A stretch of 64,000 nt of DNA from Natrialbaceae archaeon Tc-Br11_E2g14. Its GTDB lineage: Archaea; Halobacteriota; Halobacteria; Halobacteriales; Natrialbaceae. Each line of letters opens with the position of its first letter. Position 1 is the stretch's first letter. A model generated the notes under the pieces. The model worked only from the letters and a program-made list of their open reading frames with translations. It had not been told where the DNA came from and did no database searches. Of the stretch, positions 1-64,000 are shown one piece after another. The translations under genes and the position numbers were made by a program. Location of the stretch: NCBI GenBank assembly GCA_001564275.1, contig LKND01000003.1:1-64000 (forward strand). Reading direction: 5' to 3'.

Positions 1-2
1 CC

Positions 3-155
3 GACGGGGAGTGGGCGATCAGCGTCGACGACGTGGTGCGGACCACGGAACAAAAAGGCGGAGAGGTGACGGTGTTCTCGAGTGAGTTCCCCCCTGGCGC
101 ACAGCTGTCGAACCTCGGGGGAATCGCCGCGCTCTTGCGCTATCGCCTCGAGTGA
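3..155 (+). CDS. pelA: C-terminal fragment of Pelota (Dom34)-like mRNA surveillance protein, truncated by window start
   Basis: Frame ending TGA at 153-155 translates to ...[33 protein letters not shown], matching the conserved pelota C-terminus (GGIAALLR). Confidence 0.7.
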
Positions 156-341
156 GAAGGACTGGCGTACCAACGCGCCGACGGGCGTCGACCCCGCCGC
201 GGGCGATCGTCGCTGCGTGACGACACCGATCGCTTGAAGATCGTCCGCGAGCGTTCGACCCAGCGGTATCCTCGTCACTGCGCATCGGACGGCGACGGCT
301 CAGGTCCGTCGCTGTTCGGCAATCGGCGACGTGCGCCCCTC

Positions 342-1106
342 TCAAGCGCGGGTCCCGTGGGCCTCACCGCCGGCCTCGATCAATTCGATGAGGACGGAGG
401 CGAACATCGATCCAGAACTCCAGACCGCCGTCTCGGTGCCGTCGTCGTCGACCACACTCAGGAGGATCGTATCGTCATCCGCGATGACGATCCGACCCGA
501 TCGCTCGTCGTCCTCGCGGTGTCCCGGCGGCGTGAAGACGTCGACCCCTGGAATCCGCTTGACCCGCTCTCTGATTGCAGCAGTGCGACTTACCACCGAT
601 ACCTCGAGGCCGGCCTCGGCCTTCGTCTCGAGCAGCCGCTCCAGTTCGTCGGTCAACAGCGCCTCGAGTCGTGCGCCGAAGATGAGGCGCTGTTCGGCGG
701 CCGAGCACAGATCGATGACGCGATCGTCGATCCGCGCCCGCCCCCGAATCGTCCAGATGTCTTCCTGTTCTTCCTCACCGGCGGGCTGCGTGCGAACCTG
801 TTCGACGTAGTCGAACGCCCGTTCCTGTTCGGTCTCGAATCGCGAGCGAAGGATCGACTGGGCCTCATCTACGCTCACCGGCCGGTACCGAATGGGACTT
901 GACTGCTGGACCTCGAGGAGGCCACGGTCCTCGAGGCTCTCGGCGACGCTGTACACCTGCGAGCGCGGCACGTCGGCGACACTGGCCACGTCGCGGGCGC
1001 TTCCGGACCCGAGTTGCTGGAGGGCGATGAACACCTGGGCCTCGTAACTGGTGAGGCCGAGTCGTTCGAACGCCGCGACTGCGTCGGCTTTTGACGGAGC
1101 ACTCAT
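342..1106 (-). CDS. TrmB family transcriptional regulator
   Basis: N-terminal winged helix (ERLGLTSYEAQVFIALQQLGSGSARDVASVADVPRSQVYSVAESLEDRGLLEV) plus TrmB-type C-terminal domain. Confidence 0.85.
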   Translation of the reverse strand: MSAPSKADAVAAFERLGLTSYEAQVFIALQQLGSGSARDVASVADVPRSQVYSVAESLEDRGLLEVQQSSPIRYRPVSVDEAQSILRSRFETEQERAFDYVEQVRTQPAGEEEQEDIWTIRGRARIDDRVIDLCSAAEQRLIFGARLEALLTDELERLLETKAEAGLEVSVVSRTAAIRERVKRIPGVDVFTPPGHREDDERSGRIVIADDDTILLSVVDDDGTETAVWSSGSMFASVLIELIEAGGEAHGTRA

Positions 1107-4100
1107 CGATCGTCACCTGTTGTGTCTCCCGGTGAACCCGGTGTCTCTTTTGGTTCGTCGTCGCCCTGGTCTGTGGAGGCCCCCGTGTCCTCCTCAGGGA
1201 TAGTACCCGCGTCGAGCCCGCCGTCGCTCGCGGCAGCAGGTGTGCCCGTCGTCGGCGCTTCGTCGGTGGCAGTGTCCGGGCCGAAGTACCGCGTCCAGAG
1301 GACGAGCAGGGTCGGCAACACCATCACGCTCGCGAGGAACGCGTAGATGATCGTCAGTCCGGTGATGATCCCGAACTGCTGGAGAACCGGCAGGATGGCG
1401 AAGGCGAGCACGCCGAACCCGCCGACCGTGGTCGCCGCACTGCCGAGCAGGGCCCCACCCGTTCCGGTGACCGTCGTCTCCATCGCGTCCCAGACGTCGC
1501 CCTGGCGCTCGAGTTCGAGCGTGTACCGGGAGCTGATGTGGATGCTGTAGGCGATGCCCAGCCCGATGGTGAGGCTGGTGATCATGCCCGTCAGGACGTT
1601 GAAGGGCATTCCCAGCAGGTACATCGAACCGAGGATCCAGCTGACGGCGAGGGCGACCGGCAGGAGGGTGACGATGCCCAGGGTGGCCCCCTTGCCCATC
1701 AGCCGGTAGGTCACGCTCAGGAAGACGACGACCGCCACGAGCGTGATCAGCAGGCTCTCGAGGACGGTCTGCATCAGGTCGCCCTCGACGACGTTGTTGA
1801 CGACTGGGTCACCGGTTGCGGTGGCCGTCCACCGTGAATCCGTGCCGCCATCGTCGATGACGGCGGCCACGCCCCGCAACTCGTCCGTCACGTCCGCGAA
1901 GTCAGCATCACCCTGGACACCGACGACGATCTGGACCGCCTCGTACTCGCCGGCATCGTTCCGGTAGACGTATTCCGCCGCCGAGTCGTCGGCAGCGAGC
2001 AGGTCGTCGTAGACGGCGGTCAGATTCTCGTTGGGGACGTCGTCGCCGGTCGTGTCCGCCTCGGTGTACGTCTCGTTGAAGCTTTCGTTCTCGGCGGCGA
2101 CGCGTTCCATCTGCGTCAGCGGTGACTCGACGTCGCCCGCACCGCTGGCGAGCGTGTAGACGATGTGACTGTCGTTTGCAGTCGACTCGGCCTCGTCGAT
2201 CCGTTCTAACGTCTCCGGATCGGTCACGTTGCCCGTTACCAGCACGTTCGCCTGTGAGTCCTCTCGCTGGAAGTTCTCGTTGACGAACTCGAGGTCATCT
2301 TTGGCCTGGTACTCGCCGGGTGCCAGGGGGCCGAGGTGTTGGGTCCACTCGGGCGGACTGTCCGCGAGGAAGTCCTCCTCGTCGAAGGAGGTGTCGACCT
2401 GGGTCGCACCGTAGACACCGCCGCTGGTTATGAGCAGGACACAGAGCAGGACGACGAGCGGTGCCCGTCGCGCCGCGACGACGCCGATCGAGAGGGCGTC
2501 ACTGAACCGACCCCCGCCAGTCCCGAACGCTCGGCGGCGACGATCCAAGCCACGGCCCTCGAGGATCGTATCGATCTCGATTTTGGCTGCCGGGACGAGT
2601 GCGCCGAAGATCAGCAGCGCCGAGACGATGCCGAACGCGCTCACGACGCCGAACTCCTGAATCGGCCGAATCGGGCTGATGAGGTTCGAGAGGAAGCCGA
2701 TCGCCGTGGTGGCAGTCACCCAGAGCAGGGCCACCCCCACGCCAGCGAGGGCGATCCGCATCGAGCCACGGATGTCGTTCGTGACGCCATCGTACTCGCG
2801 TTGTTCTCGATGGCGCATGAAGACGTGTATCGCGTAATCGATCGCCAGCCCGATCAGGAGCACCGGTATCGCGACGAACATCTGGTTGAACGAAATTCCG
2901 GTCCACCCCATGAACCCGAATGTCCAGACGAGCGTCAGGAGGATGCCCAGCACGCCGAGGCTGATGTCGACCAGGTCCCGATACGCCACGAAGAGCGCCA
3001 CCACAACGAAGATCAGCGCAAGCGGCCCGACGATCGCCAGACTGTCGCCCATCGAGCGATCGATCTCGTCGGAGATGATGCCGACGCCGAAGACGGTGTA
3101 CGCGTTCCCACCCTCCTGGGCGTTGGCGACCGAGCGCATGTCGAGTTGGGCGTCGAGTGCGTCCCCGTCGAACTCACCCATCTCCGGAGCGGCGTCGCCA
3201 CCCGTCACCTGGGTGATGAACGTCATGCGGGCGTCGGCTTGGGTCGTTCCTGGCTCGTACCCCGTCGGCATGAACGCCAGCGCCCCCGTCGCGTTCGCAT
3301 CGTCATCGTCGAGGGCATCGACAATGGCGGTCTCGAATTCGTCGTCGTCCATCGACTCGAGGACCTCGATCTGTTCCTCGAGGGTCGGATCGTCGGCGTC
3401 CTGGAAGTCGTCCCAGTCGTCCTCGAGGGCCTCGCCGCGTTCCTCGAGTTCGTCACCGCGCTCCTCGAGTTCGTCGGCACGGTCTTCTAACTCCTCGCCG
3501 CGTTCCTCGATTTCGTCGCCGCGCTCCTCCAGTTCGTCACCCCACGCCTCGAGTTCGTCAGCCCTGTCTTCGAGTTCCTCACCGCGTTCCTCTAGTTCGT
3601 CCGCTCGCTCCTCGAGTTCGTCACCGCGATCCTCGAGAGCTTCCTGATCCTCCTCGAGAGCTTCGGCATCGTCTGCGAGTTGTTCGCCGCGGTCCGCGAG
3701 GCGCTCGCCCCGGTCCTCGAGGGACTCGCCGCGTTCCTCGAGGTCCTGCTCGCGCTCCTCGAGGTCGGCGAACTCGTCCTCGAACACGCCGAGCGTCCCG
3801 AGTTCGAACGCGTCCTCGACGGGGGTTGCGTCCTCGAGATCGCTGGTCAGAGAACGGACCTCGTCGACGAGTCCGCGGAACTGATCGGCCTGTGTCGGAT
3901 CCGGCTGGGTTCGGTCCAGATTTGCGTCGTCGATCGCCGCCTCCGTGACCGTCTCGATTTCGTCCTCGATGGCGTCGCGTTCGGCATCCGAATCCGCTTC
4001 CTCGTAGGCGACTTGCAGTTCGCTGATCTCGGCGAGTGCGTCGCTCAATATGGCCTGCTCGTCGTCGCTGGGCTCCGGTGAAATATCGCCGGGCCCTTCG

Positions 4101-5098
4101 GTGATGGTCCCCTCGAGTCGCGTCTCGAGTCCCACCGTCTCCCTGACCTGCTCACCGGCTGTGCGGAACGTCGCCTCCTGTTCGGCGTCGAGATCGGCCT
4201 CGTCAACCGCAGCCGCCCACTCGGCTTCGATATCGTCCTCGATGGCGTCTCGTTCGGGATCAGTATCAGCCGCCTCGTAGGCGATCTGGAGATCAACCGT
4301 CTCCTCGAGTGCCGCCTCGAGGCGCTCGGTCCGGGCCTCGAGTTCGGCTGCGTCGGCCTCGAGGGCGTCGGCCTCTGCCTCGAGTTCCTCGCGGTCCTCC
4401 TCGAGGTTCCGGGCGGCCCGGTCGATGGCACGCTCCTCGGCGGCGAGTTCCTCACCGCGCTCCTCGAGTTCCTCGGCGGATTCGTTTAGGGCCTCGAAGT
4501 CCGCCTCGAGTTCGTCCGCAGAGTCGTTCAGCGCCTCGAAGTCCGCCTCGAGTTCGTCTGCCGACTCGTTCAACGCCTCGGATTCGTTCTCGAGTTCGTC
4601 TGCCGACTCGTTTAGGGCCTCGAAGTCCGCCTCGAGTTCGTCCGCAGAGTCGTTCAGCGCCTCGGATTCGTTCTCGAGTTCGTCCCCTCGGGCCTCGAGT
4701 TCGTCGGCTTCCTGCTCGCGGATTTCCGTGATGGCGACGGTGTTTTCGACGCCGGTCATCGCGTCGTCACCGTCGAGGGTCGCGTTGATCGAGTCGTTCG
4801 CTCTGAGCTGTTGCTGGAACTCGAGGGACTCGATGAGCGACTCCTGGGTGAGTACGTTCTCGGATTGCACGATCAACTGGACCGTCGTGGTGTTCTCGGT
4901 CCCCTCGACGGTGAAGTTCTCACTGATGTAATCCGCGGCCTCGACCTCGGGAGAGTCGCTCTCGAACTGATCGAGCGACGAGTCGTCGTCGACCATTGGG
5001 GCCCCCGCTCCGATCAACAGCGTCAGGACCAACATGATCACCAGGACGGGTCTGCTGTAAGTCGTAATTGCACCAGCTAATCGACCTGGCAGACTCAC
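1103..5098 (-). CDS. RND superfamily (MMPL-type) exporter with large coiled-coil extracytoplasmic insertion
   Basis: 1331 aa; two MMPL transmembrane blocks (VAIPVLLIGLAIDYAIHVFMRHRE; MITSLTIGLGIAYSIHISSRY); long DELEERG/SADELEADFEAL repeats; overlaps the trmB-like ORF by 4 bp. Confidence 0.9.
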   Translation of the reverse strand: MSLPGRLAGAITTYSRPVLVIMLVLTLLIGAGAPMVDDDSSLDQFESDSPEVEAADYISENFTVEGTENTTTVQLIVQSENVLTQESLIESLEFQQQLRANDSINATLDGDDAMTGVENTVAITEIREQEADELEARGDELENESEALNDSADELEADFEALNESADELENESEALNESADELEADFEALNDSADELEADFEALNESAEELEERGEELAAEERAIDRAARNLEEDREELEAEADALEADAAELEARTERLEAALEETVDLQIAYEAADTDPERDAIEDDIEAEWAAAVDEADLDAEQEATFRTAGEQVRETVGLETRLEGTITEGPGDISPEPSDDEQAILSDALAEISELQVAYEEADSDAERDAIEDEIETVTEAAIDDANLDRTQPDPTQADQFRGLVDEVRSLTSDLEDATPVEDAFELGTLGVFEDEFADLEEREQDLEERGESLEDRGERLADRGEQLADDAEALEEDQEALEDRGDELEERADELEERGEELEDRADELEAWGDELEERGDEIEERGEELEDRADELEERGDELEERGEALEDDWDDFQDADDPTLEEQIEVLESMDDDEFETAIVDALDDDDANATGALAFMPTGYEPGTTQADARMTFITQVTGGDAAPEMGEFDGDALDAQLDMRSVANAQEGGNAYTVFGVGIISDEIDRSMGDSLAIVGPLALIFVVVALFVAYRDLVDISLGVLGILLTLVWTFGFMGWTGISFNQMFVAIPVLLIGLAIDYAIHVFMRHREQREYDGVTNDIRGSMRIALAGVGVALLWVTATTAIGFLSNLISPIRPIQEFGVVSAFGIVSALLIFGALVPAAKIEIDTILEGRGLDRRRRAFGTGGGRFSDALSIGVVAARRAPLVVLLCVLLITSGGVYGATQVDTSFDEEDFLADSPPEWTQHLGPLAPGEYQAKDDLEFVNENFQREDSQANVLVTGNVTDPETLERIDEAESTANDSHIVYTLASGAGDVESPLTQMERVAAENESFNETYTEADTTGDDVPNENLTAVYDDLLAADDSAAEYVYRNDAGEYEAVQIVVGVQGDADFADVTDELRGVAAVIDDGGTDSRWTATATGDPVVNNVVEGDLMQTVLESLLITLVAVVVFLSVTYRLMGKGATLGIVTLLPVALAVSWILGSMYLLGMPFNVLTGMITSLTIGLGIAYSIHISSRYTLELERQGDVWDAMETTVTGTGGALLGSAATTVGGFGVLAFAILPVLQQFGIITGLTIIYAFLASVMVLPTLLVLWTRYFGPDTATDEAPTTGTPAAASDGGLDAGTIPEEDTGASTDQGDDEPKETPGSPGDTTGDDR
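3370..3790 (-). repeat. Heptad-based coding repeat region (DELEERG / EELEDRA) inside the RND exporter
   Basis: Protein repeats ...RGDELEERADELEERGEELEDRADELEAWGDELEERGDEIEERGEELEDRADELEERGDELEERGEALED... Confidence 0.85.
4440..4720 (-). repeat. 14-residue (42-bp) coding tandem repeat (SADELEADFEALNE) in the RND exporter
   Basis: Repeats of SADELE(A/N)(D/E)(F/S)EALN(E/D) in the translation, with the DNA units visible at 4483-4690. Confidence 0.85.
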
Positions 5099-5141
5099 AC
5101 CGTGTCACCGCCATCGGAGGTGCTCGAGGGAGACGTCATCT

Positions 5142-5161
5142 GTTGGTAGTCTCCTACTAAC
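5142..5161. promoter_or_regulatory. Operator-like inverted repeat GTTGGTAG-tctc-CTACTAAC upstream of the RND exporter
   Basis: 8-bp arms with one mismatch, 44 bp upstream of the start codon. Confidence 0.4.
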
Positions 5162-5180
5162 TGGTTCGACTTATACTCGT

Positions 5181-5199
5181 TGTTAGGTCAATACTAACA
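5181..5199. promoter_or_regulatory. Operator-like inverted repeat TGTTAG-gtcaata-CTAACA
   Basis: Perfect 6-bp arms, similar half-site (CTAAC) to the site at 5142-5161. Confidence 0.4.
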
Positions 5200-5609
5200 G
5201 ATTTCCCCGTGGCGCGCCTGGATTCGTGGCAATAAAATAAAACTTGTATTCATTAATTTCGATAGGAATTGATTCCTCTCAGTGAAGTTATATAGACACC
5301 AGCTCTATGTGGAGGCTTTTTTCTCTTCTAACTGATTTGCTTACATATATATATACAATATACTATCGGCGATTTATCACTCCAGTATAACGAGGAGGCT
5401 ATGCCTGAGAGGACCGCACGTGGTGAGCGCTACCTGGAACCGTACGAGTCGTTGGCAATATGACCAAGGTTTATACTCAAATCCGCACCAATTTTGTCCG
5501 GAACGCCAATGTACGCGTTCCGACTCCAGTAAAGAAAATCGAATTGCCAACAACTGGTACGCACTCGAGTGACTCGAAGGTACCTCGAGGCAACCGACCC
5601 ACTGGACGA

Positions 5610-8600
5610 TCAGTCCCCGTCCGCCTGCTCGCGGGCCGAGCCGAGGCGTTCCACTCCCCAAAGCGACATCGAGAGGTCCGGGTGTCGATACCGCTCGGGA
5701 GCGAGCCAGCGCGTCCAGACCGCAAGCAGCGTGGGCAACACCAACACACTCGTGAGAAACGCGAACCAGATCGTCACCGCAGTCACGAGCCCGAACTGGC
5801 GGAGCAGCGGGACCGTGGCCACGACCAGCACACCGAATCCAACGACGGTTGTCAACACGCTCCCGGCGAGCGCACCGCCGGTCAGGGTCAGCGCCCGATC
5901 CAGCGCCGTCCACGGCGAGGTCGTTCGCTCGAGTTCCCTGACGTAGCGGATGCTCACGTGGATCGCATAGGCAATGCCGAGACCGATGGTCAGGCTGGCG
6001 ACCATCCCCGTCAGGACGTTGAACGGCACCCCGAAGAGCGCCATGGTGGCCAGCGTCGCCCCGAGGGCCACCACCACGGGAACGGTAGTAATTACCCCGA
6101 GGGTAGCGCCGTGTCCCGACCGTCTGAATCCCAGCGCAAGCACACCGCTCACCGCCACTAGGGCGACGGCGAGCCCAGTCACGACGCTCGTGAACAGCGT
6201 TCGCTCGAGGGCGTAGGTGACGATCGGCGTCCCCGTCGCGACGGCCTCGCCAGCGGTCTGCGCTCCCAGTGGCTCTTCACCGCGGTCGTCCGCCATCGCG
6301 AGGTCGTCATCGAACTCGTCTGGGTCCGCCGACCCCTCGAGAATCGCGGCCATCGTCCGCATCTCGGCGACCATCTCGTCGTTCGACACACTGCTGTCGA
6401 TTCCGACGACGAGCCGAATCGACTCGTCGGCACCCGAGTCGTCACGATAGACGACGTCCGCACCGGCCTCTGGGTTCGTCTCGTGTAACCCGTCGTAGAG
6501 CCCAAGCAGGTTCTGGTCCGGAACACCGTCGCCGGTCCGATCCGCAAGCTGGAACGTGGCGTTGAACGAATCGCTCTCGGCCGCCGTCTCCGCCATGGCG
6601 GACAGCGGCGACCTGACGTCGGCTTCTCCACCCGGCAGCACGTAGACCGCATCGCTCGAGTCGGCGTACGCCTCGGCAAGTGCAACCCGCTGGAGGGTGT
6701 TCCCCTCGGTGACATCGCCCGTCAACACGATCTGAACACGCCCATCGTCACGCTGGTAATTCGCCTCGAGATGAGCCAGCGCCGCCTTCATTCGGTAATC
6801 CTCCGGATCGACCACACCGATCCGTTCGGTCCAGGCCGGCGGCTCGTCACTCAGAAACGACTCCTCCTCGAACGTCGTATCCACCTGGACAGCTCCGTAG
6901 ACGCCACCGGCGAGGACCAGGAGCGCACAGACGATGACCACGAGCGGGGCCCGACGGGCGAGCGTCGAGCCGACCCGGAGACCAGCCGCGAGCCGATTCG
7001 AGCGGCCGAGAACCCGCCGCTTGCGGTCGTACCCGCGTGCCTCGAGTGCCGAATCGAGTTCGACCTTCAACGCCGGGATCATCGCCCCGAAGACGACCAG
7101 AGAGGACAGAATTCCGAACGCGCTCACCACCCCGAAGTCCCGGATTGGCGCGATGGGGCTCACGAGATTCGCCAGGAAGCCCAGCGCCGTGGTTGCGGTC
7201 ACCCAGCAGAGAGCGAGACCGACGCCTGCGAGGGCGAACGCCATCGAACCCGCGACATCGTCCCCGTCAGCGGGGTCCGCTCGCCGCTCTCGATAGCGCA
7301 TGAAAACGTGAATCGCGTAGTCGATCGAGAGCCCGATCAGGAGGACTGGAACGGCCACGAACGCCTGTGTAAACGCGAAGCCGGCCCAGCCGGCGAATCC
7401 AAGCGTCCAGGCGAGGACGGTCGCCATCCCGATCAGCCCCAACACGATATCGAGCACGTCGCGGTAGGCGAGTGAGAGCGTACAGAGCACCAGCACCAGC
7501 GCGAGTGGCCCCACCAGCCAGATGCTGTCGCTCACGGCTCCATCGACCTCGGCTTCGACGAGGCCGAACCCGAAAACCACAGGGTCGTCGTCCTGCCACT
7601 CGCCAACCAGTTCCTCTAGGGCCAGTTGGCCGTCGACGACCGCCTCGTCGCGTTCACCCGGGGCCCCGGCACGGTCGAGCGATTGAGTCACGACCAGCAG
7701 TCGTTCGTCCGCCGTCGTCGAACCCGGCTCGTAGGACGCCGGCAACAGTCGAAGCGCCTCCTCGCTGCCCGGCCCATCGTCGGCGAGGACGAGCGCTATG
7801 GCTCGCTCGACGGCAGCCTCGTCTGCTCTCTCGAGCGCCTCGATCTGTGCCTCGAGTGGGGGTTGGTCGATGCGCTGGAGGGCCTCGCGTTCGTCCTCGA
7901 GTCGTTCCCCCGCCTCTCGGAGGGTCGTCAGCTCCTCGGCGAACACCCACTGGGATCCGTCCTCGATGGCCCCCTCGCGATCGGCATCGAGCTGTTCGCG
8001 CTCGGCCTCGTACGTGGCGTCGGAGACGTTCCCCGCCTCGTGAGCCACCTCGAGGGCGGCGCGCTCGGCCTCGATCCCCTGGAGGGTGGCCGCCGCGCGT
8101 TCGAACTCGTCAGTTTGTTCGGCATCGAGATCGGCCGTCGCCCCCTGGATCGTGTCCGAAATCGCCGCCTCGATCTCGGCGGCCTCCGCCTCATAGGTCT
8201 CTGCGTCGATCTCGCCGCGCTCGTGCGATCGGTTGAGCGCCTCGTAGTCGGCCTGCAGCGATTCGATCGTCTCGAGGTCCCTAGCCAACTCGTCGATCCT
8301 AGCCGCTATGTCGGCCGCATCGTCCTCGAGTTCGTCAGCTTCGTCCTCGAGTTCGTCGGCTGTCTCGAGGCGAATAATCGCGGTGGCGATCACGTTCTCG
8401 ACACCCACCGTCGCTCGCTCGTCGACGAGCGTTGGCTCGATCCGCTCGTCCTCGTGAATGCGTTGCTGGAGGGCCAGCCCCTCGAGCAGTGCCTCCCGCT
8501 CGAGTGCGTTGTCATCGTCGATAACGATCTGGACCGCCGTCGTGTTCTCATCACGCTCCTCGAATCGCTCGTTCGCCACCTCGAGGGCCGCTCGCTCCTC

Positions 8601-8747
8601 GGTTTCGGTGTCGAACTGCTCGAGGGAGGTGTCGGTCTCGAGGGCCGGGAGTCCGGCCGCGAAGACGAGACTGGTGAGCAGACAGCCGGCGACGACGAGT
8701 CGGGCGTTGCCGGTAACGGCCGACGCGATGGTGCCATCCAGACTCAC
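5610..8747 (-). CDS. RND superfamily (MMPL-type) exporter, paralog of the upstream exporter
   Basis: MMPL motifs (VPVLLIGLSIDYAIHVFMRYRE; MVASLTIGLGIAYAIHVSIRY); shorter coiled-coil insertion; GTG start chosen at VSLDGTIASAV. Confidence 0.88.
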   Translation of the reverse strand: MSLDGTIASAVTGNARLVVAGCLLTSLVFAAGLPALETDTSLEQFDTETEERAALEVANERFEERDENTTAVQIVIDDDNALEREALLEGLALQQRIHEDERIEPTLVDERATVGVENVIATAIIRLETADELEDEADELEDDAADIAARIDELARDLETIESLQADYEALNRSHERGEIDAETYEAEAAEIEAAISDTIQGATADLDAEQTDEFERAAATLQGIEAERAALEVAHEAGNVSDATYEAEREQLDADREGAIEDGSQWVFAEELTTLREAGERLEDEREALQRIDQPPLEAQIEALERADEAAVERAIALVLADDGPGSEEALRLLPASYEPGSTTADERLLVVTQSLDRAGAPGERDEAVVDGQLALEELVGEWQDDDPVVFGFGLVEAEVDGAVSDSIWLVGPLALVLVLCTLSLAYRDVLDIVLGLIGMATVLAWTLGFAGWAGFAFTQAFVAVPVLLIGLSIDYAIHVFMRYRERRADPADGDDVAGSMAFALAGVGLALCWVTATTALGFLANLVSPIAPIRDFGVVSAFGILSSLVVFGAMIPALKVELDSALEARGYDRKRRVLGRSNRLAAGLRVGSTLARRAPLVVIVCALLVLAGGVYGAVQVDTTFEEESFLSDEPPAWTERIGVVDPEDYRMKAALAHLEANYQRDDGRVQIVLTGDVTEGNTLQRVALAEAYADSSDAVYVLPGGEADVRSPLSAMAETAAESDSFNATFQLADRTGDGVPDQNLLGLYDGLHETNPEAGADVVYRDDSGADESIRLVVGIDSSVSNDEMVAEMRTMAAILEGSADPDEFDDDLAMADDRGEEPLGAQTAGEAVATGTPIVTYALERTLFTSVVTGLAVALVAVSGVLALGFRRSGHGATLGVITTVPVVVALGATLATMALFGVPFNVLTGMVASLTIGLGIAYAIHVSIRYVRELERTTSPWTALDRALTLTGGALAGSVLTTVVGFGVLVVATVPLLRQFGLVTAVTIWFAFLTSVLVLPTLLAVWTRWLAPERYRHPDLSMSLWGVERLGSAREQADGD

Positions 8748-9029
8748 CGCAACTCGCCTCCGACCATCAGTCGCCCACCCGGAGACGACGCCCGGCCACA
8801 CCCCCTCACGCCAGTCGGCATACGTTACGGCGTGGTTGACAGTCAGCGAGTATATACCTGTTGTCGATCCGACGGTCGCGAGACGGTTCCCGCTGTCGGC
8901 CGTCGACGATCGACCGTCCCGTTCCTGGGCGTGGAAATCGAGGCCCGTGCAGCGCGGTCGTTACCGTCACGTCCCCACGCGTCGATCTCGTGGCGGGCAC
9001 TCGCTGGGACACTGGGACAGTGCTCCTTC

Positions 9030-9773
9030 TCAGCCACCCTGCTCGATCGTCACTGTCTGGAGGTCCTCCGCGAAGCGAACGTCACCGTCGTAGTGGGTGG
9101 TGATCGACTCGAGCATCTCGCTCTGTCGGCCATCCGTGTGTGGGTAGAGGTGTGTGAGGTACACCCGGCCGTACTCGTGACCGGCGAGGACAGTACCGAG
9201 TTCACTGGGCGTCGGGTGATTCGACACGTCAACGTCGTCCGGGAACGAACAGTCGTGCACCAGTATCGCCGACCCATCGGCGAAGTTTGCCAACCCCTCG
9301 AATGCCTCGGAGTCGCCGCTCAGCGTCAGGTGGTCCTCGAACCGATAGGCGAGACAGGGCACCGAGTGGCGCGTCTCGTAGGCCTCGAGGTCGAATCCCG
9401 CGACGGTGGCCGCTCCCGTCGCCAGTTCCCGAATCCGAAGGTCGAGTCGATCGGCCATGTAGTCGTGCACCGAGAGCAACCCGTCGACCAGCCCCTTCGT
9501 CCCCTGCGGGCCGATAACCTCGAGGTGATCCTCGCCGGCGAGCCAGCGAGCTTTCATCAACGACATGAGATCCGCCACGTGATCGAGGTGGTGGTGGGTC
9601 AAGAGAACCGTCGAAATGGCCTCAAAGCCGATACCGGATTGCTGGAGACGGTGAAGGGTCCCGCTCCCGCAATCGACCAGCAGGGTTCGGTCGGCCGACT
9701 GGACCACCGTCCCACTCTGGAACCGTTCGCCGGTTGGAATCGCGCTTCCGGTCCCGAGGAAGGTCACGCGCAT
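9030..9773 (-). CDS. MBL-fold metallo-hydrolase (RNase Z-like family)
   Basis: MRVTFLGTGSAIPTGERFQSG..., LLTHHHLDHVADL metal-binding motif. Confidence 0.85.
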   Translation of the reverse strand: MRVTFLGTGSAIPTGERFQSGTVVQSADRTLLVDCGSGTLHRLQQSGIGFEAISTVLLTHHHLDHVADLMSLMKARWLAGEDHLEVIGPQGTKGLVDGLLSVHDYMADRLDLRIRELATGAATVAGFDLEAYETRHSVPCLAYRFEDHLTLSGDSEAFEGLANFADGSAILVHDCSFPDDVDVSNHPTPSELGTVLAGHEYGRVYLTHLYPHTDGRQSEMLESITTHYDGDVRFAEDLQTVTIEQGG

Positions 9774-10034
9774 GCAGGGCCATCCGGTGTCGGGAGGAAT
9801 ATACCTTTTCCACCGACTCAGGGTGACCTCGATCACCGTGTGCCGGTCGCCGACTGCCCGCTCCGTCACCGACCGGCAGGCGACGACAATGGCCCCGCTG
9901 ACGGTCACGAAGAGCAACCAGTGTGGCGCTCATACGCGACTGTTCACGGCGAAATAATGGACGATTTCCTCGAGTTTTACCAATGGAACACGTTCATGAT
10001 TTAAGTACTGTAGCTGGATTTCATCAATCGAATC

Positions 10035-10640
10035 ATGGCCCCGAGTCCGACTGGTGAACTCCTCGAACGCGACGCGACTGGCGACGCGACAACCGCGGAT
10101 AGCGACGGGGGCGATCGAGCGACACTCTCACCGGACGACCGATACCACCTGCTGCAAACGAGTCGCCGTCGGGAAACGCTTCGATACCTGCTCACCGTCG
10201 ACCAGGTAGTCGAGGTCGGAGACCTGGCCGAATGGGTGGCCAGTCGAGAACACAGTGTCCCGGTCGAGGAGTTGCGGTCGAGTCAACGCCAGCGGGTCTA
10301 CATCTCCCTCTACCAGACACACCTCCCGAAACTCGACGCGTTCGAGATCGTCGACTACGACAAAGATCGCGGGCGAGTCGAGCGCACGGAGCGGATCACC
10401 CAGTTCGAGCCATATCTCGGGACGGCAACGACTGGCAACGAGCACTCGCGGCGGTGGTGGCCACTACACGGGATGACGGTACTGGTGTGTGGAGCCTTCC
10501 TCGTGGGTGCAGTTGTGGGGCCGCTGTCACTGGCCGGGGCCACCCTCGCCGCGATCGTCCTCACGGTGTATGGAATCGTGACGAGCATTCAGGCCCTCAT
10601 CGAAACGGGGCTCGTGAGCCCCTCGAAACGAAATCAGTAG
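10035..10640 (+). CDS. DUF7344-like HTH domain membrane protein
   Basis: LLQTSRRRETLRYLL...VEVGDLAEWVASRE...RVYISLYQTHLPKLDAFEIVDYD pattern of haloarchaeal DUF7344 proteins; two C-terminal TM segments. Confidence 0.7.
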   Translation: MAPSPTGELLERDATGDATTADSDGGDRATLSPDDRYHLLQTSRRRETLRYLLTVDQVVEVGDLAEWVASREHSVPVEELRSSQRQRVYISLYQTHLPKLDAFEIVDYDKDRGRVERTERITQFEPYLGTATTGNEHSRRWWPLHGMTVLVCGAFLVGAVVGPLSLAGATLAAIVLTVYGIVTSIQALIETGLVSPSKRNQ

Positions 10641-11305
10641 ATCAGTTCGTCGTCGTTTTCCACCATGTAGAGCGTTCGGGCGGCGATGTTGACCGCGTGG
10701 TCGCCCACACGCTCCAGATCCCGAATGGTCAACAGCAGTCGTGAGACGTCCTGGAGGAGTTCCTCGACTTCATCCGGGGCCCCGAGTTCGCGCTCGATCA
10801 GATCACGAACGACGATCTCACTGGCCCGCTCGGCAAACTGATCGATATCGTCGTCGCGATTGGCGAGCTCGTAACAGGATTCGATATCCGCCTCGTCGTA
10901 CGCCGTCATCGCGTCGTCGACCATCTCGAGGGTGAGCGCACCCATCGCCTGCACGTCGACATCCGGAAAGAGGTCCCGTTCGGCACCGATCGTGTACTCG
11001 CCGAGATTGACCGCGAGGTCACCGATGCGCTCGAGATCGGTAATTATCTTGAACGACGACGCGATGAAGCGGAGATCGCTCGCGACCGGTTGCTGCAGCG
11101 CCAGCAGTTCGATACACTGCTGCTCGAGGTCGAGATACATCCGGTTGACCTCGCTGTCGCCAGTGATGACCTCCCGCGCGAGGTCGGCGTCCTTCTGTTC
11201 GAGGGCGTCAAGCCCCATTCGTAGCCGCTCCATCACGATCTCGCTCATATAGCAGATGTCAGCACGGAGCTCCCGCAGTTGTTCCTGATATGACGTCCTG
11301 GCCAT
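10634..11305 (-). CDS. phoU: Phosphate-signalling PhoU family protein
   Basis: MARTSYQEQLRELRADICYMSEIVMERLRMGLDALEQKD...DLERIGDLAVNLGEY...DLERVGDHAVNIA, duplicated PhoU E/DxxRxxD motifs. Confidence 0.9.
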   Translation of the reverse strand: MARTSYQEQLRELRADICYMSEIVMERLRMGLDALEQKDADLAREVITGDSEVNRMYLDLEQQCIELLALQQPVASDLRFIASSFKIITDLERIGDLAVNLGEYTIGAERDLFPDVDVQAMGALTLEMVDDAMTAYDEADIESCYELANRDDDIDQFAERASEIVVRDLIERELGAPDEVEELLQDVSRLLLTIRDLERVGDHAVNIAARTLYMVENDDELIY

Positions 11306-11473
11306 GTCGAAGGGACCACGGGCGGGAGGCAAATAGCTTGCGTCCACGCCATCGATCACCGCTGGCGGCGGCCGATCGGCCGGCCACTCCGCAGACGGCT
11401 TACTGTCGTCTCTTTCCGGTGATTGCCACTCCCGGGGTCGACAGACACCGATAACACGATACGACAGCGCGCC

Positions 11474-11899
11474 TCACTCGAGTGACTGTGCGGGTGGGTT
11501 AGCGTCGATGATCTCGAGGGGCAACCGATCACCCGTTCGGTCGAACGCGGCGAACGCATCCTCGCCAGTCGTCCACGGGGGGACGGCGACGAACACGATC
11601 TGGGCCAGATCGTCACGTCTGGTGAGGCCGAGCCCACCGGTCGGGTGGGAGACGAACCGCCCCTGCGTTTCGGTTGCCGGTGTCGAGAGCGTTACCCCGA
11701 AGACCGCGTTCACTGGGTTACCCGGGTCGGGGAGAAAGAAATCGGTGAAAACCGGCGTTTTGGGCGGGATTGCTTTCGCATCCGGTCCCTCGAGGTCCCT
11801 CGCCGAGGCAACTGACACGCCCGTCGTCACCGGAGACGGCTCGGCGTCTGCTGCCAACTCGAGCAACACGTCGACGAGTCCCCGGGTAATGTACACCAC
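11474..11899 (-). CDS. Conserved haloarchaeal hypothetical protein
   Basis: VVYITRGLVDVLLELAADAEPSPV...QGRFVSHPTGGLGLTRRDDLAQIVFVAVPPW; real start placed near a GTG at about 11899, inside the longer track ORF. Confidence 0.6.
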   Translation of the reverse strand: MVYITRGLVDVLLELAADAEPSPVTTGVSVASARDLEGPDAKAIPPKTPVFTDFFLPDPGNPVNAVFGVTLSTPATETQGRFVSHPTGGLGLTRRDDLAQIVFVAVPPWTTGEDAFAAFDRTGDRLPLEIIDANPPAQSLE

Positions 11900-12038
11900 A
11901 CGCCCTCTCAGGAGCCCATATATAAATGACTGCTCCCGACATAGGTTGGCTCCGGGCCCCTGGACCACTCGGGGGATAGATGCCGGGGATTGCTGGCCCG
12001 CCCAACCCACCCGATCGGCCAACGGAACGATACCCCGC

Positions 12039-12722
12039 TCAAAACGGAAGCAACTGACGCACCGCGCCGGCGTACGCCCGTGGGGTGCCCCGACGGGCCC
12101 CCTCGAGTGCCGCCTCGAGGGCAGTCGTTGCCTCCTCGGTGACGCCCTTACCGTGGCCCACGAGGACGCGTTCCGGCCGGTAGCCACCGAGGGTGGTCCG
12201 GGGAGGTGTCAACCGCTGCATCGGGTGAACGCCCAGGCGCTCGCCGCCAGCTCGGAAGTACGACGCCGTGCCGACCGACTCGGGCACGACGAGCGTTTCC
12301 CGGGCCGGATCGTAGAGCCCGACCTCCTGCCAGAAGCGACTGTTCTTGATCACGAACGTCTCGAGGCCGGTGTCCGCGAGTTCGTCCCCGAATCTGGTGA
12401 CTGGGGCACCCAAGGATTCGCTGACGCCGTCGAACCACTCCGGAAGGTACACCGGGACGTCGTAGCGTTTGGCGATCGCGCCGGCATCGCGCTTGTGCCG
12501 GTCGAGCATGACGACCACACCCGCGACCGTCCCGAGTTCGGTGATGAGGTCGTCGACACCGTTGCCATCGACCGGGTCGAGGACCCAGACCTTGCCGTCG
12601 ATCTCGAGGGCGTGACTCGCTCGTTCCATGGTCTCCTCGGGGTGGGCGATCCAGCCGACGCCACCGTCGAATCGATCGATCTCCCTGACGTCCGTCGCTC
12701 GGCTATCGATGCGGAAGCTCAT
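12039..12722 (-). CDS. MBL-fold-like hydrolase homolog (conserved haloarchaeal protein)
   Basis: MSFRIDSRATDVREIDRFDGGVGWIAHPEETMERASHALEIDGKVWVLDPVDGNG... Confidence 0.6.
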   Translation of the reverse strand: MSFRIDSRATDVREIDRFDGGVGWIAHPEETMERASHALEIDGKVWVLDPVDGNGVDDLITELGTVAGVVVMLDRHKRDAGAIAKRYDVPVYLPEWFDGVSESLGAPVTRFGDELADTGLETFVIKNSRFWQEVGLYDPARETLVVPESVGTASYFRAGGERLGVHPMQRLTPPRTTLGGYRPERVLVGHGKGVTEEATTALEAALEGARRGTPRAYAGAVRQLLPF

Positions 12723-12875
12723 AGCTCCTCGTTGGAACGCCACGGGTATAAACGAAACTCAGACGGCAGGGTTCTCTCCCACCCCCTCCAGTACATACCC
12801 GTCTGCACGACTGGCGGCCAGCAGGCGTGCCAGGCGAGAGTAACACCTTTGGACGGGCCGACGGAAGCCCCGTAC

Positions 12876-13514
12876 ATGGATCGAACCGACGTGACCGTTC
12901 AGTCCGTTACCGACGTGGGCCCAGGAACCGTGGCGATCGACCTCGAAGCACCGGCCGACTTCGAGGCCCTGCCCGGTCAGTTCGTCCTGCTCAGGGCGAC
13001 CCCCGAAGACGAGGAGATCGCCCGCCACTACACGCTCTCGCGACCACCTGAGAACGGCACCTTCGAGATCACCGTCGGCGTCGACCCCGAGGGCGAGCTC
13101 GGACCGTGGCTGGCCGGCCTCGAGGGTGGCGAGACGGTGGCCATCGAGGGCCCGTACGGCCAAATCACCTACGAGGGCGACAGGGACGTCGTCGCCATCG
13201 CTGGCGGCCCCGGCGTGGGCCCGGCGGTCTCCATCGCCGAGGCTGCACACGACGCTGGCCACGGCGCAGTCGTCATTTACGCTGCCGACGACCCCGCCCA
13301 CCGTGAGCGACTCGAGGCACTCGCTGCGGACGGTGCCGACGTAACCTTGCTCGAGGCAGTCGACGAGTCGGGCCTCGAAGAAGCCATCGCGACGCACCTC
13401 GAGGACGGACGCATCTACGCGTTTGGCTTCGACGGGTTCGTCACGAGGGTCGCCGACGCGATCGACGCCCACGGCGGGAATCCCGACGATGCACGCATCG
13501 AAAACTTTGGCTGA
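12876..13514 (+). CDS. FAD/NAD-binding ferredoxin reductase-like oxidoreductase
   Basis: FEALPGQFVLLRA...RHYTLSRPPENG...GPYGQITYEGDRDVVAIAGGPGVGPAVSIAE: FNR-type FAD and NAD motifs. Confidence 0.8.
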   Translation: MDRTDVTVQSVTDVGPGTVAIDLEAPADFEALPGQFVLLRATPEDEEIARHYTLSRPPENGTFEITVGVDPEGELGPWLAGLEGGETVAIEGPYGQITYEGDRDVVAIAGGPGVGPAVSIAEAAHDAGHGAVVIYAADDPAHRERLEALAADGADVTLLEAVDESGLEEAIATHLEDGRIYAFGFDGFVTRVADAIDAHGGNPDDARIENFG

Positions 13515-13926
13515 GCGGTTGCACTGTCATCTCTTTGGGGTCGTGTTTATCAACGGTCGAGGCGAATACCTCGGGGCTTGACCCCGAAGCGATTCACCGT
13601 GGCAGTGGGGGGACTCATACACACCGCGACGAAGTCTTTCGAACGGGTGTGAAACGACGTTCACTGATTACTGTCGTTCCCCCACTGGCAATCGATCCAG
13701 AGACGTGAAGCCTCGAATCAGCCCTCGCTGGATCGGTGCGACACATAGGTTTGAAAACAGAGATATTCAATATAGTCCCATATGAGATATATGTTCGACA
13801 TTCTGTGGACGGCGTGTCGTTCGTACCGAAGCTCGAGGCCGCACCGGTGGAGCGCGACGTTCAATCAGGTGACCGAATCGATCAGAACAGTGGTGTCTTC
13901 GACAACGTGTTTCTCCGTGCGCCCTG

Positions 13927-14007
13927 ATACGGTTTCGTGTCACTGTTGTCGGGTGAGTGCCAGCCCCGGTTCGGCACTCACCGGTAAGAGACGACACGAA
14001 TCCGTAT
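13927..14007. repeat. 81-bp palindromic intergenic repeat, family P1, copy 1
   Basis: atacggtttcgtgtcactgttgtcgggtgagtgcc...ggcactcaccggtaagagacgacacgaatccgtat; long inverted repeat, same length as the copies at 36634 and 55004. Confidence 0.8.
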
Positions 14008-14457
14008 GAAAGAGCCACATTCGGTGAGCGCACTCGTTCGGGCTGAAAGCAGTCGATCACACAGGAATTTGGTAATCGACTGATCGAGCGCTGGGGACGG
14101 CCAATGCTGTTGTCCGTCGCTTCAGATTGCGATTTCATCGGGTGCGCTTGGCTCGGCCAGCCACCGTCTTTCGGTGTGATATCGGCCGTGTGAGCCCAAC
14201 CAGCAACCGTCATCGATGTCGATCGACACCAGATCTCTCAAATTGTGAAACAGTATTTGAAACAGATAGAAAGGGTGAGCTCGAAGACCCAATGCCAGCC
14301 ACACGCGCGGTGTCCGTTCCCGCTGTACAGACTTCAGATCGATCCAGCCACCAGATCCGCTGAGGCTGGCAGGTTTTGATGCCGATCCCGAAAACTGCCA
14401 CCGTCCCACCAGTTCATACCGAGCTGGACGCCGGCTGACCAGGGATAACGATCCCCA

Positions 14458-15048
14458 TCAGGCCGACTCGTTGAGACTCACATACCGATCCTGAAACGTC
14501 GACTGACAGGTCGGACAGCAAAAATGATACAGCGAGCCGTCGATTCGCGTCGAGACGCCATCGCTGGTCACCGTGTTCGAACACTCATCACAGGCGAGAG
14601 TGAGTTCGACCGAGCCGATCGACGGCGACCACTCCCGACTGTCCAGCAAGTGGACCCGGTAGCTGTCGACCAACTCGAGGTCGATGGCCTCGCTGATCAA
14701 GTCCCGAACCCGGTCCTGGCGCACCGTCGCGACCGCGAGCAGGCGGCAATCGGCAGTCATGAACACGTGTTCGACCCCCTCGATTGCGCCAACGCGGTCG
14801 GTGGCGCGGTCGTCCACCGCCGGAGCGATCGAGCAGTCGATCAATACCTCCGTGCCGTCGGTGACCGTCGACCGGTCGACGTCGACGGTGAATCCCTCGA
14901 TCACGCCGAGTTCTCGCAACCGGTCGATCCGGTCCGAGACGGTTGGAGCCGAGACGTCGACCCGATCAGCGATATCACTGTAGGGACGGCGAGCGTCCTC
15001 GACCAGGAGCCTGAGGATCTCGAGGTCAATTTCGTCCAGGGTTCGCAT
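14458..15048 (-). CDS. Lrp/AsnC family transcriptional regulator with C-terminal TRASH-like metal-binding domain
   Basis: MRTLDEIDLEILRLLVEDARRPYSDIADRVDVSAPTVSDRIDRL... and C-terminal LACDECSNTVTSDGVSTRIDGSLYHFCCPTCQSTFQDRY. Confidence 0.88.
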   Translation of the reverse strand: MRTLDEIDLEILRLLVEDARRPYSDIADRVDVSAPTVSDRIDRLRELGVIEGFTVDVDRSTVTDGTEVLIDCSIAPAVDDRATDRVGAIEGVEHVFMTADCRLLAVATVRQDRVRDLISEAIDLELVDSYRVHLLDSREWSPSIGSVELTLACDECSNTVTSDGVSTRIDGSLYHFCCPTCQSTFQDRYVSLNESA

Positions 15049-15191
15049 ACGCATTGATTCGAGAGGATAGTCATACAATTTTCGCAATCGATCCGCAATT
15101 TCAACCGTGCCAACAGGGACGACCTGACACGATGGCCCGGCTCAGATTATGAGTTCTCGAGTGATGCTATCGTGATTATGCATGGAGCAAA

Positions 15192-15275
15192 TATAGTAGC
15201 CACTGAACGTCATTGCACACCCTATCGCATGACTGCGTCGCGGTAGGGGTGTAAATCATTTCACTGGCCACTATA
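15192..15275. repeat. 84-bp palindromic intergenic repeat, family P2, copy 1
   Basis: tatagtagccactgaacgtcattgcacaccctatcgc...gcggtaggggtgtaaatcatttcactggccactata; arms inversely repeated over nearly the whole length. Confidence 0.8.
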
Positions 15276-15354
15276 ATTTGACCCGTAATCGGGTTGCGGA
15301 AACAGCCGCCACCCAGCCGCGTGTTTTTTGACCCTGTAGGTCACAGAGCCACGT

Positions 15355-15732
15355 ATGCCGACCGAACGCAGTGCGGACGCCCCCGCGGGATTCGACGAAG
15401 AGAATCCCTATGACTCGGCGGACCTCGAGTCCCTCGAACCGTGGTGGCGAAAGAACGTCACGCTGTTCGAGGACCACGGCATGCGACCGTACCGACCGCC
15501 GCGGTTCGCAGACGGGACGCATACGACACCGGTAATCCAGCGACTCGAGGCGGCGTTAGACGTGAGCATTCGGCTTCGGGTGGTCGACCCCAATCCGAAA
15601 AACGAGTGGGAAGTGGTCGTCGACGACGAACCCGTCGGAACGGTCGACCGCTATCGGGACGACGGTGGGTTCAGCGTCTACGGTATCGATGCAGCCGCGT
15701 TCGAATCGCTCGTCCGTACTGCACTATCCTGA
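15355..15732 (+). CDS. Conserved haloarchaeal hypothetical protein
   Basis: 125-aa acidic ORF with haloarchaeal codon usage, divergent from the Lrp/TRASH gene. Confidence 0.65.
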   Translation: MPTERSADAPAGFDEENPYDSADLESLEPWWRKNVTLFEDHGMRPYRPPRFADGTHTTPVIQRLEAALDVSIRLRVVDPNPKNEWEVVVDDEPVGTVDRYRDDGGFSVYGIDAAAFESLVRTALS

Positions 15733-15827
15733 CGAGACAGCCGACGAGAGTGCACCACGGTGGGGTGACCAGGGCGCGATCGGTTCAGGACCGGGACGAT
15801 TAAGCTCCCGCCACCACATCGTCACGC

Positions 15828-16325
15828 ATGGTTTCAACAGGCGACACCGCACCAGATTTTACCGTCCCAAAAGCCGGTGGGGAAGCGTACGACGACGTGA
15901 CCGAGTTCACGCTCTCCGATTCAATCGGTGGTGGCCCCCTCGTCCTCGCGTTCGTCCCCGCTGCGTTCACGAGTGGGTGTACGTCGGAACTGACCGCCGT
16001 TCGCGATCGCTGGGCGGACTTCGAGGAACTCGAGGCGAACGTCCACGCGATCAGCGTCGACCTGCCGTTCGCCCAGAATATCTGGATCGATCGCGAATCC
16101 CTGCCGTTTTCACTCCTGTCCGACTGGGACCACCGAGTCATCCACCAGTACGACGTCGTCCGGACGGATCTGTATGGTTCGATCGAATCGGCCCAGCGGA
16201 GCATCTTCGTGATCGACAACTCGGGAACGATCACGTTCCGATGGCTCCGCACTGAGGAGCAGGTCGATTACGACCGGCTCGTCGACAGCACGCTCGAGGC
16301 GGTCGAGGCCGCGAAAACGGCGTGA
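15828..16325 (+). CDS. Peroxiredoxin / redoxin-domain protein (AhpC/TSA family)
   Basis: GDTAPDFTVPKAGG...FVPAAFTSGCTSELTAVRDRWADFEEL...SLLSDWDHRVIHQYDV. Confidence 0.85.
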   Translation: MVSTGDTAPDFTVPKAGGEAYDDVTEFTLSDSIGGGPLVLAFVPAAFTSGCTSELTAVRDRWADFEELEANVHAISVDLPFAQNIWIDRESLPFSLLSDWDHRVIHQYDVVRTDLYGSIESAQRSIFVIDNSGTITFRWLRTEEQVDYDRLVDSTLEAVEAAKTA

Positions 16326-16521
16326 GATGCCCGCAGCCTGCCTCGGTGAACCCAGATCCCCACCGAGGCCAACAGGGGGCCAAAACCGACCGTTTCGGTA
16401 GCACTGTGCTGAGGTGAACGACAGTCACGGGCAGCCACCGTACCGTCCCGAAACCCGACCCAACTGCCCTCGAGTGACTCCGGAGGGTAACAATCATAAT
16501 GCTGGGGTGTGATTGGGGGTT

Positions 16522-16953
16522 ATGATCGTTGCCGCAGTAGATCAATCAGCACACGCTCGAGCAGTCGTCGCCGAAGCCGCCGCTCTCGCGGACGCATACA
16601 GCGAGCCACTCGAGGTAGTTCACGTGATGAGTCAATCCGAATTCGTCTCGATCCAGCGGGAGAGCGCGGAGATGACCGGTAAGCCGATCAACCTCGATAG
16701 AATCAGAGAAATCGCCGCCGAACACGCAGACTCCGTCGCATCTGACGCGGACATCTCGGTCCCCTACACTCCAGTCGGGATCGTCGGTGACGCCTCGAGC
16801 GAAATCGTCGAGTATGCCGAGGAGTCCGATGCCAGCTACATCGTCGTCGGGCCCAGAGAGCGATCACCAACGGGCAAGGCCGTTTTCGGGAGCACCGCAC
16901 AGTCGATTCTACTCACCGCGACCTGTCCCGTGGTGTCGATCGTCAAACAGTAA
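16522..16953 (+). CDS. Universal stress protein (UspA family)
   Basis: MIVAAVDQSAHARAVVAEAAALAD...IVVGPRERSPTGKAVFGSTAQSILLTATCPVVSI. Confidence 0.88.
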   Translation: MIVAAVDQSAHARAVVAEAAALADAYSEPLEVVHVMSQSEFVSIQRESAEMTGKPINLDRIREIAAEHADSVASDADISVPYTPVGIVGDASSEIVEYAEESDASYIVVGPRERSPTGKAVFGSTAQSILLTATCPVVSIVKQ

Positions 16954-17077
16954 CACGCGGAGACGGTCTGTTCAGGTCCAAATACCAGATACCGACCCGA
17001 GAGACGCTTCCTAAGCCCTACCTCGAGGGAGGCGAGGGCAGGCGATTGAACGAGCCGAAAGCGAAGAAGTGTGGCCC

Positions 17078-18553
17078 TCACTCTCGCAACTTCATCAGGT
17101 AGGGTGACAGGACGATCAGGAAGATCATGATGATCAAGACGATCGAGAGTGGACTCTCGACGAAGATATCGTACGATCCACCCGACACCTGCAGCGAGCG
17201 AAAGAGATTCTCTTCGGCCATTCGTCCCAGGATGACGCCGAGCAGGAACGCCACGATCGAGAAGTCGTACTTCCGCATGAAGTACCCACCTATCCCGAGC
17301 AAGAACACGGTGAGGACGTCGACCCAACTGATGTTGACCGTGTAAATACCCGTGATCGAGAGGACCACGATAAGGGGAATGATGTAGTCGGTATTAATTT
17401 TCGTGAGGTGGCCGAGTTGCGTGATCACCAGCAGTCCGATCACGGGAATTAACACGATGACGCCGATTGCGACGGCGAGATAGATGCTGAATGTGATGTC
17501 CAGGTTGGACCCGAAGAGCGACGGGCCGGGATTGAGCCCGTGCATCAGGAATCCACCGAGCAGGATCGCGGTCGAGGCACTCCCTGGAATGCCAAACGAT
17601 AGCGTTGGGATCAGGGAGCCGCCCACGGCCGAGTTGTTGGATGCCTCCGAGGCAAGAACACCCCGTTCATCACCCGAGCCGAAGGTGTTCGCCATCCCGG
17701 ATGACCGCATTGCTTCGCTGTAGGAGACGAAATTTGCCATCGAGGATCCTGCACCAGGGAGAGCGCCGATTATGGTGCCGATGAAACTCGATTTGACCAC
17801 GGCTCGAGGGTGAGTGATTGTAAAGCGAATTCCCTCAGTGATGCTCCCCGAGAGTTCCGTCGTGGTCTTGGCGATCCCGCCCCGTTCTGCGGCGAGTTTG
17901 ATCATCTCGCTTATCGCGAAGAGTCCGAGCAAGGCCGCGACGATGTCGAGGCCATCGTACAGTGCCAAACTACCGAAATTGTACCGGACGTCCGGCGCGT
18001 TCGGGGACACGCCCACGGTGGTGAACAGCAGCCCGAACATCCCAATGGTCAGCCCCTTCACGATCGAACCCCGCGCGACGACGGTGATCATTGCCAACCC
18101 GAGAAGCGCCACCAGAAATAGGTCCGGAGAATTGAACAGCAGGACGAATTCGATGATGAACGGCGTGATCAAAAAGAGGACGATAATCGAAATGATCCCA
18201 CCGAACGCGGACGATGCGGCCGAAATCGAAAGTGCCGTCACCGCCTGACCGTTTCGCGACATCGGATAGCCATCGAACGTCGTCGCCGCCGAACCTGCCG
18301 TCCCTGGCACGTTGATGAGGATTGCCGAGACGCTCCCGCCGTACATCCCACCCATGTAGATACACGTGAGGAGGATGATTGCCGTCGTTCCATCCAGAAA
18401 CACGGTCAGCGGCAACACGAGCGCCATACCGACAGCCGTCCCGACGCCGGGCGTCGCACCCAACATGACGCCGAAACAGAAGCCAGCAAGGATCCAAAGC
18501 AGCGTCTCGACAGTGAGGACGAACTGGACAGCCTCGGTGAATGCCCCGTACAT
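17078..18553 (-). CDS. Tripartite tricarboxylate transporter large permease (TctA family)
   Basis: LWILAGFCFGVMLGATPGVGTAVGMALVLPLT...GMYGGSVSAILINVPGTAGSAATTFDGYPM: classic TctA motifs. Confidence 0.93.
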   Translation of the reverse strand: MYGAFTEAVQFVLTVETLLWILAGFCFGVMLGATPGVGTAVGMALVLPLTVFLDGTTAIILLTCIYMGGMYGGSVSAILINVPGTAGSAATTFDGYPMSRNGQAVTALSISAASSAFGGIISIIVLFLITPFIIEFVLLFNSPDLFLVALLGLAMITVVARGSIVKGLTIGMFGLLFTTVGVSPNAPDVRYNFGSLALYDGLDIVAALLGLFAISEMIKLAAERGGIAKTTTELSGSITEGIRFTITHPRAVVKSSFIGTIIGALPGAGSSMANFVSYSEAMRSSGMANTFGSGDERGVLASEASNNSAVGGSLIPTLSFGIPGSASTAILLGGFLMHGLNPGPSLFGSNLDITFSIYLAVAIGVIVLIPVIGLLVITQLGHLTKINTDYIIPLIVVLSITGIYTVNISWVDVLTVFLLGIGGYFMRKYDFSIVAFLLGVILGRMAEENLFRSLQVSGGSYDIFVESPLSIVLIIMIFLIVLSPYLMKLRE

Positions 18554-18554
18554 C

Positions 18555-19094
18555 TCAGGGCCCCACAAACAGCAAGAGCCCTTCGTTCAGCGGCACACCG
18601 AGGGCTTCTTCGAAGCCGTAGACGATGCCAAGCGTGACGATGAGCAATATCCCACCGTACAGGCGGTTGATATCGAGGAGAAACACGTACCCAACGATGA
18701 ACAGGGGCGTTGCGATATAAAATCCCAGCAGGTAGGCGACGAGTATGTACCCCGCCACCAACCCGGCGGTGTACACACTATTCATCGGTTGAGTTTGCGA
18801 TTGGCTCTGGTCGTCCGCCTCCTGCCCGAGATCCATCTCTTCAGACTCCTCGGACTGGTCGACGATCCGCGTTTCCTCCTCGACGAGGAGCCGGATCGGT
18901 CGCGGCAGGTAACTCGAGAGCAACAGGAGTCCACAGCCGACGATTGCGGCGCCAGCAATTGCCCGCGGGAACGTCGCTGCTCTCGCGGAAAAATCGTACG
19001 TGCCGTAAAACATGTAGATAGCGACACCCAGCAACACGAGGGTGAAGACGGATTCTCCGTCCACGAGTCGGGCTCGCTCAACGTAGTCTTTCAT
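18555..19094 (-). CDS. Tripartite tricarboxylate transporter small subunit (TctB family)
   Basis: Small 4-TM protein between tctA-like and tctC-like genes, ending in ...ALGVPLNEGLLLFVGP. Confidence 0.8.
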   Translation of the reverse strand: MKDYVERARLVDGESVFTLVLLGVAIYMFYGTYDFSARAATFPRAIAGAAIVGCGLLLLSSYLPRPIRLLVEEETRIVDQSEESEEMDLGQEADDQSQSQTQPMNSVYTAGLVAGYILVAYLLGFYIATPLFIVGYVFLLDINRLYGGILLIVTLGIVYGFEEALGVPLNEGLLLFVGP

Positions 19095-19123
19095 TGATTG
19101 GGTCCTGTTGGACGGGCACGGTT

Positions 19124-20158
19124 TTACTCGGCGAATTCGTCGAGATCGATCAGTTCGGGAAGTTCGTCGAAGATGGTGTGGAAGTTGTCGTTGAACTCCT
19201 CGCGGGGGGTGTAGTGGACGTTCTGACCGGACGCCTCAGCCCAGTCCTGGACGCCGTCGCTGTTGACCGCGTCGTCGATCGCCTCCGCGAGAGTGTCTTT
19301 TCGATCGTCGGGAACGTCCTCCAGAACGGCGAACCCACGGCTCTGAGAGATGAAGTCCGCAGACGGGTACCCCAGCTCTTCGATGGTCGGAACGTCGTAG
19401 AGGTCCGTCTCGTTGGTGGTGAACATCGCCGTCACCTCACCCTCTTCGACCAGTTCACTTGCCCCCGCCTCCGAGGAAAAGGCCGCTGGGATTTCCCCAG
19501 AGGCAACTGCTCGGTTGTGTTCGGCGGCGTCGGGATAGCCAATCCACTCGAACTCCGTATCGAAGTACTCCTCGGACTCGAGGACGGCACCCATCATGTG
19601 GAAGCTGCCGAGGTGAACGACCCCGATATTGCTGAATTCGCCCGTTCGATACGCGTCGAGGACGTCTTCGGGATCCCAGTCGGCGTAATCGTTGTTGACC
19701 ACCATGACCGCGCCCTCGCCGGCAAAGCCCCCGAGCCCCTCGAAGGCCTGCAGATCGAAGTCCGGTTCCTCGATAAGCCACCCAGCGGGAACCGCTGGCA
19801 AGTTGAAGACGGCGATCGTGTATCCGTCCGCCTCCTGGCCGGCGACGTGGCCCGGACCAATGAGTTGGTTCCCACCGGGTCGGTTGTCGATTTCGACGGG
19901 GACGTCAAGGACACCACCCAAGGCGGGGCCGAGTTCGCGGGCGTATGTGTCTGTCCCCCCTCCTGCCCCACCAGGGACCACGAGGGTGAGTTGTCCATCA
20001 GGGAACGTCTCGTCATCCTCACCGTTTCCAGTGTCGTCGCTGCCGTCATCTGTAGCTTCGTCGTCGTCACCGAGGCAACCCGCCAACAGCGATATACCAA
20101 CCCCTCCCAGTGCAAGCTTCTTTGTAAATGCACGTCTATTCGTGTTCGTGGCTGTCAT
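19124..20158 (-). CDS. Tripartite tricarboxylate transporter substrate-binding lipoprotein (TctC/Bug family)
   Basis: Lipobox LLAGCLGDD; LTLVVPGGAGGGTDTYARELGPALGGVLDVPVEIDNRPGGNQLIG: TctC signature. Confidence 0.93.
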   Translation of the reverse strand: MTATNTNRRAFTKKLALGGVGISLLAGCLGDDDEATDDGSDDTGNGEDDETFPDGQLTLVVPGGAGGGTDTYARELGPALGGVLDVPVEIDNRPGGNQLIGPGHVAGQEADGYTIAVFNLPAVPAGWLIEEPDFDLQAFEGLGGFAGEGAVMVVNNDYADWDPEDVLDAYRTGEFSNIGVVHLGSFHMMGAVLESEEYFDTEFEWIGYPDAAEHNRAVASGEIPAAFSSEAGASELVEEGEVTAMFTTNETDLYDVPTIEELGYPSADFISQSRGFAVLEDVPDDRKDTLAEAIDDAVNSDGVQDWAEASGQNVHYTPREEFNDNFHTIFDELPELIDLDEFAE

Positions 20159-20463
20159 GCTCCGTCAAAGCGATTGTCGAGGACTATCATTAAGAACTGT
20201 GTACCGGCAATAGTTGCCACCTCTTGAGGCCATTGACAATTCAGAACCACACTCGAAGGCGACGGCCCGATAGGGCACGTGGTCCAGACTGTCGTGACTA
20301 CTGAAACGAGTAACACACGCTCACGGGAAATCGGCTCAAAACTGGATAGTGTCGATTTGAGTATACGTTCGTGAGGTCATGTGGAATGGCTTTCAGTGGC
20401 AACGGTAGCTACCAGGTACCGTATTCACAAACGTTATTGTCACACACGCGGATCGTCGGTCGT

Positions 20464-21414
20464 ATGCCGTACAGTACACAGCTCAGAGACCGGCTCGACC
20501 GAGACGAGATACTTGTCTGCCCTGGCTCACACGATCCGTTGACCGCCCGCGTTATCGACGAAGTCGGGTTCGACGCGATCTACATGACCGGATACGGGAC
20601 CTCGCTGTCACGGACTGGGTATCCCGACGCCGGACTGATTACGATGACGGAGATGGTCAGGAACGCACGACATATCCAGGAGACGATCGACGTCCCCCTC
20701 ATCGCTGACGCCGACAACGGCTTCGGGAACGCCGTCAACACCATCAGGACCGTCCGGGAGTACATTCAGGCCGGCCTCGGCGGGATCCAGCTCGAGGATC
20801 AGACCTTCCCCAAGCGCTGTGGTCACGTCGAGGGCCGCCAGGTAATCGAGAAGGAAGCAGCCGTCGGCAAAATCGAGGCTGCAGCGAGCGTTCGCGACGA
20901 ACGGGACGAGGATCTCGTAATCGTGGCCAGGACCGATGCGCTGGGTGCCGTCGACGGAAGCGTCGACGAGGCGATCGACCGGGCCAACGCGTTTCTCGAT
21001 GCCGGGGCAGACGTCGCGTTTGTCGAGGGACCGACGACGACGGAGGAGGTCGAGCGGGTTGGTACCGGTGTCGACGGACCGCTGCTCTACAACTGCACCG
21101 GTATCTCGCCCCTGATGGATGCAGCGGCGCTCGAGGCGGCTGGCTTCGATATCCTCCTGTATCCCGGCGTCTGCACTCGAACGGCGATTATCTCGATGTA
21201 CGAGGCCGCCGTCGACATGAAAGAACGCGGGACCGACGCGGTGGGGGAGGTCTATCGCGAGATGGACGAGTTGCCGATCGGTGGCCTTCACGAGTTTTCG
21301 GGCTTTCCCGAGGTCGTCGAGTGGGAGGAGTCGTATCTCCCTGCCCACGAGCAGGCGAAGTACGAGGACAGTCTTGGTGCGTCGATCTCCGACACCGACG
21401 CCGAGTCCCAGTGA
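20464..21414 (+). CDS. Isocitrate lyase/PEP mutase superfamily lyase (methylisocitrate / dimethylmalate lyase type)
   Basis: MTGYGTSLSRTGYPDAGLITMTEM...LIADADNGFGNAVNTIRTVREYIQAGLGGIQLEDQTFPKRCGHVEG; retains the KRCGH catalytic motif. Confidence 0.88.
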   Translation: MPYSTQLRDRLDRDEILVCPGSHDPLTARVIDEVGFDAIYMTGYGTSLSRTGYPDAGLITMTEMVRNARHIQETIDVPLIADADNGFGNAVNTIRTVREYIQAGLGGIQLEDQTFPKRCGHVEGRQVIEKEAAVGKIEAAASVRDERDEDLVIVARTDALGAVDGSVDEAIDRANAFLDAGADVAFVEGPTTTEEVERVGTGVDGPLLYNCTGISPLMDAAALEAAGFDILLYPGVCTRTAIISMYEAAVDMKERGTDAVGEVYREMDELPIGGLHEFSGFPEVVEWEESYLPAHEQAKYEDSLGASISDTDAESQ

Positions 21415-21497
21415 TCGTCGGCCGGATCGATGTCTTCACCGCCGGACGAGCGTCGATCACGTAACTCACTGTCGGCGACAGGCGGGTAGGCCACTGC

Positions 21498-22886
21498 CTA
21501 TCGATCGGTTTCGACGGCGGCAGCGATCGTGTCGCCGAGCGTCTCGAGCCCGTGGGACTCGAGTGACAGCACGTGTTCGATGATCGTGTCCGTCGCCGCA
21601 TCGGTCGTTGCCGGGCTGGTCACCGATCGGAATTTTTCCACGATCGCTTCGACCGTGAGTCGGCGTTCGGGTTCACCCCGTGGACCCTCGACCGTCGCCG
21701 TCAGGCTTTCGTCAGCCGTTTCGATGCGCACACTTGTTGGCCAGGCAGCGGGGAATCGATCGGTCATCGACGGATCCTCCTCGACGACGATCCGCTCGAG
21801 TAGTCCTCGTAGCGCCGGGTCCGTGAGGCGTGCTCGCGTGAATTGGTCCGGCAGCACTGCGCGATCCACGACGGCCACACCCACCGCATACTGTGGACTG
21901 AACTGAGCGTCGACGACGGTTTGCGGTTTGATCTTCCGATCCCGCGGGTTCGAGAGGGCGAAGGCGCTTTCGAACGTCGAGACGGTGATTTCCTCGACGT
22001 CGTCCGGGTGGATATCGTGTTCGGTCACGAGATCCAGCGTCGCGTCGACGGCTGGATGATTGTACCGGCAACAGGCATAGGGCTTGATCCCAGTCCGGCG
22101 GATCTCGAAGTCCGAACCCAATCCCGACGTGAGGCGATCGGGTTGCGGGTCGACCCCGTACATGTTGAGCAGGCCGTAGGTTCCCGTGAGCGGATCCGCA
22201 GCGCCACGGAATCCATGCTTCCCCAGCGAGACAGCGAGCACCGCGTCGCGAGCAGCCAGTCCAGGGTGAATCCGCTTCGTCCAGGCACCGTTTTCTTTGT
22301 ACTGTAAGGAACCGCTCGCCTGACTCAGGACGATGCCAAGCAGGTTCTCAAGCTCCTCGGCGTCGAATCCGGCGAGCAACCCCCCCGCGACCGCACCCCC
22401 AAACACGCCGCAGGTCGCGGTCCCGTGAAACCCGCGGTCGAGGTGAACACGGTGGTTTCGAAGGGCCATTCCCAACCGGCAGGCAACCTCGTAGCCGGCG
22501 ACCATCGCCGTCAGAAACGACTGTCCGTCGACATCTTCTCGCTCTCCGATCGCCATTGCCGCCGCGACGATGGGCGCACCCGGGTGAATAACCGCCTCCC
22601 GATGCGTGTCATCCAGTTCCAGCATGTGAACAAGCGAACCGTTGACGAACGCTGCAAAGCTGGCTGATTCTCGTTTGCCGGTCGACCAAACAGTGCTCTC
22701 CGGTGGACCCGAAAGTGCCTCGTTTGCGCTGTCGTAGACGACTTGTCCCGAGTCCGTCTCGAGGCCCCTGATTCCAATCCCTAGCGTATCGAGGGTGTAC
22801 TGCTTCGACAGGCGTTGGACGTCATCTGGAAGGCGCTCGAACGTGAGATCCGTACAGTAGGTGCACAGCTCGGTTGCCGGTTGCAT
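21498..22886 (-). CDS. MmgE/PrpD family protein
   Basis: GSLVHMLELDDTHREAVIHPGAPIVAAAMAIGEREDVDG...RIHPGLAARDAVLAVSLGKHGFRGAADPLTGTYG...KPYACCRYNHPAVDA. Confidence 0.9.
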   Translation of the reverse strand: MQPATELCTYCTDLTFERLPDDVQRLSKQYTLDTLGIGIRGLETDSGQVVYDSANEALSGPPESTVWSTGKRESASFAAFVNGSLVHMLELDDTHREAVIHPGAPIVAAAMAIGEREDVDGQSFLTAMVAGYEVACRLGMALRNHRVHLDRGFHGTATCGVFGGAVAGGLLAGFDAEELENLLGIVLSQASGSLQYKENGAWTKRIHPGLAARDAVLAVSLGKHGFRGAADPLTGTYGLLNMYGVDPQPDRLTSGLGSDFEIRRTGIKPYACCRYNHPAVDATLDLVTEHDIHPDDVEEITVSTFESAFALSNPRDRKIKPQTVVDAQFSPQYAVGVAVVDRAVLPDQFTRARLTDPALRGLLERIVVEEDPSMTDRFPAAWPTSVRIETADESLTATVEGPRGEPERRLTVEAIVEKFRSVTSPATTDAATDTIIEHVLSLESHGLETLGDTIAAAVETDR

Positions 22887-23127
22887 GTGGCGGACAATAG
22901 CTCGCGCACACAAATACTATTCCCTCAATTCACGTTCGCTAACCGCGATGTCGTGGGGTTGTTGTGATCACGAGCGGTTCAAATCAGGTCGGCAATGGAC
23001 GGTCCCTCGTCCTGAAAAACACATCGGTCCACTCACGTCGGGCACCCGTATTTGTCGACCAACGGTCATCACCGTTCAACTCATGCCCGGTGAACTCGAT
23101 CGACCTGGGCGTGAGCGGGGGTGGCGA

Positions 23128-24357
23128 TCACGTCACGTCATCGCTAGCGAGGTCCTCGATCGTCTCCCGTTCGTACCCGATCTCCGAGAGCACCGCTTCG
23201 GTGTGTTCGCCAAGGTCGGGTGGATGACGACGGACCGATGTCGGGGTCTGGGACAGGTGCATCGGGCTGCCGGCCATCGGAATCTCACCGAGACGTGGAT
23301 GGTCGACCGTCTGGAGCATCCCACGAGATTCGACCTGTGGGTGCTCGAAGGCTTCTGCAAGGTCCCGAACTGGGGCCGCGGGGACGTCGGCGGCCTCGAG
23401 CAGCGTCAATGCTTCCTCAGTCGTGTACGTCTCGAACTCCGTCGACAACAGCGCTTCGAGGTCGTCCCGGTGAGCCACGCGGTCTGCGTTCGTAGCGAAC
23501 CGCTCGTCTTCGAGGAGGGCTGGTCGGTCCAGAGCTCGACAGAGGCGCCGCCAGAGTTTCTCGGAGGCGGCGGCGACCACAACGTGTCCATCTCGAGTGG
23601 GAAACGCCTGATACGGGACGATCGTCGGGTGGCGAGAGCCCATTTTCGACGGCGGCTCACCCGTTGCGAAGTACGAACTCGCCATGTAGGAAAGCCAGGC
23701 GAGTTGCCCGTCGAAGAGACTCACATCGATCTTCTGTCCATCCGCGTCGGCGAAAGCCCGTCGAAAGAGTGCCGCCAGTATCGCCTGGGTGGCGTACATG
23801 CCGGCACCGATATCTGCTATTGCCACCCCAACTCTAACGGGAGGGCCGTCGGGCTCCCCGGTAATGCTCATGAAACCGCTTTCGGCCTGCATGATCAGAT
23901 CGTATGCCGGATCCCTGGCTGCCGGCCCCCACTCACCGTATCCCGAAAGCGAGCAGTAGATTAGATCTGGGTTACTCGTCGATAGCGTCCCGTAATCGAG
24001 CCCCCACTGTTCGGTCGTCCCGACCCGGAAATTTTCCACGAAGACGTCGGCATCTTCGACGAGGTCGCGTAGCACCGCCTGTCCGCGTTCGTCCTTCAGG
24101 TTCAACGTGATCGACCGCTTGTTCCGGTTGACACTCGCGTAGTACGCGCTCAGCCCCTCCTCATCGCCAAATCTCGGTGGATACCATCCCCGTGTCTGAT
24201 CACCCACATTGGGTCGTTCAACCTTTATGACGTCTGCCCCGAGGTCGGCGAGTTGCATCGTACAGAACGGGCCAACGAGGACCTGTGAGGCGTCGATGAC
24301 GGTGACTCCCTCGAGGGGCCCAACCTCGGTTTCCGGGTCGCGTGCTTCTCCAGCCAT
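23128..24357 (-). CDS. CaiB/BaiF family CoA-transferase (class III)
   Basis: PLEGVTVIDASQVLVGPFCTMQLADLGADVIKVERPNVGDQTRGW...NRNKRSITLNLKDERG...DVFVENFRVGTTEQWGLDY. Confidence 0.93.
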   Translation of the reverse strand: MAGEARDPETEVGPLEGVTVIDASQVLVGPFCTMQLADLGADVIKVERPNVGDQTRGWYPPRFGDEEGLSAYYASVNRNKRSITLNLKDERGQAVLRDLVEDADVFVENFRVGTTEQWGLDYGTLSTSNPDLIYCSLSGYGEWGPAARDPAYDLIMQAESGFMSITGEPDGPPVRVGVAIADIGAGMYATQAILAALFRRAFADADGQKIDVSLFDGQLAWLSYMASSYFATGEPPSKMGSRHPTIVPYQAFPTRDGHVVVAAASEKLWRRLCRALDRPALLEDERFATNADRVAHRDDLEALLSTEFETYTTEEALTLLEAADVPAAPVRDLAEAFEHPQVESRGMLQTVDHPRLGEIPMAGSPMHLSQTPTSVRRHPPDLGEHTEAVLSEIGYERETIEDLASDDVT

Positions 24358-24366
24358 CGTCGCCTC

Positions 24367-25530
24367 TCACTCGTAGGCCGAAATCCCGGTCAGATCCTGA
24401 CCGAGAATGAGCGTGTGGATGTCGTGTGTCCCCTCGTAGGTGTAGACCGTCTCCATGTTGCTCATGTGGCGCATCGGGGGATAATCGCTGGTGATCCCGT
24501 TGCCGCCGAGCATCTCTCGAGCCACGCGTGCCTGATCACGGGCCATGCGCACGTTGTTCCGTTTGGCCATCGAGACGTGCTGTGGACGCAGATCACCTCG
24601 CTCTTTCAATTCGGCAAGGCGGTGAGCGAGCAGTTGTGCGAGCGTGATCTGGGTGGCCATCTCCGCCAGTTTCTCCTGTTGGAGCTGGAATCTGGCGATC
24701 GGCCCCCCGAACTGCTCGCGGTCGGTGGCGTACTCGCGGGCGGTCTCGAAACAATCTCGCGCAGCGCCGACTGCACCCCACGCGATCCCGTAGCGGGCCT
24801 GAGTGAGACAGGACAGCGGCCCCTTCATGCCCTCGACGCCGGGCAGGACGTTCTCCTCGGGAACGAACACGTCGTTGAGACCGATTTCGCCAGTGATCGA
24901 CGCCCGCAGGGAGAGTTTCTCGCCGATCTTGTTCGTCGAAACGCCGTCACGGTCGGTTTCGACGAGGTATCCTCGGACTGGATTCCCATCGCTCGAGCGA
25001 TCCTTGGCCCAGACGACGGCCACGTCGGCGATGGGGGAGTTGGTGATCCAGGTCTTCGAGCCGTTGAGCACGTACCCGTCGGCAGTCCCTTCGGCACGAG
25101 TCTCCATCGCCGATGGGTTCGACCCGTGCTCCGGTTCGGTGAGTCCGAAGCACCCCACCGCGTCGCCAGCGCCGAGTTTCGGCAGCCATGCCTCCTTCTG
25201 GGCCTCGCTTCCGAAGGCGTGGATGGGATACATGACGAGCGCACCTTGCACTGACGCCATCGAACGCAACCCCGAGTCACACGCCTCGAGTTCCTGCATC
25301 AACAGTCCATAGGCCGTCTCAGAGACGTTCGGCGAGCCATACCCCTCGAGGTTGGGTGCATAGAACCCCATCTCGCCCATCTCGGGGATTAACTCGGTTG
25401 GGAAGGTGCCCTCTTCGTAATAATCGGCGATGTCAGGTCGGACCTGATCGTCGACGAACTCGCGAGCCGTGTCCCGGATCAGCCGTTCCTCCTGATCCAA
25501 GCCGTCCTCTAACGCCACGTAGTCGAGCAT
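24367..25530 (-). CDS. Acyl-CoA dehydrogenase, glutaryl-CoA dehydrogenase-like
   Basis: GCFGLTEPEHGSNPSAMETRAEGTADGYVLNGSKTWITNSPIADVAVVWAKD...NMETVYTYEGTHDIHTLILGQDLTGISAYE, closely resembling GCDH. Confidence 0.88.
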   Translation of the reverse strand: MLDYVALEDGLDQEERLIRDTAREFVDDQVRPDIADYYEEGTFPTELIPEMGEMGFYAPNLEGYGSPNVSETAYGLLMQELEACDSGLRSMASVQGALVMYPIHAFGSEAQKEAWLPKLGAGDAVGCFGLTEPEHGSNPSAMETRAEGTADGYVLNGSKTWITNSPIADVAVVWAKDRSSDGNPVRGYLVETDRDGVSTNKIGEKLSLRASITGEIGLNDVFVPEENVLPGVEGMKGPLSCLTQARYGIAWGAVGAARDCFETAREYATDREQFGGPIARFQLQQEKLAEMATQITLAQLLAHRLAELKERGDLRPQHVSMAKRNNVRMARDQARVAREMLGGNGITSDYPPMRHMSNMETVYTYEGTHDIHTLILGQDLTGISAYE

Positions 25531-25593
25531 CACACGATTCACTATCAATAGCGTTCATATAACTCTTTGCGTCCGATCGCTGACCACTACGAG

Positions 25594-25681
25594 ACGTAGT
25601 AGCCACTGAACGTCATTGCACACATCCTCACGAGACCATGGCTCACTGTGAAGGTGTGTAAATCGTTTCAATTGTTACTAT
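25594..25681. repeat. About 88-bp palindromic intergenic repeat, family P2, copy 2
   Basis: gtagtagccactgaacgtcattgcacacatcc...aaggtgtgtaaatcgtttcaattgttactata; shares GTAGCCACTGAACGTCATTGCACAC with copy 1. Confidence 0.75.
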
Positions 25682-25732
25682 AGCATCGATGACGCATGAC
25701 ACTGTGGTGACGACCGACCCTGGACCAGCCCG

Positions 25733-26503
25733 TCACTGGTAGGCCAGTTTCAGTTCGATCTCGTTGACCGCCCCGAGCAACAGATCGGGGATCTCCTGTT
25801 CAAAATATGCACCGGTCAACCGGCGGGCAGGCCCGGCGACGGATATCGCCCCGTGTACGGCATCGTCGAGGAGAATTGGGGCACCGACCGCCCGAATGCT
25901 CTCGTGGGACTCGCGGTTGTTGAACGCCACACCGCGTTCGCGAATCGTTTCCAGTTGCTCCTCGAGGGCGTCTCGAGTGGTGATCGTTTCGTCCGTGACC
26001 CCGGAGAGGCCGGTTCGATCGATAATCGCGTCAACGCGTGCGGGTGGAAGATGTGCGAGAATCGCCTTCCCGGCCGAGAGCGTGTGAATCCGCTTTCGTT
26101 TCCCGACCCACGAGTTCGTCGGCACGCCCCGATCCCCGGTCAGGCGGGCGATGTAGACGGCACAATCGTGCTCTTCGACGACCAAGTTCACCGCCTCGTC
26201 GGTTTCGTCGACGAGTTGCTCGAGGACCGGTTCAGCGGCGCCGATGAGTTTCCGGTAGTGGTGTTTCGCTTGCATTCCGTGGTCGAGGTATTTCAGGCCG
26301 AGCCGGTAGCCCTCGGGGTCGGCCACGACGTAACCCGCCTCCTCGAGGGACGCCAGGTGTTCGTGGGCGGTGCTGTTAGCAATTCCGACGGCGTCTGCCA
26401 ACTCGACGAGTCTGATGTGCCCGGACTCGTGGATTGTTTCGATAATGGCGAAAGCGGTGGTCGTGGATTTGATCCCCCGCCGAGTATCGGTGTTCCGTCC
26501 CAT
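25733..26503 (-). CDS. IclR family transcriptional regulator
   Basis: GIKSTTTAFAIIETIHESGHIRLVELADAVGIANSTAHEHLASLEEAGYVV...YIARLTGDRGVPTNSWVGKRKRIHTLSAGKAILAHLP. Confidence 0.93.
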   Translation of the reverse strand: MGRNTDTRRGIKSTTTAFAIIETIHESGHIRLVELADAVGIANSTAHEHLASLEEAGYVVADPEGYRLGLKYLDHGMQAKHHYRKLIGAAEPVLEQLVDETDEAVNLVVEEHDCAVYIARLTGDRGVPTNSWVGKRKRIHTLSAGKAILAHLPPARVDAIIDRTGLSGVTDETITTRDALEEQLETIRERGVAFNNRESHESIRAVGAPILLDDAVHGAISVAGPARRLTGAYFEQEIPDLLLGAVNEIELKLAYQ

Positions 26504-26675
26504 TGTTACAGGACACATGTTGTGTTCGCACATATCTCTTGTCATCGATCGTGTCGAATGGGGCTCTGCAGGGGCTCGAGCACCCGTGCAGCTGGTACCG
26601 GGCGTACCTGGGTGAAAGATCCAGTAGGGCACCACCGATAGTTGGGTCGTCACGGCTACAGGCGACTCGCCCAAA

Positions 26676-26694
26676 GTTTCGATAGTGTCGAAAC
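26676..26694. promoter_or_regulatory. Candidate IclR operator, GTTTCGA-tagtg-TCGAAAC
   Basis: Perfect 7-bp inverted repeat with 5-bp spacer in the intergenic region upstream of the IclR gene. Confidence 0.5.
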
Positions 26695-26910
26695 CATCGT
26701 GCATCTGCCCGCCACTGACATCACTGAAACATGCAAAGCAATAGACGTGGCGGGGGCTAGTAGCTGCAACAGGTGCTGTTCATGACAGCGGCAACGTTGC
26801 GTGGACACATCACATGTCCATACGAGATGGGGTCGACCTGCAGGGGAGCGTACATTACAAGCATATGGTTGTAATGTTAGGGAGGCGATAGTCGATGTCG
26901 AATAGGTATT

Positions 26911-26929
26911 ATTTCGCCACTGTCGAAAT
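26911..26929. promoter_or_regulatory. Candidate IclR operator, second site ATTTCG-ccactgt-CGAAAT
   Basis: Inverted repeat matching the reverse complement of the 26676 site at about 15 of 19 positions. Confidence 0.45.
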
Positions 26930-27133
26930 GCGTTCACACCAGAGCTCCACTCCAACTCCGGTCCGGACGTCGCTCTCTGTACGTCCACGGAGAAGGGCCG
27001 GCTCGGGAGTTATCCACTCGAGTGAGCGAAGGCCACCGTCCAACAACCAGACGAGAGGGCATCGATACGGTTGACGACGACTACCAGCTCATCGGTTTCG
27101 ACAATGACGAAGGGAATTGACCAGGGATGCCGG

Positions 27134-27625
27134 TTACTCCTGGCGCTGTTGTCGGTAGGCAACGAGGCCTCCCGCCTCGAGAATCGACTGGAGATTCGGT
27201 GGCAAGGTGCCCGATGGAAGGGTGGTCTCGTCACGGAGGTTGGTGAACGTGCCAGCAGAGAGGTCGATGGCGACGGTGTCGCCATCATTGACCACACTCG
27301 AGACACCCTCGACTTCGGCCAGGGGTAGACCGACGTTGATACAGTTGCGATAGAAAATTCGAGAGAACGATTCCGCGACGACCGCACCGACACCGGCGTA
27401 CTTGAGGGCAAGTGGAGCGGCCTCGCGGGAGGAACCCAGGCCGAGATTCTCGCCGGCAACGATGACGTCGCCGGCCTCGATTCGGTCGGGCAATTCGGGA
27501 TCGTACCCCTCGAGGACGTGATCGCCGAATTCGGCCTTGTCGTCGAGGTGCAGATACTTCCCGGGTAAGATCTGGTCAGTGTCGACCGCGTCACCGATGA
27601 CGTGGGCGGTGCCTTCGATATACAT
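27134..27625 (-). CDS. Aconitase/IPM-isomerase family small (swivel) subunit, LeuD-like
   Basis: IEGTAHVIGDAVDTDQILPGKYL...VIVAGENLGLGSSREAAPLALKYAGVGAVVAESFSRIFYRNCINVGLPL. Confidence 0.88.
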   Translation of the reverse strand: MYIEGTAHVIGDAVDTDQILPGKYLHLDDKAEFGDHVLEGYDPELPDRIEAGDVIVAGENLGLGSSREAAPLALKYAGVGAVVAESFSRIFYRNCINVGLPLAEVEGVSSVVNDGDTVAIDLSAGTFTNLRDETTLPSGTLPPNLQSILEAGGLVAYRQQRQE

Positions 27626-28878
27626 CAGGCCACCTCCCTCGGATCGGTAATCTCGCCGTAGATAGCAGCGGCGGCGGCCGTTTCCGGACTGCTGATGTAG
27701 ATTTCTCCTGGCCCCATGCGCCCGGGGAAGTTTCGGTTCATCGTCCCGACACAGGTGTCGCCCTCACCGAGTAAGCCGCCGTGGGCCCCGAAACAGGGGC
27801 CACACCCGGGGGCGTTCACCACCCCGCCAGCGTCCATGATGCGGTTGGTGATTCCCTCCTCGTTCATTCGCTTGGCGGCTGCCTTGCTGCCGGGGACGAC
27901 GATCAAGTCGGTGTGTTTCGCGACGACGTCGCTACCGAGGACGTCGGTGAAGGCACGAATGTCTTCGTATCGAGCGTTGTTGCAGGTGCCGACGAACACC
28001 TGATCGACCGCCGTTCCCGCATTGTCGACGACCGTCCCGATGTTGTCGACGGCAGATGGCATCGCCACCAGCGGTTCGATCGCCGACCCATCGATTCGGT
28101 GGGTCGTGGTGTACGCTGCATCGGGATCGGCTTCGACGGTTTCGTAGGGCGCTCGTGCACGTCCCTCAAGGTAGGATTCAGTGACGGAATCCGCAGGAAT
28201 GATCCCCGTCTGTGCGCCGAGTTCGACCGCGAAGTTGGTGAGCGTCTGGCGTTCGTGCATCTCGAGCGCGTCGATACCAGGGCCGTAGTACTCGATCGCG
28301 TCGTAAATCGCCTCGCTGGCCGTCAGTTCCCCCATGATGGCGAGGCCCAAATCCTTTGCACTGGTCCCCGCGGGAAGTTCGTCGGTCACGACGAGTTTGC
28401 GCGTCTCCGGCACCTTGAGCCACAGTTCACCGGTCCCCAGCGCCTGCCCGAGGTCCGTATGAGAGATGCCCGTCGAGAACATGCCGAAGGCCCCGTGGGT
28501 CGTCGTGTGCGAATCCGAGCCGATGATGAGCTGTCCGGGTAGGGCGTATCCCTCCTCGGCGACGATATTGTGGAGGATTCCCTGCCCCGAGTCGTAGAAG
28601 TGTTCGACAGCTTGCTCGTCCAACCACGCGCGCATCTCGTTCATGTGCGTCGTAATCGTGGGATCACTCGAGGGCACGTGGTGGTCGAACGCAACGATTG
28701 CCTGCTCCGGATTGGCGATCCGATCGTACCCGAGGTCGTCCATCCGTTCGATACCGCGGTACATCGAGAGATCGTTCGCCAGGATCCAGTCCGGCGTAAC
28801 GTCGACGAGATCGCCGGGATCGACCGTCGAGGCCGTCGCATGGCTGGCTATGATCTTCTGGGCGATTGTCTGCCCCAT
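27625..28878 (-). CDS. Aconitase/IPM-isomerase family large subunit, LeuC-like hydratase
   Basis: MGQTIAQKIIASHA...GQLIIGSDSHTTTHGAFGMFSTGISHTDLG...VGTCNNARYEDI...GVVNAPGCGPCFGAHGG Fe-S ligand motifs. Confidence 0.9.
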   Translation of the reverse strand: MGQTIAQKIIASHATASTVDPGDLVDVTPDWILANDLSMYRGIERMDDLGYDRIANPEQAIVAFDHHVPSSDPTITTHMNEMRAWLDEQAVEHFYDSGQGILHNIVAEEGYALPGQLIIGSDSHTTTHGAFGMFSTGISHTDLGQALGTGELWLKVPETRKLVVTDELPAGTSAKDLGLAIMGELTASEAIYDAIEYYGPGIDALEMHERQTLTNFAVELGAQTGIIPADSVTESYLEGRARAPYETVEADPDAAYTTTHRIDGSAIEPLVAMPSAVDNIGTVVDNAGTAVDQVFVGTCNNARYEDIRAFTDVLGSDVVAKHTDLIVVPGSKAAAKRMNEEGITNRIMDAGGVVNAPGCGPCFGAHGGLLGEGDTCVGTMNRNFPGRMGPGEIYISSPETAAAAAIYGEITDPREVA

Positions 28879-29008
28879 ATCAGGTCGGTTGCGCTTCTCC
28901 CCGATATAGTTATTTGTTAGTTCGGAATCACTTGTCTCGAGGGGTGCATTTCTTGCCGGTACACTAGCACGTATAAACACGCTCGGATACGTGTGGGGTA
29001 TAGAGCCC

Positions 29009-30136
29009 ATGGGACAATCCAGTGAGACAGCCGACGGATCGCCGCTACGACAACTCGACGAACTGGACGTGATCGTCGATACTGACGCACACATTCGTGA
29101 GACGGTTGAGGACCTCATTCCCTACATCGACGACCGGTACGAGGGAGCAAAGTGGATCGTCGAGCGAACCGAACACCCAGAACGGGACATCTACTCGCTG
29201 ACGCACTCGCTCCCGCCGAGTCTCCACGCCGAGCGCGGTGGGTGGAGTGCCGACACGAACACGGTCGATAAGAAACTGCAGGAATTAGACGAGTTCAACA
29301 TCGATTACGGCATCGTCGACCCGGGATTGAACCTGGTGTTGCCAACGGTCAACAACGAGCGCATCGCCGTCGCGATGATGAACGCCTATAACAGTTGGCT
29401 GCTCGATAACTTCCTGGACGAGGGGAACCATCGGCTGAAAGCCAACCTCCTGGTATCTCACCACAAACCGGACAAATCGGCCGAAGAGATCGATCGGTTG
29501 GCGAACGAAAAGGACGTCGTCGGCGTTGCTCTGCCGTCGACCGGCGTCATTCCGCCGGTTGGACACGAGCGCTACGACCCGATCTACCAGGCTGCCAGTG
29601 ATCACGACCTCCCGGTGTTCTTCCACGGGGCGTCTACTAACACGTCACACGTCTTCCCGCTCCAGCGGATGTACAATCAGACGTACACGGAAGACCACGT
29701 CATCATCCACCCGTTCAGCCAGATGTGGAACCTGTCGTCGCTCATCTTCCAGGGTGCCCCCGAACGCTTCCCGGACCTCGACTTCGTGTTCCAGGAGTCC
29801 GGCGTGGGGTGGATCCCCTACCTGATGTGGCGCATGGACGATCATTACCTCGAGATGAACTACGAACTGCCGCTCCTCCAGCAAATGCCAAGCGACTACA
29901 TACACGATCAGATCTACTTCACGACCCAGCCGCTGGGCCACACCGAGGACAATCCGAAACACCTGGCGATGGCCATCGAGATGGCGGGGCCGGACAACAT
30001 TATGTACTCCTCTGATCTCCCGCACTCGGATTTCGACCCACCGAGTGAGTTGTTCAACCGGATCCGCTCGCACTTCGATCGCGAAACCGTCGAGAACATC
30101 ATGGGGAAGACTGCCATGGATTTGGTAGACCTCTAA
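29009..30136 (+). CDS. Amidohydrolase family protein (ACMSD / aromatic decarboxylase-like TIM barrel)
   Basis: DVIVDTDAHIRETVEDLIPYIDDRY...VFFHGASTN...IHPFSQMWNLSSLIFQGAPERFPDLDFVFQESGVGWIPYLMWRMD...MYSSDLPHSDFDPP. Confidence 0.85.
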   Translation: MGQSSETADGSPLRQLDELDVIVDTDAHIRETVEDLIPYIDDRYEGAKWIVERTEHPERDIYSLTHSLPPSLHAERGGWSADTNTVDKKLQELDEFNIDYGIVDPGLNLVLPTVNNERIAVAMMNAYNSWLLDNFLDEGNHRLKANLLVSHHKPDKSAEEIDRLANEKDVVGVALPSTGVIPPVGHERYDPIYQAASDHDLPVFFHGASTNTSHVFPLQRMYNQTYTEDHVIIHPFSQMWNLSSLIFQGAPERFPDLDFVFQESGVGWIPYLMWRMDDHYLEMNYELPLLQQMPSDYIHDQIYFTTQPLGHTEDNPKHLAMAIEMAGPDNIMYSSDLPHSDFDPPSELFNRIRSHFDRETVENIMGKTAMDLVDL

Positions 30137-30163
30137 CGCGCCACGCCACAGATTATCCACGCT

Positions 30164-30520
30164 ATGCCAAGCAAACACAAAGTTGCGACGACCGAGGAAC
30201 TCAGCGACGGTTCACGAGTCATCGCGGAGATCGAGGGACAGGAAATCGCGGTATTCCAGATTGACGGCGACTACCACGCCATTTCGAACTACTGTGTCCA
30301 CCAGGCCGGCCCGCTCTGTGAGGGGAAACTCACGGGGGATATGTACATCGACGACAACGGCTGGGACTGGAACTACGACGACGACGAAAAGCACATCACG
30401 TGCCCGTGGCACGGCTGGCTCTTCGACGTGACAAATGGTGAAAACATCCACAATTCGAAGTACAGGGTCCCAACATACGGTGTCGAGGTTGAAGACGGCG
30501 ATATCTTCGTCATCAGGTGA
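30164..30520 (+). CDS. Rieske [2Fe-2S] ferredoxin
   Basis: Rieske motifs CVH (NYCVHQAGPL) and CPWHGW. Confidence 0.92.
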   Translation: MPSKHKVATTEELSDGSRVIAEIEGQEIAVFQIDGDYHAISNYCVHQAGPLCEGKLTGDMYIDDNGWDWNYDDDEKHITCPWHGWLFDVTNGENIHNSKYRVPTYGVEVEDGDIFVIR

Positions 30521-31422
30521 GTCACGTGACAACTCACCCACCACACACCGCTAAAACGCTCCGGGCCGCTATCGAGGGAGAGGAGCTCGTGGTTGCTCCC
30601 GGCACGACCGACGCACTGACGGCCTCGATCGCGGCCGACGTGGGGTTCGAGACGGTCTACCTCGGCGGCTATGCGACCGGCGCGGCAACAGCCATCACCG
30701 AGCCGATGACGACGATGACCGAAATGGCCGACCGAGCTCGAGAGATAACGGCGCAGGTGGACGTACCGCTAATAGTCGATGGCAACGCCGGGTTCGGCAA
30801 CCCAGCCCACACTCACCGAACGATCAATCACTTCATCGACGCAGGGGTGGCCGGCCTCCACATCGAGGATCAGGTCTATCCGAAGCGACTGCACTATCAC
30901 GAGGGAAAACACCACATCACCGACGTCGAGGCGATGAAACGAAAGGTCGAAGTCGCCGATCGAGCGCGGCGCGAAGCGTCCGGCGATATCGTCCTGATCG
31001 CTCGCTCGGACGCCAACCGTGGCGATCGGCGGGAGCGCGAGACGATCGAAGACGCGGTCGACCGCGTCAACGCCTACTTCGAGGCTGGGGCTGACGTCGG
31101 CATGCTCTTTCCGCGGACCTGGGAGGAGATGGAGTACGTCGCCGCCAACGCCGCGGGTCCGATGACGTTCGTCCACTCGGACAACTACGAGCCACGGCCC
31201 ACCACCCAGGATCTCGAGGACCTCGGGTACGGGCTGGTCATCTACCCGACGGCCGCGCCGGTCGTGATCACCAAGCATATGAAGGCACTCTACGAACAGA
31301 TCCGCGATGCGGGCGAGACCGGCTGGGACCCAGCGGAGTACGGGGACGTTCGCAACTACATCGAGTCTATCATCGGCCTCCCGGAGTATTACGACATCGA
31401 GGACCGTTCGGGGAACAAATAA
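30517..31422 (+). CDS. Isocitrate lyase/PEP mutase superfamily protein lacking the KRCGH cysteine
   Basis: VVAPGTTDALTASIAADVGFETVYLGGYATGAATAITEPMTTMTEM...DGNAGFGNPAHTHRTINHFIDAGVAGLHIEDQVYPKRLHYHEGK; GTG start overlaps the Rieske stop. Confidence 0.87.
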   Translation: MSHVTTHPPHTAKTLRAAIEGEELVVAPGTTDALTASIAADVGFETVYLGGYATGAATAITEPMTTMTEMADRAREITAQVDVPLIVDGNAGFGNPAHTHRTINHFIDAGVAGLHIEDQVYPKRLHYHEGKHHITDVEAMKRKVEVADRARREASGDIVLIARSDANRGDRRERETIEDAVDRVNAYFEAGADVGMLFPRTWEEMEYVAANAAGPMTFVHSDNYEPRPTTQDLEDLGYGLVIYPTAAPVVITKHMKALYEQIRDAGETGWDPAEYGDVRNYIESIIGLPEYYDIEDRSGNK

Positions 31423-31429
31423 CCTCGCC

Positions 31430-32629
31430 ATGAGCCCAGCCGCCCCAACCGATTCCACGACCGCACCGCTCGAGGGGATTCGGGTCGTCGACTGTACGCA
31501 GATGCTCTCCGGCCCCTTCGCGAGCCAGTTGCTCGGGGACCTCGGGGCGGAGATCGTCAAAATCGAACGCCCAGGAGTGGGTGATATCACCAGACGGATC
31601 GACCCGGCTATCGACGGCGACGAGATCACTGCGTACTTCGCCTCGCTCAACGGCGGAAAGAAGAGCGTCGAACTCGACTGTTCGACCGACGACGGGGCAG
31701 CGGCACTCGAGGCGCTCGTCGACACCGCTGACGTCCTCATCGAGAACTACAAACCCGGAACGATGGAGCGGTGGGGCCTGGGGTATGAGGCCCTTGCCGA
31801 AACCAACCCGGAGTTGCTCTACTGTTCGATCACCGGCTTTCTCGAAGGCCCCTACAGCGACTTACCCGCCTTCGACATGGTCGTACAGGCACTCAGCGGG
31901 AGCATGAGCATCACCGGTGAAGCTGACGGCCCCCCGGTCAGGCCGGGACTCCCGATCGGCGACATCTGTGCCGGCATGTACGCGGTGATCGGCATCACGA
32001 CTGCACTCGGCGTCCGGGAGGAGTGTGGTGGGCAGCACATACAGGTCCCCATGTTCGGGGGCCTCGTCTCCTGGCTTACCGAACGCGCGGGTCGGACTTT
32101 CGCGACGGGTGAACCCTACCCCCGAAACGGAAGTCAACACGCCTCATTGGCCCCATATCGCCTCTTCGAGGCCGAAGACGGCTGGCTCGCACTCGCGATT
32201 GGCAGCGACCGCTCGTGGGACCGCCTCTGTGTGGCGATCGACCGACCGGATTTACGTGAGGATCCCCGGTTCGCCACGAACGCAGCCCGCCTGGAGCATC
32301 GTTCGACGCTTGCCGAGTTACTCGAGGGGGTCATCGAGTCGACCACCACCGAGGTATGGTTCAACCGGTTCCGCGAGTACGGCGTTCCCGGGGCACCGGT
32401 CAACGATACAATCGACGTCTTCGAGGACGAACACCTAGAACAGGCACCGTACACCGTAGAGCGGACCGTCGGCGAGACCCCGATGACTTTCGTCACGGCC
32501 CCGATATCGTTTTCGGGACTCGAGACTCGGCAAAATCGGGACATCCCGAACCTTGGCGAACACACGACGGCCGTTCTGAGCGACGTACTGTCGCCGTCCG
32601 CGCTGCGGACTCTCCAGCACTCGACGTGA
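31430..32629 (+). CDS. CaiB/BaiF family CoA-transferase (class III), second copy in cluster
   Basis: PLEGIRVVDCTQMLSGPFASQLLGDLGAEIVKIERPGVGDITRRID...DVLIENYKPGTMERWGLGYEALAETNPELLYCSITGF. Confidence 0.93.
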   Translation: MSPAAPTDSTTAPLEGIRVVDCTQMLSGPFASQLLGDLGAEIVKIERPGVGDITRRIDPAIDGDEITAYFASLNGGKKSVELDCSTDDGAAALEALVDTADVLIENYKPGTMERWGLGYEALAETNPELLYCSITGFLEGPYSDLPAFDMVVQALSGSMSITGEADGPPVRPGLPIGDICAGMYAVIGITTALGVREECGGQHIQVPMFGGLVSWLTERAGRTFATGEPYPRNGSQHASLAPYRLFEAEDGWLALAIGSDRSWDRLCVAIDRPDLREDPRFATNAARLEHRSTLAELLEGVIESTTTEVWFNRFREYGVPGAPVNDTIDVFEDEHLEQAPYTVERTVGETPMTFVTAPISFSGLETRQNRDIPNLGEHTTAVLSDVLSPSALRTLQHST

Positions 32630-32716
32630 GACATGCTGTAGCGGTCGTTGGGATGGATCCGAGATTGCTTCGGTGCCGAACCAGGCGGGACATCAACCGA
32701 ATGGAGGTGCGAGACC

Positions 32717-33928
32717 GTGTTCGGATCCGTGCGTCTCGCTGATGCCGTCAGGCGAGAAGCGGCGGTTCTGTGGCGCGACGGACGCGGCTGGATCCTGGTC
32801 TCGATCAGTCTGGGCTGGTTCCTCTCGATCGGCGTTCGACTGGTCTATCCGGCACTGGCCCCGTTCTTTCGTGCGGACTTCGGGATCGGGTTCGGCACGA
32901 CCGGGCTCTTACTCACGTTGTTGTGGGCAGCATACGCCATCGGGCACATCCCAGGCGGCATTCTCGGCGACCGGCTCGGCGAGGGTCGCATCCTCGTGGC
33001 AAGCACCCTCATCGCCGGCGTCACCGTCCTCGTCGTTGCGCTGTCGATGTCGGTCTGGATGCTGTTTCTGGGAACGATCACGTTCGGTCTCGCGACGGCA
33101 CTGTTCGGGCCGACCAGATTCACCGTCTTCACCAGCATTTACGACGAGCGAGCGGGTTCAGCGATCGGGATCACGATGGCTGCCGGGAGCGCCGGCAACG
33201 CCGTTCTCCCGGTGGTGGCAACGCTCGTCGCAGGCGCGTTGATCTGGCGATACAGCTTTCTGTTGTTCGTGCCCGCATTTGGCGTGGTCGCGATCGGACT
33301 CTTTCTGTCGGTGCCGAGTCGCCTTACCCCTGCCACAGCGAGCCTCGACGGACTCTCCCTCGAGACCCTCGAGCACCTCAAGCGCGGGATGACCACCGGC
33401 GGTATCCCGTCCATCGTCGGCGTACAGATTTGCTTTTCGTTCGTCTTTCAGGGGTTTTCGGGGTTTTATCCACTCTATCTCATCGAATCGAAGGGCGTTA
33501 CCCCCGGGGTGGCCTCCGCCCTGTTCGGCCTCTTTTTCGCGGCCTCGTTCGTTGTTCAACCGCTCGCGGGGAGCGCAATGGATCGCGTCGGGTCACGTCG
33601 GTCGCTCCTCGTCGTCCTGGCGATCAGCGCGATCGCACTCTGGCTGTTACCGTTCGTCGAAACTCTGGGCGTCCTGATTCTCCTTACGCTGGTGTTGAGC
33701 CTCCTGAACGGCACGGCAGTCATCACACAGACGTACATCGCCGACGCCCTCCCGGAGGACATGAAGGGGACGGGGCTGGGAACGCTGAAGGCAGGGTGGA
33801 TGACTGTCGGGGCAACGAGCCCACTGCTGATCGGGCTACTCGGCGACTACGGATCGCTGGACGCCGGGTTCGTGGTGCTCGCCATCGTGGGGTCGATATC
33901 GGTGGCGGTCACGACTCTCAAACTGTAG
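32717..33928 (+). CDS. MFS transporter
   Basis: 12-TM-like hydrophobic ORF with AAYAIGHIPGGILGDRLGEGRILVASTLIAGV (MFS motif A region). Confidence 0.88.
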   Translation: MFGSVRLADAVRREAAVLWRDGRGWILVSISLGWFLSIGVRLVYPALAPFFRADFGIGFGTTGLLLTLLWAAYAIGHIPGGILGDRLGEGRILVASTLIAGVTVLVVALSMSVWMLFLGTITFGLATALFGPTRFTVFTSIYDERAGSAIGITMAAGSAGNAVLPVVATLVAGALIWRYSFLLFVPAFGVVAIGLFLSVPSRLTPATASLDGLSLETLEHLKRGMTTGGIPSIVGVQICFSFVFQGFSGFYPLYLIESKGVTPGVASALFGLFFAASFVVQPLAGSAMDRVGSRRSLLVVLAISAIALWLLPFVETLGVLILLTLVLSLLNGTAVITQTYIADALPEDMKGTGLGTLKAGWMTVGATSPLLIGLLGDYGSLDAGFVVLAIVGSISVAVTTLKL

Positions 33929-34366
33929 GCCGATCCCCACCTGTCTCACGGGGTGGGCGGTGCTCGAGGGGCGTGACTGCGTGTCGAGTGCGATGGAAAT
34001 TGCGGACAATCAAAATCAGTATATAGTAATATTGTTGTTATAACTTGCAGATTTCCTTTATCGAAGTGCCTGACTTGGAAATTGCCGTTCGAGTTAGCGA
34101 AGCCGATAAGAAGTATGGCTTTTCAATAGATTACCCATATTTTTCGTTCAAATTTGTGCATATATTGTTAATCCTCCATAATTTTGCCCGGTCACCATCC
34201 ATCTAACACCGCCGACCAACCCCGCTCTCAGATCCCCACAATAGTGTAATTTATATGTGTTATCTGGGAACGTGTATTGTATCTTGCTTTTCTGCCAGTG
34301 CCGATTACGCACCGATCGAGGCTGCGTTGGGATCCACCCGTCGACCGAGTAAAAAACGACAGGCGA

Positions 34367-36349
34367 TCAAATGGACGTGATGCGCGTATAGTCTTCATCC
34401 AGTGCGGCCGCGTCCTCAGGCAACAGCGCCGTCACCACCGTCTCGGCATATTCGTTGAAGTAATCGACCAACCGAGCGATCCGATCCGAATCGATCGCCT
34501 CGAGTGAGTCGAGCAACATGAATGGGACAGAGTCGTGGACGTCGTGAACGAGGTAGCCTGCGAGCGCAAAGACCAGTCCCGTCACTTCTCGCTCGCTTTC
34601 CGAGAGGTGACTGACGATATCCTCATATGTCTCTCCACGCTCGGTCTGTCTCACGATGTGCAGTTCGAACGTCGACTGCTCCACGTGACGTCGTCCCTCT
34701 CTCACCGTCTCTTCGGTCTGCTCGATCCAGATACGAGCGAGATTGTCGTAGTCGAGTACATCCAGGACTGACGCCATGTGCTGGTTGAACGCCTCCACGG
34801 ACTCCCGTTCGATCCGGTCGATTCGCGTTCGGAGGTCGGTCAATCGGTCGGCTGTCGCCGCTCGCTCTGCCCGGCGATCGTCGAGCGTTTCCACGTCGGC
34901 TTCGGCCGACGACAGTTCGGACTCGACGGACTCGAGTTCGGCTTCGAGACGTTCGACCTCGAACTCGAGTTCAGTGACCCGCTTTTGCTGATCGAGGGTC
35001 TCGTCCTCACTCGTCGTTTCGAGGTCGCTCACTTTCGACTCGAGGTCGCTCACCCGCGCCTGGAGTTCGTCCTCTCTGTCGTCGAGTTCTTCGAGTCGAT
35101 CTCGGCGATCCTCGAGTTCGGTTGTCGTCCGATCGATATCGGATTGCAGGCGCTCACGCTTCGATTGGACGTTTTTGGCCTCACGAAGCGTCCCCTTCCG
35201 ATCGTCGATACGGCTTCGCAGGTCGCTTCGTTCGGTGAGTTTCTCCTGTCTGAGCGAGCGCAACCGCTCGATCGTCGATTCGATCTGAGCGGCATCGACG
35301 GTCGATCCACACGTCCAACAGACGACCGACGTGTCGTCCTCGAGCAGTCGATCGGTCACCGATTCGCCAGCCTCTCCGGGCGACGATTGCCCGGTGCCCC
35401 CAGCGGACGACCCAGCATCTGCGGTGAGCGCCGAGGTGATCTCGGGGTTCGTTCCCTCGAGCATCTCCTCGTTGAACTGAATAATGCTTTGGAGCTGGGT
35501 CGTGGCGGATTCGAGCGCCGACCGCTGCTCGCGCAATTCAGTCAGTTCGGCCTCGATGGCAGCTGGATCGGTCGCCAGCGAGTCCGGGAGGTCCGACAGC
35601 GCATCGCGAGCATCGGCCAGTTCCGATTCGAGTCGCTGGATGCTCTCGGTTTCGGTTTCCCGCGTGAATCGCACGTTCTCGAGTTCCGTTCGGACCCGCT
35701 GTAACTCGTCTACAGCTGCTTCCAGCTCCCCATCATCGTCATCGGAAGCCGCTGCCCGCGTTTCATCGAGCGCCGCACGCTCATCTTCGAGATCGGCTCT
35801 GGTGGCCGCCAACTCCTCCTGTACTGACTGTCGTTGGCCCTCGAGTTCCGGGAGGCGGGATTTCGTCTCAGTGAGTCGCTCGATTTCCTCGTCGAGTTGG
35901 CGCTTTTGAGCCTCGGCCTGTTCGATCTCGGCCTCGATCGCATCGAGATCGACCGGCCGCATGATGATCTCGCGCAGATCCCGTCCCTGTCTGACGGCCT
36001 GCCGAGCTTCGTTCGATTCGAGCAAAAACGCGAAGAGATTGGCGAGTGTCGGGTCCTCTAAATAGGGGTCTCCGGTGGTGACGACCGTCCCGTTCCGGCG
36101 TTCGAATCGACGCTCGTAGGTCTCCCCGCCGATCGTCAGTCGCACGAACCCGCTGTCTGCATCGGCCTTCAGCGAGGCGTTCTCGCTGCCGAGTGCCGCC
36201 ATGATCGAGCGAAGAAACGACGTTCGGTTGGTCGCGTTTTTGCCAGTGAGGACGTTGACGTCAGTCGAAAGTTCGACCGTCGTCGAGTCGATCCCGCCGA
36301 TGTTCTCGACTCGAACGCGTGGTCGTTCGGATACATCGCTTGAACTCAT
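34367..36349 (-). CDS. Archaea-specific SMC-related protein (Sph/Rad50-like) with CxxC zinc-hook motif
   Basis: N-terminal VENIGGIDSTTVELSTDVNVLTGKNATNRTSFLRSIMAALG (Walker A-like), long coiled coil, VCWTCGSTVD hook, C-terminal LSESEREVTGLVFALAGYLVHDVHDSVPFMLLDSLEAID signature/Walker B-like region. Confidence 0.88.
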   Translation of the reverse strand: MSSSDVSERPRVRVENIGGIDSTTVELSTDVNVLTGKNATNRTSFLRSIMAALGSENASLKADADSGFVRLTIGGETYERRFERRNGTVVTTGDPYLEDPTLANLFAFLLESNEARQAVRQGRDLREIIMRPVDLDAIEAEIEQAEAQKRQLDEEIERLTETKSRLPELEGQRQSVQEELAATRADLEDERAALDETRAAASDDDDGELEAAVDELQRVRTELENVRFTRETETESIQRLESELADARDALSDLPDSLATDPAAIEAELTELREQRSALESATTQLQSIIQFNEEMLEGTNPEITSALTADAGSSAGGTGQSSPGEAGESVTDRLLEDDTSVVCWTCGSTVDAAQIESTIERLRSLRQEKLTERSDLRSRIDDRKGTLREAKNVQSKRERLQSDIDRTTTELEDRRDRLEELDDREDELQARVSDLESKVSDLETTSEDETLDQQKRVTELEFEVERLEAELESVESELSSAEADVETLDDRRAERAATADRLTDLRTRIDRIERESVEAFNQHMASVLDVLDYDNLARIWIEQTEETVREGRRHVEQSTFELHIVRQTERGETYEDIVSHLSESEREVTGLVFALAGYLVHDVHDSVPFMLLDSLEAIDSDRIARLVDYFNEYAETVVTALLPEDAAALDEDYTRITSI

Positions 36350-36633
36350 TGGCCATCCATTGGTGAACGGAGTACTTATATCGACGGCAAGTGTCGCCAC
36401 CCTCTCGAGAGACCCAACTGCGGCGTCATTGACCGATGACTCACCCCTGTGGGCGGCCCTGTCGTCGAAATTGCAGGATACAGCCGACACCAGCCCCTGA
36501 TTGTCGCTGGTCACCAACCCCGTACGGTCATCGCTGTCCCGTCGAACCCTCCCACGGGCTGCGGTACCGATGTACCCGTGATCGCCGAACCGCCGTGGAC
36601 ACTTTCCAGGAAGTGACGTTACGAAACCCTCTC

Positions 36634-36714
36634 ATACGGATTGCTGTAACTGTTTACCGGTGATTGCCGACCCGGTATGGGCAATCACCGGTAAGAGACG
36701 ACAGTAAACCGTAT
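36634..36714. repeat. 81-bp palindromic intergenic repeat, family P1, copy 2
   Basis: atacggattgctgtaactgtttaccggtgattgccgacccggtatgggcaatcaccggtaagagacgacagtaaaccgtat; near-perfect hairpin abutting the stop codon at 36714-36716. Confidence 0.88.
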
Positions 36715-37310
36715 CACTCGGCACAATCACAGCCTCCGGTCTGAAGATAGGGTCCGATATCGTACTGTTGACCGCACTCCTCACAGAGGACGGTCACGTC
36801 CACCAGCACCGACGTGGTGGTATCAGCGAGCGTCCCCGCCTGCTGATGTCGATCGATCGTGTCCTCTGCGACCGCGATCAAGCGATTCGAGAGGCGCTGT
36901 ACAGCCGCACCGTCACGCTGAAGACGGTCTTCATCGGTTGTCCCCGAATCCGGCCCCTCGAGATCGCGTTCGCTCCGGAGGTACGTGTGTATCGCCTGGT
37001 GGGAGACGAAGTCAGTCCGAAGCTCCGAGACGTCGATCCCGGCCCGCTCGAGTTCGCGTTCGGCCTGTACCCGCATCCCGGCACTGACCTCGTCGTCGGT
37101 CAGGAGCCGGTACGTGTTCGCCGCTTCGCCCTCGAGCGGCGCCAATCCGGACTCACGCATGTGGTCGCGAAGCAGGCGGACGTTGAACCGACGCGCCAGG
37201 TCCCGGAGGCTCTCTCGCTCGACACCCTCGCCGAGCCATCGTCGTTCGAGTTCCGCCCCGAGCTCCTCGAGTTCGCGCTCCTCGAGCAATCTGGCTACTT
37301 TCGTTGGCAT
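36714..37310 (-). CDS. RdfA-like protein (rod-determining factor family)
   Basis: MPTKVARLLEERELEELGAELERRWLGEGVERESLRDLARRFNVRLLRDHMRESGLAPLEGEAANTYRLLTDDEVS... with C-terminal CEECGQQYDIGPYLQTGGCDC; adjacency to the SMC-related gene. Confidence 0.7.
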   Translation of the reverse strand: MPTKVARLLEERELEELGAELERRWLGEGVERESLRDLARRFNVRLLRDHMRESGLAPLEGEAANTYRLLTDDEVSAGMRVQAERELERAGIDVSELRTDFVSHQAIHTYLRSERDLEGPDSGTTDEDRLQRDGAAVQRLSNRLIAVAEDTIDRHQQAGTLADTTTSVLVDVTVLCEECGQQYDIGPYLQTGGCDCAE

Positions 37311-37402
37311 TCCGTTCCTCCAGCGGTCGCTTGGGCCAGGCGGACGCGCATACGGTGTGTCGTCGTTCGAGATACAGGAACGTACCGGTTCACATCCCGA
37401 CA

Positions 37403-38023
37403 TTACGCGTCGTCGTCAGCACTCCCCTTCGACTGTCGAGAAGCCCGGCGTGGCGTCAGTGGAGGCCGTTCATACGTAACGCCACACCCACCGCACTCGA
37501 CGACCGGATGAACGTCCGGACTGACACCCTCGAGCGTGAATTCCAGGACTGGGTGGTCACACGACGGGCAGGGTTCGGGACGAAACACGGCCGCACAGTC
37601 CGGACAGCTGAAGCGCGCCCCTTCGTCGGTCTCGAGACGAATCGGCTCGAAACCACAGTCGGGACACGCTGTCGGGAGCCGCACGTCCGTCGAGTTCGGC
37701 GGCGCACCCAGTGCCAACAGCGTCAGTGGTCGGTCATCCTCATTCAGGCCGGACTGGAATGTTCCGGGCCCAAAGCGGATCGCCTCGCCGGCCTCGACGG
37801 ACACCACACCGTCGATCGTCTCGAACGTCGCCGTCCCCTCGAGGACGACGAACAGTTCCGCCTGGTCGGCGTGTGCGTGGAGACCACCGGGCAAGGAACC
37901 ACCTGGCGGAATCTGGTAGTGCTGGAGCGCAACGTCCGTTGCCTCGAGGGCAGCGGCGAGGTTGCGCCGAGTGGCCGCTGGAAGGGTCGTGGCCTCGAGG
38001 CTATCGATGCGAACGCGTTCCAT
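37403..38023 (-). CDS. Cupin domain protein with C-terminal zinc-ribbon-like repeats
   Basis: Cupin core (GGLHAHADQAELFVVLEGTATFETIDGVVSVEAGEAIRFGPGTFQ) then CPDC / CPDC / CPSC / CGGC pairs. Confidence 0.82.
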   Translation of the reverse strand: MERVRIDSLEATTLPAATRRNLAAALEATDVALQHYQIPPGGSLPGGLHAHADQAELFVVLEGTATFETIDGVVSVEAGEAIRFGPGTFQSGLNEDDRPLTLLALGAPPNSTDVRLPTACPDCGFEPIRLETDEGARFSCPDCAAVFRPEPCPSCDHPVLEFTLEGVSPDVHPVVECGGCGVTYERPPLTPRRASRQSKGSADDDA

Positions 38024-38124
38024 ACCACGACCAATTCGGGGCTGCCAATTAGTGGTTCGCCCGGGCCGGGTCGAACCGGTGATCGAAACCAAAGGTTATG
38101 CCCCGGGCCCACCCAATCGAGAGC

Positions 38125-38610
38125 ATGACCGAGGACACAGGCGGTGACGGCGATCAGGCCAGTCGGGTGGGCACATCGATCGGCTCGATCCTCGTTGCGA
38201 CAGATGGCAGCGAGGTGGCGGGGCGGGCACTCGAGCGAGCGATGACGATCGCCGAAGGGACCGGGGCGACGGTACACGTCCTCGCGGTCGTCGACACCGT
38301 CGGCTCGCCGATGACCTTCGACGTCGACACCGTGAGCGAGCTCGAGGCGGGCAAAGAGCGCGTCGTCGAGGAGATCGTCGCGGCTCACGACGACCACGTC
38401 GTCGACATGACCGGGGCCGTCCGGCGCGGGCGACCCGCAGCGGAGATCCTGGCATATGGCGACGACCACGACGTCGATTTCGTCGTCGTCGGCCGCTCGG
38501 GCCAGTCGCGGATCGCGGACCGATTGCTCGGCTCGACGGCCGACCGCGTGGTGAGAACCGCGAGTCGGCCGGTAGTCGTCGTTCCCGAGGAGGTCCTCGA
38601 GGACGAGTAA
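38125..38610 (+). CDS. Universal stress protein (UspA family)
   Basis: IGSILVATDGSEVAGRALERAMTIAEGTGATVHVLAVVDT...VVGRSGQSRIADRLLGSTADRVVRTASRPVVVV. Confidence 0.92.
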   Translation: MTEDTGGDGDQASRVGTSIGSILVATDGSEVAGRALERAMTIAEGTGATVHVLAVVDTVGSPMTFDVDTVSELEAGKERVVEEIVAAHDDHVVDMTGAVRRGRPAAEILAYGDDHDVDFVVVGRSGQSRIADRLLGSTADRVVRTASRPVVVVPEEVLEDE

Positions 38611-38743
38611 CGGGTGCCCGACTGGCGACGACGTGGTGGTTGATCCGCCTCGAGCCTTCGTCACACGTCACCACGGGAGGGTACCGACAGCGGTGTCCGC
38701 TGGCACAAGGGATATATGGCTCGTAATTATATCTCATTACACC

Positions 38744-39715
38744 ATGGCAACAGCCCCCTTCGATCAGGTCGACGTCGACTACGACGACGGCACCGACGAA
38801 TCGCCCGAAGACTACCCGCACATCCACGACAAGATCGAGAAGGCCATCGAGGTCACGCGACAGGGCCTCGAGCAGTACGAGAACCCCGCCGTGATGTGGA
38901 CCGGCGGGAAGGACTCCACGCTCGTGCTCTACTTCGTCAAGGAGGTCGCCGACCGCTTCGACCTCGAGGTTCCGCCCGCCATCTTCATCGATCACTACCA
39001 GCACTTCGCGGAGATCCACGACTTCGTCGACCACTGGGCCGAACAGTGGGATCTCGAGGTCATCTACGCCCGCAACGACGACATCGGCGAGTACGTCGAG
39101 GCGAACGACCTCACCCCCGGCGACGACATTCCCGTCGCGGACCTCTCCGAACACAACCGCCACCACGTCGAGCACATCCTCGAGTACGAGGAGGACACGT
39201 TCCCGTTCTTACTCGACACCTACGCCGGCAATCACCTGCTCAAGACCGTCGCCCTCAACGATGCCCTCGAGGCCCACGACGTCGACGGCGTCATCTCGGG
39301 CGTCCGCTGGGACGAACAGGAGGCCCGCGCCGACGAGACGTTCTTCTCGCCGCGTCACGACCCCGAGATCTACCCGCCACACGACCGCGTCCAGCCGATT
39401 TTGCACTTCGAGGAGGCTGCCGTCTGGGAGGCGTTCTGGAACTTCGTCGTCCCCGATACGGTCGAGGCGTTCCCTGACGACGGCTACGTCCCCGAGAGCG
39501 CCGAGGACCTGCCCGAGGGCCTCGAGCCCTTCGACACCCCCGTCTCCCCAAAATACTGGGAGGGGTTCCGCTCACTGGGGAGCGAAATCAGCACCGAAAA
39601 GACCGAAAACGAGCCCGCCTGGTTGCAGGACCTCGAGGGAACGACCGAGCGTGCGGGTCGCGCCCAGGACAAAGAGGACCTGATGGCGCGCCTGCGTGAC
39701 CTCGGGTACATGTAG
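38744..39715 (+). CDS. Phosphoadenosine phosphosulfate reductase family (PP-loop) protein
   Basis: AVMWTGGKDSTLVLYFVKEVADRF PP-loop motif; GVISGVRWDEQEARADETFFSPRHDP. Confidence 0.87.
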   Translation: MATAPFDQVDVDYDDGTDESPEDYPHIHDKIEKAIEVTRQGLEQYENPAVMWTGGKDSTLVLYFVKEVADRFDLEVPPAIFIDHYQHFAEIHDFVDHWAEQWDLEVIYARNDDIGEYVEANDLTPGDDIPVADLSEHNRHHVEHILEYEEDTFPFLLDTYAGNHLLKTVALNDALEAHDVDGVISGVRWDEQEARADETFFSPRHDPEIYPPHDRVQPILHFEEAAVWEAFWNFVVPDTVEAFPDDGYVPESAEDLPEGLEPFDTPVSPKYWEGFRSLGSEISTEKTENEPAWLQDLEGTTERAGRAQDKEDLMARLRDLGYM

Positions 39716-39889
39716 GTGCTCCCTCACAAATTTCCGGACGAAACTACAACAATCGAATCGTATAGCTACAAAAACAGTATCGCTGATTTTTGGCACCTGA
39801 ACGTCTATACATACCGTATTTGGAAATGGCCGGGCTACTCCGTATTCCGGCAGCAGTCTCGAGTTCGGATATGAACCACGGCAATAACT

Positions 39890-39952
39890 GACAGGACTAA
39901 CCTGCCGGCTCGGAGCAGTCGTTCGCGCCGCCGACAGGAGTGACCTGCCGGC
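39890..39952. repeat. Pair of 20-bp direct repeats GACAGGA(C/G)T(A/G)ACCTGCCGGC
   Basis: 39890-39909 and 39933-39952 match at 18 of 20 positions; intergenic, 3' of the PP-loop gene. Confidence 0.6.
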
Positions 39953-40034
39953 CCAGGGAAGCCGCTTCGACCACGGATCGCTAGCCGGTCACCACGGGCT
40001 CGAGCAGGCCCGTCGATTTGAACTCGCTACGCGA

Positions 40035-40244
40035 TCACCGCGTCGCTCGGTGCTCGCCGTGTTTGACGCCGATGGCGAGCATAACCACGCCGAAAAGCGC
40101 CATCGAGGGCAGCACCATCATCATGATCGTCTGAGTCGTCATCGGTGCCATCGGCGTCACTGCTGGCAGAACGAACAGCGTTCCAACGCCGACGGCAACC
40201 ACGGCCACGAACGCCGCGATCGTCTTGGTCAAATCGAGTGTCAT
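40035..40244 (-). CDS. Small two-TM haloarchaeal membrane protein
   Basis: MTLDLTKTIAAFVAVVAVGVGTLFVLPAVTPMAPMTTQTIMMMVLPSMALFGVVMLAIGVKHGEHRATR. Confidence 0.65.
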   Translation of the reverse strand: MTLDLTKTIAAFVAVVAVGVGTLFVLPAVTPMAPMTTQTIMMMVLPSMALFGVVMLAIGVKHGEHRATR

Positions 40245-40417
40245 GCCCCCACGTAAGTGTCGATGGGCCCTAATGGTATCGGGAACCGGCAGGCGAGACC
40301 ACCGTCCACAGCCCGATCCGACGATCGACACGCAACGACGGGTGTCCCTGCGGCCTGCAGGCGACGAATGGGTGGGGTACCCATAGGTTCAATTGACTCG
40401 AGTGCACGCACTCCGAC

Positions 40418-42409
40418 ATGCCACCGGACGTTGCGACGTATCTCCACGCCAGAGCCACCAAGGGACCCAGCCTCGCCCCTGACGGACGACTCGCCTTTCG
40501 CAGCGACACCACGGGGACGATGCAGTGCTGGTCGCTCGAGGAACCAGGTGCGTGGCCAACCCAACAGACGTTCGGGGACGAGCGCGTCTCCTTCGTCGAG
40601 TGGTCCCCAGCGGGCGATCGCCTCGCCTTCGGCATGGACGCTGGCGCAAACGAGCGAGACCAGCTGTTCACGATCGATCCAGCGACCCGCGAGGTCGACC
40701 AGTTGACCGACCGCCCGGACGCCATCCACGCCTGGGGCGGCTTCAGCCCCGATGGCACGCAAGTCGCGTTCGCCGCCAACCGTCGCGACACGGCCGTTTT
40801 CGACCTGTACGTACAGGACCTCGAGGGTGGAGCCGACGCGGAGCCGACACTCGTTGCGACTGGCCAGGACGTGAGCCGGCGCGAAGATGGCGGCCGACTC
40901 TTCGTCGCCGGCTGGAGCCCTGACGGGGCGACCCTGCTCGCGGGTGAGTCACACGCCAGTTCCGACGAGGACCTGTTCGCGGTCGACGTCGCCACCGGCG
41001 ACGCCACCCACCTGACGCCACACGACGGCCACGTTCGCTATCGGCATCCGACGATCGGCCCGGACGGCGATGGGGTCTACTGCTGTAGTGACGCCCGGAG
41101 CGACACCCTCGAGCTCGTGCGGATCGAGGTGGCCTCGGGCGCGCTCGAGCCGGTCGAAATCGAGCGACGCGGCGACAACCCCGATCCCGGTTCACGCGCC
41201 AGCCTGGCGGACTGGAGCGTCGATGGACTCGCCCTCGATGCCGAAACCGGCCGGCTGTGTCTCACCAGAAACGTCGATGGCTATTCGGTCCTGCTGGCAG
41301 GGAGTCTGGTCGACCCGGAAACGGCCACGATTTGGCCGGTCGAGACGCCCTCCGGTGTCGTCCAGGACCTGACGATTGGCGCGGACGGTCGGCGGGCCGT
41401 CATGACCGTCTCCGCGACGAACCTGAACTACTCCATCTACACGCTCGAGTTGGGGCCGTTCGATCCGTCCTCGAGGGAGGGTGGGGCCCACGGCTCGAAC
41501 ACTGAGACACCGTCGAGTGAGGACACACAGTCGAGCGACGGCCAACTGGGCGTGGAGGCACTCGAGCGCTGGACCGTTCCCTCGCCCGGTGGGGTTCCCC
41601 TCGAGCGCTACCACGTTCCCGACCTGATCCGGTACGAAACGTTCGATGGACGGGAGATCCCGGCGTACGTCACTCTTCCCCCGAGTGACGCTGAAAACGA
41701 AGAACCGGTCCCGGTGATCGTCGACATCCACGGCGGTCCCCACTCCCAGCGTCGCCCCTCCTGGCGCAACCGACCGATCCGTCAGTACCTCCTCGAGCAG
41801 GGTTACGCGATCTTCGAGCCGAACGTGCGGGGGTCCGCGGGGTACGGAGCCGAATACGCCGCCCTCGACGACGTCGAAAAGCGCATGGACTCGGTCCGTG
41901 ACGTCGCGGCGGGCGTCGACTGGCTCGAGGCTCACCCGGCCATCGACAGCGAGAAAATCGTCTGTTACGGGCGCTCCTACGGCGGCTTCATGGTCCTGGC
42001 CTGTATCACCGAGTACCCCGATCTGTGGGCCGCCGCCGTCGACTTCGTCGGCATCGCCAACTGGGTCACCTTCCTCGAGAACACGGGCGAGTACCGTCGG
42101 TCCCACCGGGAAGCCGAGTACGGGTCTCTCGAGGACGATCGGGCGTTCCTCGAGTCGATCAGCCCGATCCACGACGTCGAACGGATCGAGTGCCCCCTGT
42201 TCGTTCAACACGGCGCAAACGATCCGCGGGTGCCAGTGGCGGAGGCTCGCCAGATCGCCGACGCCGTCGCCGAACAGGGCGTTCCGGTCGAAACCTGTAT
42301 CTTCGAGGACGAGGGCCACCACACGACCAAACGCGAGAATCGGATCGAGCAGTTCGAGCGCATTGTGGCGTTCCTCGAGGAACACGTCCCCCCAGCGGGC
42401 GGTGAGTGA
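40418..42409 (+). CDS. S9 family peptidase (prolyl oligopeptidase/acylaminoacyl peptidase type)
   Basis: N-terminal WD/beta-propeller-like region, C-terminal VIVDIHGGPHSQ...CYGRSYGGFMVLACITEYPDLW (GxSxGG), HGANDPRVPVAEA, EDEGHH. Confidence 0.93.
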   Translation: MPPDVATYLHARATKGPSLAPDGRLAFRSDTTGTMQCWSLEEPGAWPTQQTFGDERVSFVEWSPAGDRLAFGMDAGANERDQLFTIDPATREVDQLTDRPDAIHAWGGFSPDGTQVAFAANRRDTAVFDLYVQDLEGGADAEPTLVATGQDVSRREDGGRLFVAGWSPDGATLLAGESHASSDEDLFAVDVATGDATHLTPHDGHVRYRHPTIGPDGDGVYCCSDARSDTLELVRIEVASGALEPVEIERRGDNPDPGSRASLADWSVDGLALDAETGRLCLTRNVDGYSVLLAGSLVDPETATIWPVETPSGVVQDLTIGADGRRAVMTVSATNLNYSIYTLELGPFDPSSREGGAHGSNTETPSSEDTQSSDGQLGVEALERWTVPSPGGVPLERYHVPDLIRYETFDGREIPAYVTLPPSDAENEEPVPVIVDIHGGPHSQRRPSWRNRPIRQYLLEQGYAIFEPNVRGSAGYGAEYAALDDVEKRMDSVRDVAAGVDWLEAHPAIDSEKIVCYGRSYGGFMVLACITEYPDLWAAAVDFVGIANWVTFLENTGEYRRSHREAEYGSLEDDRAFLESISPIHDVERIECPLFVQHGANDPRVPVAEARQIADAVAEQGVPVETCIFEDEGHHTTKRENRIEQFERIVAFLEEHVPPAGGE

Positions 42410-42415
42410 TGGCGG

Positions 42416-42940
42416 TCAGACGAGATCCTTCGCCTTCGACCCCACGACTGGGAGTTCGAACCGCTCGCCCTTGTACGCCTTCAGCATCAACACCAGCCAC
42501 AGGATCAACGCCAGTGGGCCGGCGACGAGCCAGAACAGCGCCGTCACGAGACCAAAGCCGGCGGCGAACAGCCAGCCCACCACTGGAATCAGGTCGAGGA
42601 AGATGGCGATCACGCTGAAGACGATGCTGAGTACCGCCAGGCCCCCGAAGACGAGCATGCTCTGGGCGGCGTGAAACCGGACGAACTCGTTTCGCTCCTC
42701 GAGCAGGAAGAAGACGAGGCCGGTTAGGAACCCGAAGAGGTAACACAGCGTCCCCGCGACGTTCTCGTCGAGGCCGCCAACGACTTGGGTTTCGCTGTTC
42801 GTTTCCATCCCCGCCATCGTCGGGTCGTCATGGGACCGGCTAACATCCATCGACGCATCGTCCTCGAGTATCGCTGTCCCGCACCCGCTACAGAACGCGC
42901 TATCCGGGTCCAGTTCCTCCCCACAGGAGTGACAATTCAT
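42416..42940 (-). CDS. Zinc-ribbon plus DUF4870-like membrane protein
   Basis: MNCHSCGEELDPDSAFCSGCGTAIL zinc ribbon and LCYLFGFLTGLVFFLLEERNEFVRFHAAQSMLVFG (DUF4870). Confidence 0.85.
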   Translation of the reverse strand: MNCHSCGEELDPDSAFCSGCGTAILEDDASMDVSRSHDDPTMAGMETNSETQVVGGLDENVAGTLCYLFGFLTGLVFFLLEERNEFVRFHAAQSMLVFGGLAVLSIVFSVIAIFLDLIPVVGWLFAAGFGLVTALFWLVAGPLALILWLVLMLKAYKGERFELPVVGSKAKDLV

Positions 42941-43028
42941 AGCTATTGTGATAACATAACACAGCTTAACTGTTTCGGGTGCGCCCACCCGGAGTCACAC
43001 CAATCCAGGCCCGATCCCCGAGCCCCTG

Positions 43029-43110
43029 GTACGGATCGCTGACCTCACCATCCGCGGATTCACGACCCCGTTGTGGGCACTCGTCGGGGCAAGGTGACAC
43101 GAATTCCGCT
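43029..43110. repeat. Degenerate family P1 repeat
   Basis: gtacggatcgctgacctcacc...gtgggcactcgtcggggcaaggtgacacgaattccg: outer arms match copy 1, centre degraded. Confidence 0.45.
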
Positions 43111-43115
43111 CAGGC

Positions 43116-43192
43116 GGTCTGTTGGAACGGTCCACCGGTGGTTCCCCCTCCCGAATCGGCAATCACCGGGAAACGACGACAGGAAACCGACT
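43116..43192. repeat. Degenerate family P1 repeat, tandem to the preceding copy
   Basis: right arm tcggcaatcaccgggaaacgacgacaggaaaccgac matches the P1 consensus; ends at the stop codon of the adjacent gene. Confidence 0.55.
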
Positions 43193-43680
43193 CACTCCTC
43201 GACGGTAATCGTGATTTCGTCGGTCTCACCAAAGGCGCGGTGGGGGCCATCGGCCAACTGCAAACAGAGGTCGTACTCCCCGGGCTCGAGTTCGATCTCC
43301 CCCTCGGATTGGCCGTCTCCGTAGTGATAGATGCCCTCCTCCTCTTGTGCTTCCCCGGGTCCGGGAATCGTTTCGCCCGTCTCGAAGCACTCGCGGTCGA
43401 TCAGGACGTGTACGTGCCCCTCACCGACGACCGCCTCGCCCGCCGGGGCGAGGTCCACGCCCTCGGCCTCGAATTCCATCTCGACGGGCGAGCTGACCGT
43501 ATCACCGTCTTCAGGAGTGACGAACCGGGCGGCAGCGTCGTCGGGCTGGTCGTCGACGGTTATCTCATCGTCGTCGTCGTCCGTGTCGCCGTCCCCGAGG
43601 CAGCCACTCAACGCGATCGTTCCGACGACAATTGCACCAGTCAGCTGTCGACGGGTCAGGGTGGGTTCGGTTGTTGCCAT
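43192..43680 (-). CDS. DUF4399-like lipoprotein
   Basis: Lipobox ALSGCLGDG; RFVTPEDGDTVSSPVEMEFEAEGVDLAPAGEAVVGEGHVHVLID...LEPGEYDLCLQLADGPHRAF. Confidence 0.82.
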   Translation of the reverse strand: MATTEPTLTRRQLTGAIVVGTIALSGCLGDGDTDDDDDEITVDDQPDDAAARFVTPEDGDTVSSPVEMEFEAEGVDLAPAGEAVVGEGHVHVLIDRECFETGETIPGPGEAQEEEGIYHYGDGQSEGEIELEPGEYDLCLQLADGPHRAFGETDEITITVEE

Positions 43681-43835
43681 GGTCACGATTCGGACCACAC
43701 GCGCTTTAGTATTGTCTACCTAACATATTAACCGGCTTGTACCCACGACCCTGGCGGGTCGACCCGGTATGGGCGATGGCACGCCAACACACACCACCAA
43801 TACAGCTTTACTGGTGGGTCGATCAGGTCTCGACG

Positions 43836-44301
43836 ATGGAACGGAGTACCCCCGCTCCTGATCGAGAAATTTGTCGACAGTGACGACCCAACCGTTGATA
43901 CCGAAGGCGAGGCTGTCGTCCTCGAGTTCGGTGCCGACAGCTATTCGCTGACAACCGAACAGGCCACACAGCTACGCGAGCGACTCGGGACTGCCCTCGC
44001 CGGATGCAGGGAGTTCGCCCACTCAACTGGCACTCGCCGGCCCGATGGTCGGTACGTCGTCGCACGGCGCGAGGGATCCTCGAGCGGCCATCGAAAAGTG
44101 TTCGACTCCTTCGAAGCGCTCGAGAGCCGCTACCGGGATCTCCCATCGGAAATGACCGCGGCTGACGTCGAACAACGGGTCCAGGGGGTGACCGGCAGCC
44201 GCCGGCACCTCCTGCTGTGGCACTTCCTCGAGCATCCGCGCTTCGAGTGTGTCCTCGAGTCTCGACAGCCGCTCACCGTTCGAAAGCTCGAGCACGAGTG
44301 A
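43836..44301 (+). pseudogene. DUF7528-like haloarchaeal protein, apparently frameshifted near its start
   Basis: ATG at 43836 is out of frame with the conserved body VVLEFGADSYSLTTEQATQLRERLGTAL...GRYVVARREGSSSGHRKVFDSFEALESRYRDLPSEMTAADV...GSRRHLLLWHFLEHPRFECVLESRQPLTVRK; deleting one C of the run at 43849-43853 restores it. Confidence 0.5.
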
Positions 44302-44345
44302 GCCGAGGCCGACCGCTTTTGCCCCTGGCACCCCCACTCCCAGAT

Positions 44346-44492
44346 ATGCGAGAGGAAGCCGAAATCCGCGAGCAATACGAGTTCCTGGCCGAGCACTTAG
44401 AGAGCGAGGACATGCGCCACGAGGGCGTCCGTGAGATGTTCACCTACTACAAGCGGGCGCTGGGGTGGGTCCTCGAGGAAGAGCACATGTAA
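44346..44492 (+). CDS. Small conserved haloarchaeal protein (48 aa)
   Basis: MREEAEIREQYEFLAEHLESEDMRHEGVREMFTYYKRALGWVLEEEHM. Confidence 0.55.
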   Translation: MREEAEIREQYEFLAEHLESEDMRHEGVREMFTYYKRALGWVLEEEHM

Positions 44493-44654
44493 CGGGGCGG
44501 TTCGGATCGAGTCAGCGCTGATAGCCCGCTTCACGCTCGATTGGGTCGCCGACGCAGTAGCACCGAGATCCATACCAATCGTCCAAACCATCCGAGCCAG
44601 CCCACTGCCGTCGCTCGAGGACGATGACCGACGAAAGCGCAAAATCCAACCGGC

Positions 44655-45458
44655 TCAGACGAGGCTCTCGAAATCGTCGAGTGCGTAGCTTGGCTCCGCG
44701 CCACGGCGATCGAGCGTCTCGTTCGCGAGCAGCCAGTAGACGACCGACAGGGCCTTCCGACCCTTGTTGTTCGTCGGCACGACGAGGTCGACGTTGCTCG
44801 TCTGGTTGTTCGAGTCACACATCGCGATGACGGGAATGCCAACCGTGATGGCCTCTTTGACCGCCTGGGCGTCACCGATCGGGTCCGTGACGACCACAAC
44901 GTCCGGCTCGATGTAGCCGTCGTACTTGGGGTTCGTCAGCGTCCCCGGGATGAATCGCCCGGTGCGGGCACGCGCGCCCACCGCCTCGGCGAACTTCTCG
45001 GCCGGGAACCGACCGTACTGGCGGCTCGAGGTGACGAGAATCTGCTCTGGCGCGTAGTTCGCCAGGAAGTCCGCGGCCGTGCGGATGCGGCTGTCCGTCT
45101 TCGAGACGTCGAGCACGTAGAGACCGTCGGTACGGACGCGGTGGATGAACCGCTCCATGTCCTTGGTCTTTTGCTGGGTGCCGATGTGGACACCGGCGCC
45201 GAGGTAGTCCTCGACGGGGATCAGCAGGTCGGCCTCCTCGTCGCTCATGACGTCGTCGTCGAGCGTCGGGCCGGCTGGTTCGTCCGCGGCCGCGGCCTCG
45301 TCAGCCTCGGTCGCGTCGGGCGTTTCGTCTGCGGGTTCGACAGCCTCCTCGTCGGCGGGTTCGGCGGCGGGTCCGGCCCCTTCGGCCGGCTCCTCGTCGA
45401 TCTCCGCCTCGGCGGCGTCGAGCCCCTCCTGTTGTGCGTTTGCGTTGTCCTCAGTCAT
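44655..45458 (-). CDS. rpsB: 30S ribosomal protein S2
   Basis: [57 protein letters not shown]. Confidence 0.97.
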
Positions 45459-45461
45459 GGT

Positions 45462-46667
45462 TCATGTTGCGTCGTCCGCGATGCGGATGAGCTCGTTGAG
45501 CTTGGCGGTGCGCTCGCCACCGACCGCGCCCGTCTTGATGAACGGGACGTCGGTTGCCACGGCGAGGTGTGCGATGGTCGTATCCTCGGTTTCGCCCGAA
45601 CGATGGGAGACGATCGACTCGTAGCCATGTTCCCGAGCGAGTTCGATCGCGTCGAAGGCGTCGGTCAGCGTCCCGATCTGGTTCGGCTTGATCAGAATGC
45701 TGTTGGCCGCACCGAGTTCGATCCCCTCGGCGAGGCGCTCGGTGTTGGTGACGAACAGGTCGTCACCGCACACCAGCGTCCGGTCGCCGACCTCCTCTGT
45801 GAGGTCGGCAAAGCCCTCGTAGTCGTTCTCGTCGAGGGGGTCCTCGACGTAGACGAGGTCGTACTCCTCGACCAGGTCGGCGATGTAGTCGATCTGCTCG
45901 TCAGTATCCCGGACGGTGTCGCTGTAGACGTAGCCGCCTTCCGCCTCGTCATACATCTCCGCGGCGGCGACGTCGAGTCCGAAGCCGATCTCGAAGCCGA
46001 CCTCGTCCTCGACCGTCGAAACGGCTTCCTCGACGATCTCGAAGGCCTCGCTGTCGTCGACCGACGGCGCCCAGGCTCCTTCGTCACCCTTGCCGGCGGG
46101 GACGTCCCGCTCGTGAAGCAGGTCGGAGACCTCGGCGTGGACGGCCGCGTTCGCGAACACCGCGTCGGCGATGCTCGGCGCGCCAACCGGGGCAGCGAGG
46201 AACTCCTGGATGTCCGTCGCGTCGGCGGCGTGTTCACCGCCCCCGATGACGTTCCCCAGGGGAACCGGGAAGTTCTCGCCGCGGAACGCCCCACCGAGGT
46301 GCTGGAACAGCGGTGCGCCCAGCACGTCCGCACCCGCCTTCGCGGCGGCCATCGAGATGGCGACCGCGCTGTTGGCGCCGATCTCGGAGAAGTCGTCGGT
46401 GCCGTCTGCGGCTCGCAGGATTCCATCGACCTCGCGCTGGTTGCCGGCGAAGGCCTCGCCGACCAGTCGCGGGACGGCGTGTTCACGAGCGGCAGCGATG
46501 GCCTCGCCTGCCGATCGTTCGATCGCCTCGAACTCGCCCGTGCTCGCCCCCGAGGGTGCGGCGGCGCGGCCGAACCCACCGCTCTCGGTGAGAACGTCCG
46601 CTTCGACCGTGGGGTTCCCACGGGAGTCGAGGACCTCACGCAGCCGAATGTCGGTGATACGCGTCAT
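45462..46667 (-). CDS. eno: Enolase
   Basis: [41 protein letters not shown]...[35 protein letters not shown]...[18 protein letters not shown]. Confidence 0.98.
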
Positions 46668-46843
46668 TTCGATCCCCGATGCACCGTGAAGGGCAAGACC
46701 CCGGCGTCGTACTCCTCGGCGGCGACCAGGATCGGCTCGTGTTGCTCGGTGTCGATCAGGACTGGCGCCCCGTAGGACACCTGCAGCGCTCGAGCGCCCA
46801 GGATGCGTGCCTTCTCGTATCGATTGTGGCGTTGTTCTTGCAT
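46664..46843 (-). CDS. rpoK: DNA-directed RNA polymerase subunit K
   Basis: [24 protein letters not shown], position in conserved operon. Confidence 0.92.
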
Positions 46844-46844
46844 G

Positions 46845-47039
46845 TTACTGGTAGGGTGAGACGACATCGACGAGGTCGGTGTGACTGACGAGCATGCGTC
46901 GACAGCAAAAGCGGTCGACACCGAGTTCATCGAGGACCGCCTCTGGGTCCTCGTCGCCCTCGTTTGCGCGCTCGTCGAACTCCTCCCAGTGCTCGCCGAC
47001 GACGTTACCGCACGTGAAACACCGGACCGGTACCATCAT
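46845..47039 (-). CDS. rpoN: DNA-directed RNA polymerase subunit N
   Basis: [21 protein letters not shown]...[23 protein letters not shown]. Confidence 0.97.
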
Positions 47040-47051
47040 ATCTTGACCACC

Positions 47052-47450
47052 TCAGCGGTAGGATTTCTGGTAGCGGGCCCGGGCACCGGGTCCACCCCAC
47101 TTCTTTGGTTCGGACTGGCGAACGTCGTTGACCAGCAGCGAGCGATCGAACTCCATGTAGGCGTCCCGGAGTTCCGCGTCGTTCGTATGCTGGACGATCC
47201 CGCGTGCGATGGCGGTGCGGACGGCGTTTGCCTGGCCGCTGACGCCGCCACCCTCGACGTGGACCTCGACGTCGATGCCGTCGCGGAGTTCATCGCCCGC
47301 GATGCGGAACGGCTCGAGCATCTTCAGTCGCGAACTCGCTGGTTCGACCAGCTCGACTGGCTGGGAGTTGATGCGCACGCGACCCTCGCCCTCGCGTACG
47401 GTGACGCGGGCGACGGCCGTCTTCTTCTTTCCACTCGTGTTCGTTACCAT
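47052..47450 (-). CDS. 30S ribosomal protein S9
   Basis: [29 protein letters not shown]...[13 protein letters not shown]. Confidence 0.96.
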
Positions 47451-47893
47451 GTCGGGGTAGCACCTAGCTGTTCGGAGACTTCGTGTAAGTGGACGAAGCG
47501 GATGTTCGACAGTCGATCGAGCGACGTGCCCTCGAGCACTTCGGCCTCGTAGTCGTCGTCGCCTTCGTAGGGGTTGCCCACATAGACGCGAACGTTCGAG
47601 AGTGCCTCGCGGCCACGGGGTTTCTTGTACGGCAGCATGCCCCGGACCGAACGTTTGAGGAGGGCGTCCGGACGGCGCGGGTACATCGGCCCCTTGTCGG
47701 AGCCGAGCCCGATGCGGGTCCGGTAGGTCTCGAAGATGTCGTTCTTGTCGCCGGTGATGACGGCGTCTTCGGCGTTGACCACGGCGACGGCCTCGCCAGC
47801 GAGGGCGCGCTGGGCGACCTCACTGGCGACGCGACCCATGATGCAGTCGCGGGCCTCGACGACGACGTCGGCGTCGTATTCGGCGACGGACAT
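47444..47893 (-). CDS. 50S ribosomal protein L13
   Basis: [35 protein letters not shown]...[26 protein letters not shown]. Confidence 0.95.
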
Positions 47894-48246
47894 CAGGCGA
47901 TCACCCGGACGTTCGAACCCTCGGGGTTCTCCTCGAGCAATTGCTCGAGGGGAACCGGGTCGCCGACCTGTTCGATCTTGGTCTCGGCCGACGACGAAAA
48001 GTCGACGGCAGCGACGGTGACGTTCTTTTGCAGTGCGCCGGAACCCAGCACCTTGCCGGGAACGACGACGGTCTCTTCCTCACGGGCGTACCGCTCGATC
48101 CGCCCCAGGTTGACTTCCGCGTGGTTGCGGCGGGGCTTCTCGAGACGATCCGCGATATCTCGCCAGACGGCGGCGTCCCGCTGTCGGGACGTCGACTTCA
48201 ACTCGGCGATGAGATCGGTGAGTCTCGGATTGGTTTTCGTACTCAT
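47893..48246 (-). CDS. 50S ribosomal protein L18e
   Basis: [48 protein letters not shown]. Confidence 0.94.
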
Positions 48247-48343
48247 TGGTTTCCTCCAGATGGAGTCTGGACAGCAGTGGTGACGCAGTGGTCTCGAGCC
48301 GGTGTGGTGACTCGAAAAGACGACTGCGTCGGATCGGAGAAGT

Positions 48344-48365
48344 GATGCAGGGAGCAGGATTTGAA
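48344..48365 (-). other. Duplicated 22-bp tRNA-Leu 3'-end sequence (candidate att-like scar or tRNA remnant)
   Basis: tgcagggagcaggatttgaacc identical to the 3' end of the adjacent tRNA-Leu; flanking sequence does not complete a clear cloverleaf. Confidence 0.5.
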
Positions 48366-48447
48366 CCGCCGGGAGACGGTCGGCCTCCCGTGGCTCGAAT
48401 CTGCCCGGTCCATTTTCACGGCTCTTCCGTTGGGTCGAGCCGAAAAA

Positions 48448-48532
48448 TGCAGGGAGCAGGATTTGAACCTGCGGACTCCTACGAGACAGCGCCCTGAACG
48501 CTGCGCCGTTGGCCAGACTTGGCTATCCCTGC
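48448..48532 (-). tRNA. tRNA-Leu (anticodon CAG)
   Basis: Minus strand GCAGGGATAGCCAAGTCTGG...CAGCG-TTCAGGG-CGCTG...GCAGG-TTCAAAT-CCTGC-TCCCTGC-A; long variable arm. Confidence 0.9.
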
Positions 48533-48697
48533 TCGCACTTCTCCGTACCCGTCGCCCCGTAAAACCCCTTTCGATTTTGCCAGCCCCGTGGCTCCCGCTT
48601 ACGTCGCTCGCGACATCGGGGGCCTGCGTCGTGGGCCGGCGTGGGTGGGTGAGGCGATGGGTCATTGTGATTGGTTGTGATTCGGGTGAAAGCGATG

Positions 48698-49447
48698 CTA
48701 CAGTGCGACGGCGTCCTCGAGGGCGGCCGCACGCGCGTCGAGCGTCTCGACGGCGCGGGTCACGAGGTCCTCGACGGCGAAGGAGCCATCAGTCTCGACG
48801 TGGAAGACGAACGCGCCGGGAACGTCCTCGACGTGGACCTCGTGGTCCGGATAGCGCGTGGCGAGGTCGTGATCGAACTCGGTCGTGGGGAGCAACTCCC
48901 CGTCGTCCTCGATCACGCCGCGAACGATCTGCGTTTCGCGGTCGTCGAATTCGGCCAACTCGTCACCGACCTCGACGCGCTGGAGGTGCCGGTAGCCGAC
49001 GGAGACCCCGCCCTGGTGTTTGGCGTGGTCTTTCCCGCGACCGAGGCGGGCGTCGGCTTCGGCCTCGAGTCGCTGGCCGTCTTTGAGATTGATGATCGGC
49101 ACGTTCTGGTCGGCAGGCTCGACGAGGCCGTCGCTCGAGACCAGGTCGCCGGAGTAGGCGGTGCCGGGTCCCGTGACGTCGATCGAGAGCGTCACGACGT
49201 CCTCGTCGTCGAACTCGCCGACTGGTGGCGTCGTCAGCGGGACGAGCCCCAATCGAAGCGCGAGTTGCTCGTCGAACATCACCGAGGAGTTCTCGATGAA
49301 GCGGACCTCGTCGATCGCCATCGTTGGCACGTCCGCGATCATCGCGCGGCGAACCCCGTTGGCGAACGCAGGCGTCACGCCGCGGACGAGAAACCGAGCG
49401 CTTCGGTCGTCGCGTTCGACGAATTCGACCTCGTACTGTTCGGTCAT
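48698..49447 (-). CDS. rpoD: DNA-directed RNA polymerase subunit D
   Basis: [67 protein letters not shown]. Confidence 0.96.
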
Positions 49448-49450
49448 GAT

Positions 49451-49837
49451 CTAGAAGCCGCCCTTGCCTTTTGGCGCGCGCGATCCGTCGTGTGGGATCG
49501 GCGTGACGTCCTCGATCCGACCGATTTCGAGACCCGAGCGAGCGAGTGCGCGAATGGTCGCCTGGGCACCGGGTCCGGGGGACTTCTGTAAGTTCCCGCC
49601 GGGTCCGCGAACGCGGACGTGGAGGCCGGTGATGCCGGCCGCCTTGATCTCCTCGGCGACGGACTCGGCCATCTGCATCGCGGCGTAGGGCGAGGCCTCG
49701 TCGCGGTTCTGCTTGACGGCCGTCCCACCGGAGGATTTGACGATGGTCTCGGCACCCGTGAGGTCGGTCACGGTCATGATGGTGTTGTTAAACGATGCGT
49801 GCACGTGGGCGATGCCCCACTTGTCGTCGTCTGCCAT
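49451..49837 (-). CDS. 30S ribosomal protein S11
   Basis: [38 protein letters not shown]...[18 protein letters not shown]. Confidence 0.96.
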
Positions 49838-49838
49838 G

Positions 49839-50360
49839 TTATTGTCCCTCCGCTCGTTCCGGGTGGAGTTCGTCTGCCAGCGGGCTGTGCTCGTCGAACG
49901 CGACCAGGTCCTCCTCGTCGACGTCGACGACGTACGACGGAATCCGCTGGCGCTGCTCGCCGAGGACGATGTGGCCGTGGACGATGAACTGCCGCGCCTG
50001 CTGTGGCGTCTGGGCCAGTCCATTGCGGTAGGCCACCGTCTGGAGACGGCGCTCGAGGACGTCCTCGACCTCGAGGCTCAGGACGGTACCGAGTTCGTCG
50101 CCCTCGCCGAGGATGCCCACGCGTTTGAGCCGGCCGAGGAACTCCTCGCTCCGGCGGATGACGGCGGGGTCGTCCTGTGGCTGGGCCAGCAGGTCTCGCG
50201 CCTCGCGTCGGTAGGATCGGAGTTCGGACTGGGCGCGCCAGAGTTCCTCCTTGTTCTTCAGGCCGTAGCGATCCAGCAGGCCGTGTTCGTTCGAGATGCG
50301 CTCACCCTGGTAGGGGTGATTCGGCGTCTCGTACTGTTTGGTGTTCGAACCCAGTGGCAT
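49839..50360 (-). CDS. 30S ribosomal protein S4
   Basis: [35 protein letters not shown]...[10 protein letters not shown]...[31 protein letters not shown]. Confidence 0.96.
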
Positions 50361-50875
50361 TATTCGTCATCCTCCGCCGCGGCTTCTTCGGCCTGTTCTT
50401 CGCGGATCTCCTCGACGTTGACGCCGATCGTGCCCTCGGTCCGGCCGGTGGACTTCGTTCGCTGGCCACGAACCTTCTGGCCACGCTTGTGGCGGACGCC
50501 CTTGTAGGAGTCGATCATTTTCATCCGGTTGATGTCGTGTTGACGGGTCAACTGGAGGTCGTTACCGATTTCGTGGGAGGTTTCGCCGGTGTAGAAGTCC
50601 TTCTGACGGTTGTTGAGCCAGTCAGGGACTTCCTCGGCGTAGTTTTCGACGATTTCGACGACCTGGTCGATCGCCGACTCCTCGAGCGCGCCAAACGTCG
50701 CCGTGCGGTCGACGTCGGCTTTCTGGGCGATGATGCGGGCGGTTCGTCGACCGATCCCGTTCATCTCCGAGAGCGAGCGCTCGACGGACTTCGTCCCATC
50801 GAGGTCCGTTTGCCCGATGCGGACGAAGTATTGTAGCTCGTCTTCCTCCTGTTCTTGAGGTTCTTCCTCACTCAT
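50360..50875 (-). CDS. 30S ribosomal protein S13
   Basis: [35 protein letters not shown]...[22 protein letters not shown]. Confidence 0.96.
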
Positions 50876-50981
50876 GTGTGATCTGGTGTCTGCGGTCTGG
50901 GGTGTGCTGTGGGTACAGCGGTGTGCGATTCGATGCCGGCAGCGAGTGGCTCCGTTCGGAGTTCGCCAGCCGACTCATCGA

Positions 50982-51064
50982 CGTCGTGGCGGGGATTCGA
51001 ACCCCGGAGGCTTGACGCCACATGGTTAGCAACCATGCGCCTTGGGCCGCTTGGCTACCACGAC
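50982..51064 (-). tRNA. tRNA-Ser (anticodon GCT)
   Basis: Minus strand GTCGTGGTAGCCAAGCGG...CATGG-TTGCTAA-CCATG...GGGGTTCGAATCCCC-GCCACGAC-G; long variable arm. Confidence 0.92.
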
Positions 51065-51273
51065 ACCCTATCTGTGTCTGTTATCGTCGCCCTCGTGGAC
51101 TCGGGGCCGATCCCCTACATCGTAGTGCAACCGCTTATTCCCGGGGACGGTACTTAAGCGCAACGAAAGGCGCGGCCCCGATTTTACCCGGTTCGAGGGA
51201 GGGTATCGGGCGACCGACGGTCGCACACATCGATCGGTTCCCATTGGAGCGGACGCGAAACTGATAGTCGAGT

Positions 51274-51352
51274 GATGCGGGACAGTCGTCTCTTCTCGGT
51301 AAGTGCGGACCCGAGACGGGCACCCACCGGTGAATGGGTGCAAAAACCGTAT
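51274..51352. repeat. Degenerate family P1 repeat
   Basis: gatgcgggacagtcgtctcttctcggtaagtgcggacccgagacgggcacccaccggtgaatgggtgcaaaaaccgtat; left arm and right tip match the P1 consensus. Confidence 0.55.
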
Positions 51353-51404
51353 CAGCGGGGAGCAGTCGGTGGTTCCCGATGTGATCGGGCACCAGCGAGG
51401 CAGC

Positions 51405-51962
51405 CTACTGGGGCGGAAGCGGGCGGCGTTCCTCACCGCCCCCACGAAGTCCGACCGCGATGACGGCCATGGCAAAGAATACGGCAATGACCATCGCCGC
51501 GAGTGTGGTGTTCGAGGCCCCGCCGCGAGCGATCAGGTAGATCACCGAGCCGAGGGTCGCCGAGCCGACACCGACCGTCCCACTCACGATCAGCCGGGTT
51601 GCCTCGAGGCGGCGTGCGTTCGGGTCGGTGCCGAAGTGCGCCGCCAGGTCGATTGCCGTCTGTGCCTGATCCCAGGCAATGACCACCAGTACGGTGCCCA
51701 CCAGCGTCACCACCATGGTCGTCCCCACGCCACCGTAGAGGAGCGCCCCGAAGATGATGAGCGATCCCAGATCGACCCCGGTGCGCCAGCGTCGACAGAG
51801 GGCGAACGCGAGCAACGCCCCACCGGTCATAGCGATGAGCACAGCCGCGGGTTCACCGATTCCCGCGAGCAGGGCCCCACCGGTCGCCCCAGCGACTGCC
51901 ACCCAACTCGAGAGGCGAGTCGGGAGTTCGTATGCCCGAAGCCGCCACCACGCGTCGCTCAT
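51405..51962 (-). CDS. Membrane protein of the DUF58 cassette (DUF7519-like)
   Basis: 5-6 TM; paralogous to 58307-58804 (compare WDQAQTAIDLAAHFGTDPNARRLEATRLIVSGTVGVGSATLG with WDLATNAIELGIQLGREAQTTRLESVHVIASVTVGVSAATVG). Confidence 0.78.
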   Translation of the reverse strand: MSDAWWRLRAYELPTRLSSWVAVAGATGGALLAGIGEPAAVLIAMTGGALLAFALCRRWRTGVDLGSLIIFGALLYGGVGTTMVVTLVGTVLVVIAWDQAQTAIDLAAHFGTDPNARRLEATRLIVSGTVGVGSATLGSVIYLIARGGASNTTLAAMVIAVFFAMAVIAVGLRGGGEERRPLPPQ

Positions 51963-53962
51963 CCGGTCACCCCTCCGCCCGCGGCTCGAGAGAGCGTTCC
52001 GTCGATCGATGCTCCGTCCTCCCAGTCGATAACCGGAATTCCAGCCCGCTGGAGGTCGAACCGACGGATTCGTCTAACGATCCGAGCGAGTTGCTGGCTG
52101 GTCGTCGCGTCCGTCGTCGGATCGGGACTGACGACGGTCACCGCGTGGCCGTAGGCCTCGAGTCGTCTCGCCATCTCGACGCCGACGTCGTCGGTCAGGG
52201 GCGTGAACAGAATTACCTGCGCGTCCGACGACAGCCGTTTGCGGTGGCTTCGCAACTGAGCCATCCACTGAACGCCAGTCGAAGGCATCGTCGTCGACAA
52301 CTGCGGGTGTGAGACCAGCAGGTCCTGAAGCCGACGGCGGTGGGCATGCCCCGATCCCGGCTCGAGCCAGCAGTCCTCGAGGGCATCCCCGGGCGAGTCC
52401 TCACGGAGTAAGGGGCCAATGGCGGCCACCCCGACCAGGTTGCCCGCGGCGAGGAGGTCGCTGGCGATGCGGCCAGCCGCCTCCACCGATCGCTCGACCG
52501 CGTGTGGGCCCGCCGCATCCGCCGCGGTGTAGACTGGACGACGAGCGTCCACCAGCAGGACCACGCGGGTCGCCCGTTCTTCGTGGAACTCGAGGGTGGC
52601 GAGTTCCCCAGAGCGGGCGTGGCGGTTCCAGTCGACGCGATTGAGTGGGTCGCCTCGCCGGTATTCGCGTACGGAGTGAAACGCCGTTCCCTGCCCGCCC
52701 TCCTGGGTCTGGATAGTCGAGCCGAACGCCGACGCCGTCGAACGAAGCGGTGTCGGTCGCGACAGGGCAGTCGTCGGCGGGGTACACTCGATGACCGTCG
52801 ATGTCTCGGCGGAAACCTCGAACGCGCGTTCGACGGACTGCAACGGATCACGGGTGATGACATGTGCCGGTCCGAACCGGTGGCTCCCGGATCTGGCGAC
52901 CACGCTGTAGCTGATGGTGAGCGTCTCGTTCGAGCGGAGCGTCGTGCCGTGACGAGCCGATCCGTCGGTAACGGCGAGTTCTCCGGGGACCCCATCGAGG
53001 AACCGGACGTCCGGAAGGAGTCGGTCGCCGTCGTTCGTGATCGTGACCGTGACCGTCACCGGGTCGCCGGGGTTTGGGGCCGGATCGGAGAGCGAGCGCT
53101 CGACGGTGAGCGATGGCGCTGGGGCGTCGAACATCGCTGCCGCCCCCGCGAACGCGACGCCGACCACGCCAGCAAGCAGGACACCGGGGGCCTCCGCGAA
53201 CAGGCCGACGGTGGCTGTCAAGAGAGCCACGACGCCGATACCGCGCCAGTATCCTGTGTGGAATCGGTCGCCCAGAGAGGGGTCCCTGGGAGGGTGCGCC
53301 GCCTCGTCGTCGACGTCAGTTCGAAACCTCGAGGCCGTGTCCCGAACGGGAACGGGGCCCTCGTAGCCGATTGTCGCGATTGCAGCCGCCGTCCGGTCGA
53401 CCGCGATCTCGAAGTCCGACCGCGGTTTGATCCTGAGATCGTACCATTGCTGAAACCGAACCGACGGCACACGGGTGATCAGACGTCGAATCCGATCCCA
53501 CCACGCCGACTGGCGTTGCGGGACCGCGATGGACGGTGAGAGGAGCGCTTTCGCGTACGGATCGTCCGTCCACTCGCCCCGCTCGAGGGCCGACGCGGCG
53601 GCCGCCTGTGAGTGGCCACGAAAGCGGGTGAGGACGGCGATCGCTGCCCCGTAGAGTCCCTCGACGATGCGATCGTTCGCGTCGGCGTACCCGATGGAGC
53701 GCTCGCGAAACGGTTCGAGGGACTCGTGCAGTGCCGCGCCGGGGACCGGGACCGGCGTGCGCTCGTCCGGATTCGGCACGTCCAGGCGCTTTTGACTCCC
53801 GATGCGCATCGCCACGGCCCACGTCGCGCCGGCGAACGCGATGGACCCCGCCAGCACGATCGGGGCGAACGACGTCGTGTCGGGTGCCAGCCCGAGCAGA
53901 GCGCCGATGCCGATGGCGAAACTCGCGAGCAGGGCGACGAGAGCGACCGCGCGACGGATCAC
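51959..53962 (-). CDS. DUF58 domain-containing protein
   Basis: REYRRGDPLNRVDWNRHARSGELATLEFHEERATRVVLLVDARR (DUF58 signature); N-terminal TM region and DUF11-like VTVTITNDGD domain. Confidence 0.9.
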   Translation of the reverse strand: MIRRAVALVALLASFAIGIGALLGLAPDTTSFAPIVLAGSIAFAGATWAVAMRIGSQKRLDVPNPDERTPVPVPGAALHESLEPFRERSIGYADANDRIVEGLYGAAIAVLTRFRGHSQAAAASALERGEWTDDPYAKALLSPSIAVPQRQSAWWDRIRRLITRVPSVRFQQWYDLRIKPRSDFEIAVDRTAAAIATIGYEGPVPVRDTASRFRTDVDDEAAHPPRDPSLGDRFHTGYWRGIGVVALLTATVGLFAEAPGVLLAGVVGVAFAGAAAMFDAPAPSLTVERSLSDPAPNPGDPVTVTVTITNDGDRLLPDVRFLDGVPGELAVTDGSARHGTTLRSNETLTISYSVVARSGSHRFGPAHVITRDPLQSVERAFEVSAETSTVIECTPPTTALSRPTPLRSTASAFGSTIQTQEGGQGTAFHSVREYRRGDPLNRVDWNRHARSGELATLEFHEERATRVVLLVDARRPVYTAADAAGPHAVERSVEAAGRIASDLLAAGNLVGVAAIGPLLREDSPGDALEDCWLEPGSGHAHRRRLQDLLVSHPQLSTTMPSTGVQWMAQLRSHRKRLSSDAQVILFTPLTDDVGVEMARRLEAYGHAVTVVSPDPTTDATTSQQLARIVRRIRRFDLQRAGIPVIDWEDGASIDGTLSRAAGGGVTG

Positions 53963-54924
53963 GCCGACTCACCTCTCTCTCGGTCTCGACGCTCCGCCGG
54001 AGCAGCCCCGGCGACGTCGGATGCCGAGGACGATACCCCTGTACTCCCCCCGCCGGATCGCTCGGTGCCACGAACCCGCTCGAAGACCTCGATCGCACGG
54101 AGTGCACGGGCCTCTGTCTCCGCCGCGGTACCGTAGCGAACGGCCTCGAAGAGGGCCGTGAGTTCCTCGACGGCGTCGGCATCCAGGCCCGCGTCGATGG
54201 CGGCGTCGGCGAACTCGCCCGGCGTCGCGGTCGCCGGCCGGTCGACCTCGAGCAGCGTCGTCATCTCGTACCAGGCACGATAGATTTCGTTCTCGATGGC
54301 CTCGTGGTCGGCCTCGATTCGCTCGAGGGCTCGATCCGCGGCGGCACTGACACCGGCAGCCGTACCCCCGATCTCCGGGTCGTCCGTTTCGGGACCGGAA
54401 TCGACGGTAGCCGACTCCCCTCGCGTGTACAACAGGCTCGCCGCAAACAGGAGGAAAAACGCCAGTATCGGCAGGGTTAGGGCGAACAGTGTACGGGCGT
54501 ACGGATCGCCGTCCGCGTCGCCAGCCTCCTCGGCCCCCTCCTCCGCCGCGGCTTCTTCGCCGGCCGAGTCGGTCATAAACACCGCGCCGTCTCCCAGCCA
54601 CGAGACCACCCAGAGTGTGGCCACGACGAACAGACTCAGGGCGAAGATGCCGACGATCGACTTGATCGTGAACTCGAAATCGAGGAGGGCCGAGAGCACC
54701 AACAAGACGACCGCGACGGCCCCGAGGCCGATAACGACGGTCTCGAACGCCGGTGCCACCTCGAGTAGGCCGAGCGACTCGTACTCGGCCTGGGGCGACT
54801 CGAGTTCACCCGACGGTTGCGCCCCGTCGGCGAACGGTGATTGCACCGTCGCCGCAGCCAGCCCAACGGCGGTCAGACCGACGAGCGTGGCAACGGCGAC
54901 GGGGGCGGCGCCCTCGCGAAACAC
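53959..54924 (-). CDS. DUF4129 domain-containing membrane protein
   Basis: YRAWYEMTTLLEVDRPATATPGEFADAAIDAGLDADAVEELTALFEAVRYG. Confidence 0.88.
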   Translation of the reverse strand: MFREGAAPVAVATLVGLTAVGLAAATVQSPFADGAQPSGELESPQAEYESLGLLEVAPAFETVVIGLGAVAVVLLVLSALLDFEFTIKSIVGIFALSLFVVATLWVVSWLGDGAVFMTDSAGEEAAAEEGAEEAGDADGDPYARTLFALTLPILAFFLLFAASLLYTRGESATVDSGPETDDPEIGGTAAGVSAAADRALERIEADHEAIENEIYRAWYEMTTLLEVDRPATATPGEFADAAIDAGLDADAVEELTALFEAVRYGTAAETEARALRAIEVFERVRGTERSGGGSTGVSSSASDVAGAAPAERRDRERGESA

Positions 54925-55003
54925 AGTACGTGAATACGAAAACGAGCATACATAAAGGGTGTGAATGAAAACCGAGAGGACCGTCAGACGCGATGACTGT
55001 CTC

Positions 55004-55084
55004 ATACGGTTTACTGTAGTCTCTTACCGGTGATTGCCGACCCGGTATGGGCAATCACCGGTAAAAAGTTACAGCAATCCGTAT
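55004..55084. repeat. 81-bp palindromic intergenic repeat, family P1, copy 3
   Basis: atacggtttactgtagtctcttaccggtgattgccgacccggtatgggcaatcaccggtaaaaagttacagcaatccgtat; near-perfect hairpin. Confidence 0.88.
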
Positions 55085-55143
55085 CAGCCGGGAGCACGAA
55101 CCGAACGCATTTGATCGGAAACAGCCATCGCGCCCCCTACAAG

Positions 55144-55258
55144 AGCCAGGAACGTCATTGCACATACCCTCAGGAGATCGTGGCACAAAGCCGGTGACAA
55201 TGCGGTTCCGAGCCATCTCACTGTGCGGGTGTCGAACCCGTTTCAGTTGTCACTGTGG
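55144..55258. repeat. Family P2 repeat, degenerate copy 3 with expanded centre
   Basis: gagccaggaacgtcattgcacatacc...ctcactgtgcgggtgtcgaacccgtttcagttgtcactgtggg; ends match P2 copies 1 and 2. Confidence 0.6.
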
Positions 55259-55338
55259 GCCGAAAGGACGATCACGCACAGGTGGACTGCGCGAAGGAGC
55301 GGACTTATTAGGGATTACACAAAACGGTCACCAAACTG

Positions 55339-56349
55339 GTGGCATCCTCAGGCACCCTCCTCCGTTTGGCCCTCGTCCTCGTCTGTATCGTCTCGATCGG
55401 GCTTGCGGCCGCGACGATCGCCGCACCGCTCGATCCCGGTAGCGACGGCCACGGGCCAGGCGACGGTGAGGGAAGCGATCCAATCACTCCACAGACCGGG
55501 GATGGAGCGACCGGCGAGGTCCCAACCTTTCTCCAGTATCTCCTATTCGTGGTGATTGTCCTCACCGCCGTCCTCTTCGCCTGGTATATGATCAATTATC
55601 GACGCGAAGTGGTCGTCATCGCGGCCGTCCTGATCGGGGTCGCTTTGGTTTTCGTACTCCTCTATGCGGTCCTGGTCGAGTTGGGGTTAGTTCCGGAACT
55701 CCAGGGCGAACTCCCGATGGAAGGGGACGAGCAGCCGGATGAGGACTACGGCGAACCCGGTGGCGGAGACGGTGAGGGGACCGAGGAAACCTCGTCGTGG
55801 GATCTTGCCCCGTTCGTCGGCGTCCTCGCGGTGCTCTCGCTGATCTTCGTCGGCGCACTCGCCATGGCCGCCCGCTCGGACGATGACGAGACGAGCGGCC
55901 TCGCCGCCGAACCCGACGAGTCGACGGACGAACGGGCTGCCGTGGCCGCGGCCGCCGGGCGCGCCGCCGACCGGATCACCGAAACGGCCACCCAGCACGT
56001 CGACAACGAGGTGTACCGCGCCTGGGACGAGATGACCCGGTTGCTCGAGGTCGATAATCCCGACGCGACGACGCCTGGTGAGTTCGCCGACGCCGCCATC
56101 GACGCGGGCCTGGACGCCCAACACGTCGAGGCCCTCACGGCCCTCTTCGAGGACGTCCGATACGGTCATCGAGACTCGACGGCCGAACGTGAGCAACGTG
56201 CCATCGAGACGCTGCGAGCGATCGAAGCGGAGGCCGGTCACGAATCGGGTCTCGAAACGGACCCCGTCCAATCCGAGGAGTCGGCGGCCCAACCGAACCA
56301 CGGCGACGAGGACGAAACGGGAGACGACACCGATGGAGGGACATCATGA
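55339..56349 (+). CDS. DUF4129 domain-containing membrane protein (paralog)
   Basis: YRAWDEMTRLLEVDNPDATTPGEFADAAIDAGLDAQHVEALTALFEDVRYG; GTG start. Confidence 0.87.
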   Translation: MASSGTLLRLALVLVCIVSIGLAAATIAAPLDPGSDGHGPGDGEGSDPITPQTGDGATGEVPTFLQYLLFVVIVLTAVLFAWYMINYRREVVVIAAVLIGVALVFVLLYAVLVELGLVPELQGELPMEGDEQPDEDYGEPGGGDGEGTEETSSWDLAPFVGVLAVLSLIFVGALAMAARSDDDETSGLAAEPDESTDERAAVAAAAGRAADRITETATQHVDNEVYRAWDEMTRLLEVDNPDATTPGEFADAAIDAGLDAQHVEALTALFEDVRYGHRDSTAEREQRAIETLRAIEAEAGHESGLETDPVQSEESAAQPNHGDEDETGDDTDGGTS

Positions 56350-58310
56350 ACCTCCGTTGGTCCATCCTGGGCCTCGGGCTCGGGGCCTTCGGCCTCGCCG
56401 TCGTCCAGCTTGCGGGTGTCCTCGAGATTACGCTCGACCAGGCGCTGTTGACGGTCGTCGGGGGGATGCTCCTGCTCGCCGCGTTCAACAGCTTCTCACG
56501 TCGCCAACAGGAACGATCGGTGTTCGAGACCCCTGATCCCGAACACCGGGCGACCGTCCCCGTCCCCGGACACTCCCTCCGGGAGACGGTCAACCAGTTC
56601 AGACGCGAGCGGTACGACTTCACCAGCGGCTCACAGCGAATACACGAGGGGTTACACGGTGCAGCGGTGGCCGTCCTGACCCGATTCGAGGGACTCTCGA
56701 ACGAGCAGGCAGTCGAACGCATCGAAGCGGGGACCTGGACCGACGACGAGTACGCCGCGGCCTACCTCTCGCCGACCCTCGAGGTCGAAGAACGCCCCTG
56801 GCAGGACCGCGTGGCCGCATTCCTCGACCGGGAAACAAGCTTCAGACAGTACGTCCGTCGAACGACGGCGGCCATCGCCACCATCGGGTACGGCGGCCTC
56901 GGCGACCGGCGACTTCCCAAAGAGATCCCGCAGTACGATCCGGAAGAGTTCGAAAACGTCAGGCCACGAACCACGGATCTCGAAACCGAGGGCGTCGTCG
57001 AACGAACCGACCGGCAGACTGGCTACTGGACCGGCGTCGGCGGGCTCGCACTCGTCGCCATCGGGCTGGGCGTGCTGTCCCAGACACCCGGCGTGGTGCT
57101 AGCGGGCGTCATCGGGGTCGGCTACGCCGGATTCGCCCACCTCAGCCGGCCGGCAGTCCCCGAGATCAGCCTCGAGCGCACCCTCTCCGTGACCGATCCG
57201 GAACCAGGTGACGAGGTCGAGGTGACGGTCACGATCACCAACGAATCCGGCAGCTTCTTGCCCGATCTCCGGGTTGTCGATGGCGTCCCACCGGGCCTGG
57301 CAGTCGTCGAGGGCGTCGCCCGCATCGGCACCAGCCTCCGTCCGGAAGACGCAGTCTCCCTCACGTACACCGTCACCGCTCGCCGTGGAACCCACGACTT
57401 CGATCCGGCGCTCGTGTTGACCCGCAACCTCGCGCGTTCGACCGAGCGCACGTTTCACGTCGCAAGCGACACCACCGTCGTCGCAAAGCCGACGCTGCGA
57501 CCGCTTGTCACCGATGTCCCGCTACAGGCAGCCGCGGCTGGATTCGCCGGCCAGTTGACCACCGCGGAGTCGGGTGAGGGGTTGCAGTTTCACTCGGTCA
57601 GGGAGTACCGACGCAACGATCCGCTCAACCGGATCGACTGGAACCGTCACGCCCGCTCGGGCGAACTCGCCACCCTCGAGTTTCACGAGGAGCGCGCTGC
57701 CAGGGTACTGATCCTGATCGACGCGCGGAAGACGGCCTATCTCGCGCCGGAACCCGACGCACCGCACGCAGTAGATCGATCCGTCGAGGCGGCGGGGCGA
57801 ATCGCGGCGTCGCTCCTCGACGCGGGCGACACCGTCGGACTAGCGGCACTCGGACCGGTCGAACGCGATTCCAATCATCAGTTGCGTCTCCAGGACACGT
57901 GTTGGTTGGCTCCGTCCTCGGGACCCCATCACCGGATGCAACTCCGGTCCCTGCTGGCGACCCATCCACAGTTTTCCACGGAACCACCGGCGACCGACAC
58001 CCAGTGGCGGGCGCAGTTGCGCATGATTCGGCGTCGGCTGGGATCGGAAACACAGATCGTCTTCCTCTCCCCGCTGTGTGACGGTGGGGCGATCCGAACC
58101 GTCCGTCGCCTGACCGCCCGCGGGCACGCCCTGACAGTGATCAGCCCCGACACGACCGCCGAGCGAACCACGAGTCAACAACTAGCGCGGGTCGGTCGGC
58201 GCATCCGGCGGTTCGACCTCCAGCGAGCCGGGGTGCCGGTGATCGACTGGCCGGCAGACGACACGATCGACGAGGGCATCGCCAGGGCCAACGCCGGGGG
58301 TGGCCGATGA
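56346..58310 (+). CDS. DUF58 domain-containing protein (paralog)
   Basis: REYRRNDPLNRIDWNRHARSGELATLEFHEERAARVLILIDARK. Confidence 0.9.
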   Translation: MNLRWSILGLGLGAFGLAVVQLAGVLEITLDQALLTVVGGMLLLAAFNSFSRRQQERSVFETPDPEHRATVPVPGHSLRETVNQFRRERYDFTSGSQRIHEGLHGAAVAVLTRFEGLSNEQAVERIEAGTWTDDEYAAAYLSPTLEVEERPWQDRVAAFLDRETSFRQYVRRTTAAIATIGYGGLGDRRLPKEIPQYDPEEFENVRPRTTDLETEGVVERTDRQTGYWTGVGGLALVAIGLGVLSQTPGVVLAGVIGVGYAGFAHLSRPAVPEISLERTLSVTDPEPGDEVEVTVTITNESGSFLPDLRVVDGVPPGLAVVEGVARIGTSLRPEDAVSLTYTVTARRGTHDFDPALVLTRNLARSTERTFHVASDTTVVAKPTLRPLVTDVPLQAAAAGFAGQLTTAESGEGLQFHSVREYRRNDPLNRIDWNRHARSGELATLEFHEERAARVLILIDARKTAYLAPEPDAPHAVDRSVEAAGRIAASLLDAGDTVGLAALGPVERDSNHQLRLQDTCWLAPSSGPHHRMQLRSLLATHPQFSTEPPATDTQWRAQLRMIRRRLGSETQIVFLSPLCDGGAIRTVRRLTARGHALTVISPDTTAERTTSQQLARVGRRIRRFDLQRAGVPVIDWPADDTIDEGIARANAGGGR

Positions 58311-58804
58311 CGGCGCTGACCCGCCGCCCGACGACCATCAGCACGGTCGCGGCGGCGGCGGCAACGATCGTCGCACTCCTTACCGCAGTGATCGGATCGA
58401 TCGAGGGAGGGGTGCTGGCTGTCTTCGGCGCCAGTCTGATCGCTGTGGGTCTGTTCCGGAGCACCGGACGGGTCGTCGACATCGGTGCCGGCTCGATCTT
58501 CGTCGCCGTCGTCGTCGCCGGCGTGCAGGGGCTGTCGACCGAACTGGTCGTCGTCGGGACCATCGCCGCCATCGTCGCCTGGGACCTCGCGACGAACGCC
58601 ATCGAACTCGGCATCCAGCTCGGCCGTGAGGCCCAGACCACCCGCCTCGAGAGTGTACACGTCATCGCAAGCGTCACCGTGGGCGTCTCGGCTGCGACGG
58701 TCGGCTATGGCGCGTTCGTCTTCGGCAGTGAGGGCCAGCCTGTCGGGGCGATCGTGTTGTTGGTGCTGGCCGTGCTGTTCCTGCTGAGTGGGTTGCGACG
58801 GTAA
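58307..58804 (+). CDS. Membrane protein of the DUF58 cassette (DUF7519-like, paralog)
   Basis: Overlaps the DUF58 gene by 4 bp; sequence parallels 51405-51962. Confidence 0.78.
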   Translation: MTALTRRPTTISTVAAAAATIVALLTAVIGSIEGGVLAVFGASLIAVGLFRSTGRVVDIGAGSIFVAVVVAGVQGLSTELVVVGTIAAIVAWDLATNAIELGIQLGREAQTTRLESVHVIASVTVGVSAATVGYGAFVFGSEGQPVGAIVLLVLAVLFLLSGLRR

Positions 58805-58868
58805 GGGGGTTGGGTTTGGCGTGGAGTGGCCTGCCAGGAATAGCGTGATCGATCTCGTGTGTGAGAGA

Positions 58869-59852
58869 TCAGTCGCCCGAGATGCCGAGATAGGCGTCGT
58901 TCAGTTCCCACTCGCCGTCGCCGTTTCTGATCATGTACTCCCCGTAGTAAGGGACTCGATTGGCGACGACCTCCCGAAAGGCCTCACGGATCTCGGGTTT
59001 GCTCATCTCACCCATCGATCGCAGGTCGTCGTTGCGGTTGAGACAACCCTTGAGATACCCTTGATGAGTGACACGGACACGGTGACAGTTCGCACAGAAC
59101 GTCGGGTTCTCGACGGGATCGACGATCTCGACCATCCCCCTCCCCCCATCGTCACCGGCGATCCAGTACCGTCTGCGGTCGTGCATCTCGCGATGTTCGA
59201 TTTCGACTGCCTGCTCGGCGAGCCAGTCGTGAACCCGTTCGATCTCGACGTTCCACTCGGGCTTGCCGGTCAACTCGGGCATGTACTCGATCAACTGCAA
59301 CTGAAGTCCCTCGTTTTCGGCCACGTGATCGACCATCTCGGGCACGTACCCCGCCGTGTGCTCGAAGACGACCATGTTGAGTTTGACCGGATCCAGGCCG
59401 GCATCGAGCGCCGCCTCGACGCCTTCGATTACCTTGTCGTAGGCGCCACTTTTCGTGACGGCGGCGAACTGCTCGGGGTCGAGGGCGTCCTGGGAGACGT
59501 TCACGCGCTCGAGGCCAGCGTCCACGAGCGCCTCTGCCCGCCCGGGCAGGAACGTGCCGTTGGTGGTCAGAGAGACCTCCATCGTGTCGGGCGTCCGTTC
59601 GATGATCTCCTCGAGATCATCGCGCAACATCGGCTCGCCGCCGGTGAACTTGACGGCCTCGACGTCGAACTCGGCGGCGACCTCGAGAAACCGGACGACG
59701 TCGTCGGTGTCCATCTCGTCGTCCTGTGGTTCCATCGGACCGCGGGTATCACCCAGTCCCTCGTTGTGACAGTAGATACAGTCGAAGTTACACCGATCGG
59801 TGAGCGAGACCCGCACCCCGGAGACCTCGCGACCGAACTCGTCGGCGAGCAT
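58869..59852 (-). CDS. moaA: GTP 3',8-cyclase MoaA (radical SAM)
   Basis: [18 protein letters not shown] (CxxxCxxC), [19 protein letters not shown]-terminal [19 protein letters not shown]. Confidence 0.94.
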
Positions 59853-59960
59853 AGGCGGACGTTGACGGTGGAATTGCTTAAACTCGCGGGTGAATCCGGC
59901 AAAGGGAAACCACATTTAGTTTCGTCATGTCGGAGGGGATGGCACACGGTTCGGGCCCGC

Positions 59961-59996
59961 TTGACATCCTCCCACGGCTGCAGCCGTGGGCTTTCT
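59961..59996. mobile_element. Orphan IS200/IS605 (IS1341-type) element end-like hairpin
   Basis: ttgacatcctCCCACGGCTG-CAGCCGTGGGctttct: perfect 20-bp palindrome in the context typical of tnpB-associated element ends; no tnpA/tnpB ORF in the window. Confidence 0.45.
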
Positions 59997-60110
59997 CCTG
60001 GTGTCCCTGTAAATAACGGCCCTGAGCCGTCTCGAACCGTCGAATACTACCCCCCGAACTGCGGAGGCCACCCTCGAAGCGCAATAATTTGGCGACGTAG
60101 ACGGCCACGT

Positions 60111-60758
60111 TCACCGCCGTTCCTCGAGCAGACGGTACGCAAGCGTCAGATATCCCGAGACGGCGACGATGAACAGTTCGCCCGAGTAGGCGATGGGGAA
60201 CTCGCGTTCGACGTCCTCGGGGGCGTCTTCGCCCGGATCGAACCCGGTTCGGTAGTGGGTGTCCTCGGTCGTCCCGCGGCTCGTCGAATCGGCGAGGCCG
60301 GTGCCGTCATCGCCGGCCTCGAGTTCGACGAACGTCTGGACGATGCCACGCTGATCCGTGACGATGAGCTTCCCCGAGAGGTCGATGAATCGGTCGTAAA
60401 CGGGCCAGAAGAGGTTGACCCCGTTGTAGAAGGCATCGAGCAAGATGTGCGCGAACAGGACCGTGACGAGGGTCACCCAGTAGACGCGGTAGCCGTAGGT
60501 CCCCCAGCGTGTCAGGATGTACGATTCCTCGCGAACGCGAGTGTCCCAGTAGAGGACGACGGCAGGAATAACCACGACCCAGACGTTGTGGAGGGCAGCG
60601 CGGTGGGTCCCCGGGAAGTAGATCCCGATGAGTGTGTCGAGGTCGATGATCGCCGTCGCCGCGAGGACGACGAAGATGGCTTTCGCGTCGAATTCATCGC
60701 CGAGCAGGGCCACGCCCATGAGCGCCGCGAGGCCGACGTGAACGACAGTCGATGGCAT
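60111..60758 (-). CDS. Membrane-bound metal-dependent hydrolase (YdjM/DUF457-like)
   Basis: MPSTVVHVGLAALMGVALLGDEFDAKAIFVVLAATAIIDLDTLIGIYFPGTHRAALHNVW. Confidence 0.78.
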   Translation of the reverse strand: MPSTVVHVGLAALMGVALLGDEFDAKAIFVVLAATAIIDLDTLIGIYFPGTHRAALHNVWVVVIPAVVLYWDTRVREESYILTRWGTYGYRVYWVTLVTVLFAHILLDAFYNGVNLFWPVYDRFIDLSGKLIVTDQRGIVQTFVELEAGDDGTGLADSTSRGTTEDTHYRTGFDPGEDAPEDVEREFPIAYSGELFIVAVSGYLTLAYRLLEERR

Positions 60759-60947
60759 GCGAGAGTGGCAGGCACCGAGTGGGCTTGACTGTTCGCCTCG
60801 CGTGAACGAGGGCCGGGCCCCGGGCTTCGAGCGATGGCGACCGGGGGGTGTCGCGCCGGAAATACCGTGGGCACCCTGGGTGCACCACCACGGCGGCAAG
60901 CGACGGGTGTCGGTAGCTACTTGCCCCACCCGCGAGCAACGACGCCT

Positions 60948-61658
60948 ATGGGCCGACGTGGGCCGAAACAGGAACTCGCCGAAAAGATCGCTGGGGAGAT
61001 CACCCTGAGCAACGAACCCGGGGCAACCCTCCGGAAGTGGCGCACCGACTTCGACATCTCTCAGACTGATCTCGCCGCCGAACTCGAGGTCTCCTCCTCG
61101 GTGATCTCCGATTACGAGAGTGGCCGCCGGGAGAGCCCAGGCATCGGTGTCGTGAGCAGACTCGTCGACGGCTTGCTCGTCATCGACGAACGCCGTGGCG
61201 GGGACCGCATCCGCCAGTACGGACGCGTCCTCTCGGCGGGGTTCGAAAGCGACGTCGTCTACGACCTCCGGGAGTACGCGACCACCTACCCGCTCGCCGA
61301 CCTCTACGAGCGCCTGGAGGCGACCGAACTCTCCCCGGGGGCGAACGACGAGATCAGCGGCCACACCGTCATCAACAGTATCGAGGCTATCACCAGACTC
61401 TCGAGCGAGGAGTTCTTTCGCCTCTACGGCCAGAGTACCAACCGCGTGCTGGTCTTCACCGGCGTGACCCGCGGCGAGTCACCACTGGTCGCGCTGCGGG
61501 TCGTCAATCCGACGCCAAACGCCGTCATCCTCCACGGCCTCGAACCCGAGGACTGCTGGGATCACGCCGCCGACCTGGCACGGATCGACGGCTACTCGCT
61601 CGCGGTGTCGACCCAGCCCCTCGAGGACATGCTCGAGCAGTTGTCGTCGATCGAGTGA
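60948..61658 (+). CDS. Helix-turn-helix (XRE-type) transcriptional regulator, archaeal
   Basis: LRKWRTDFDISQTDLAAELEVSSSVISDYESGRRESPGIGVVSRLVDGLLVID. Confidence 0.88.
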   Translation: MGRRGPKQELAEKIAGEITLSNEPGATLRKWRTDFDISQTDLAAELEVSSSVISDYESGRRESPGIGVVSRLVDGLLVIDERRGGDRIRQYGRVLSAGFESDVVYDLREYATTYPLADLYERLEATELSPGANDEISGHTVINSIEAITRLSSEEFFRLYGQSTNRVLVFTGVTRGESPLVALRVVNPTPNAVILHGLEPEDCWDHAADLARIDGYSLAVSTQPLEDMLEQLSSIE

Positions 61659-61693
61659 TCGTGAACGTGGGTCCGATCCTCCACGTCCTGACT

Positions 61694-62776
61694 CTACCCT
61701 GCCTGCAACCGCACGGACTCACAGAGTGCCTGCACACCCTGCTCCTCGAGCACGCGTCGCTGGGCCTCGGCACCGCTCTCGCGTTCGTAGACCCGCTTGA
61801 TTCCGTCGATCCCCAGTCGGTCACACTCCCGGTCGACGACCTCGCCGAGGGTGACGGTTCCCTCGAGCTCCCGGTCGATGAACGACGCGTCGTGGCCGTG
61901 ACGGATCGCTCGCCACTTGTTCTCGTCGAGGAGTTCCCGCCGATGTCGGTGGCCGGTGGTCCCGTCCTCGTAGGATTCGGCAAGCGCCTCCACGAGGGCG
62001 TGCGTGTACTCCACGAAAGCCATCACGATGTCAGGGTCTGCCTGGCCGTCCGGTGTTCGAACCTCGACGGTGCCGTGACCGGTATGGGGACGGACGTCGA
62101 ACCAGAGCTCCCCACGATCCTCGATCGATCGACTCTCGAGCATCCGGCGTTCGAACCTGTCGAACGCGTCGAAATCCGCAAACGAGGTTGGCATTCCCGT
62201 GTTCGGCAACCCCTCGAAGATCTTTGCCCGGGCAGACTGTAACCCGGTGTCGAACCCGTCCCAGAAGGGGGAGTTCGCCGATAATGCGAGCATGATCGGC
62301 ACGTACCACCGGAGTTCATTGGCGATCCAGACGGCCTTGTCGGCGTCGTCGACCCCGACGTGGACGTGGACACCCGCCGTCGTGTTTCGGTGTTGGGTGT
62401 ACTGGATCCGGTCGAGCTGTGAGCGATAGCGTGGTTTTTCGGCGTGCTCGAGGTCGCGCCACCGAGCCAGCGGGTGCAACCCCGCAGCCGCGACCTCGTA
62501 GCCGTGTGCGTTGGCGTGTTCGAGGAGCGCACCCCGAACGGACAGCAGGGCGTCTTCGGCCGCCGCGAGCGATTCGATACGTGGCGTCTGCGTCTCGATG
62601 ACGCACTTGAACAGTTCGTGGTCAAGCCGATCCTCGAGCAGTTCCGGCGGGTCGTGTTCGTACACCAGTTGGTCGGTCCCGCTCGTCGGCCGACCGGTCT
62701 CGTCGACGACGAAACACTCCTCCTCGATCCCCAGCGTGCCCATTCGCGTAAACGCCTCGCGCGACCCGCGTTCCAT
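61694..62776 (-). CDS. gshA: Glutamate-cysteine ligase (haloarchaeal GshA)
   Basis: [30 protein letters not shown]...[48 protein letters not shown]. Confidence 0.92.
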
Positions 62777-62860
62777 CGCTCGGGCATTGAGCGTCCGGTG
62801 GTAAATAGGGACCGGAGTCGGCAGGCCACTGCGTGGCCGGAACAGTCGGTCCCAGAGCGG

Positions 62861-63520
62861 TCAGTCCACGCGTGGGCAGGCCACGACGGCCAGATGATCG
62901 TCGTGATGGGGCTCGAGACGGGTGGCTTCGAGGATCTCGTACTCCCGCTCGAGTGTGGCCTTCACGTCCTCAAACACGGCTTCGGGATCGGCCGTGACGT
63001 CCTCGCTTCGAGCCTTCACCGCCAGCAGGAGCCGACCGTCGTCGGCGAGAAACTGTCGGTTTCGGTTCGCGACTGCGGCCTGCCCACGGGTCGCGACGTC
63101 CTGGATCAGGACGTCGACGTCGGCCTCGACGACGTGGGCGTACGTCGCCGGTCTGCGGGCATCCTTGAGCAAGGGAAAGAGCCGTGGACGGGACTCGGCG
63201 ACCGAGAGCAGGTCACGGGTCGGCCGCGGAGCGAACTCGACGGCGTAGGTCGGACCGGCAAAGTCGGCGACGTGGCTGACGGTCGTTCCGCTCGCCGCGC
63301 CGAGATAGAGGACCACCTCACCGCCCTCGAGTCCGGTGTCCATGCCCACCTCGAGCATGGCCCCGAGTTTCGACCGGCTGGGGTCCCAGGCGCGCCACTC
63401 GCCGTCGGTTGGCTCGCCGTAGACTGGTTCGCCGCGGGTGGCGAGGCGGTCGACGCCGTCGATGGGACGACGTTCGACCCCCTCGGGAAGCGTTGGGTCG
63501 ACGGTGTCGGAGGTCATCAC
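62861..63520 (-). CDS. flpA: Fibrillarin-like rRNA/tRNA 2'-O-methyltransferase
   Basis: VVLYLGAASGTTVSHVADFAGPTYAVEFAPRPTRDLLSVAESRPRLFPLLKDARRPATYAHVVEADVDVLIQDVATRGQ. Confidence 0.95.
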   Translation of the reverse strand: MMTSDTVDPTLPEGVERRPIDGVDRLATRGEPVYGEPTDGEWRAWDPSRSKLGAMLEVGMDTGLEGGEVVLYLGAASGTTVSHVADFAGPTYAVEFAPRPTRDLLSVAESRPRLFPLLKDARRPATYAHVVEADVDVLIQDVATRGQAAVANRNRQFLADDGRLLLAVKARSEDVTADPEAVFEDVKATLEREYEILEATRLEPHHDDHLAVVACPRVD

Positions 63521-64000
63521 TGGCCACCTCCGTGCGTGTCGCCTTCAGTGTGACCGTCGCTCTCGGTGTCGTCGGCTGGGCTCGATCCGTCGTCTTCAGC
63601 CGTCGCTCGAGCCCGGATCGTCTCGAGCCGATCGGCGAATTCGGCCTCGAGTTCGGGGCGGCGGTCACCCGAGTAGTGGTCGATCCGTGCCGCGATGGCG
63701 AGTTTTCCCGCGAGCGCGCGAGCGGCGGAGCCACGGTCGGCCATGCGCGTGCCACGAACGGCCTCGTGGGTGAAGATGACACCGTGTTTGGGGGAGCTGG
63801 CGTGGCCCCGAAGGTGGGCGAACAGGGCCTCCTCGGCACCCAGCACCTGTACTGTCCCGGAGGGCTTCTTCGCGAGCGACTCGAGTCCGCCCGCGAGCGA
63901 GATGAGTCGGGCCGCCAGTTGCGGGCCGGCCAGCGCCGCGAGATTCGGTGCGACGATCGGTGCCTGGCGATCGACGTGGGCTTCGAGGGCGTCCGCTTCG
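63517..64000 (-). CDS. Nop5/Nop56-like C/D RNP protein, C-terminal part, truncated by window end
   Basis: MLGAEEALFAHLRGHASSPKHGVIFTHEAVRGTRMADRGSAARALAGKLAIAARIDHYSG; frame continues to the window edge; adjacent to flpA. Confidence 0.92.
   Translation of the reverse strand, partial: EADALEAHVDRQAPIVAPNLAALAGPQLAARLISLAGGLESLAKKPSGTVQVLGAEEALFAHLRGHASSPKHGVIFTHEAVRGTRMADRGSAARALAGKLAIAARIDHYSGDRRPELEAEFADRLETIRARATAEDDGSSPADDTESDGHTEGDTHGGGQ

Follow-up and report, generated by a model that had tools for sequence, protein, structure and literature searches.

A conserved haloarchaeal gene block containing a candidate ARO-type monooxygenase and a probable glutarate module

Gene content and conservation of the block

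The window analyzed here is a 64,000-nucleotide stretch from Natrialbaceae archaeon Tc-Br11_E2g14 (contig LKND01000003.1, positions 1 to 64,000). Genes were assigned to families with Pfam, and their starts were refined by codon bias. Curated subfamily calls were made with NCBIfam models and their cut-offs, closest relatives of known structure were compared by bit score, and the haloarchaeal survey covered 294 genomes.

We identified a block of 18 genes (15355-33928; Table 1) whose order is kept in a congener, G176. The synteny stops abruptly at both block ends (15355 and 33928), and this comparison gave no match to any of the 42 genes predicted in the remainder of the window. The G176 copy occupies a different chromosomal location; the right-flank gene at 38744 lies about 1.7 Mb from the block in that genome. 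GC3 is lower in the block (0.753) than in the remaining window (0.798; p = 2e-4), and with 18 orthologues in a single order as well, the gathering of these genes exceeds chance. At the insertion site, the contig of the nearest congener ends and the remaining congeners are rearranged.

The transcription units alternate between strands: 15355-16953 (+), 17078-20158 (-), 20464-21414 (+), 21498-28878 (-) and 29009-33928 (+). A sequence-only reading of this DNA had proposed a cluster at 17078-33928. Its right edge holds and each gene family that it named was confirmed by Pfam, but the conserved order starts at 15355, which adds three genes on the left. The co-occurrence search suggested there, when run, recovered the full set in a single further genome and subsets that overlap it in several, so that the complete set is present in only two genomes, the window's and G176, both of the same genus. 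The G176 block contains an extra thiolase gene. The block behaves as one unit, larger than first described.

Table 1. Genes of the conserved block, with positions in the window and the basis of each assignment
Gene product	Coordinates	Strand	Basis
c6, small ARO-associated protein, 125 aa	15355..15732	+	no Pfam/NCBIfam match; homologues beside ARO-Rieske genes
AhpC/TSA peroxiredoxin	15828..16325	+	Pfam PF00578; also in G176 block
Universal stress protein	16522..16953	+	Pfam PF00582; also in G176 block
TctA permease	17078..18553	-	Pfam PF01970, 420 bits; 87% in G176
TctB	18555..19094	-	Pfam PF07331
TctC solute-binding protein	19124..20158	-	Pfam PF03401
Lyase1, PEPM/ICL superfamily, KRCGH motif	20464..21414	+	Pfam; NCBIfam; solved relatives; motif
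MmgE/PrpD protein, Leu for second catalytic Tyr	21498..22886	-	Pfam; IDS epimerase best relative; alignment
CaiB1, probable succinyl-CoA:glutarate CoA-transferase	23128..24357	-	9br6; NCBIfam SucGlutTfsCaiB
Glutaryl-CoA dehydrogenase (GCDH)	24367..25530	-	2eba; human GCDH
IclR-family regulator	25733..26503	-	Pfam; homologues beside GCDH
LeuD/DmdB-type hydratase small subunit, recognition loop YLHL	27134..27625	-	TIGR02087 above cut-off
LeuC/HacA-type hydratase large subunit	27625..28878	-	PRK00402, TIGR01343, TIGR02086 above cut-off
Candidate ARO monooxygenase (AibH2/SfbO-like), Pfam Amidohydro_2	29009..30136	+	solved relatives; six predicted ligands
Rieske ferredoxin, presumed ARO electron donor	30164..30520	+	Pfam PF00355; CVH and CPWH motifs
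Lyase2, PEPM/ICL superfamily, KRLHY, without catalytic Cys	30517..31422	+	Pfam; motif; N. zhouii orthologue
CaiB2, class III CoA-transferase	31430..32629	+	Pfam; several relatives about equally close
MFS transporter, right end of conserved block	32729..33928	+	Pfam; synteny edge

The candidate monooxygenase and its Rieske partner

AROs are C-H hydroxylases with a Mn/Fe or diiron center. The class was recognized only recently and counts hundreds of enzymes, and to our knowledge almost none of their natural substrates has been established. The top five solved relatives of the product of 29009-30136 (8sm7, 6m1w, 8sm8, 8sm6 and 8sm9) are all AROs. Its predicted metal ligands, D26, H28, H206, E263, D336 and H339, are invariant in a five-sequence alignment and correspond to D25, H27, H211, E265, D337 and H340, given for AibH2 in PMC7782822. 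The gene is adjoined by one for a small Rieske protein with a CxH...CxxH motif, and an adjacent Rieske gene was the criterion by which AROs were found, according to PMC10811679. Because the solved relatives are all AROs, the six AibH2 ligands are invariant and a Rieske gene is adjacent, the two genes very probably encode an "ARO", a dinuclear C-H monooxygenase resembling AibH2 and SfbO. The predicted structure model of the enzyme had a confidence too low for use. The gene had earlier been read as an amidohydrolase; we rejected a hydrolase on the metal ligands and the relatives, which make its product a candidate AibH2-like oxygenase instead.

The closest ARO is 64% identical and occurs in Natrinema zhouii, with a Lyase2 orthologue (53%) nearby. 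No dedicated ferredoxin reductase is encoded in 15355-33928. The FAD reductase at 12225-13514 was considered for this role and rejected, as it lies outside the conserved block and has no relatives near other AROs.

A small protein associated with haloarchaeal AROs

The first gene of the block, c6, matches no Pfam or NCBIfam family, and a fold search with its predicted model (fair in quality, with pLDDT 80 and pTM 0.69, built from four sequences) gave no PDB match below E = 0.05. Homologues 37-55% identical to c6 adjoin ARO-Rieske genes in other haloarchaea. Among the 294 haloarchaeal genomes, 47 of the 48 family members lie within 16 kb of an ARO gene, and all but one of the 43 genomes with c6 also encode an ARO (42/43; Fisher p = 2e-34). 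From this gene association, c6 is a candidate for a third, apparently undescribed, component of haloarchaeal AROs, and the family offers a specific, testable hypothesis on a missing part of the archaeal enzymes. In both genomes c6 is at the left end of the block and the ARO gene is near the right end; given the association of the two, the block is therefore tied end to end.

The glutarate genes

The dehydrogenase encoded at 24367-25530 scores 438 bits to 2eba and 419 to human GCDH. Since GCDHs score 400-438 bits and the next acyl-CoA dehydrogenase group 285, the protein falls with the characterized GCDHs. Relatives 80-91% identical are found in most haloarchaea, and GCDH alone therefore says little. 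The best solved relative of CaiB1 is 9br6 (SUGCT; 339 bits) and its best NCBIfam model is SucGlutTfsCaiB (393 bits, below the cut-off of 750), so that it is a probable succinyl-CoA:glutarate CoA-transferase. The sequence-only reading had recognized a CoA-transferase and a "GCDH-like" enzyme, correctly as to family, but had missed that these matches point to glutarate.

IclR homologues 64-70% similar to that of the block stand beside GCDH genes in loci L131 and L136. A related GCDH-CaiB1 pair overlaps a class III aminotransferase gene in locus L132, and another, on Natronomonas pharaonis PL131, is near aminotransferase and aldehyde ferredoxin oxidoreductase genes. Such neighbors are as expected for conversion of 5-aminovalerate to glutarate, and the extra thiolase of G176 fits conversion of crotonyl-CoA to acetyl-CoA. 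An ARO gene beside this recognizable end module (glutarate to crotonyl-CoA), in a conserved island, narrows the search for the substrate.

Lyases, hydratase and other enzymes

The best solved relatives of Lyase1 are 4iqd, 2,3-dimethylmalate lyase (3fa3) and oxaloacetate acetylhydrolase (3lye), and relatives of it (62%) are placed in HyuA-HyuB-isochorismatase units. Its best curated model is TIGR02317 prpB (233 bits, under the cut-off of 354). Both lyases had been assigned to the ICL/PEPM family, which holds, but C-C cleavage by Lyase2 is in doubt: the catalytic Cys of K[KR]CGH is absent, the motif being KRLHY in the window and G176 and KRMHY in N. zhouii, and its chemistry may differ from that of C-C lyases.

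The MmgE/PrpD protein is closest to IDS epimerase. The second-base Tyr of known epimerases (PMC12290011), Tyr145/148 in methylsuccinate isomerase, is Leu in the window and G176 and Tyr in most other haloarchaeal homologues. Against the curated prpD models the protein scores 30-36 bits (cut-offs 458-950), and by these models it is not a 2-methylcitrate dehydratase, which corrects the sequence-only reading, where the enzyme set was likened to the methylcitrate or dimethylmaleate routes.

The LeuD-like subunit exceeds the cut-off of TIGR02087 (LeuD/DmdB; 181.5 against 109 bits), a subfamily that also contains other hydratases. In the clusters L082, L083 and L101, where the closest LeuCD relatives (60-66%) occur, no SUGCT-GCDH pair is adjacent. 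Relatives of LeuCD and Lyase1 in other gene contexts count against a single pathway. CaiB2 is about equally close to SUGCT, mesaconate-CoA and YfdE relatives. All three parts of a tripartite tricarboxylate transporter (TTT), TctA, TctB and TctC, are present. No BKACE family member was found in the genome.

Proposed pathway and alternatives

We propose that the block is a transferable aerobic catabolic island in which an imported di- or tricarboxylate would be hydroxylated, hydrated or dehydrated and cleaved at a C-C bond to yield glutarate, which would be degraded further to crotonyl-CoA, a proposal to which we give about an even chance. TctABC and the MFS protein would import one or two substituted di- or tricarboxylates, and the ARO, reduced by the Rieske ferredoxin and helped by c6, would hydroxylate an unactivated C-H bond. 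Acting with one catalytic base as a dehydratase, or else as a decarboxylase, the MmgE/PrpD protein would together with the LeuCD-type hydratase move or add a hydroxyl to give an isocitrate- or alkylmalate-type acid, which Lyase1 would cleave to glutarate and a 2-oxo acid, either glyoxylate or pyruvate. With succinyl-CoA as the CoA donor, CaiB1 would then turn glutarate into glutaryl-CoA, which GCDH would oxidize and decarboxylate to crotonyl-CoA, with IclR regulating the glutarate part. We infer the order of the steps, the roles of Lyase2, CaiB2 and c6, which lyase yields glutarate, and also the substrate, for which a homoisocitrate-like C7 tricarboxylate would be the simplest acid to yield glutarate. 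Lyase1, PrpD and LeuCD are joined to glutarate only by proximity. The missing ferredoxin reductase, the CaiB1 score below its cut-off and the presence of the full set in just one genus also weigh against the proposal. The general scheme of the sequence-only reading (import, isomerization, cleavage, CoA activation and oxidation) fits and nothing contradicts it; the oxygenase and the glutarate end were absent from it. We put forward only tentatively the more specific proposal that haloarchaeal AROs are multi-component, with c6 as an undescribed third protein that serves in regulation, metallation or coupling, and that the ARO of the island starts an undescribed tricarboxylate degradation through PEPM/ICL cleavage to glutarate.

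The main rival, which is possible though we consider it somewhat unlikely, is a co-transferred mixed island, in which IclR-GCDH-CaiB1 would be a module for glutarate, TctABC-Lyase1-PrpD-LeuCD and ARO-Rieske-c6-Lyase2-CaiB2-MFS would belong to one or two acid pathways of their own, and all of these would have location alone in common. The modules do occur elsewhere alone or with other partners (GCDH-CaiB1 with an aminotransferase, Lyase1 with HyuAB-isochorismatase, ARO-Rieske-c6 in many settings, LeuCD-lyase in L101), and the block comprises at least five transcription units over both strands. However, two genomes hold these 18 genes in the same order at different positions, the ARO-linked c6 is at the opposite end of the block from the ARO, and an ARO occurs again with GCDH and a similar IclR in genomes G138 and G249.

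Those two genomes, of one genus, have the gene order IclR, ARO, Rieske, c6, D-2-hydroxyglutarate dehydrogenase-like protein, GCDH, as might be expected if the ARO acted on glutarate itself, or on a closely related C5 diacid, and produced 2-hydroxyglutarate; this would be a functional counterpart of the CsiD route, in addition to the CoA route. We regard this as improbable for the block, which has no D-2-hydroxyglutarate dehydrogenase-like gene and whose ARO is just 37-38% identical to theirs, the nearest relative being the one that accompanies Lyase2.

A plain methylcitrate pathway was rejected on the curated PrpD and PrpB scores and because no synthase is encoded in 15355-33928; the lack of a citrate or methylcitrate synthase had already been pointed out. 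A variant of the 2-methylcitrate pathway, with PrpD as the dehydratase, LeuCD as the hydratase, a PrpB-like lyase and a synthase encoded elsewhere in the genome, would suit the enzyme families, the Lyase1 motif and its best curated model, but is very improbable given the same scores, and it leaves the TTT importer and the glutarate module without explanation. A route from hematinic acid or substituted maleimides is no more than a guess, as the block has no imidase and a literature search returned nothing relevant. LeuCD-lyase relatives do stand beside isochorismatase and amidohydrolase genes, and ring-opened hematinate would yield glutarate.

Comparison with known systems

Dimethylmaleate hydratase and 2,3-dimethylmalate lyase form a pair in nicotinate fermentation. 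The block shares with it a LeuCD-type hydratase, above the cut-off of the LeuD/DmdB model, and a PEPM/ICL lyase, but has no nicotinate-pathway genes and sets these enzymes in an aerobic context with an oxygenase. The recognition loop of its LeuD-type subunit also differs from the YLNT or YLTT of other haloarchaeal relatives.

The pseudomonad itaconate/methylsuccinate cluster (PMC12290011) likewise has an MmgE/PrpD protein, a CoA-transferase and an acyl-CoA dehydrogenase, with a TTT binding protein near. That pathway was rejected for the block, which lacks its defining features: there is no itaconyl-CoA hydratase or citramalyl-CoA lyase, the isomerase Tyr is replaced, and the dehydrogenase is of the GCDH clade.

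With AibH1H2G of Rhodococcus wratislaviensis and SfbO of Litorilinea, as described in PMC7782822, PMC10401708 and PMC10811679, the block has in common PF04909, the six metal ligands, an adjacent small Rieske ferredoxin and a permease in the region. It differs in having no AibH1-type partner subunit and in its downstream enzymes. The accessible text of these papers makes no mention of c6, which is tied to the ARO of the block and to most of its haloarchaeal relatives.

The known CoA route of glutarate (succinyl-CoA:glutarate CoA-transferase and glutaryl-CoA dehydrogenase) is matched by CaiB1 and GCDH, which fall in the corresponding clades and whose genes are adjacent, with a regulator of their own. 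CaiB1 differs in scoring under the curated equivalog cut-off, and the block embeds the pair among an oxygenase, a hydratase, a dehydratase and lyases.

Extent and origin of the block

Family searches found all 15 genes named in the sequence-only reading at their proposed places. The cluster it had delimited at 17078-33928 stands as a gene cluster but is part of a larger conserved unit of 18 genes (15355-33928; gene starts refined by codon bias), whose order is shared with the congener G176.

Principal features of the window
Feature	Position	Description
FAD_binding_6 oxidoreductase	12225-13514	just outside block
c6	15355-15732	125-aa protein
Lyase1	20464-21414	PEPM/ICL superfamily
PrpD	21498-22886	MmgE/PrpD protein
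CaiB1	23128-24357	CoA-transferase
GCDH	24367-25530	glutaryl-CoA dehydrogenase
IclR	25733-26503	regulator
LeuD	27134-27625	
LeuC	27625-28878	
ARO	29009-30136	candidate amidohydrolase-related dinuclear oxygenase
Rieske protein	30164-30520	
Lyase2	30517-31422	PEPM/ICL superfamily
CaiB2	31430-32629	CoA-transferase
Right-flank gene	38744	
Three-gene sets	51405-54924; 55366-58804	divergent

The window comes from a haloarchaeal assembly (3.16 Mb, 136 contigs, 91% complete); that of G176 has 2 contigs and is 99% complete. Matches of the window proteins to 55 kb of G176 were confined to the block, all in order, at 53-91% identity; genes flanking it on either side had no match in this 55 kb. The right-flank gene occurs in 8 of 8 genus genomes, and in G176 some 1.7 Mb separate it from the block. 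The single additional block gene there is a thiolase between CaiB1 and PrpD. Lyase2 orthologues (E < 1e-60) were found in only four of 125 family genomes (its own, G176, G324 and G187), the G324 coordinates agreeing with those on a Natrinema zhouii plasmid. GC3 is lower in the block than in the remaining window. The block looks like an acquired island. The two three-gene sets further along match the same G339 genes, an apparent duplication.

A candidate oxygenase and its associated small protein

Of the proposed amidohydrolase/Rieske pair, the Rieske protein was upheld, and the amidohydrolase is now a candidate oxygenase of the ARO type, as suggested by its relatives and six metal ligands. Among solved structures, its five closest relatives are all AROs. 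The AibH2 ligands given in PMC7782822 (Asp25, His27, His211, Glu265, Asp337 and His340) correspond to D26, H28, H206, E263, D336 and H339 of the block protein, none of which varies across an alignment of five sequences. The small Rieske protein, encoded directly afterwards, carries CVH and CPWH motifs; such an adjacent protein was the criterion that led to the discovery of AROs (PMC10811679). PMC10401708 mentions haloarchaeal members and describes few co-occurring genes other than Rieske proteins and permeases. The FAD_binding_6 oxidoreductase might donate electrons to a ferredoxin; we looked for a conserved link between it and AROs and found none.

The c6 protein had no match in Pfam or NCBIfam, nor did its predicted fold (pLDDT 80, four sequences) in the PDB at E < 0.05. 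Small homologous proteins are encoded next to ARO-Rieske genes in other haloarchaea. With a profile built from 14 members, 43 of 294 haloarchaeal genomes yielded 48 copies, 38 of them within 2 kb and 47 within 16 kb of an ARO; conversely, c6 accompanies 52 of the 57 best AROs at a distance of up to 16 kb. AROs occur in 62 genomes, which include 42 of the 43 with c6 (Fisher p = 2e-34, inflated by genome relatedness), and the association is robust nonetheless because it spans 20 genera. All 16 matching plasmid records are haloarchaeal. The sole c6 without a nearby ARO is in G187, whose locus (L038:14548-18456) otherwise resembles the one in N. zhouii (L100). It retains c6 and Lyase2 but lacks the ARO and Rieske genes, which in N. 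zhouii are located between c6 and a DUF6282 gene.

N. zhouii plasmid 3 carries, in a different arrangement from the block, the closest ARO (64%), the Lyase2 orthologue (53%), a Rieske protein, c6, MFS, CoA-transferase, dehydrogenase and IclR. On plasmid 1, a further ARO (51%) is accompanied by LeuCD, a CoA-transferase and an HMG-CoA-lyase gene. In G138 and G249, which belong to the same genus, IclR (69-70%), ARO, Rieske protein, c6, a D-2-hydroxyglutarate-dehydrogenase-like gene and GCDH stand in a row. AROs thus regularly sit in acid-catabolic settings, which in two genera include GCDH together with a close relative of the IclR. At L131:4757-12554 and L200, ARO-Rieske-c6 precedes the D-2-hydroxyglutarate-dehydrogenase-like gene and GCDH, with an IclR 69-70% similar; a glutarate hydroxylation route is possible at these loci.

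The probable glutarate module

The block dehydrogenase falls among glutaryl-CoA dehydrogenases, at 400-438 bits compared with 285 for the next group; CaiB1 groups with succinyl-CoA:glutarate CoA-transferase. A lone GCDH is not special, since the block type occurs in 166 of 195 haloarchaea. Its pairing with a 65-74% similar CaiB1, seen at L132, L136 and L137, is more telling. At L132, a gene for a class III aminotransferase overlaps with the pair, and Natronomonas pharaonis PL131 has consecutively IclR, the pair, aldehyde ferredoxin oxidoreductase, an aminotransferase and an amino-acid ABC transporter. These neighbours fit a route from lysine or 5-aminovalerate to glutarate. PL131 also bears the HyuAB-isochorismatase-Lyase1 unit, about 20 kb away.

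Predicted isomerisation and cleavage enzymes

LeuD scores above the cut-off of the LeuD/DmdB model. Loops of the small subunit govern substrate preference in this hydratase family (PMC7308503). Both block copies have YLHL as recognition loop, against YLNT or YLTT in relatives; a homoaconitase and an isopropylmalate isomerase of solved structure have YLRT and YLVY. PrpD retains the shared catalytic residues. The Tyr that serves as second base in known MmgE/PrpD epimerases (PMC12290011), present in most other haloarchaeal homologues, is Leu in both block copies, which makes dehydration or decarboxylation, as one-base reactions, likelier than racemisation. Lyase1 has the motif KRCGH. Lyase2 has KRLHY, with Asn at the metal-site Asp position, and therefore probably catalyzes a reaction other than that of PrpB.

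In several haloarchaea (L095-L098, L104, L208:37821-43399), orthologues of Lyase1 (about 62%) belong to a unit of HyuA, HyuB, an isochorismatase-family protein and the lyase, for which cyclic imide or lactam breakdown is our guess. A Roseomonas plasmid (L103) has a similar set plus MmgE/PrpD and LeuCD.

Proposed pathway

We propose that the substrate would be imported by TctABC/MFS, hydroxylated by the ARO, dehydrated and hydrated by PrpD and LeuCD, and split by Lyase1 into glutarate and a 2-oxo acid; CaiB1 would then activate the glutarate and GCDH oxidise it to crotonyl-CoA. On chemical grounds, the simplest acid giving glutarate on ICL-like cleavage would be a homoisocitrate-type C7 tricarboxylate; both step order and substrate are proposals only. 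The chief alternative is an island in which two or three separate pathways move as a group. In the window as in G176, the block has c6 at one end and the ARO close to the opposite one, a placement that speaks for the two ends belonging together.

We found no description of the gene combination or of an ARO-linked c6 in the open-licence literature searched, and an earlier account elsewhere is possible. Every enzyme family in the block is already known. In three genomes of one genus (L189, L190, L192), a Rieske gene lies between two ARO genes, with c6 adjoining the second; this two-ARO layout is like the two-subunit AibH1H2 arrangement.
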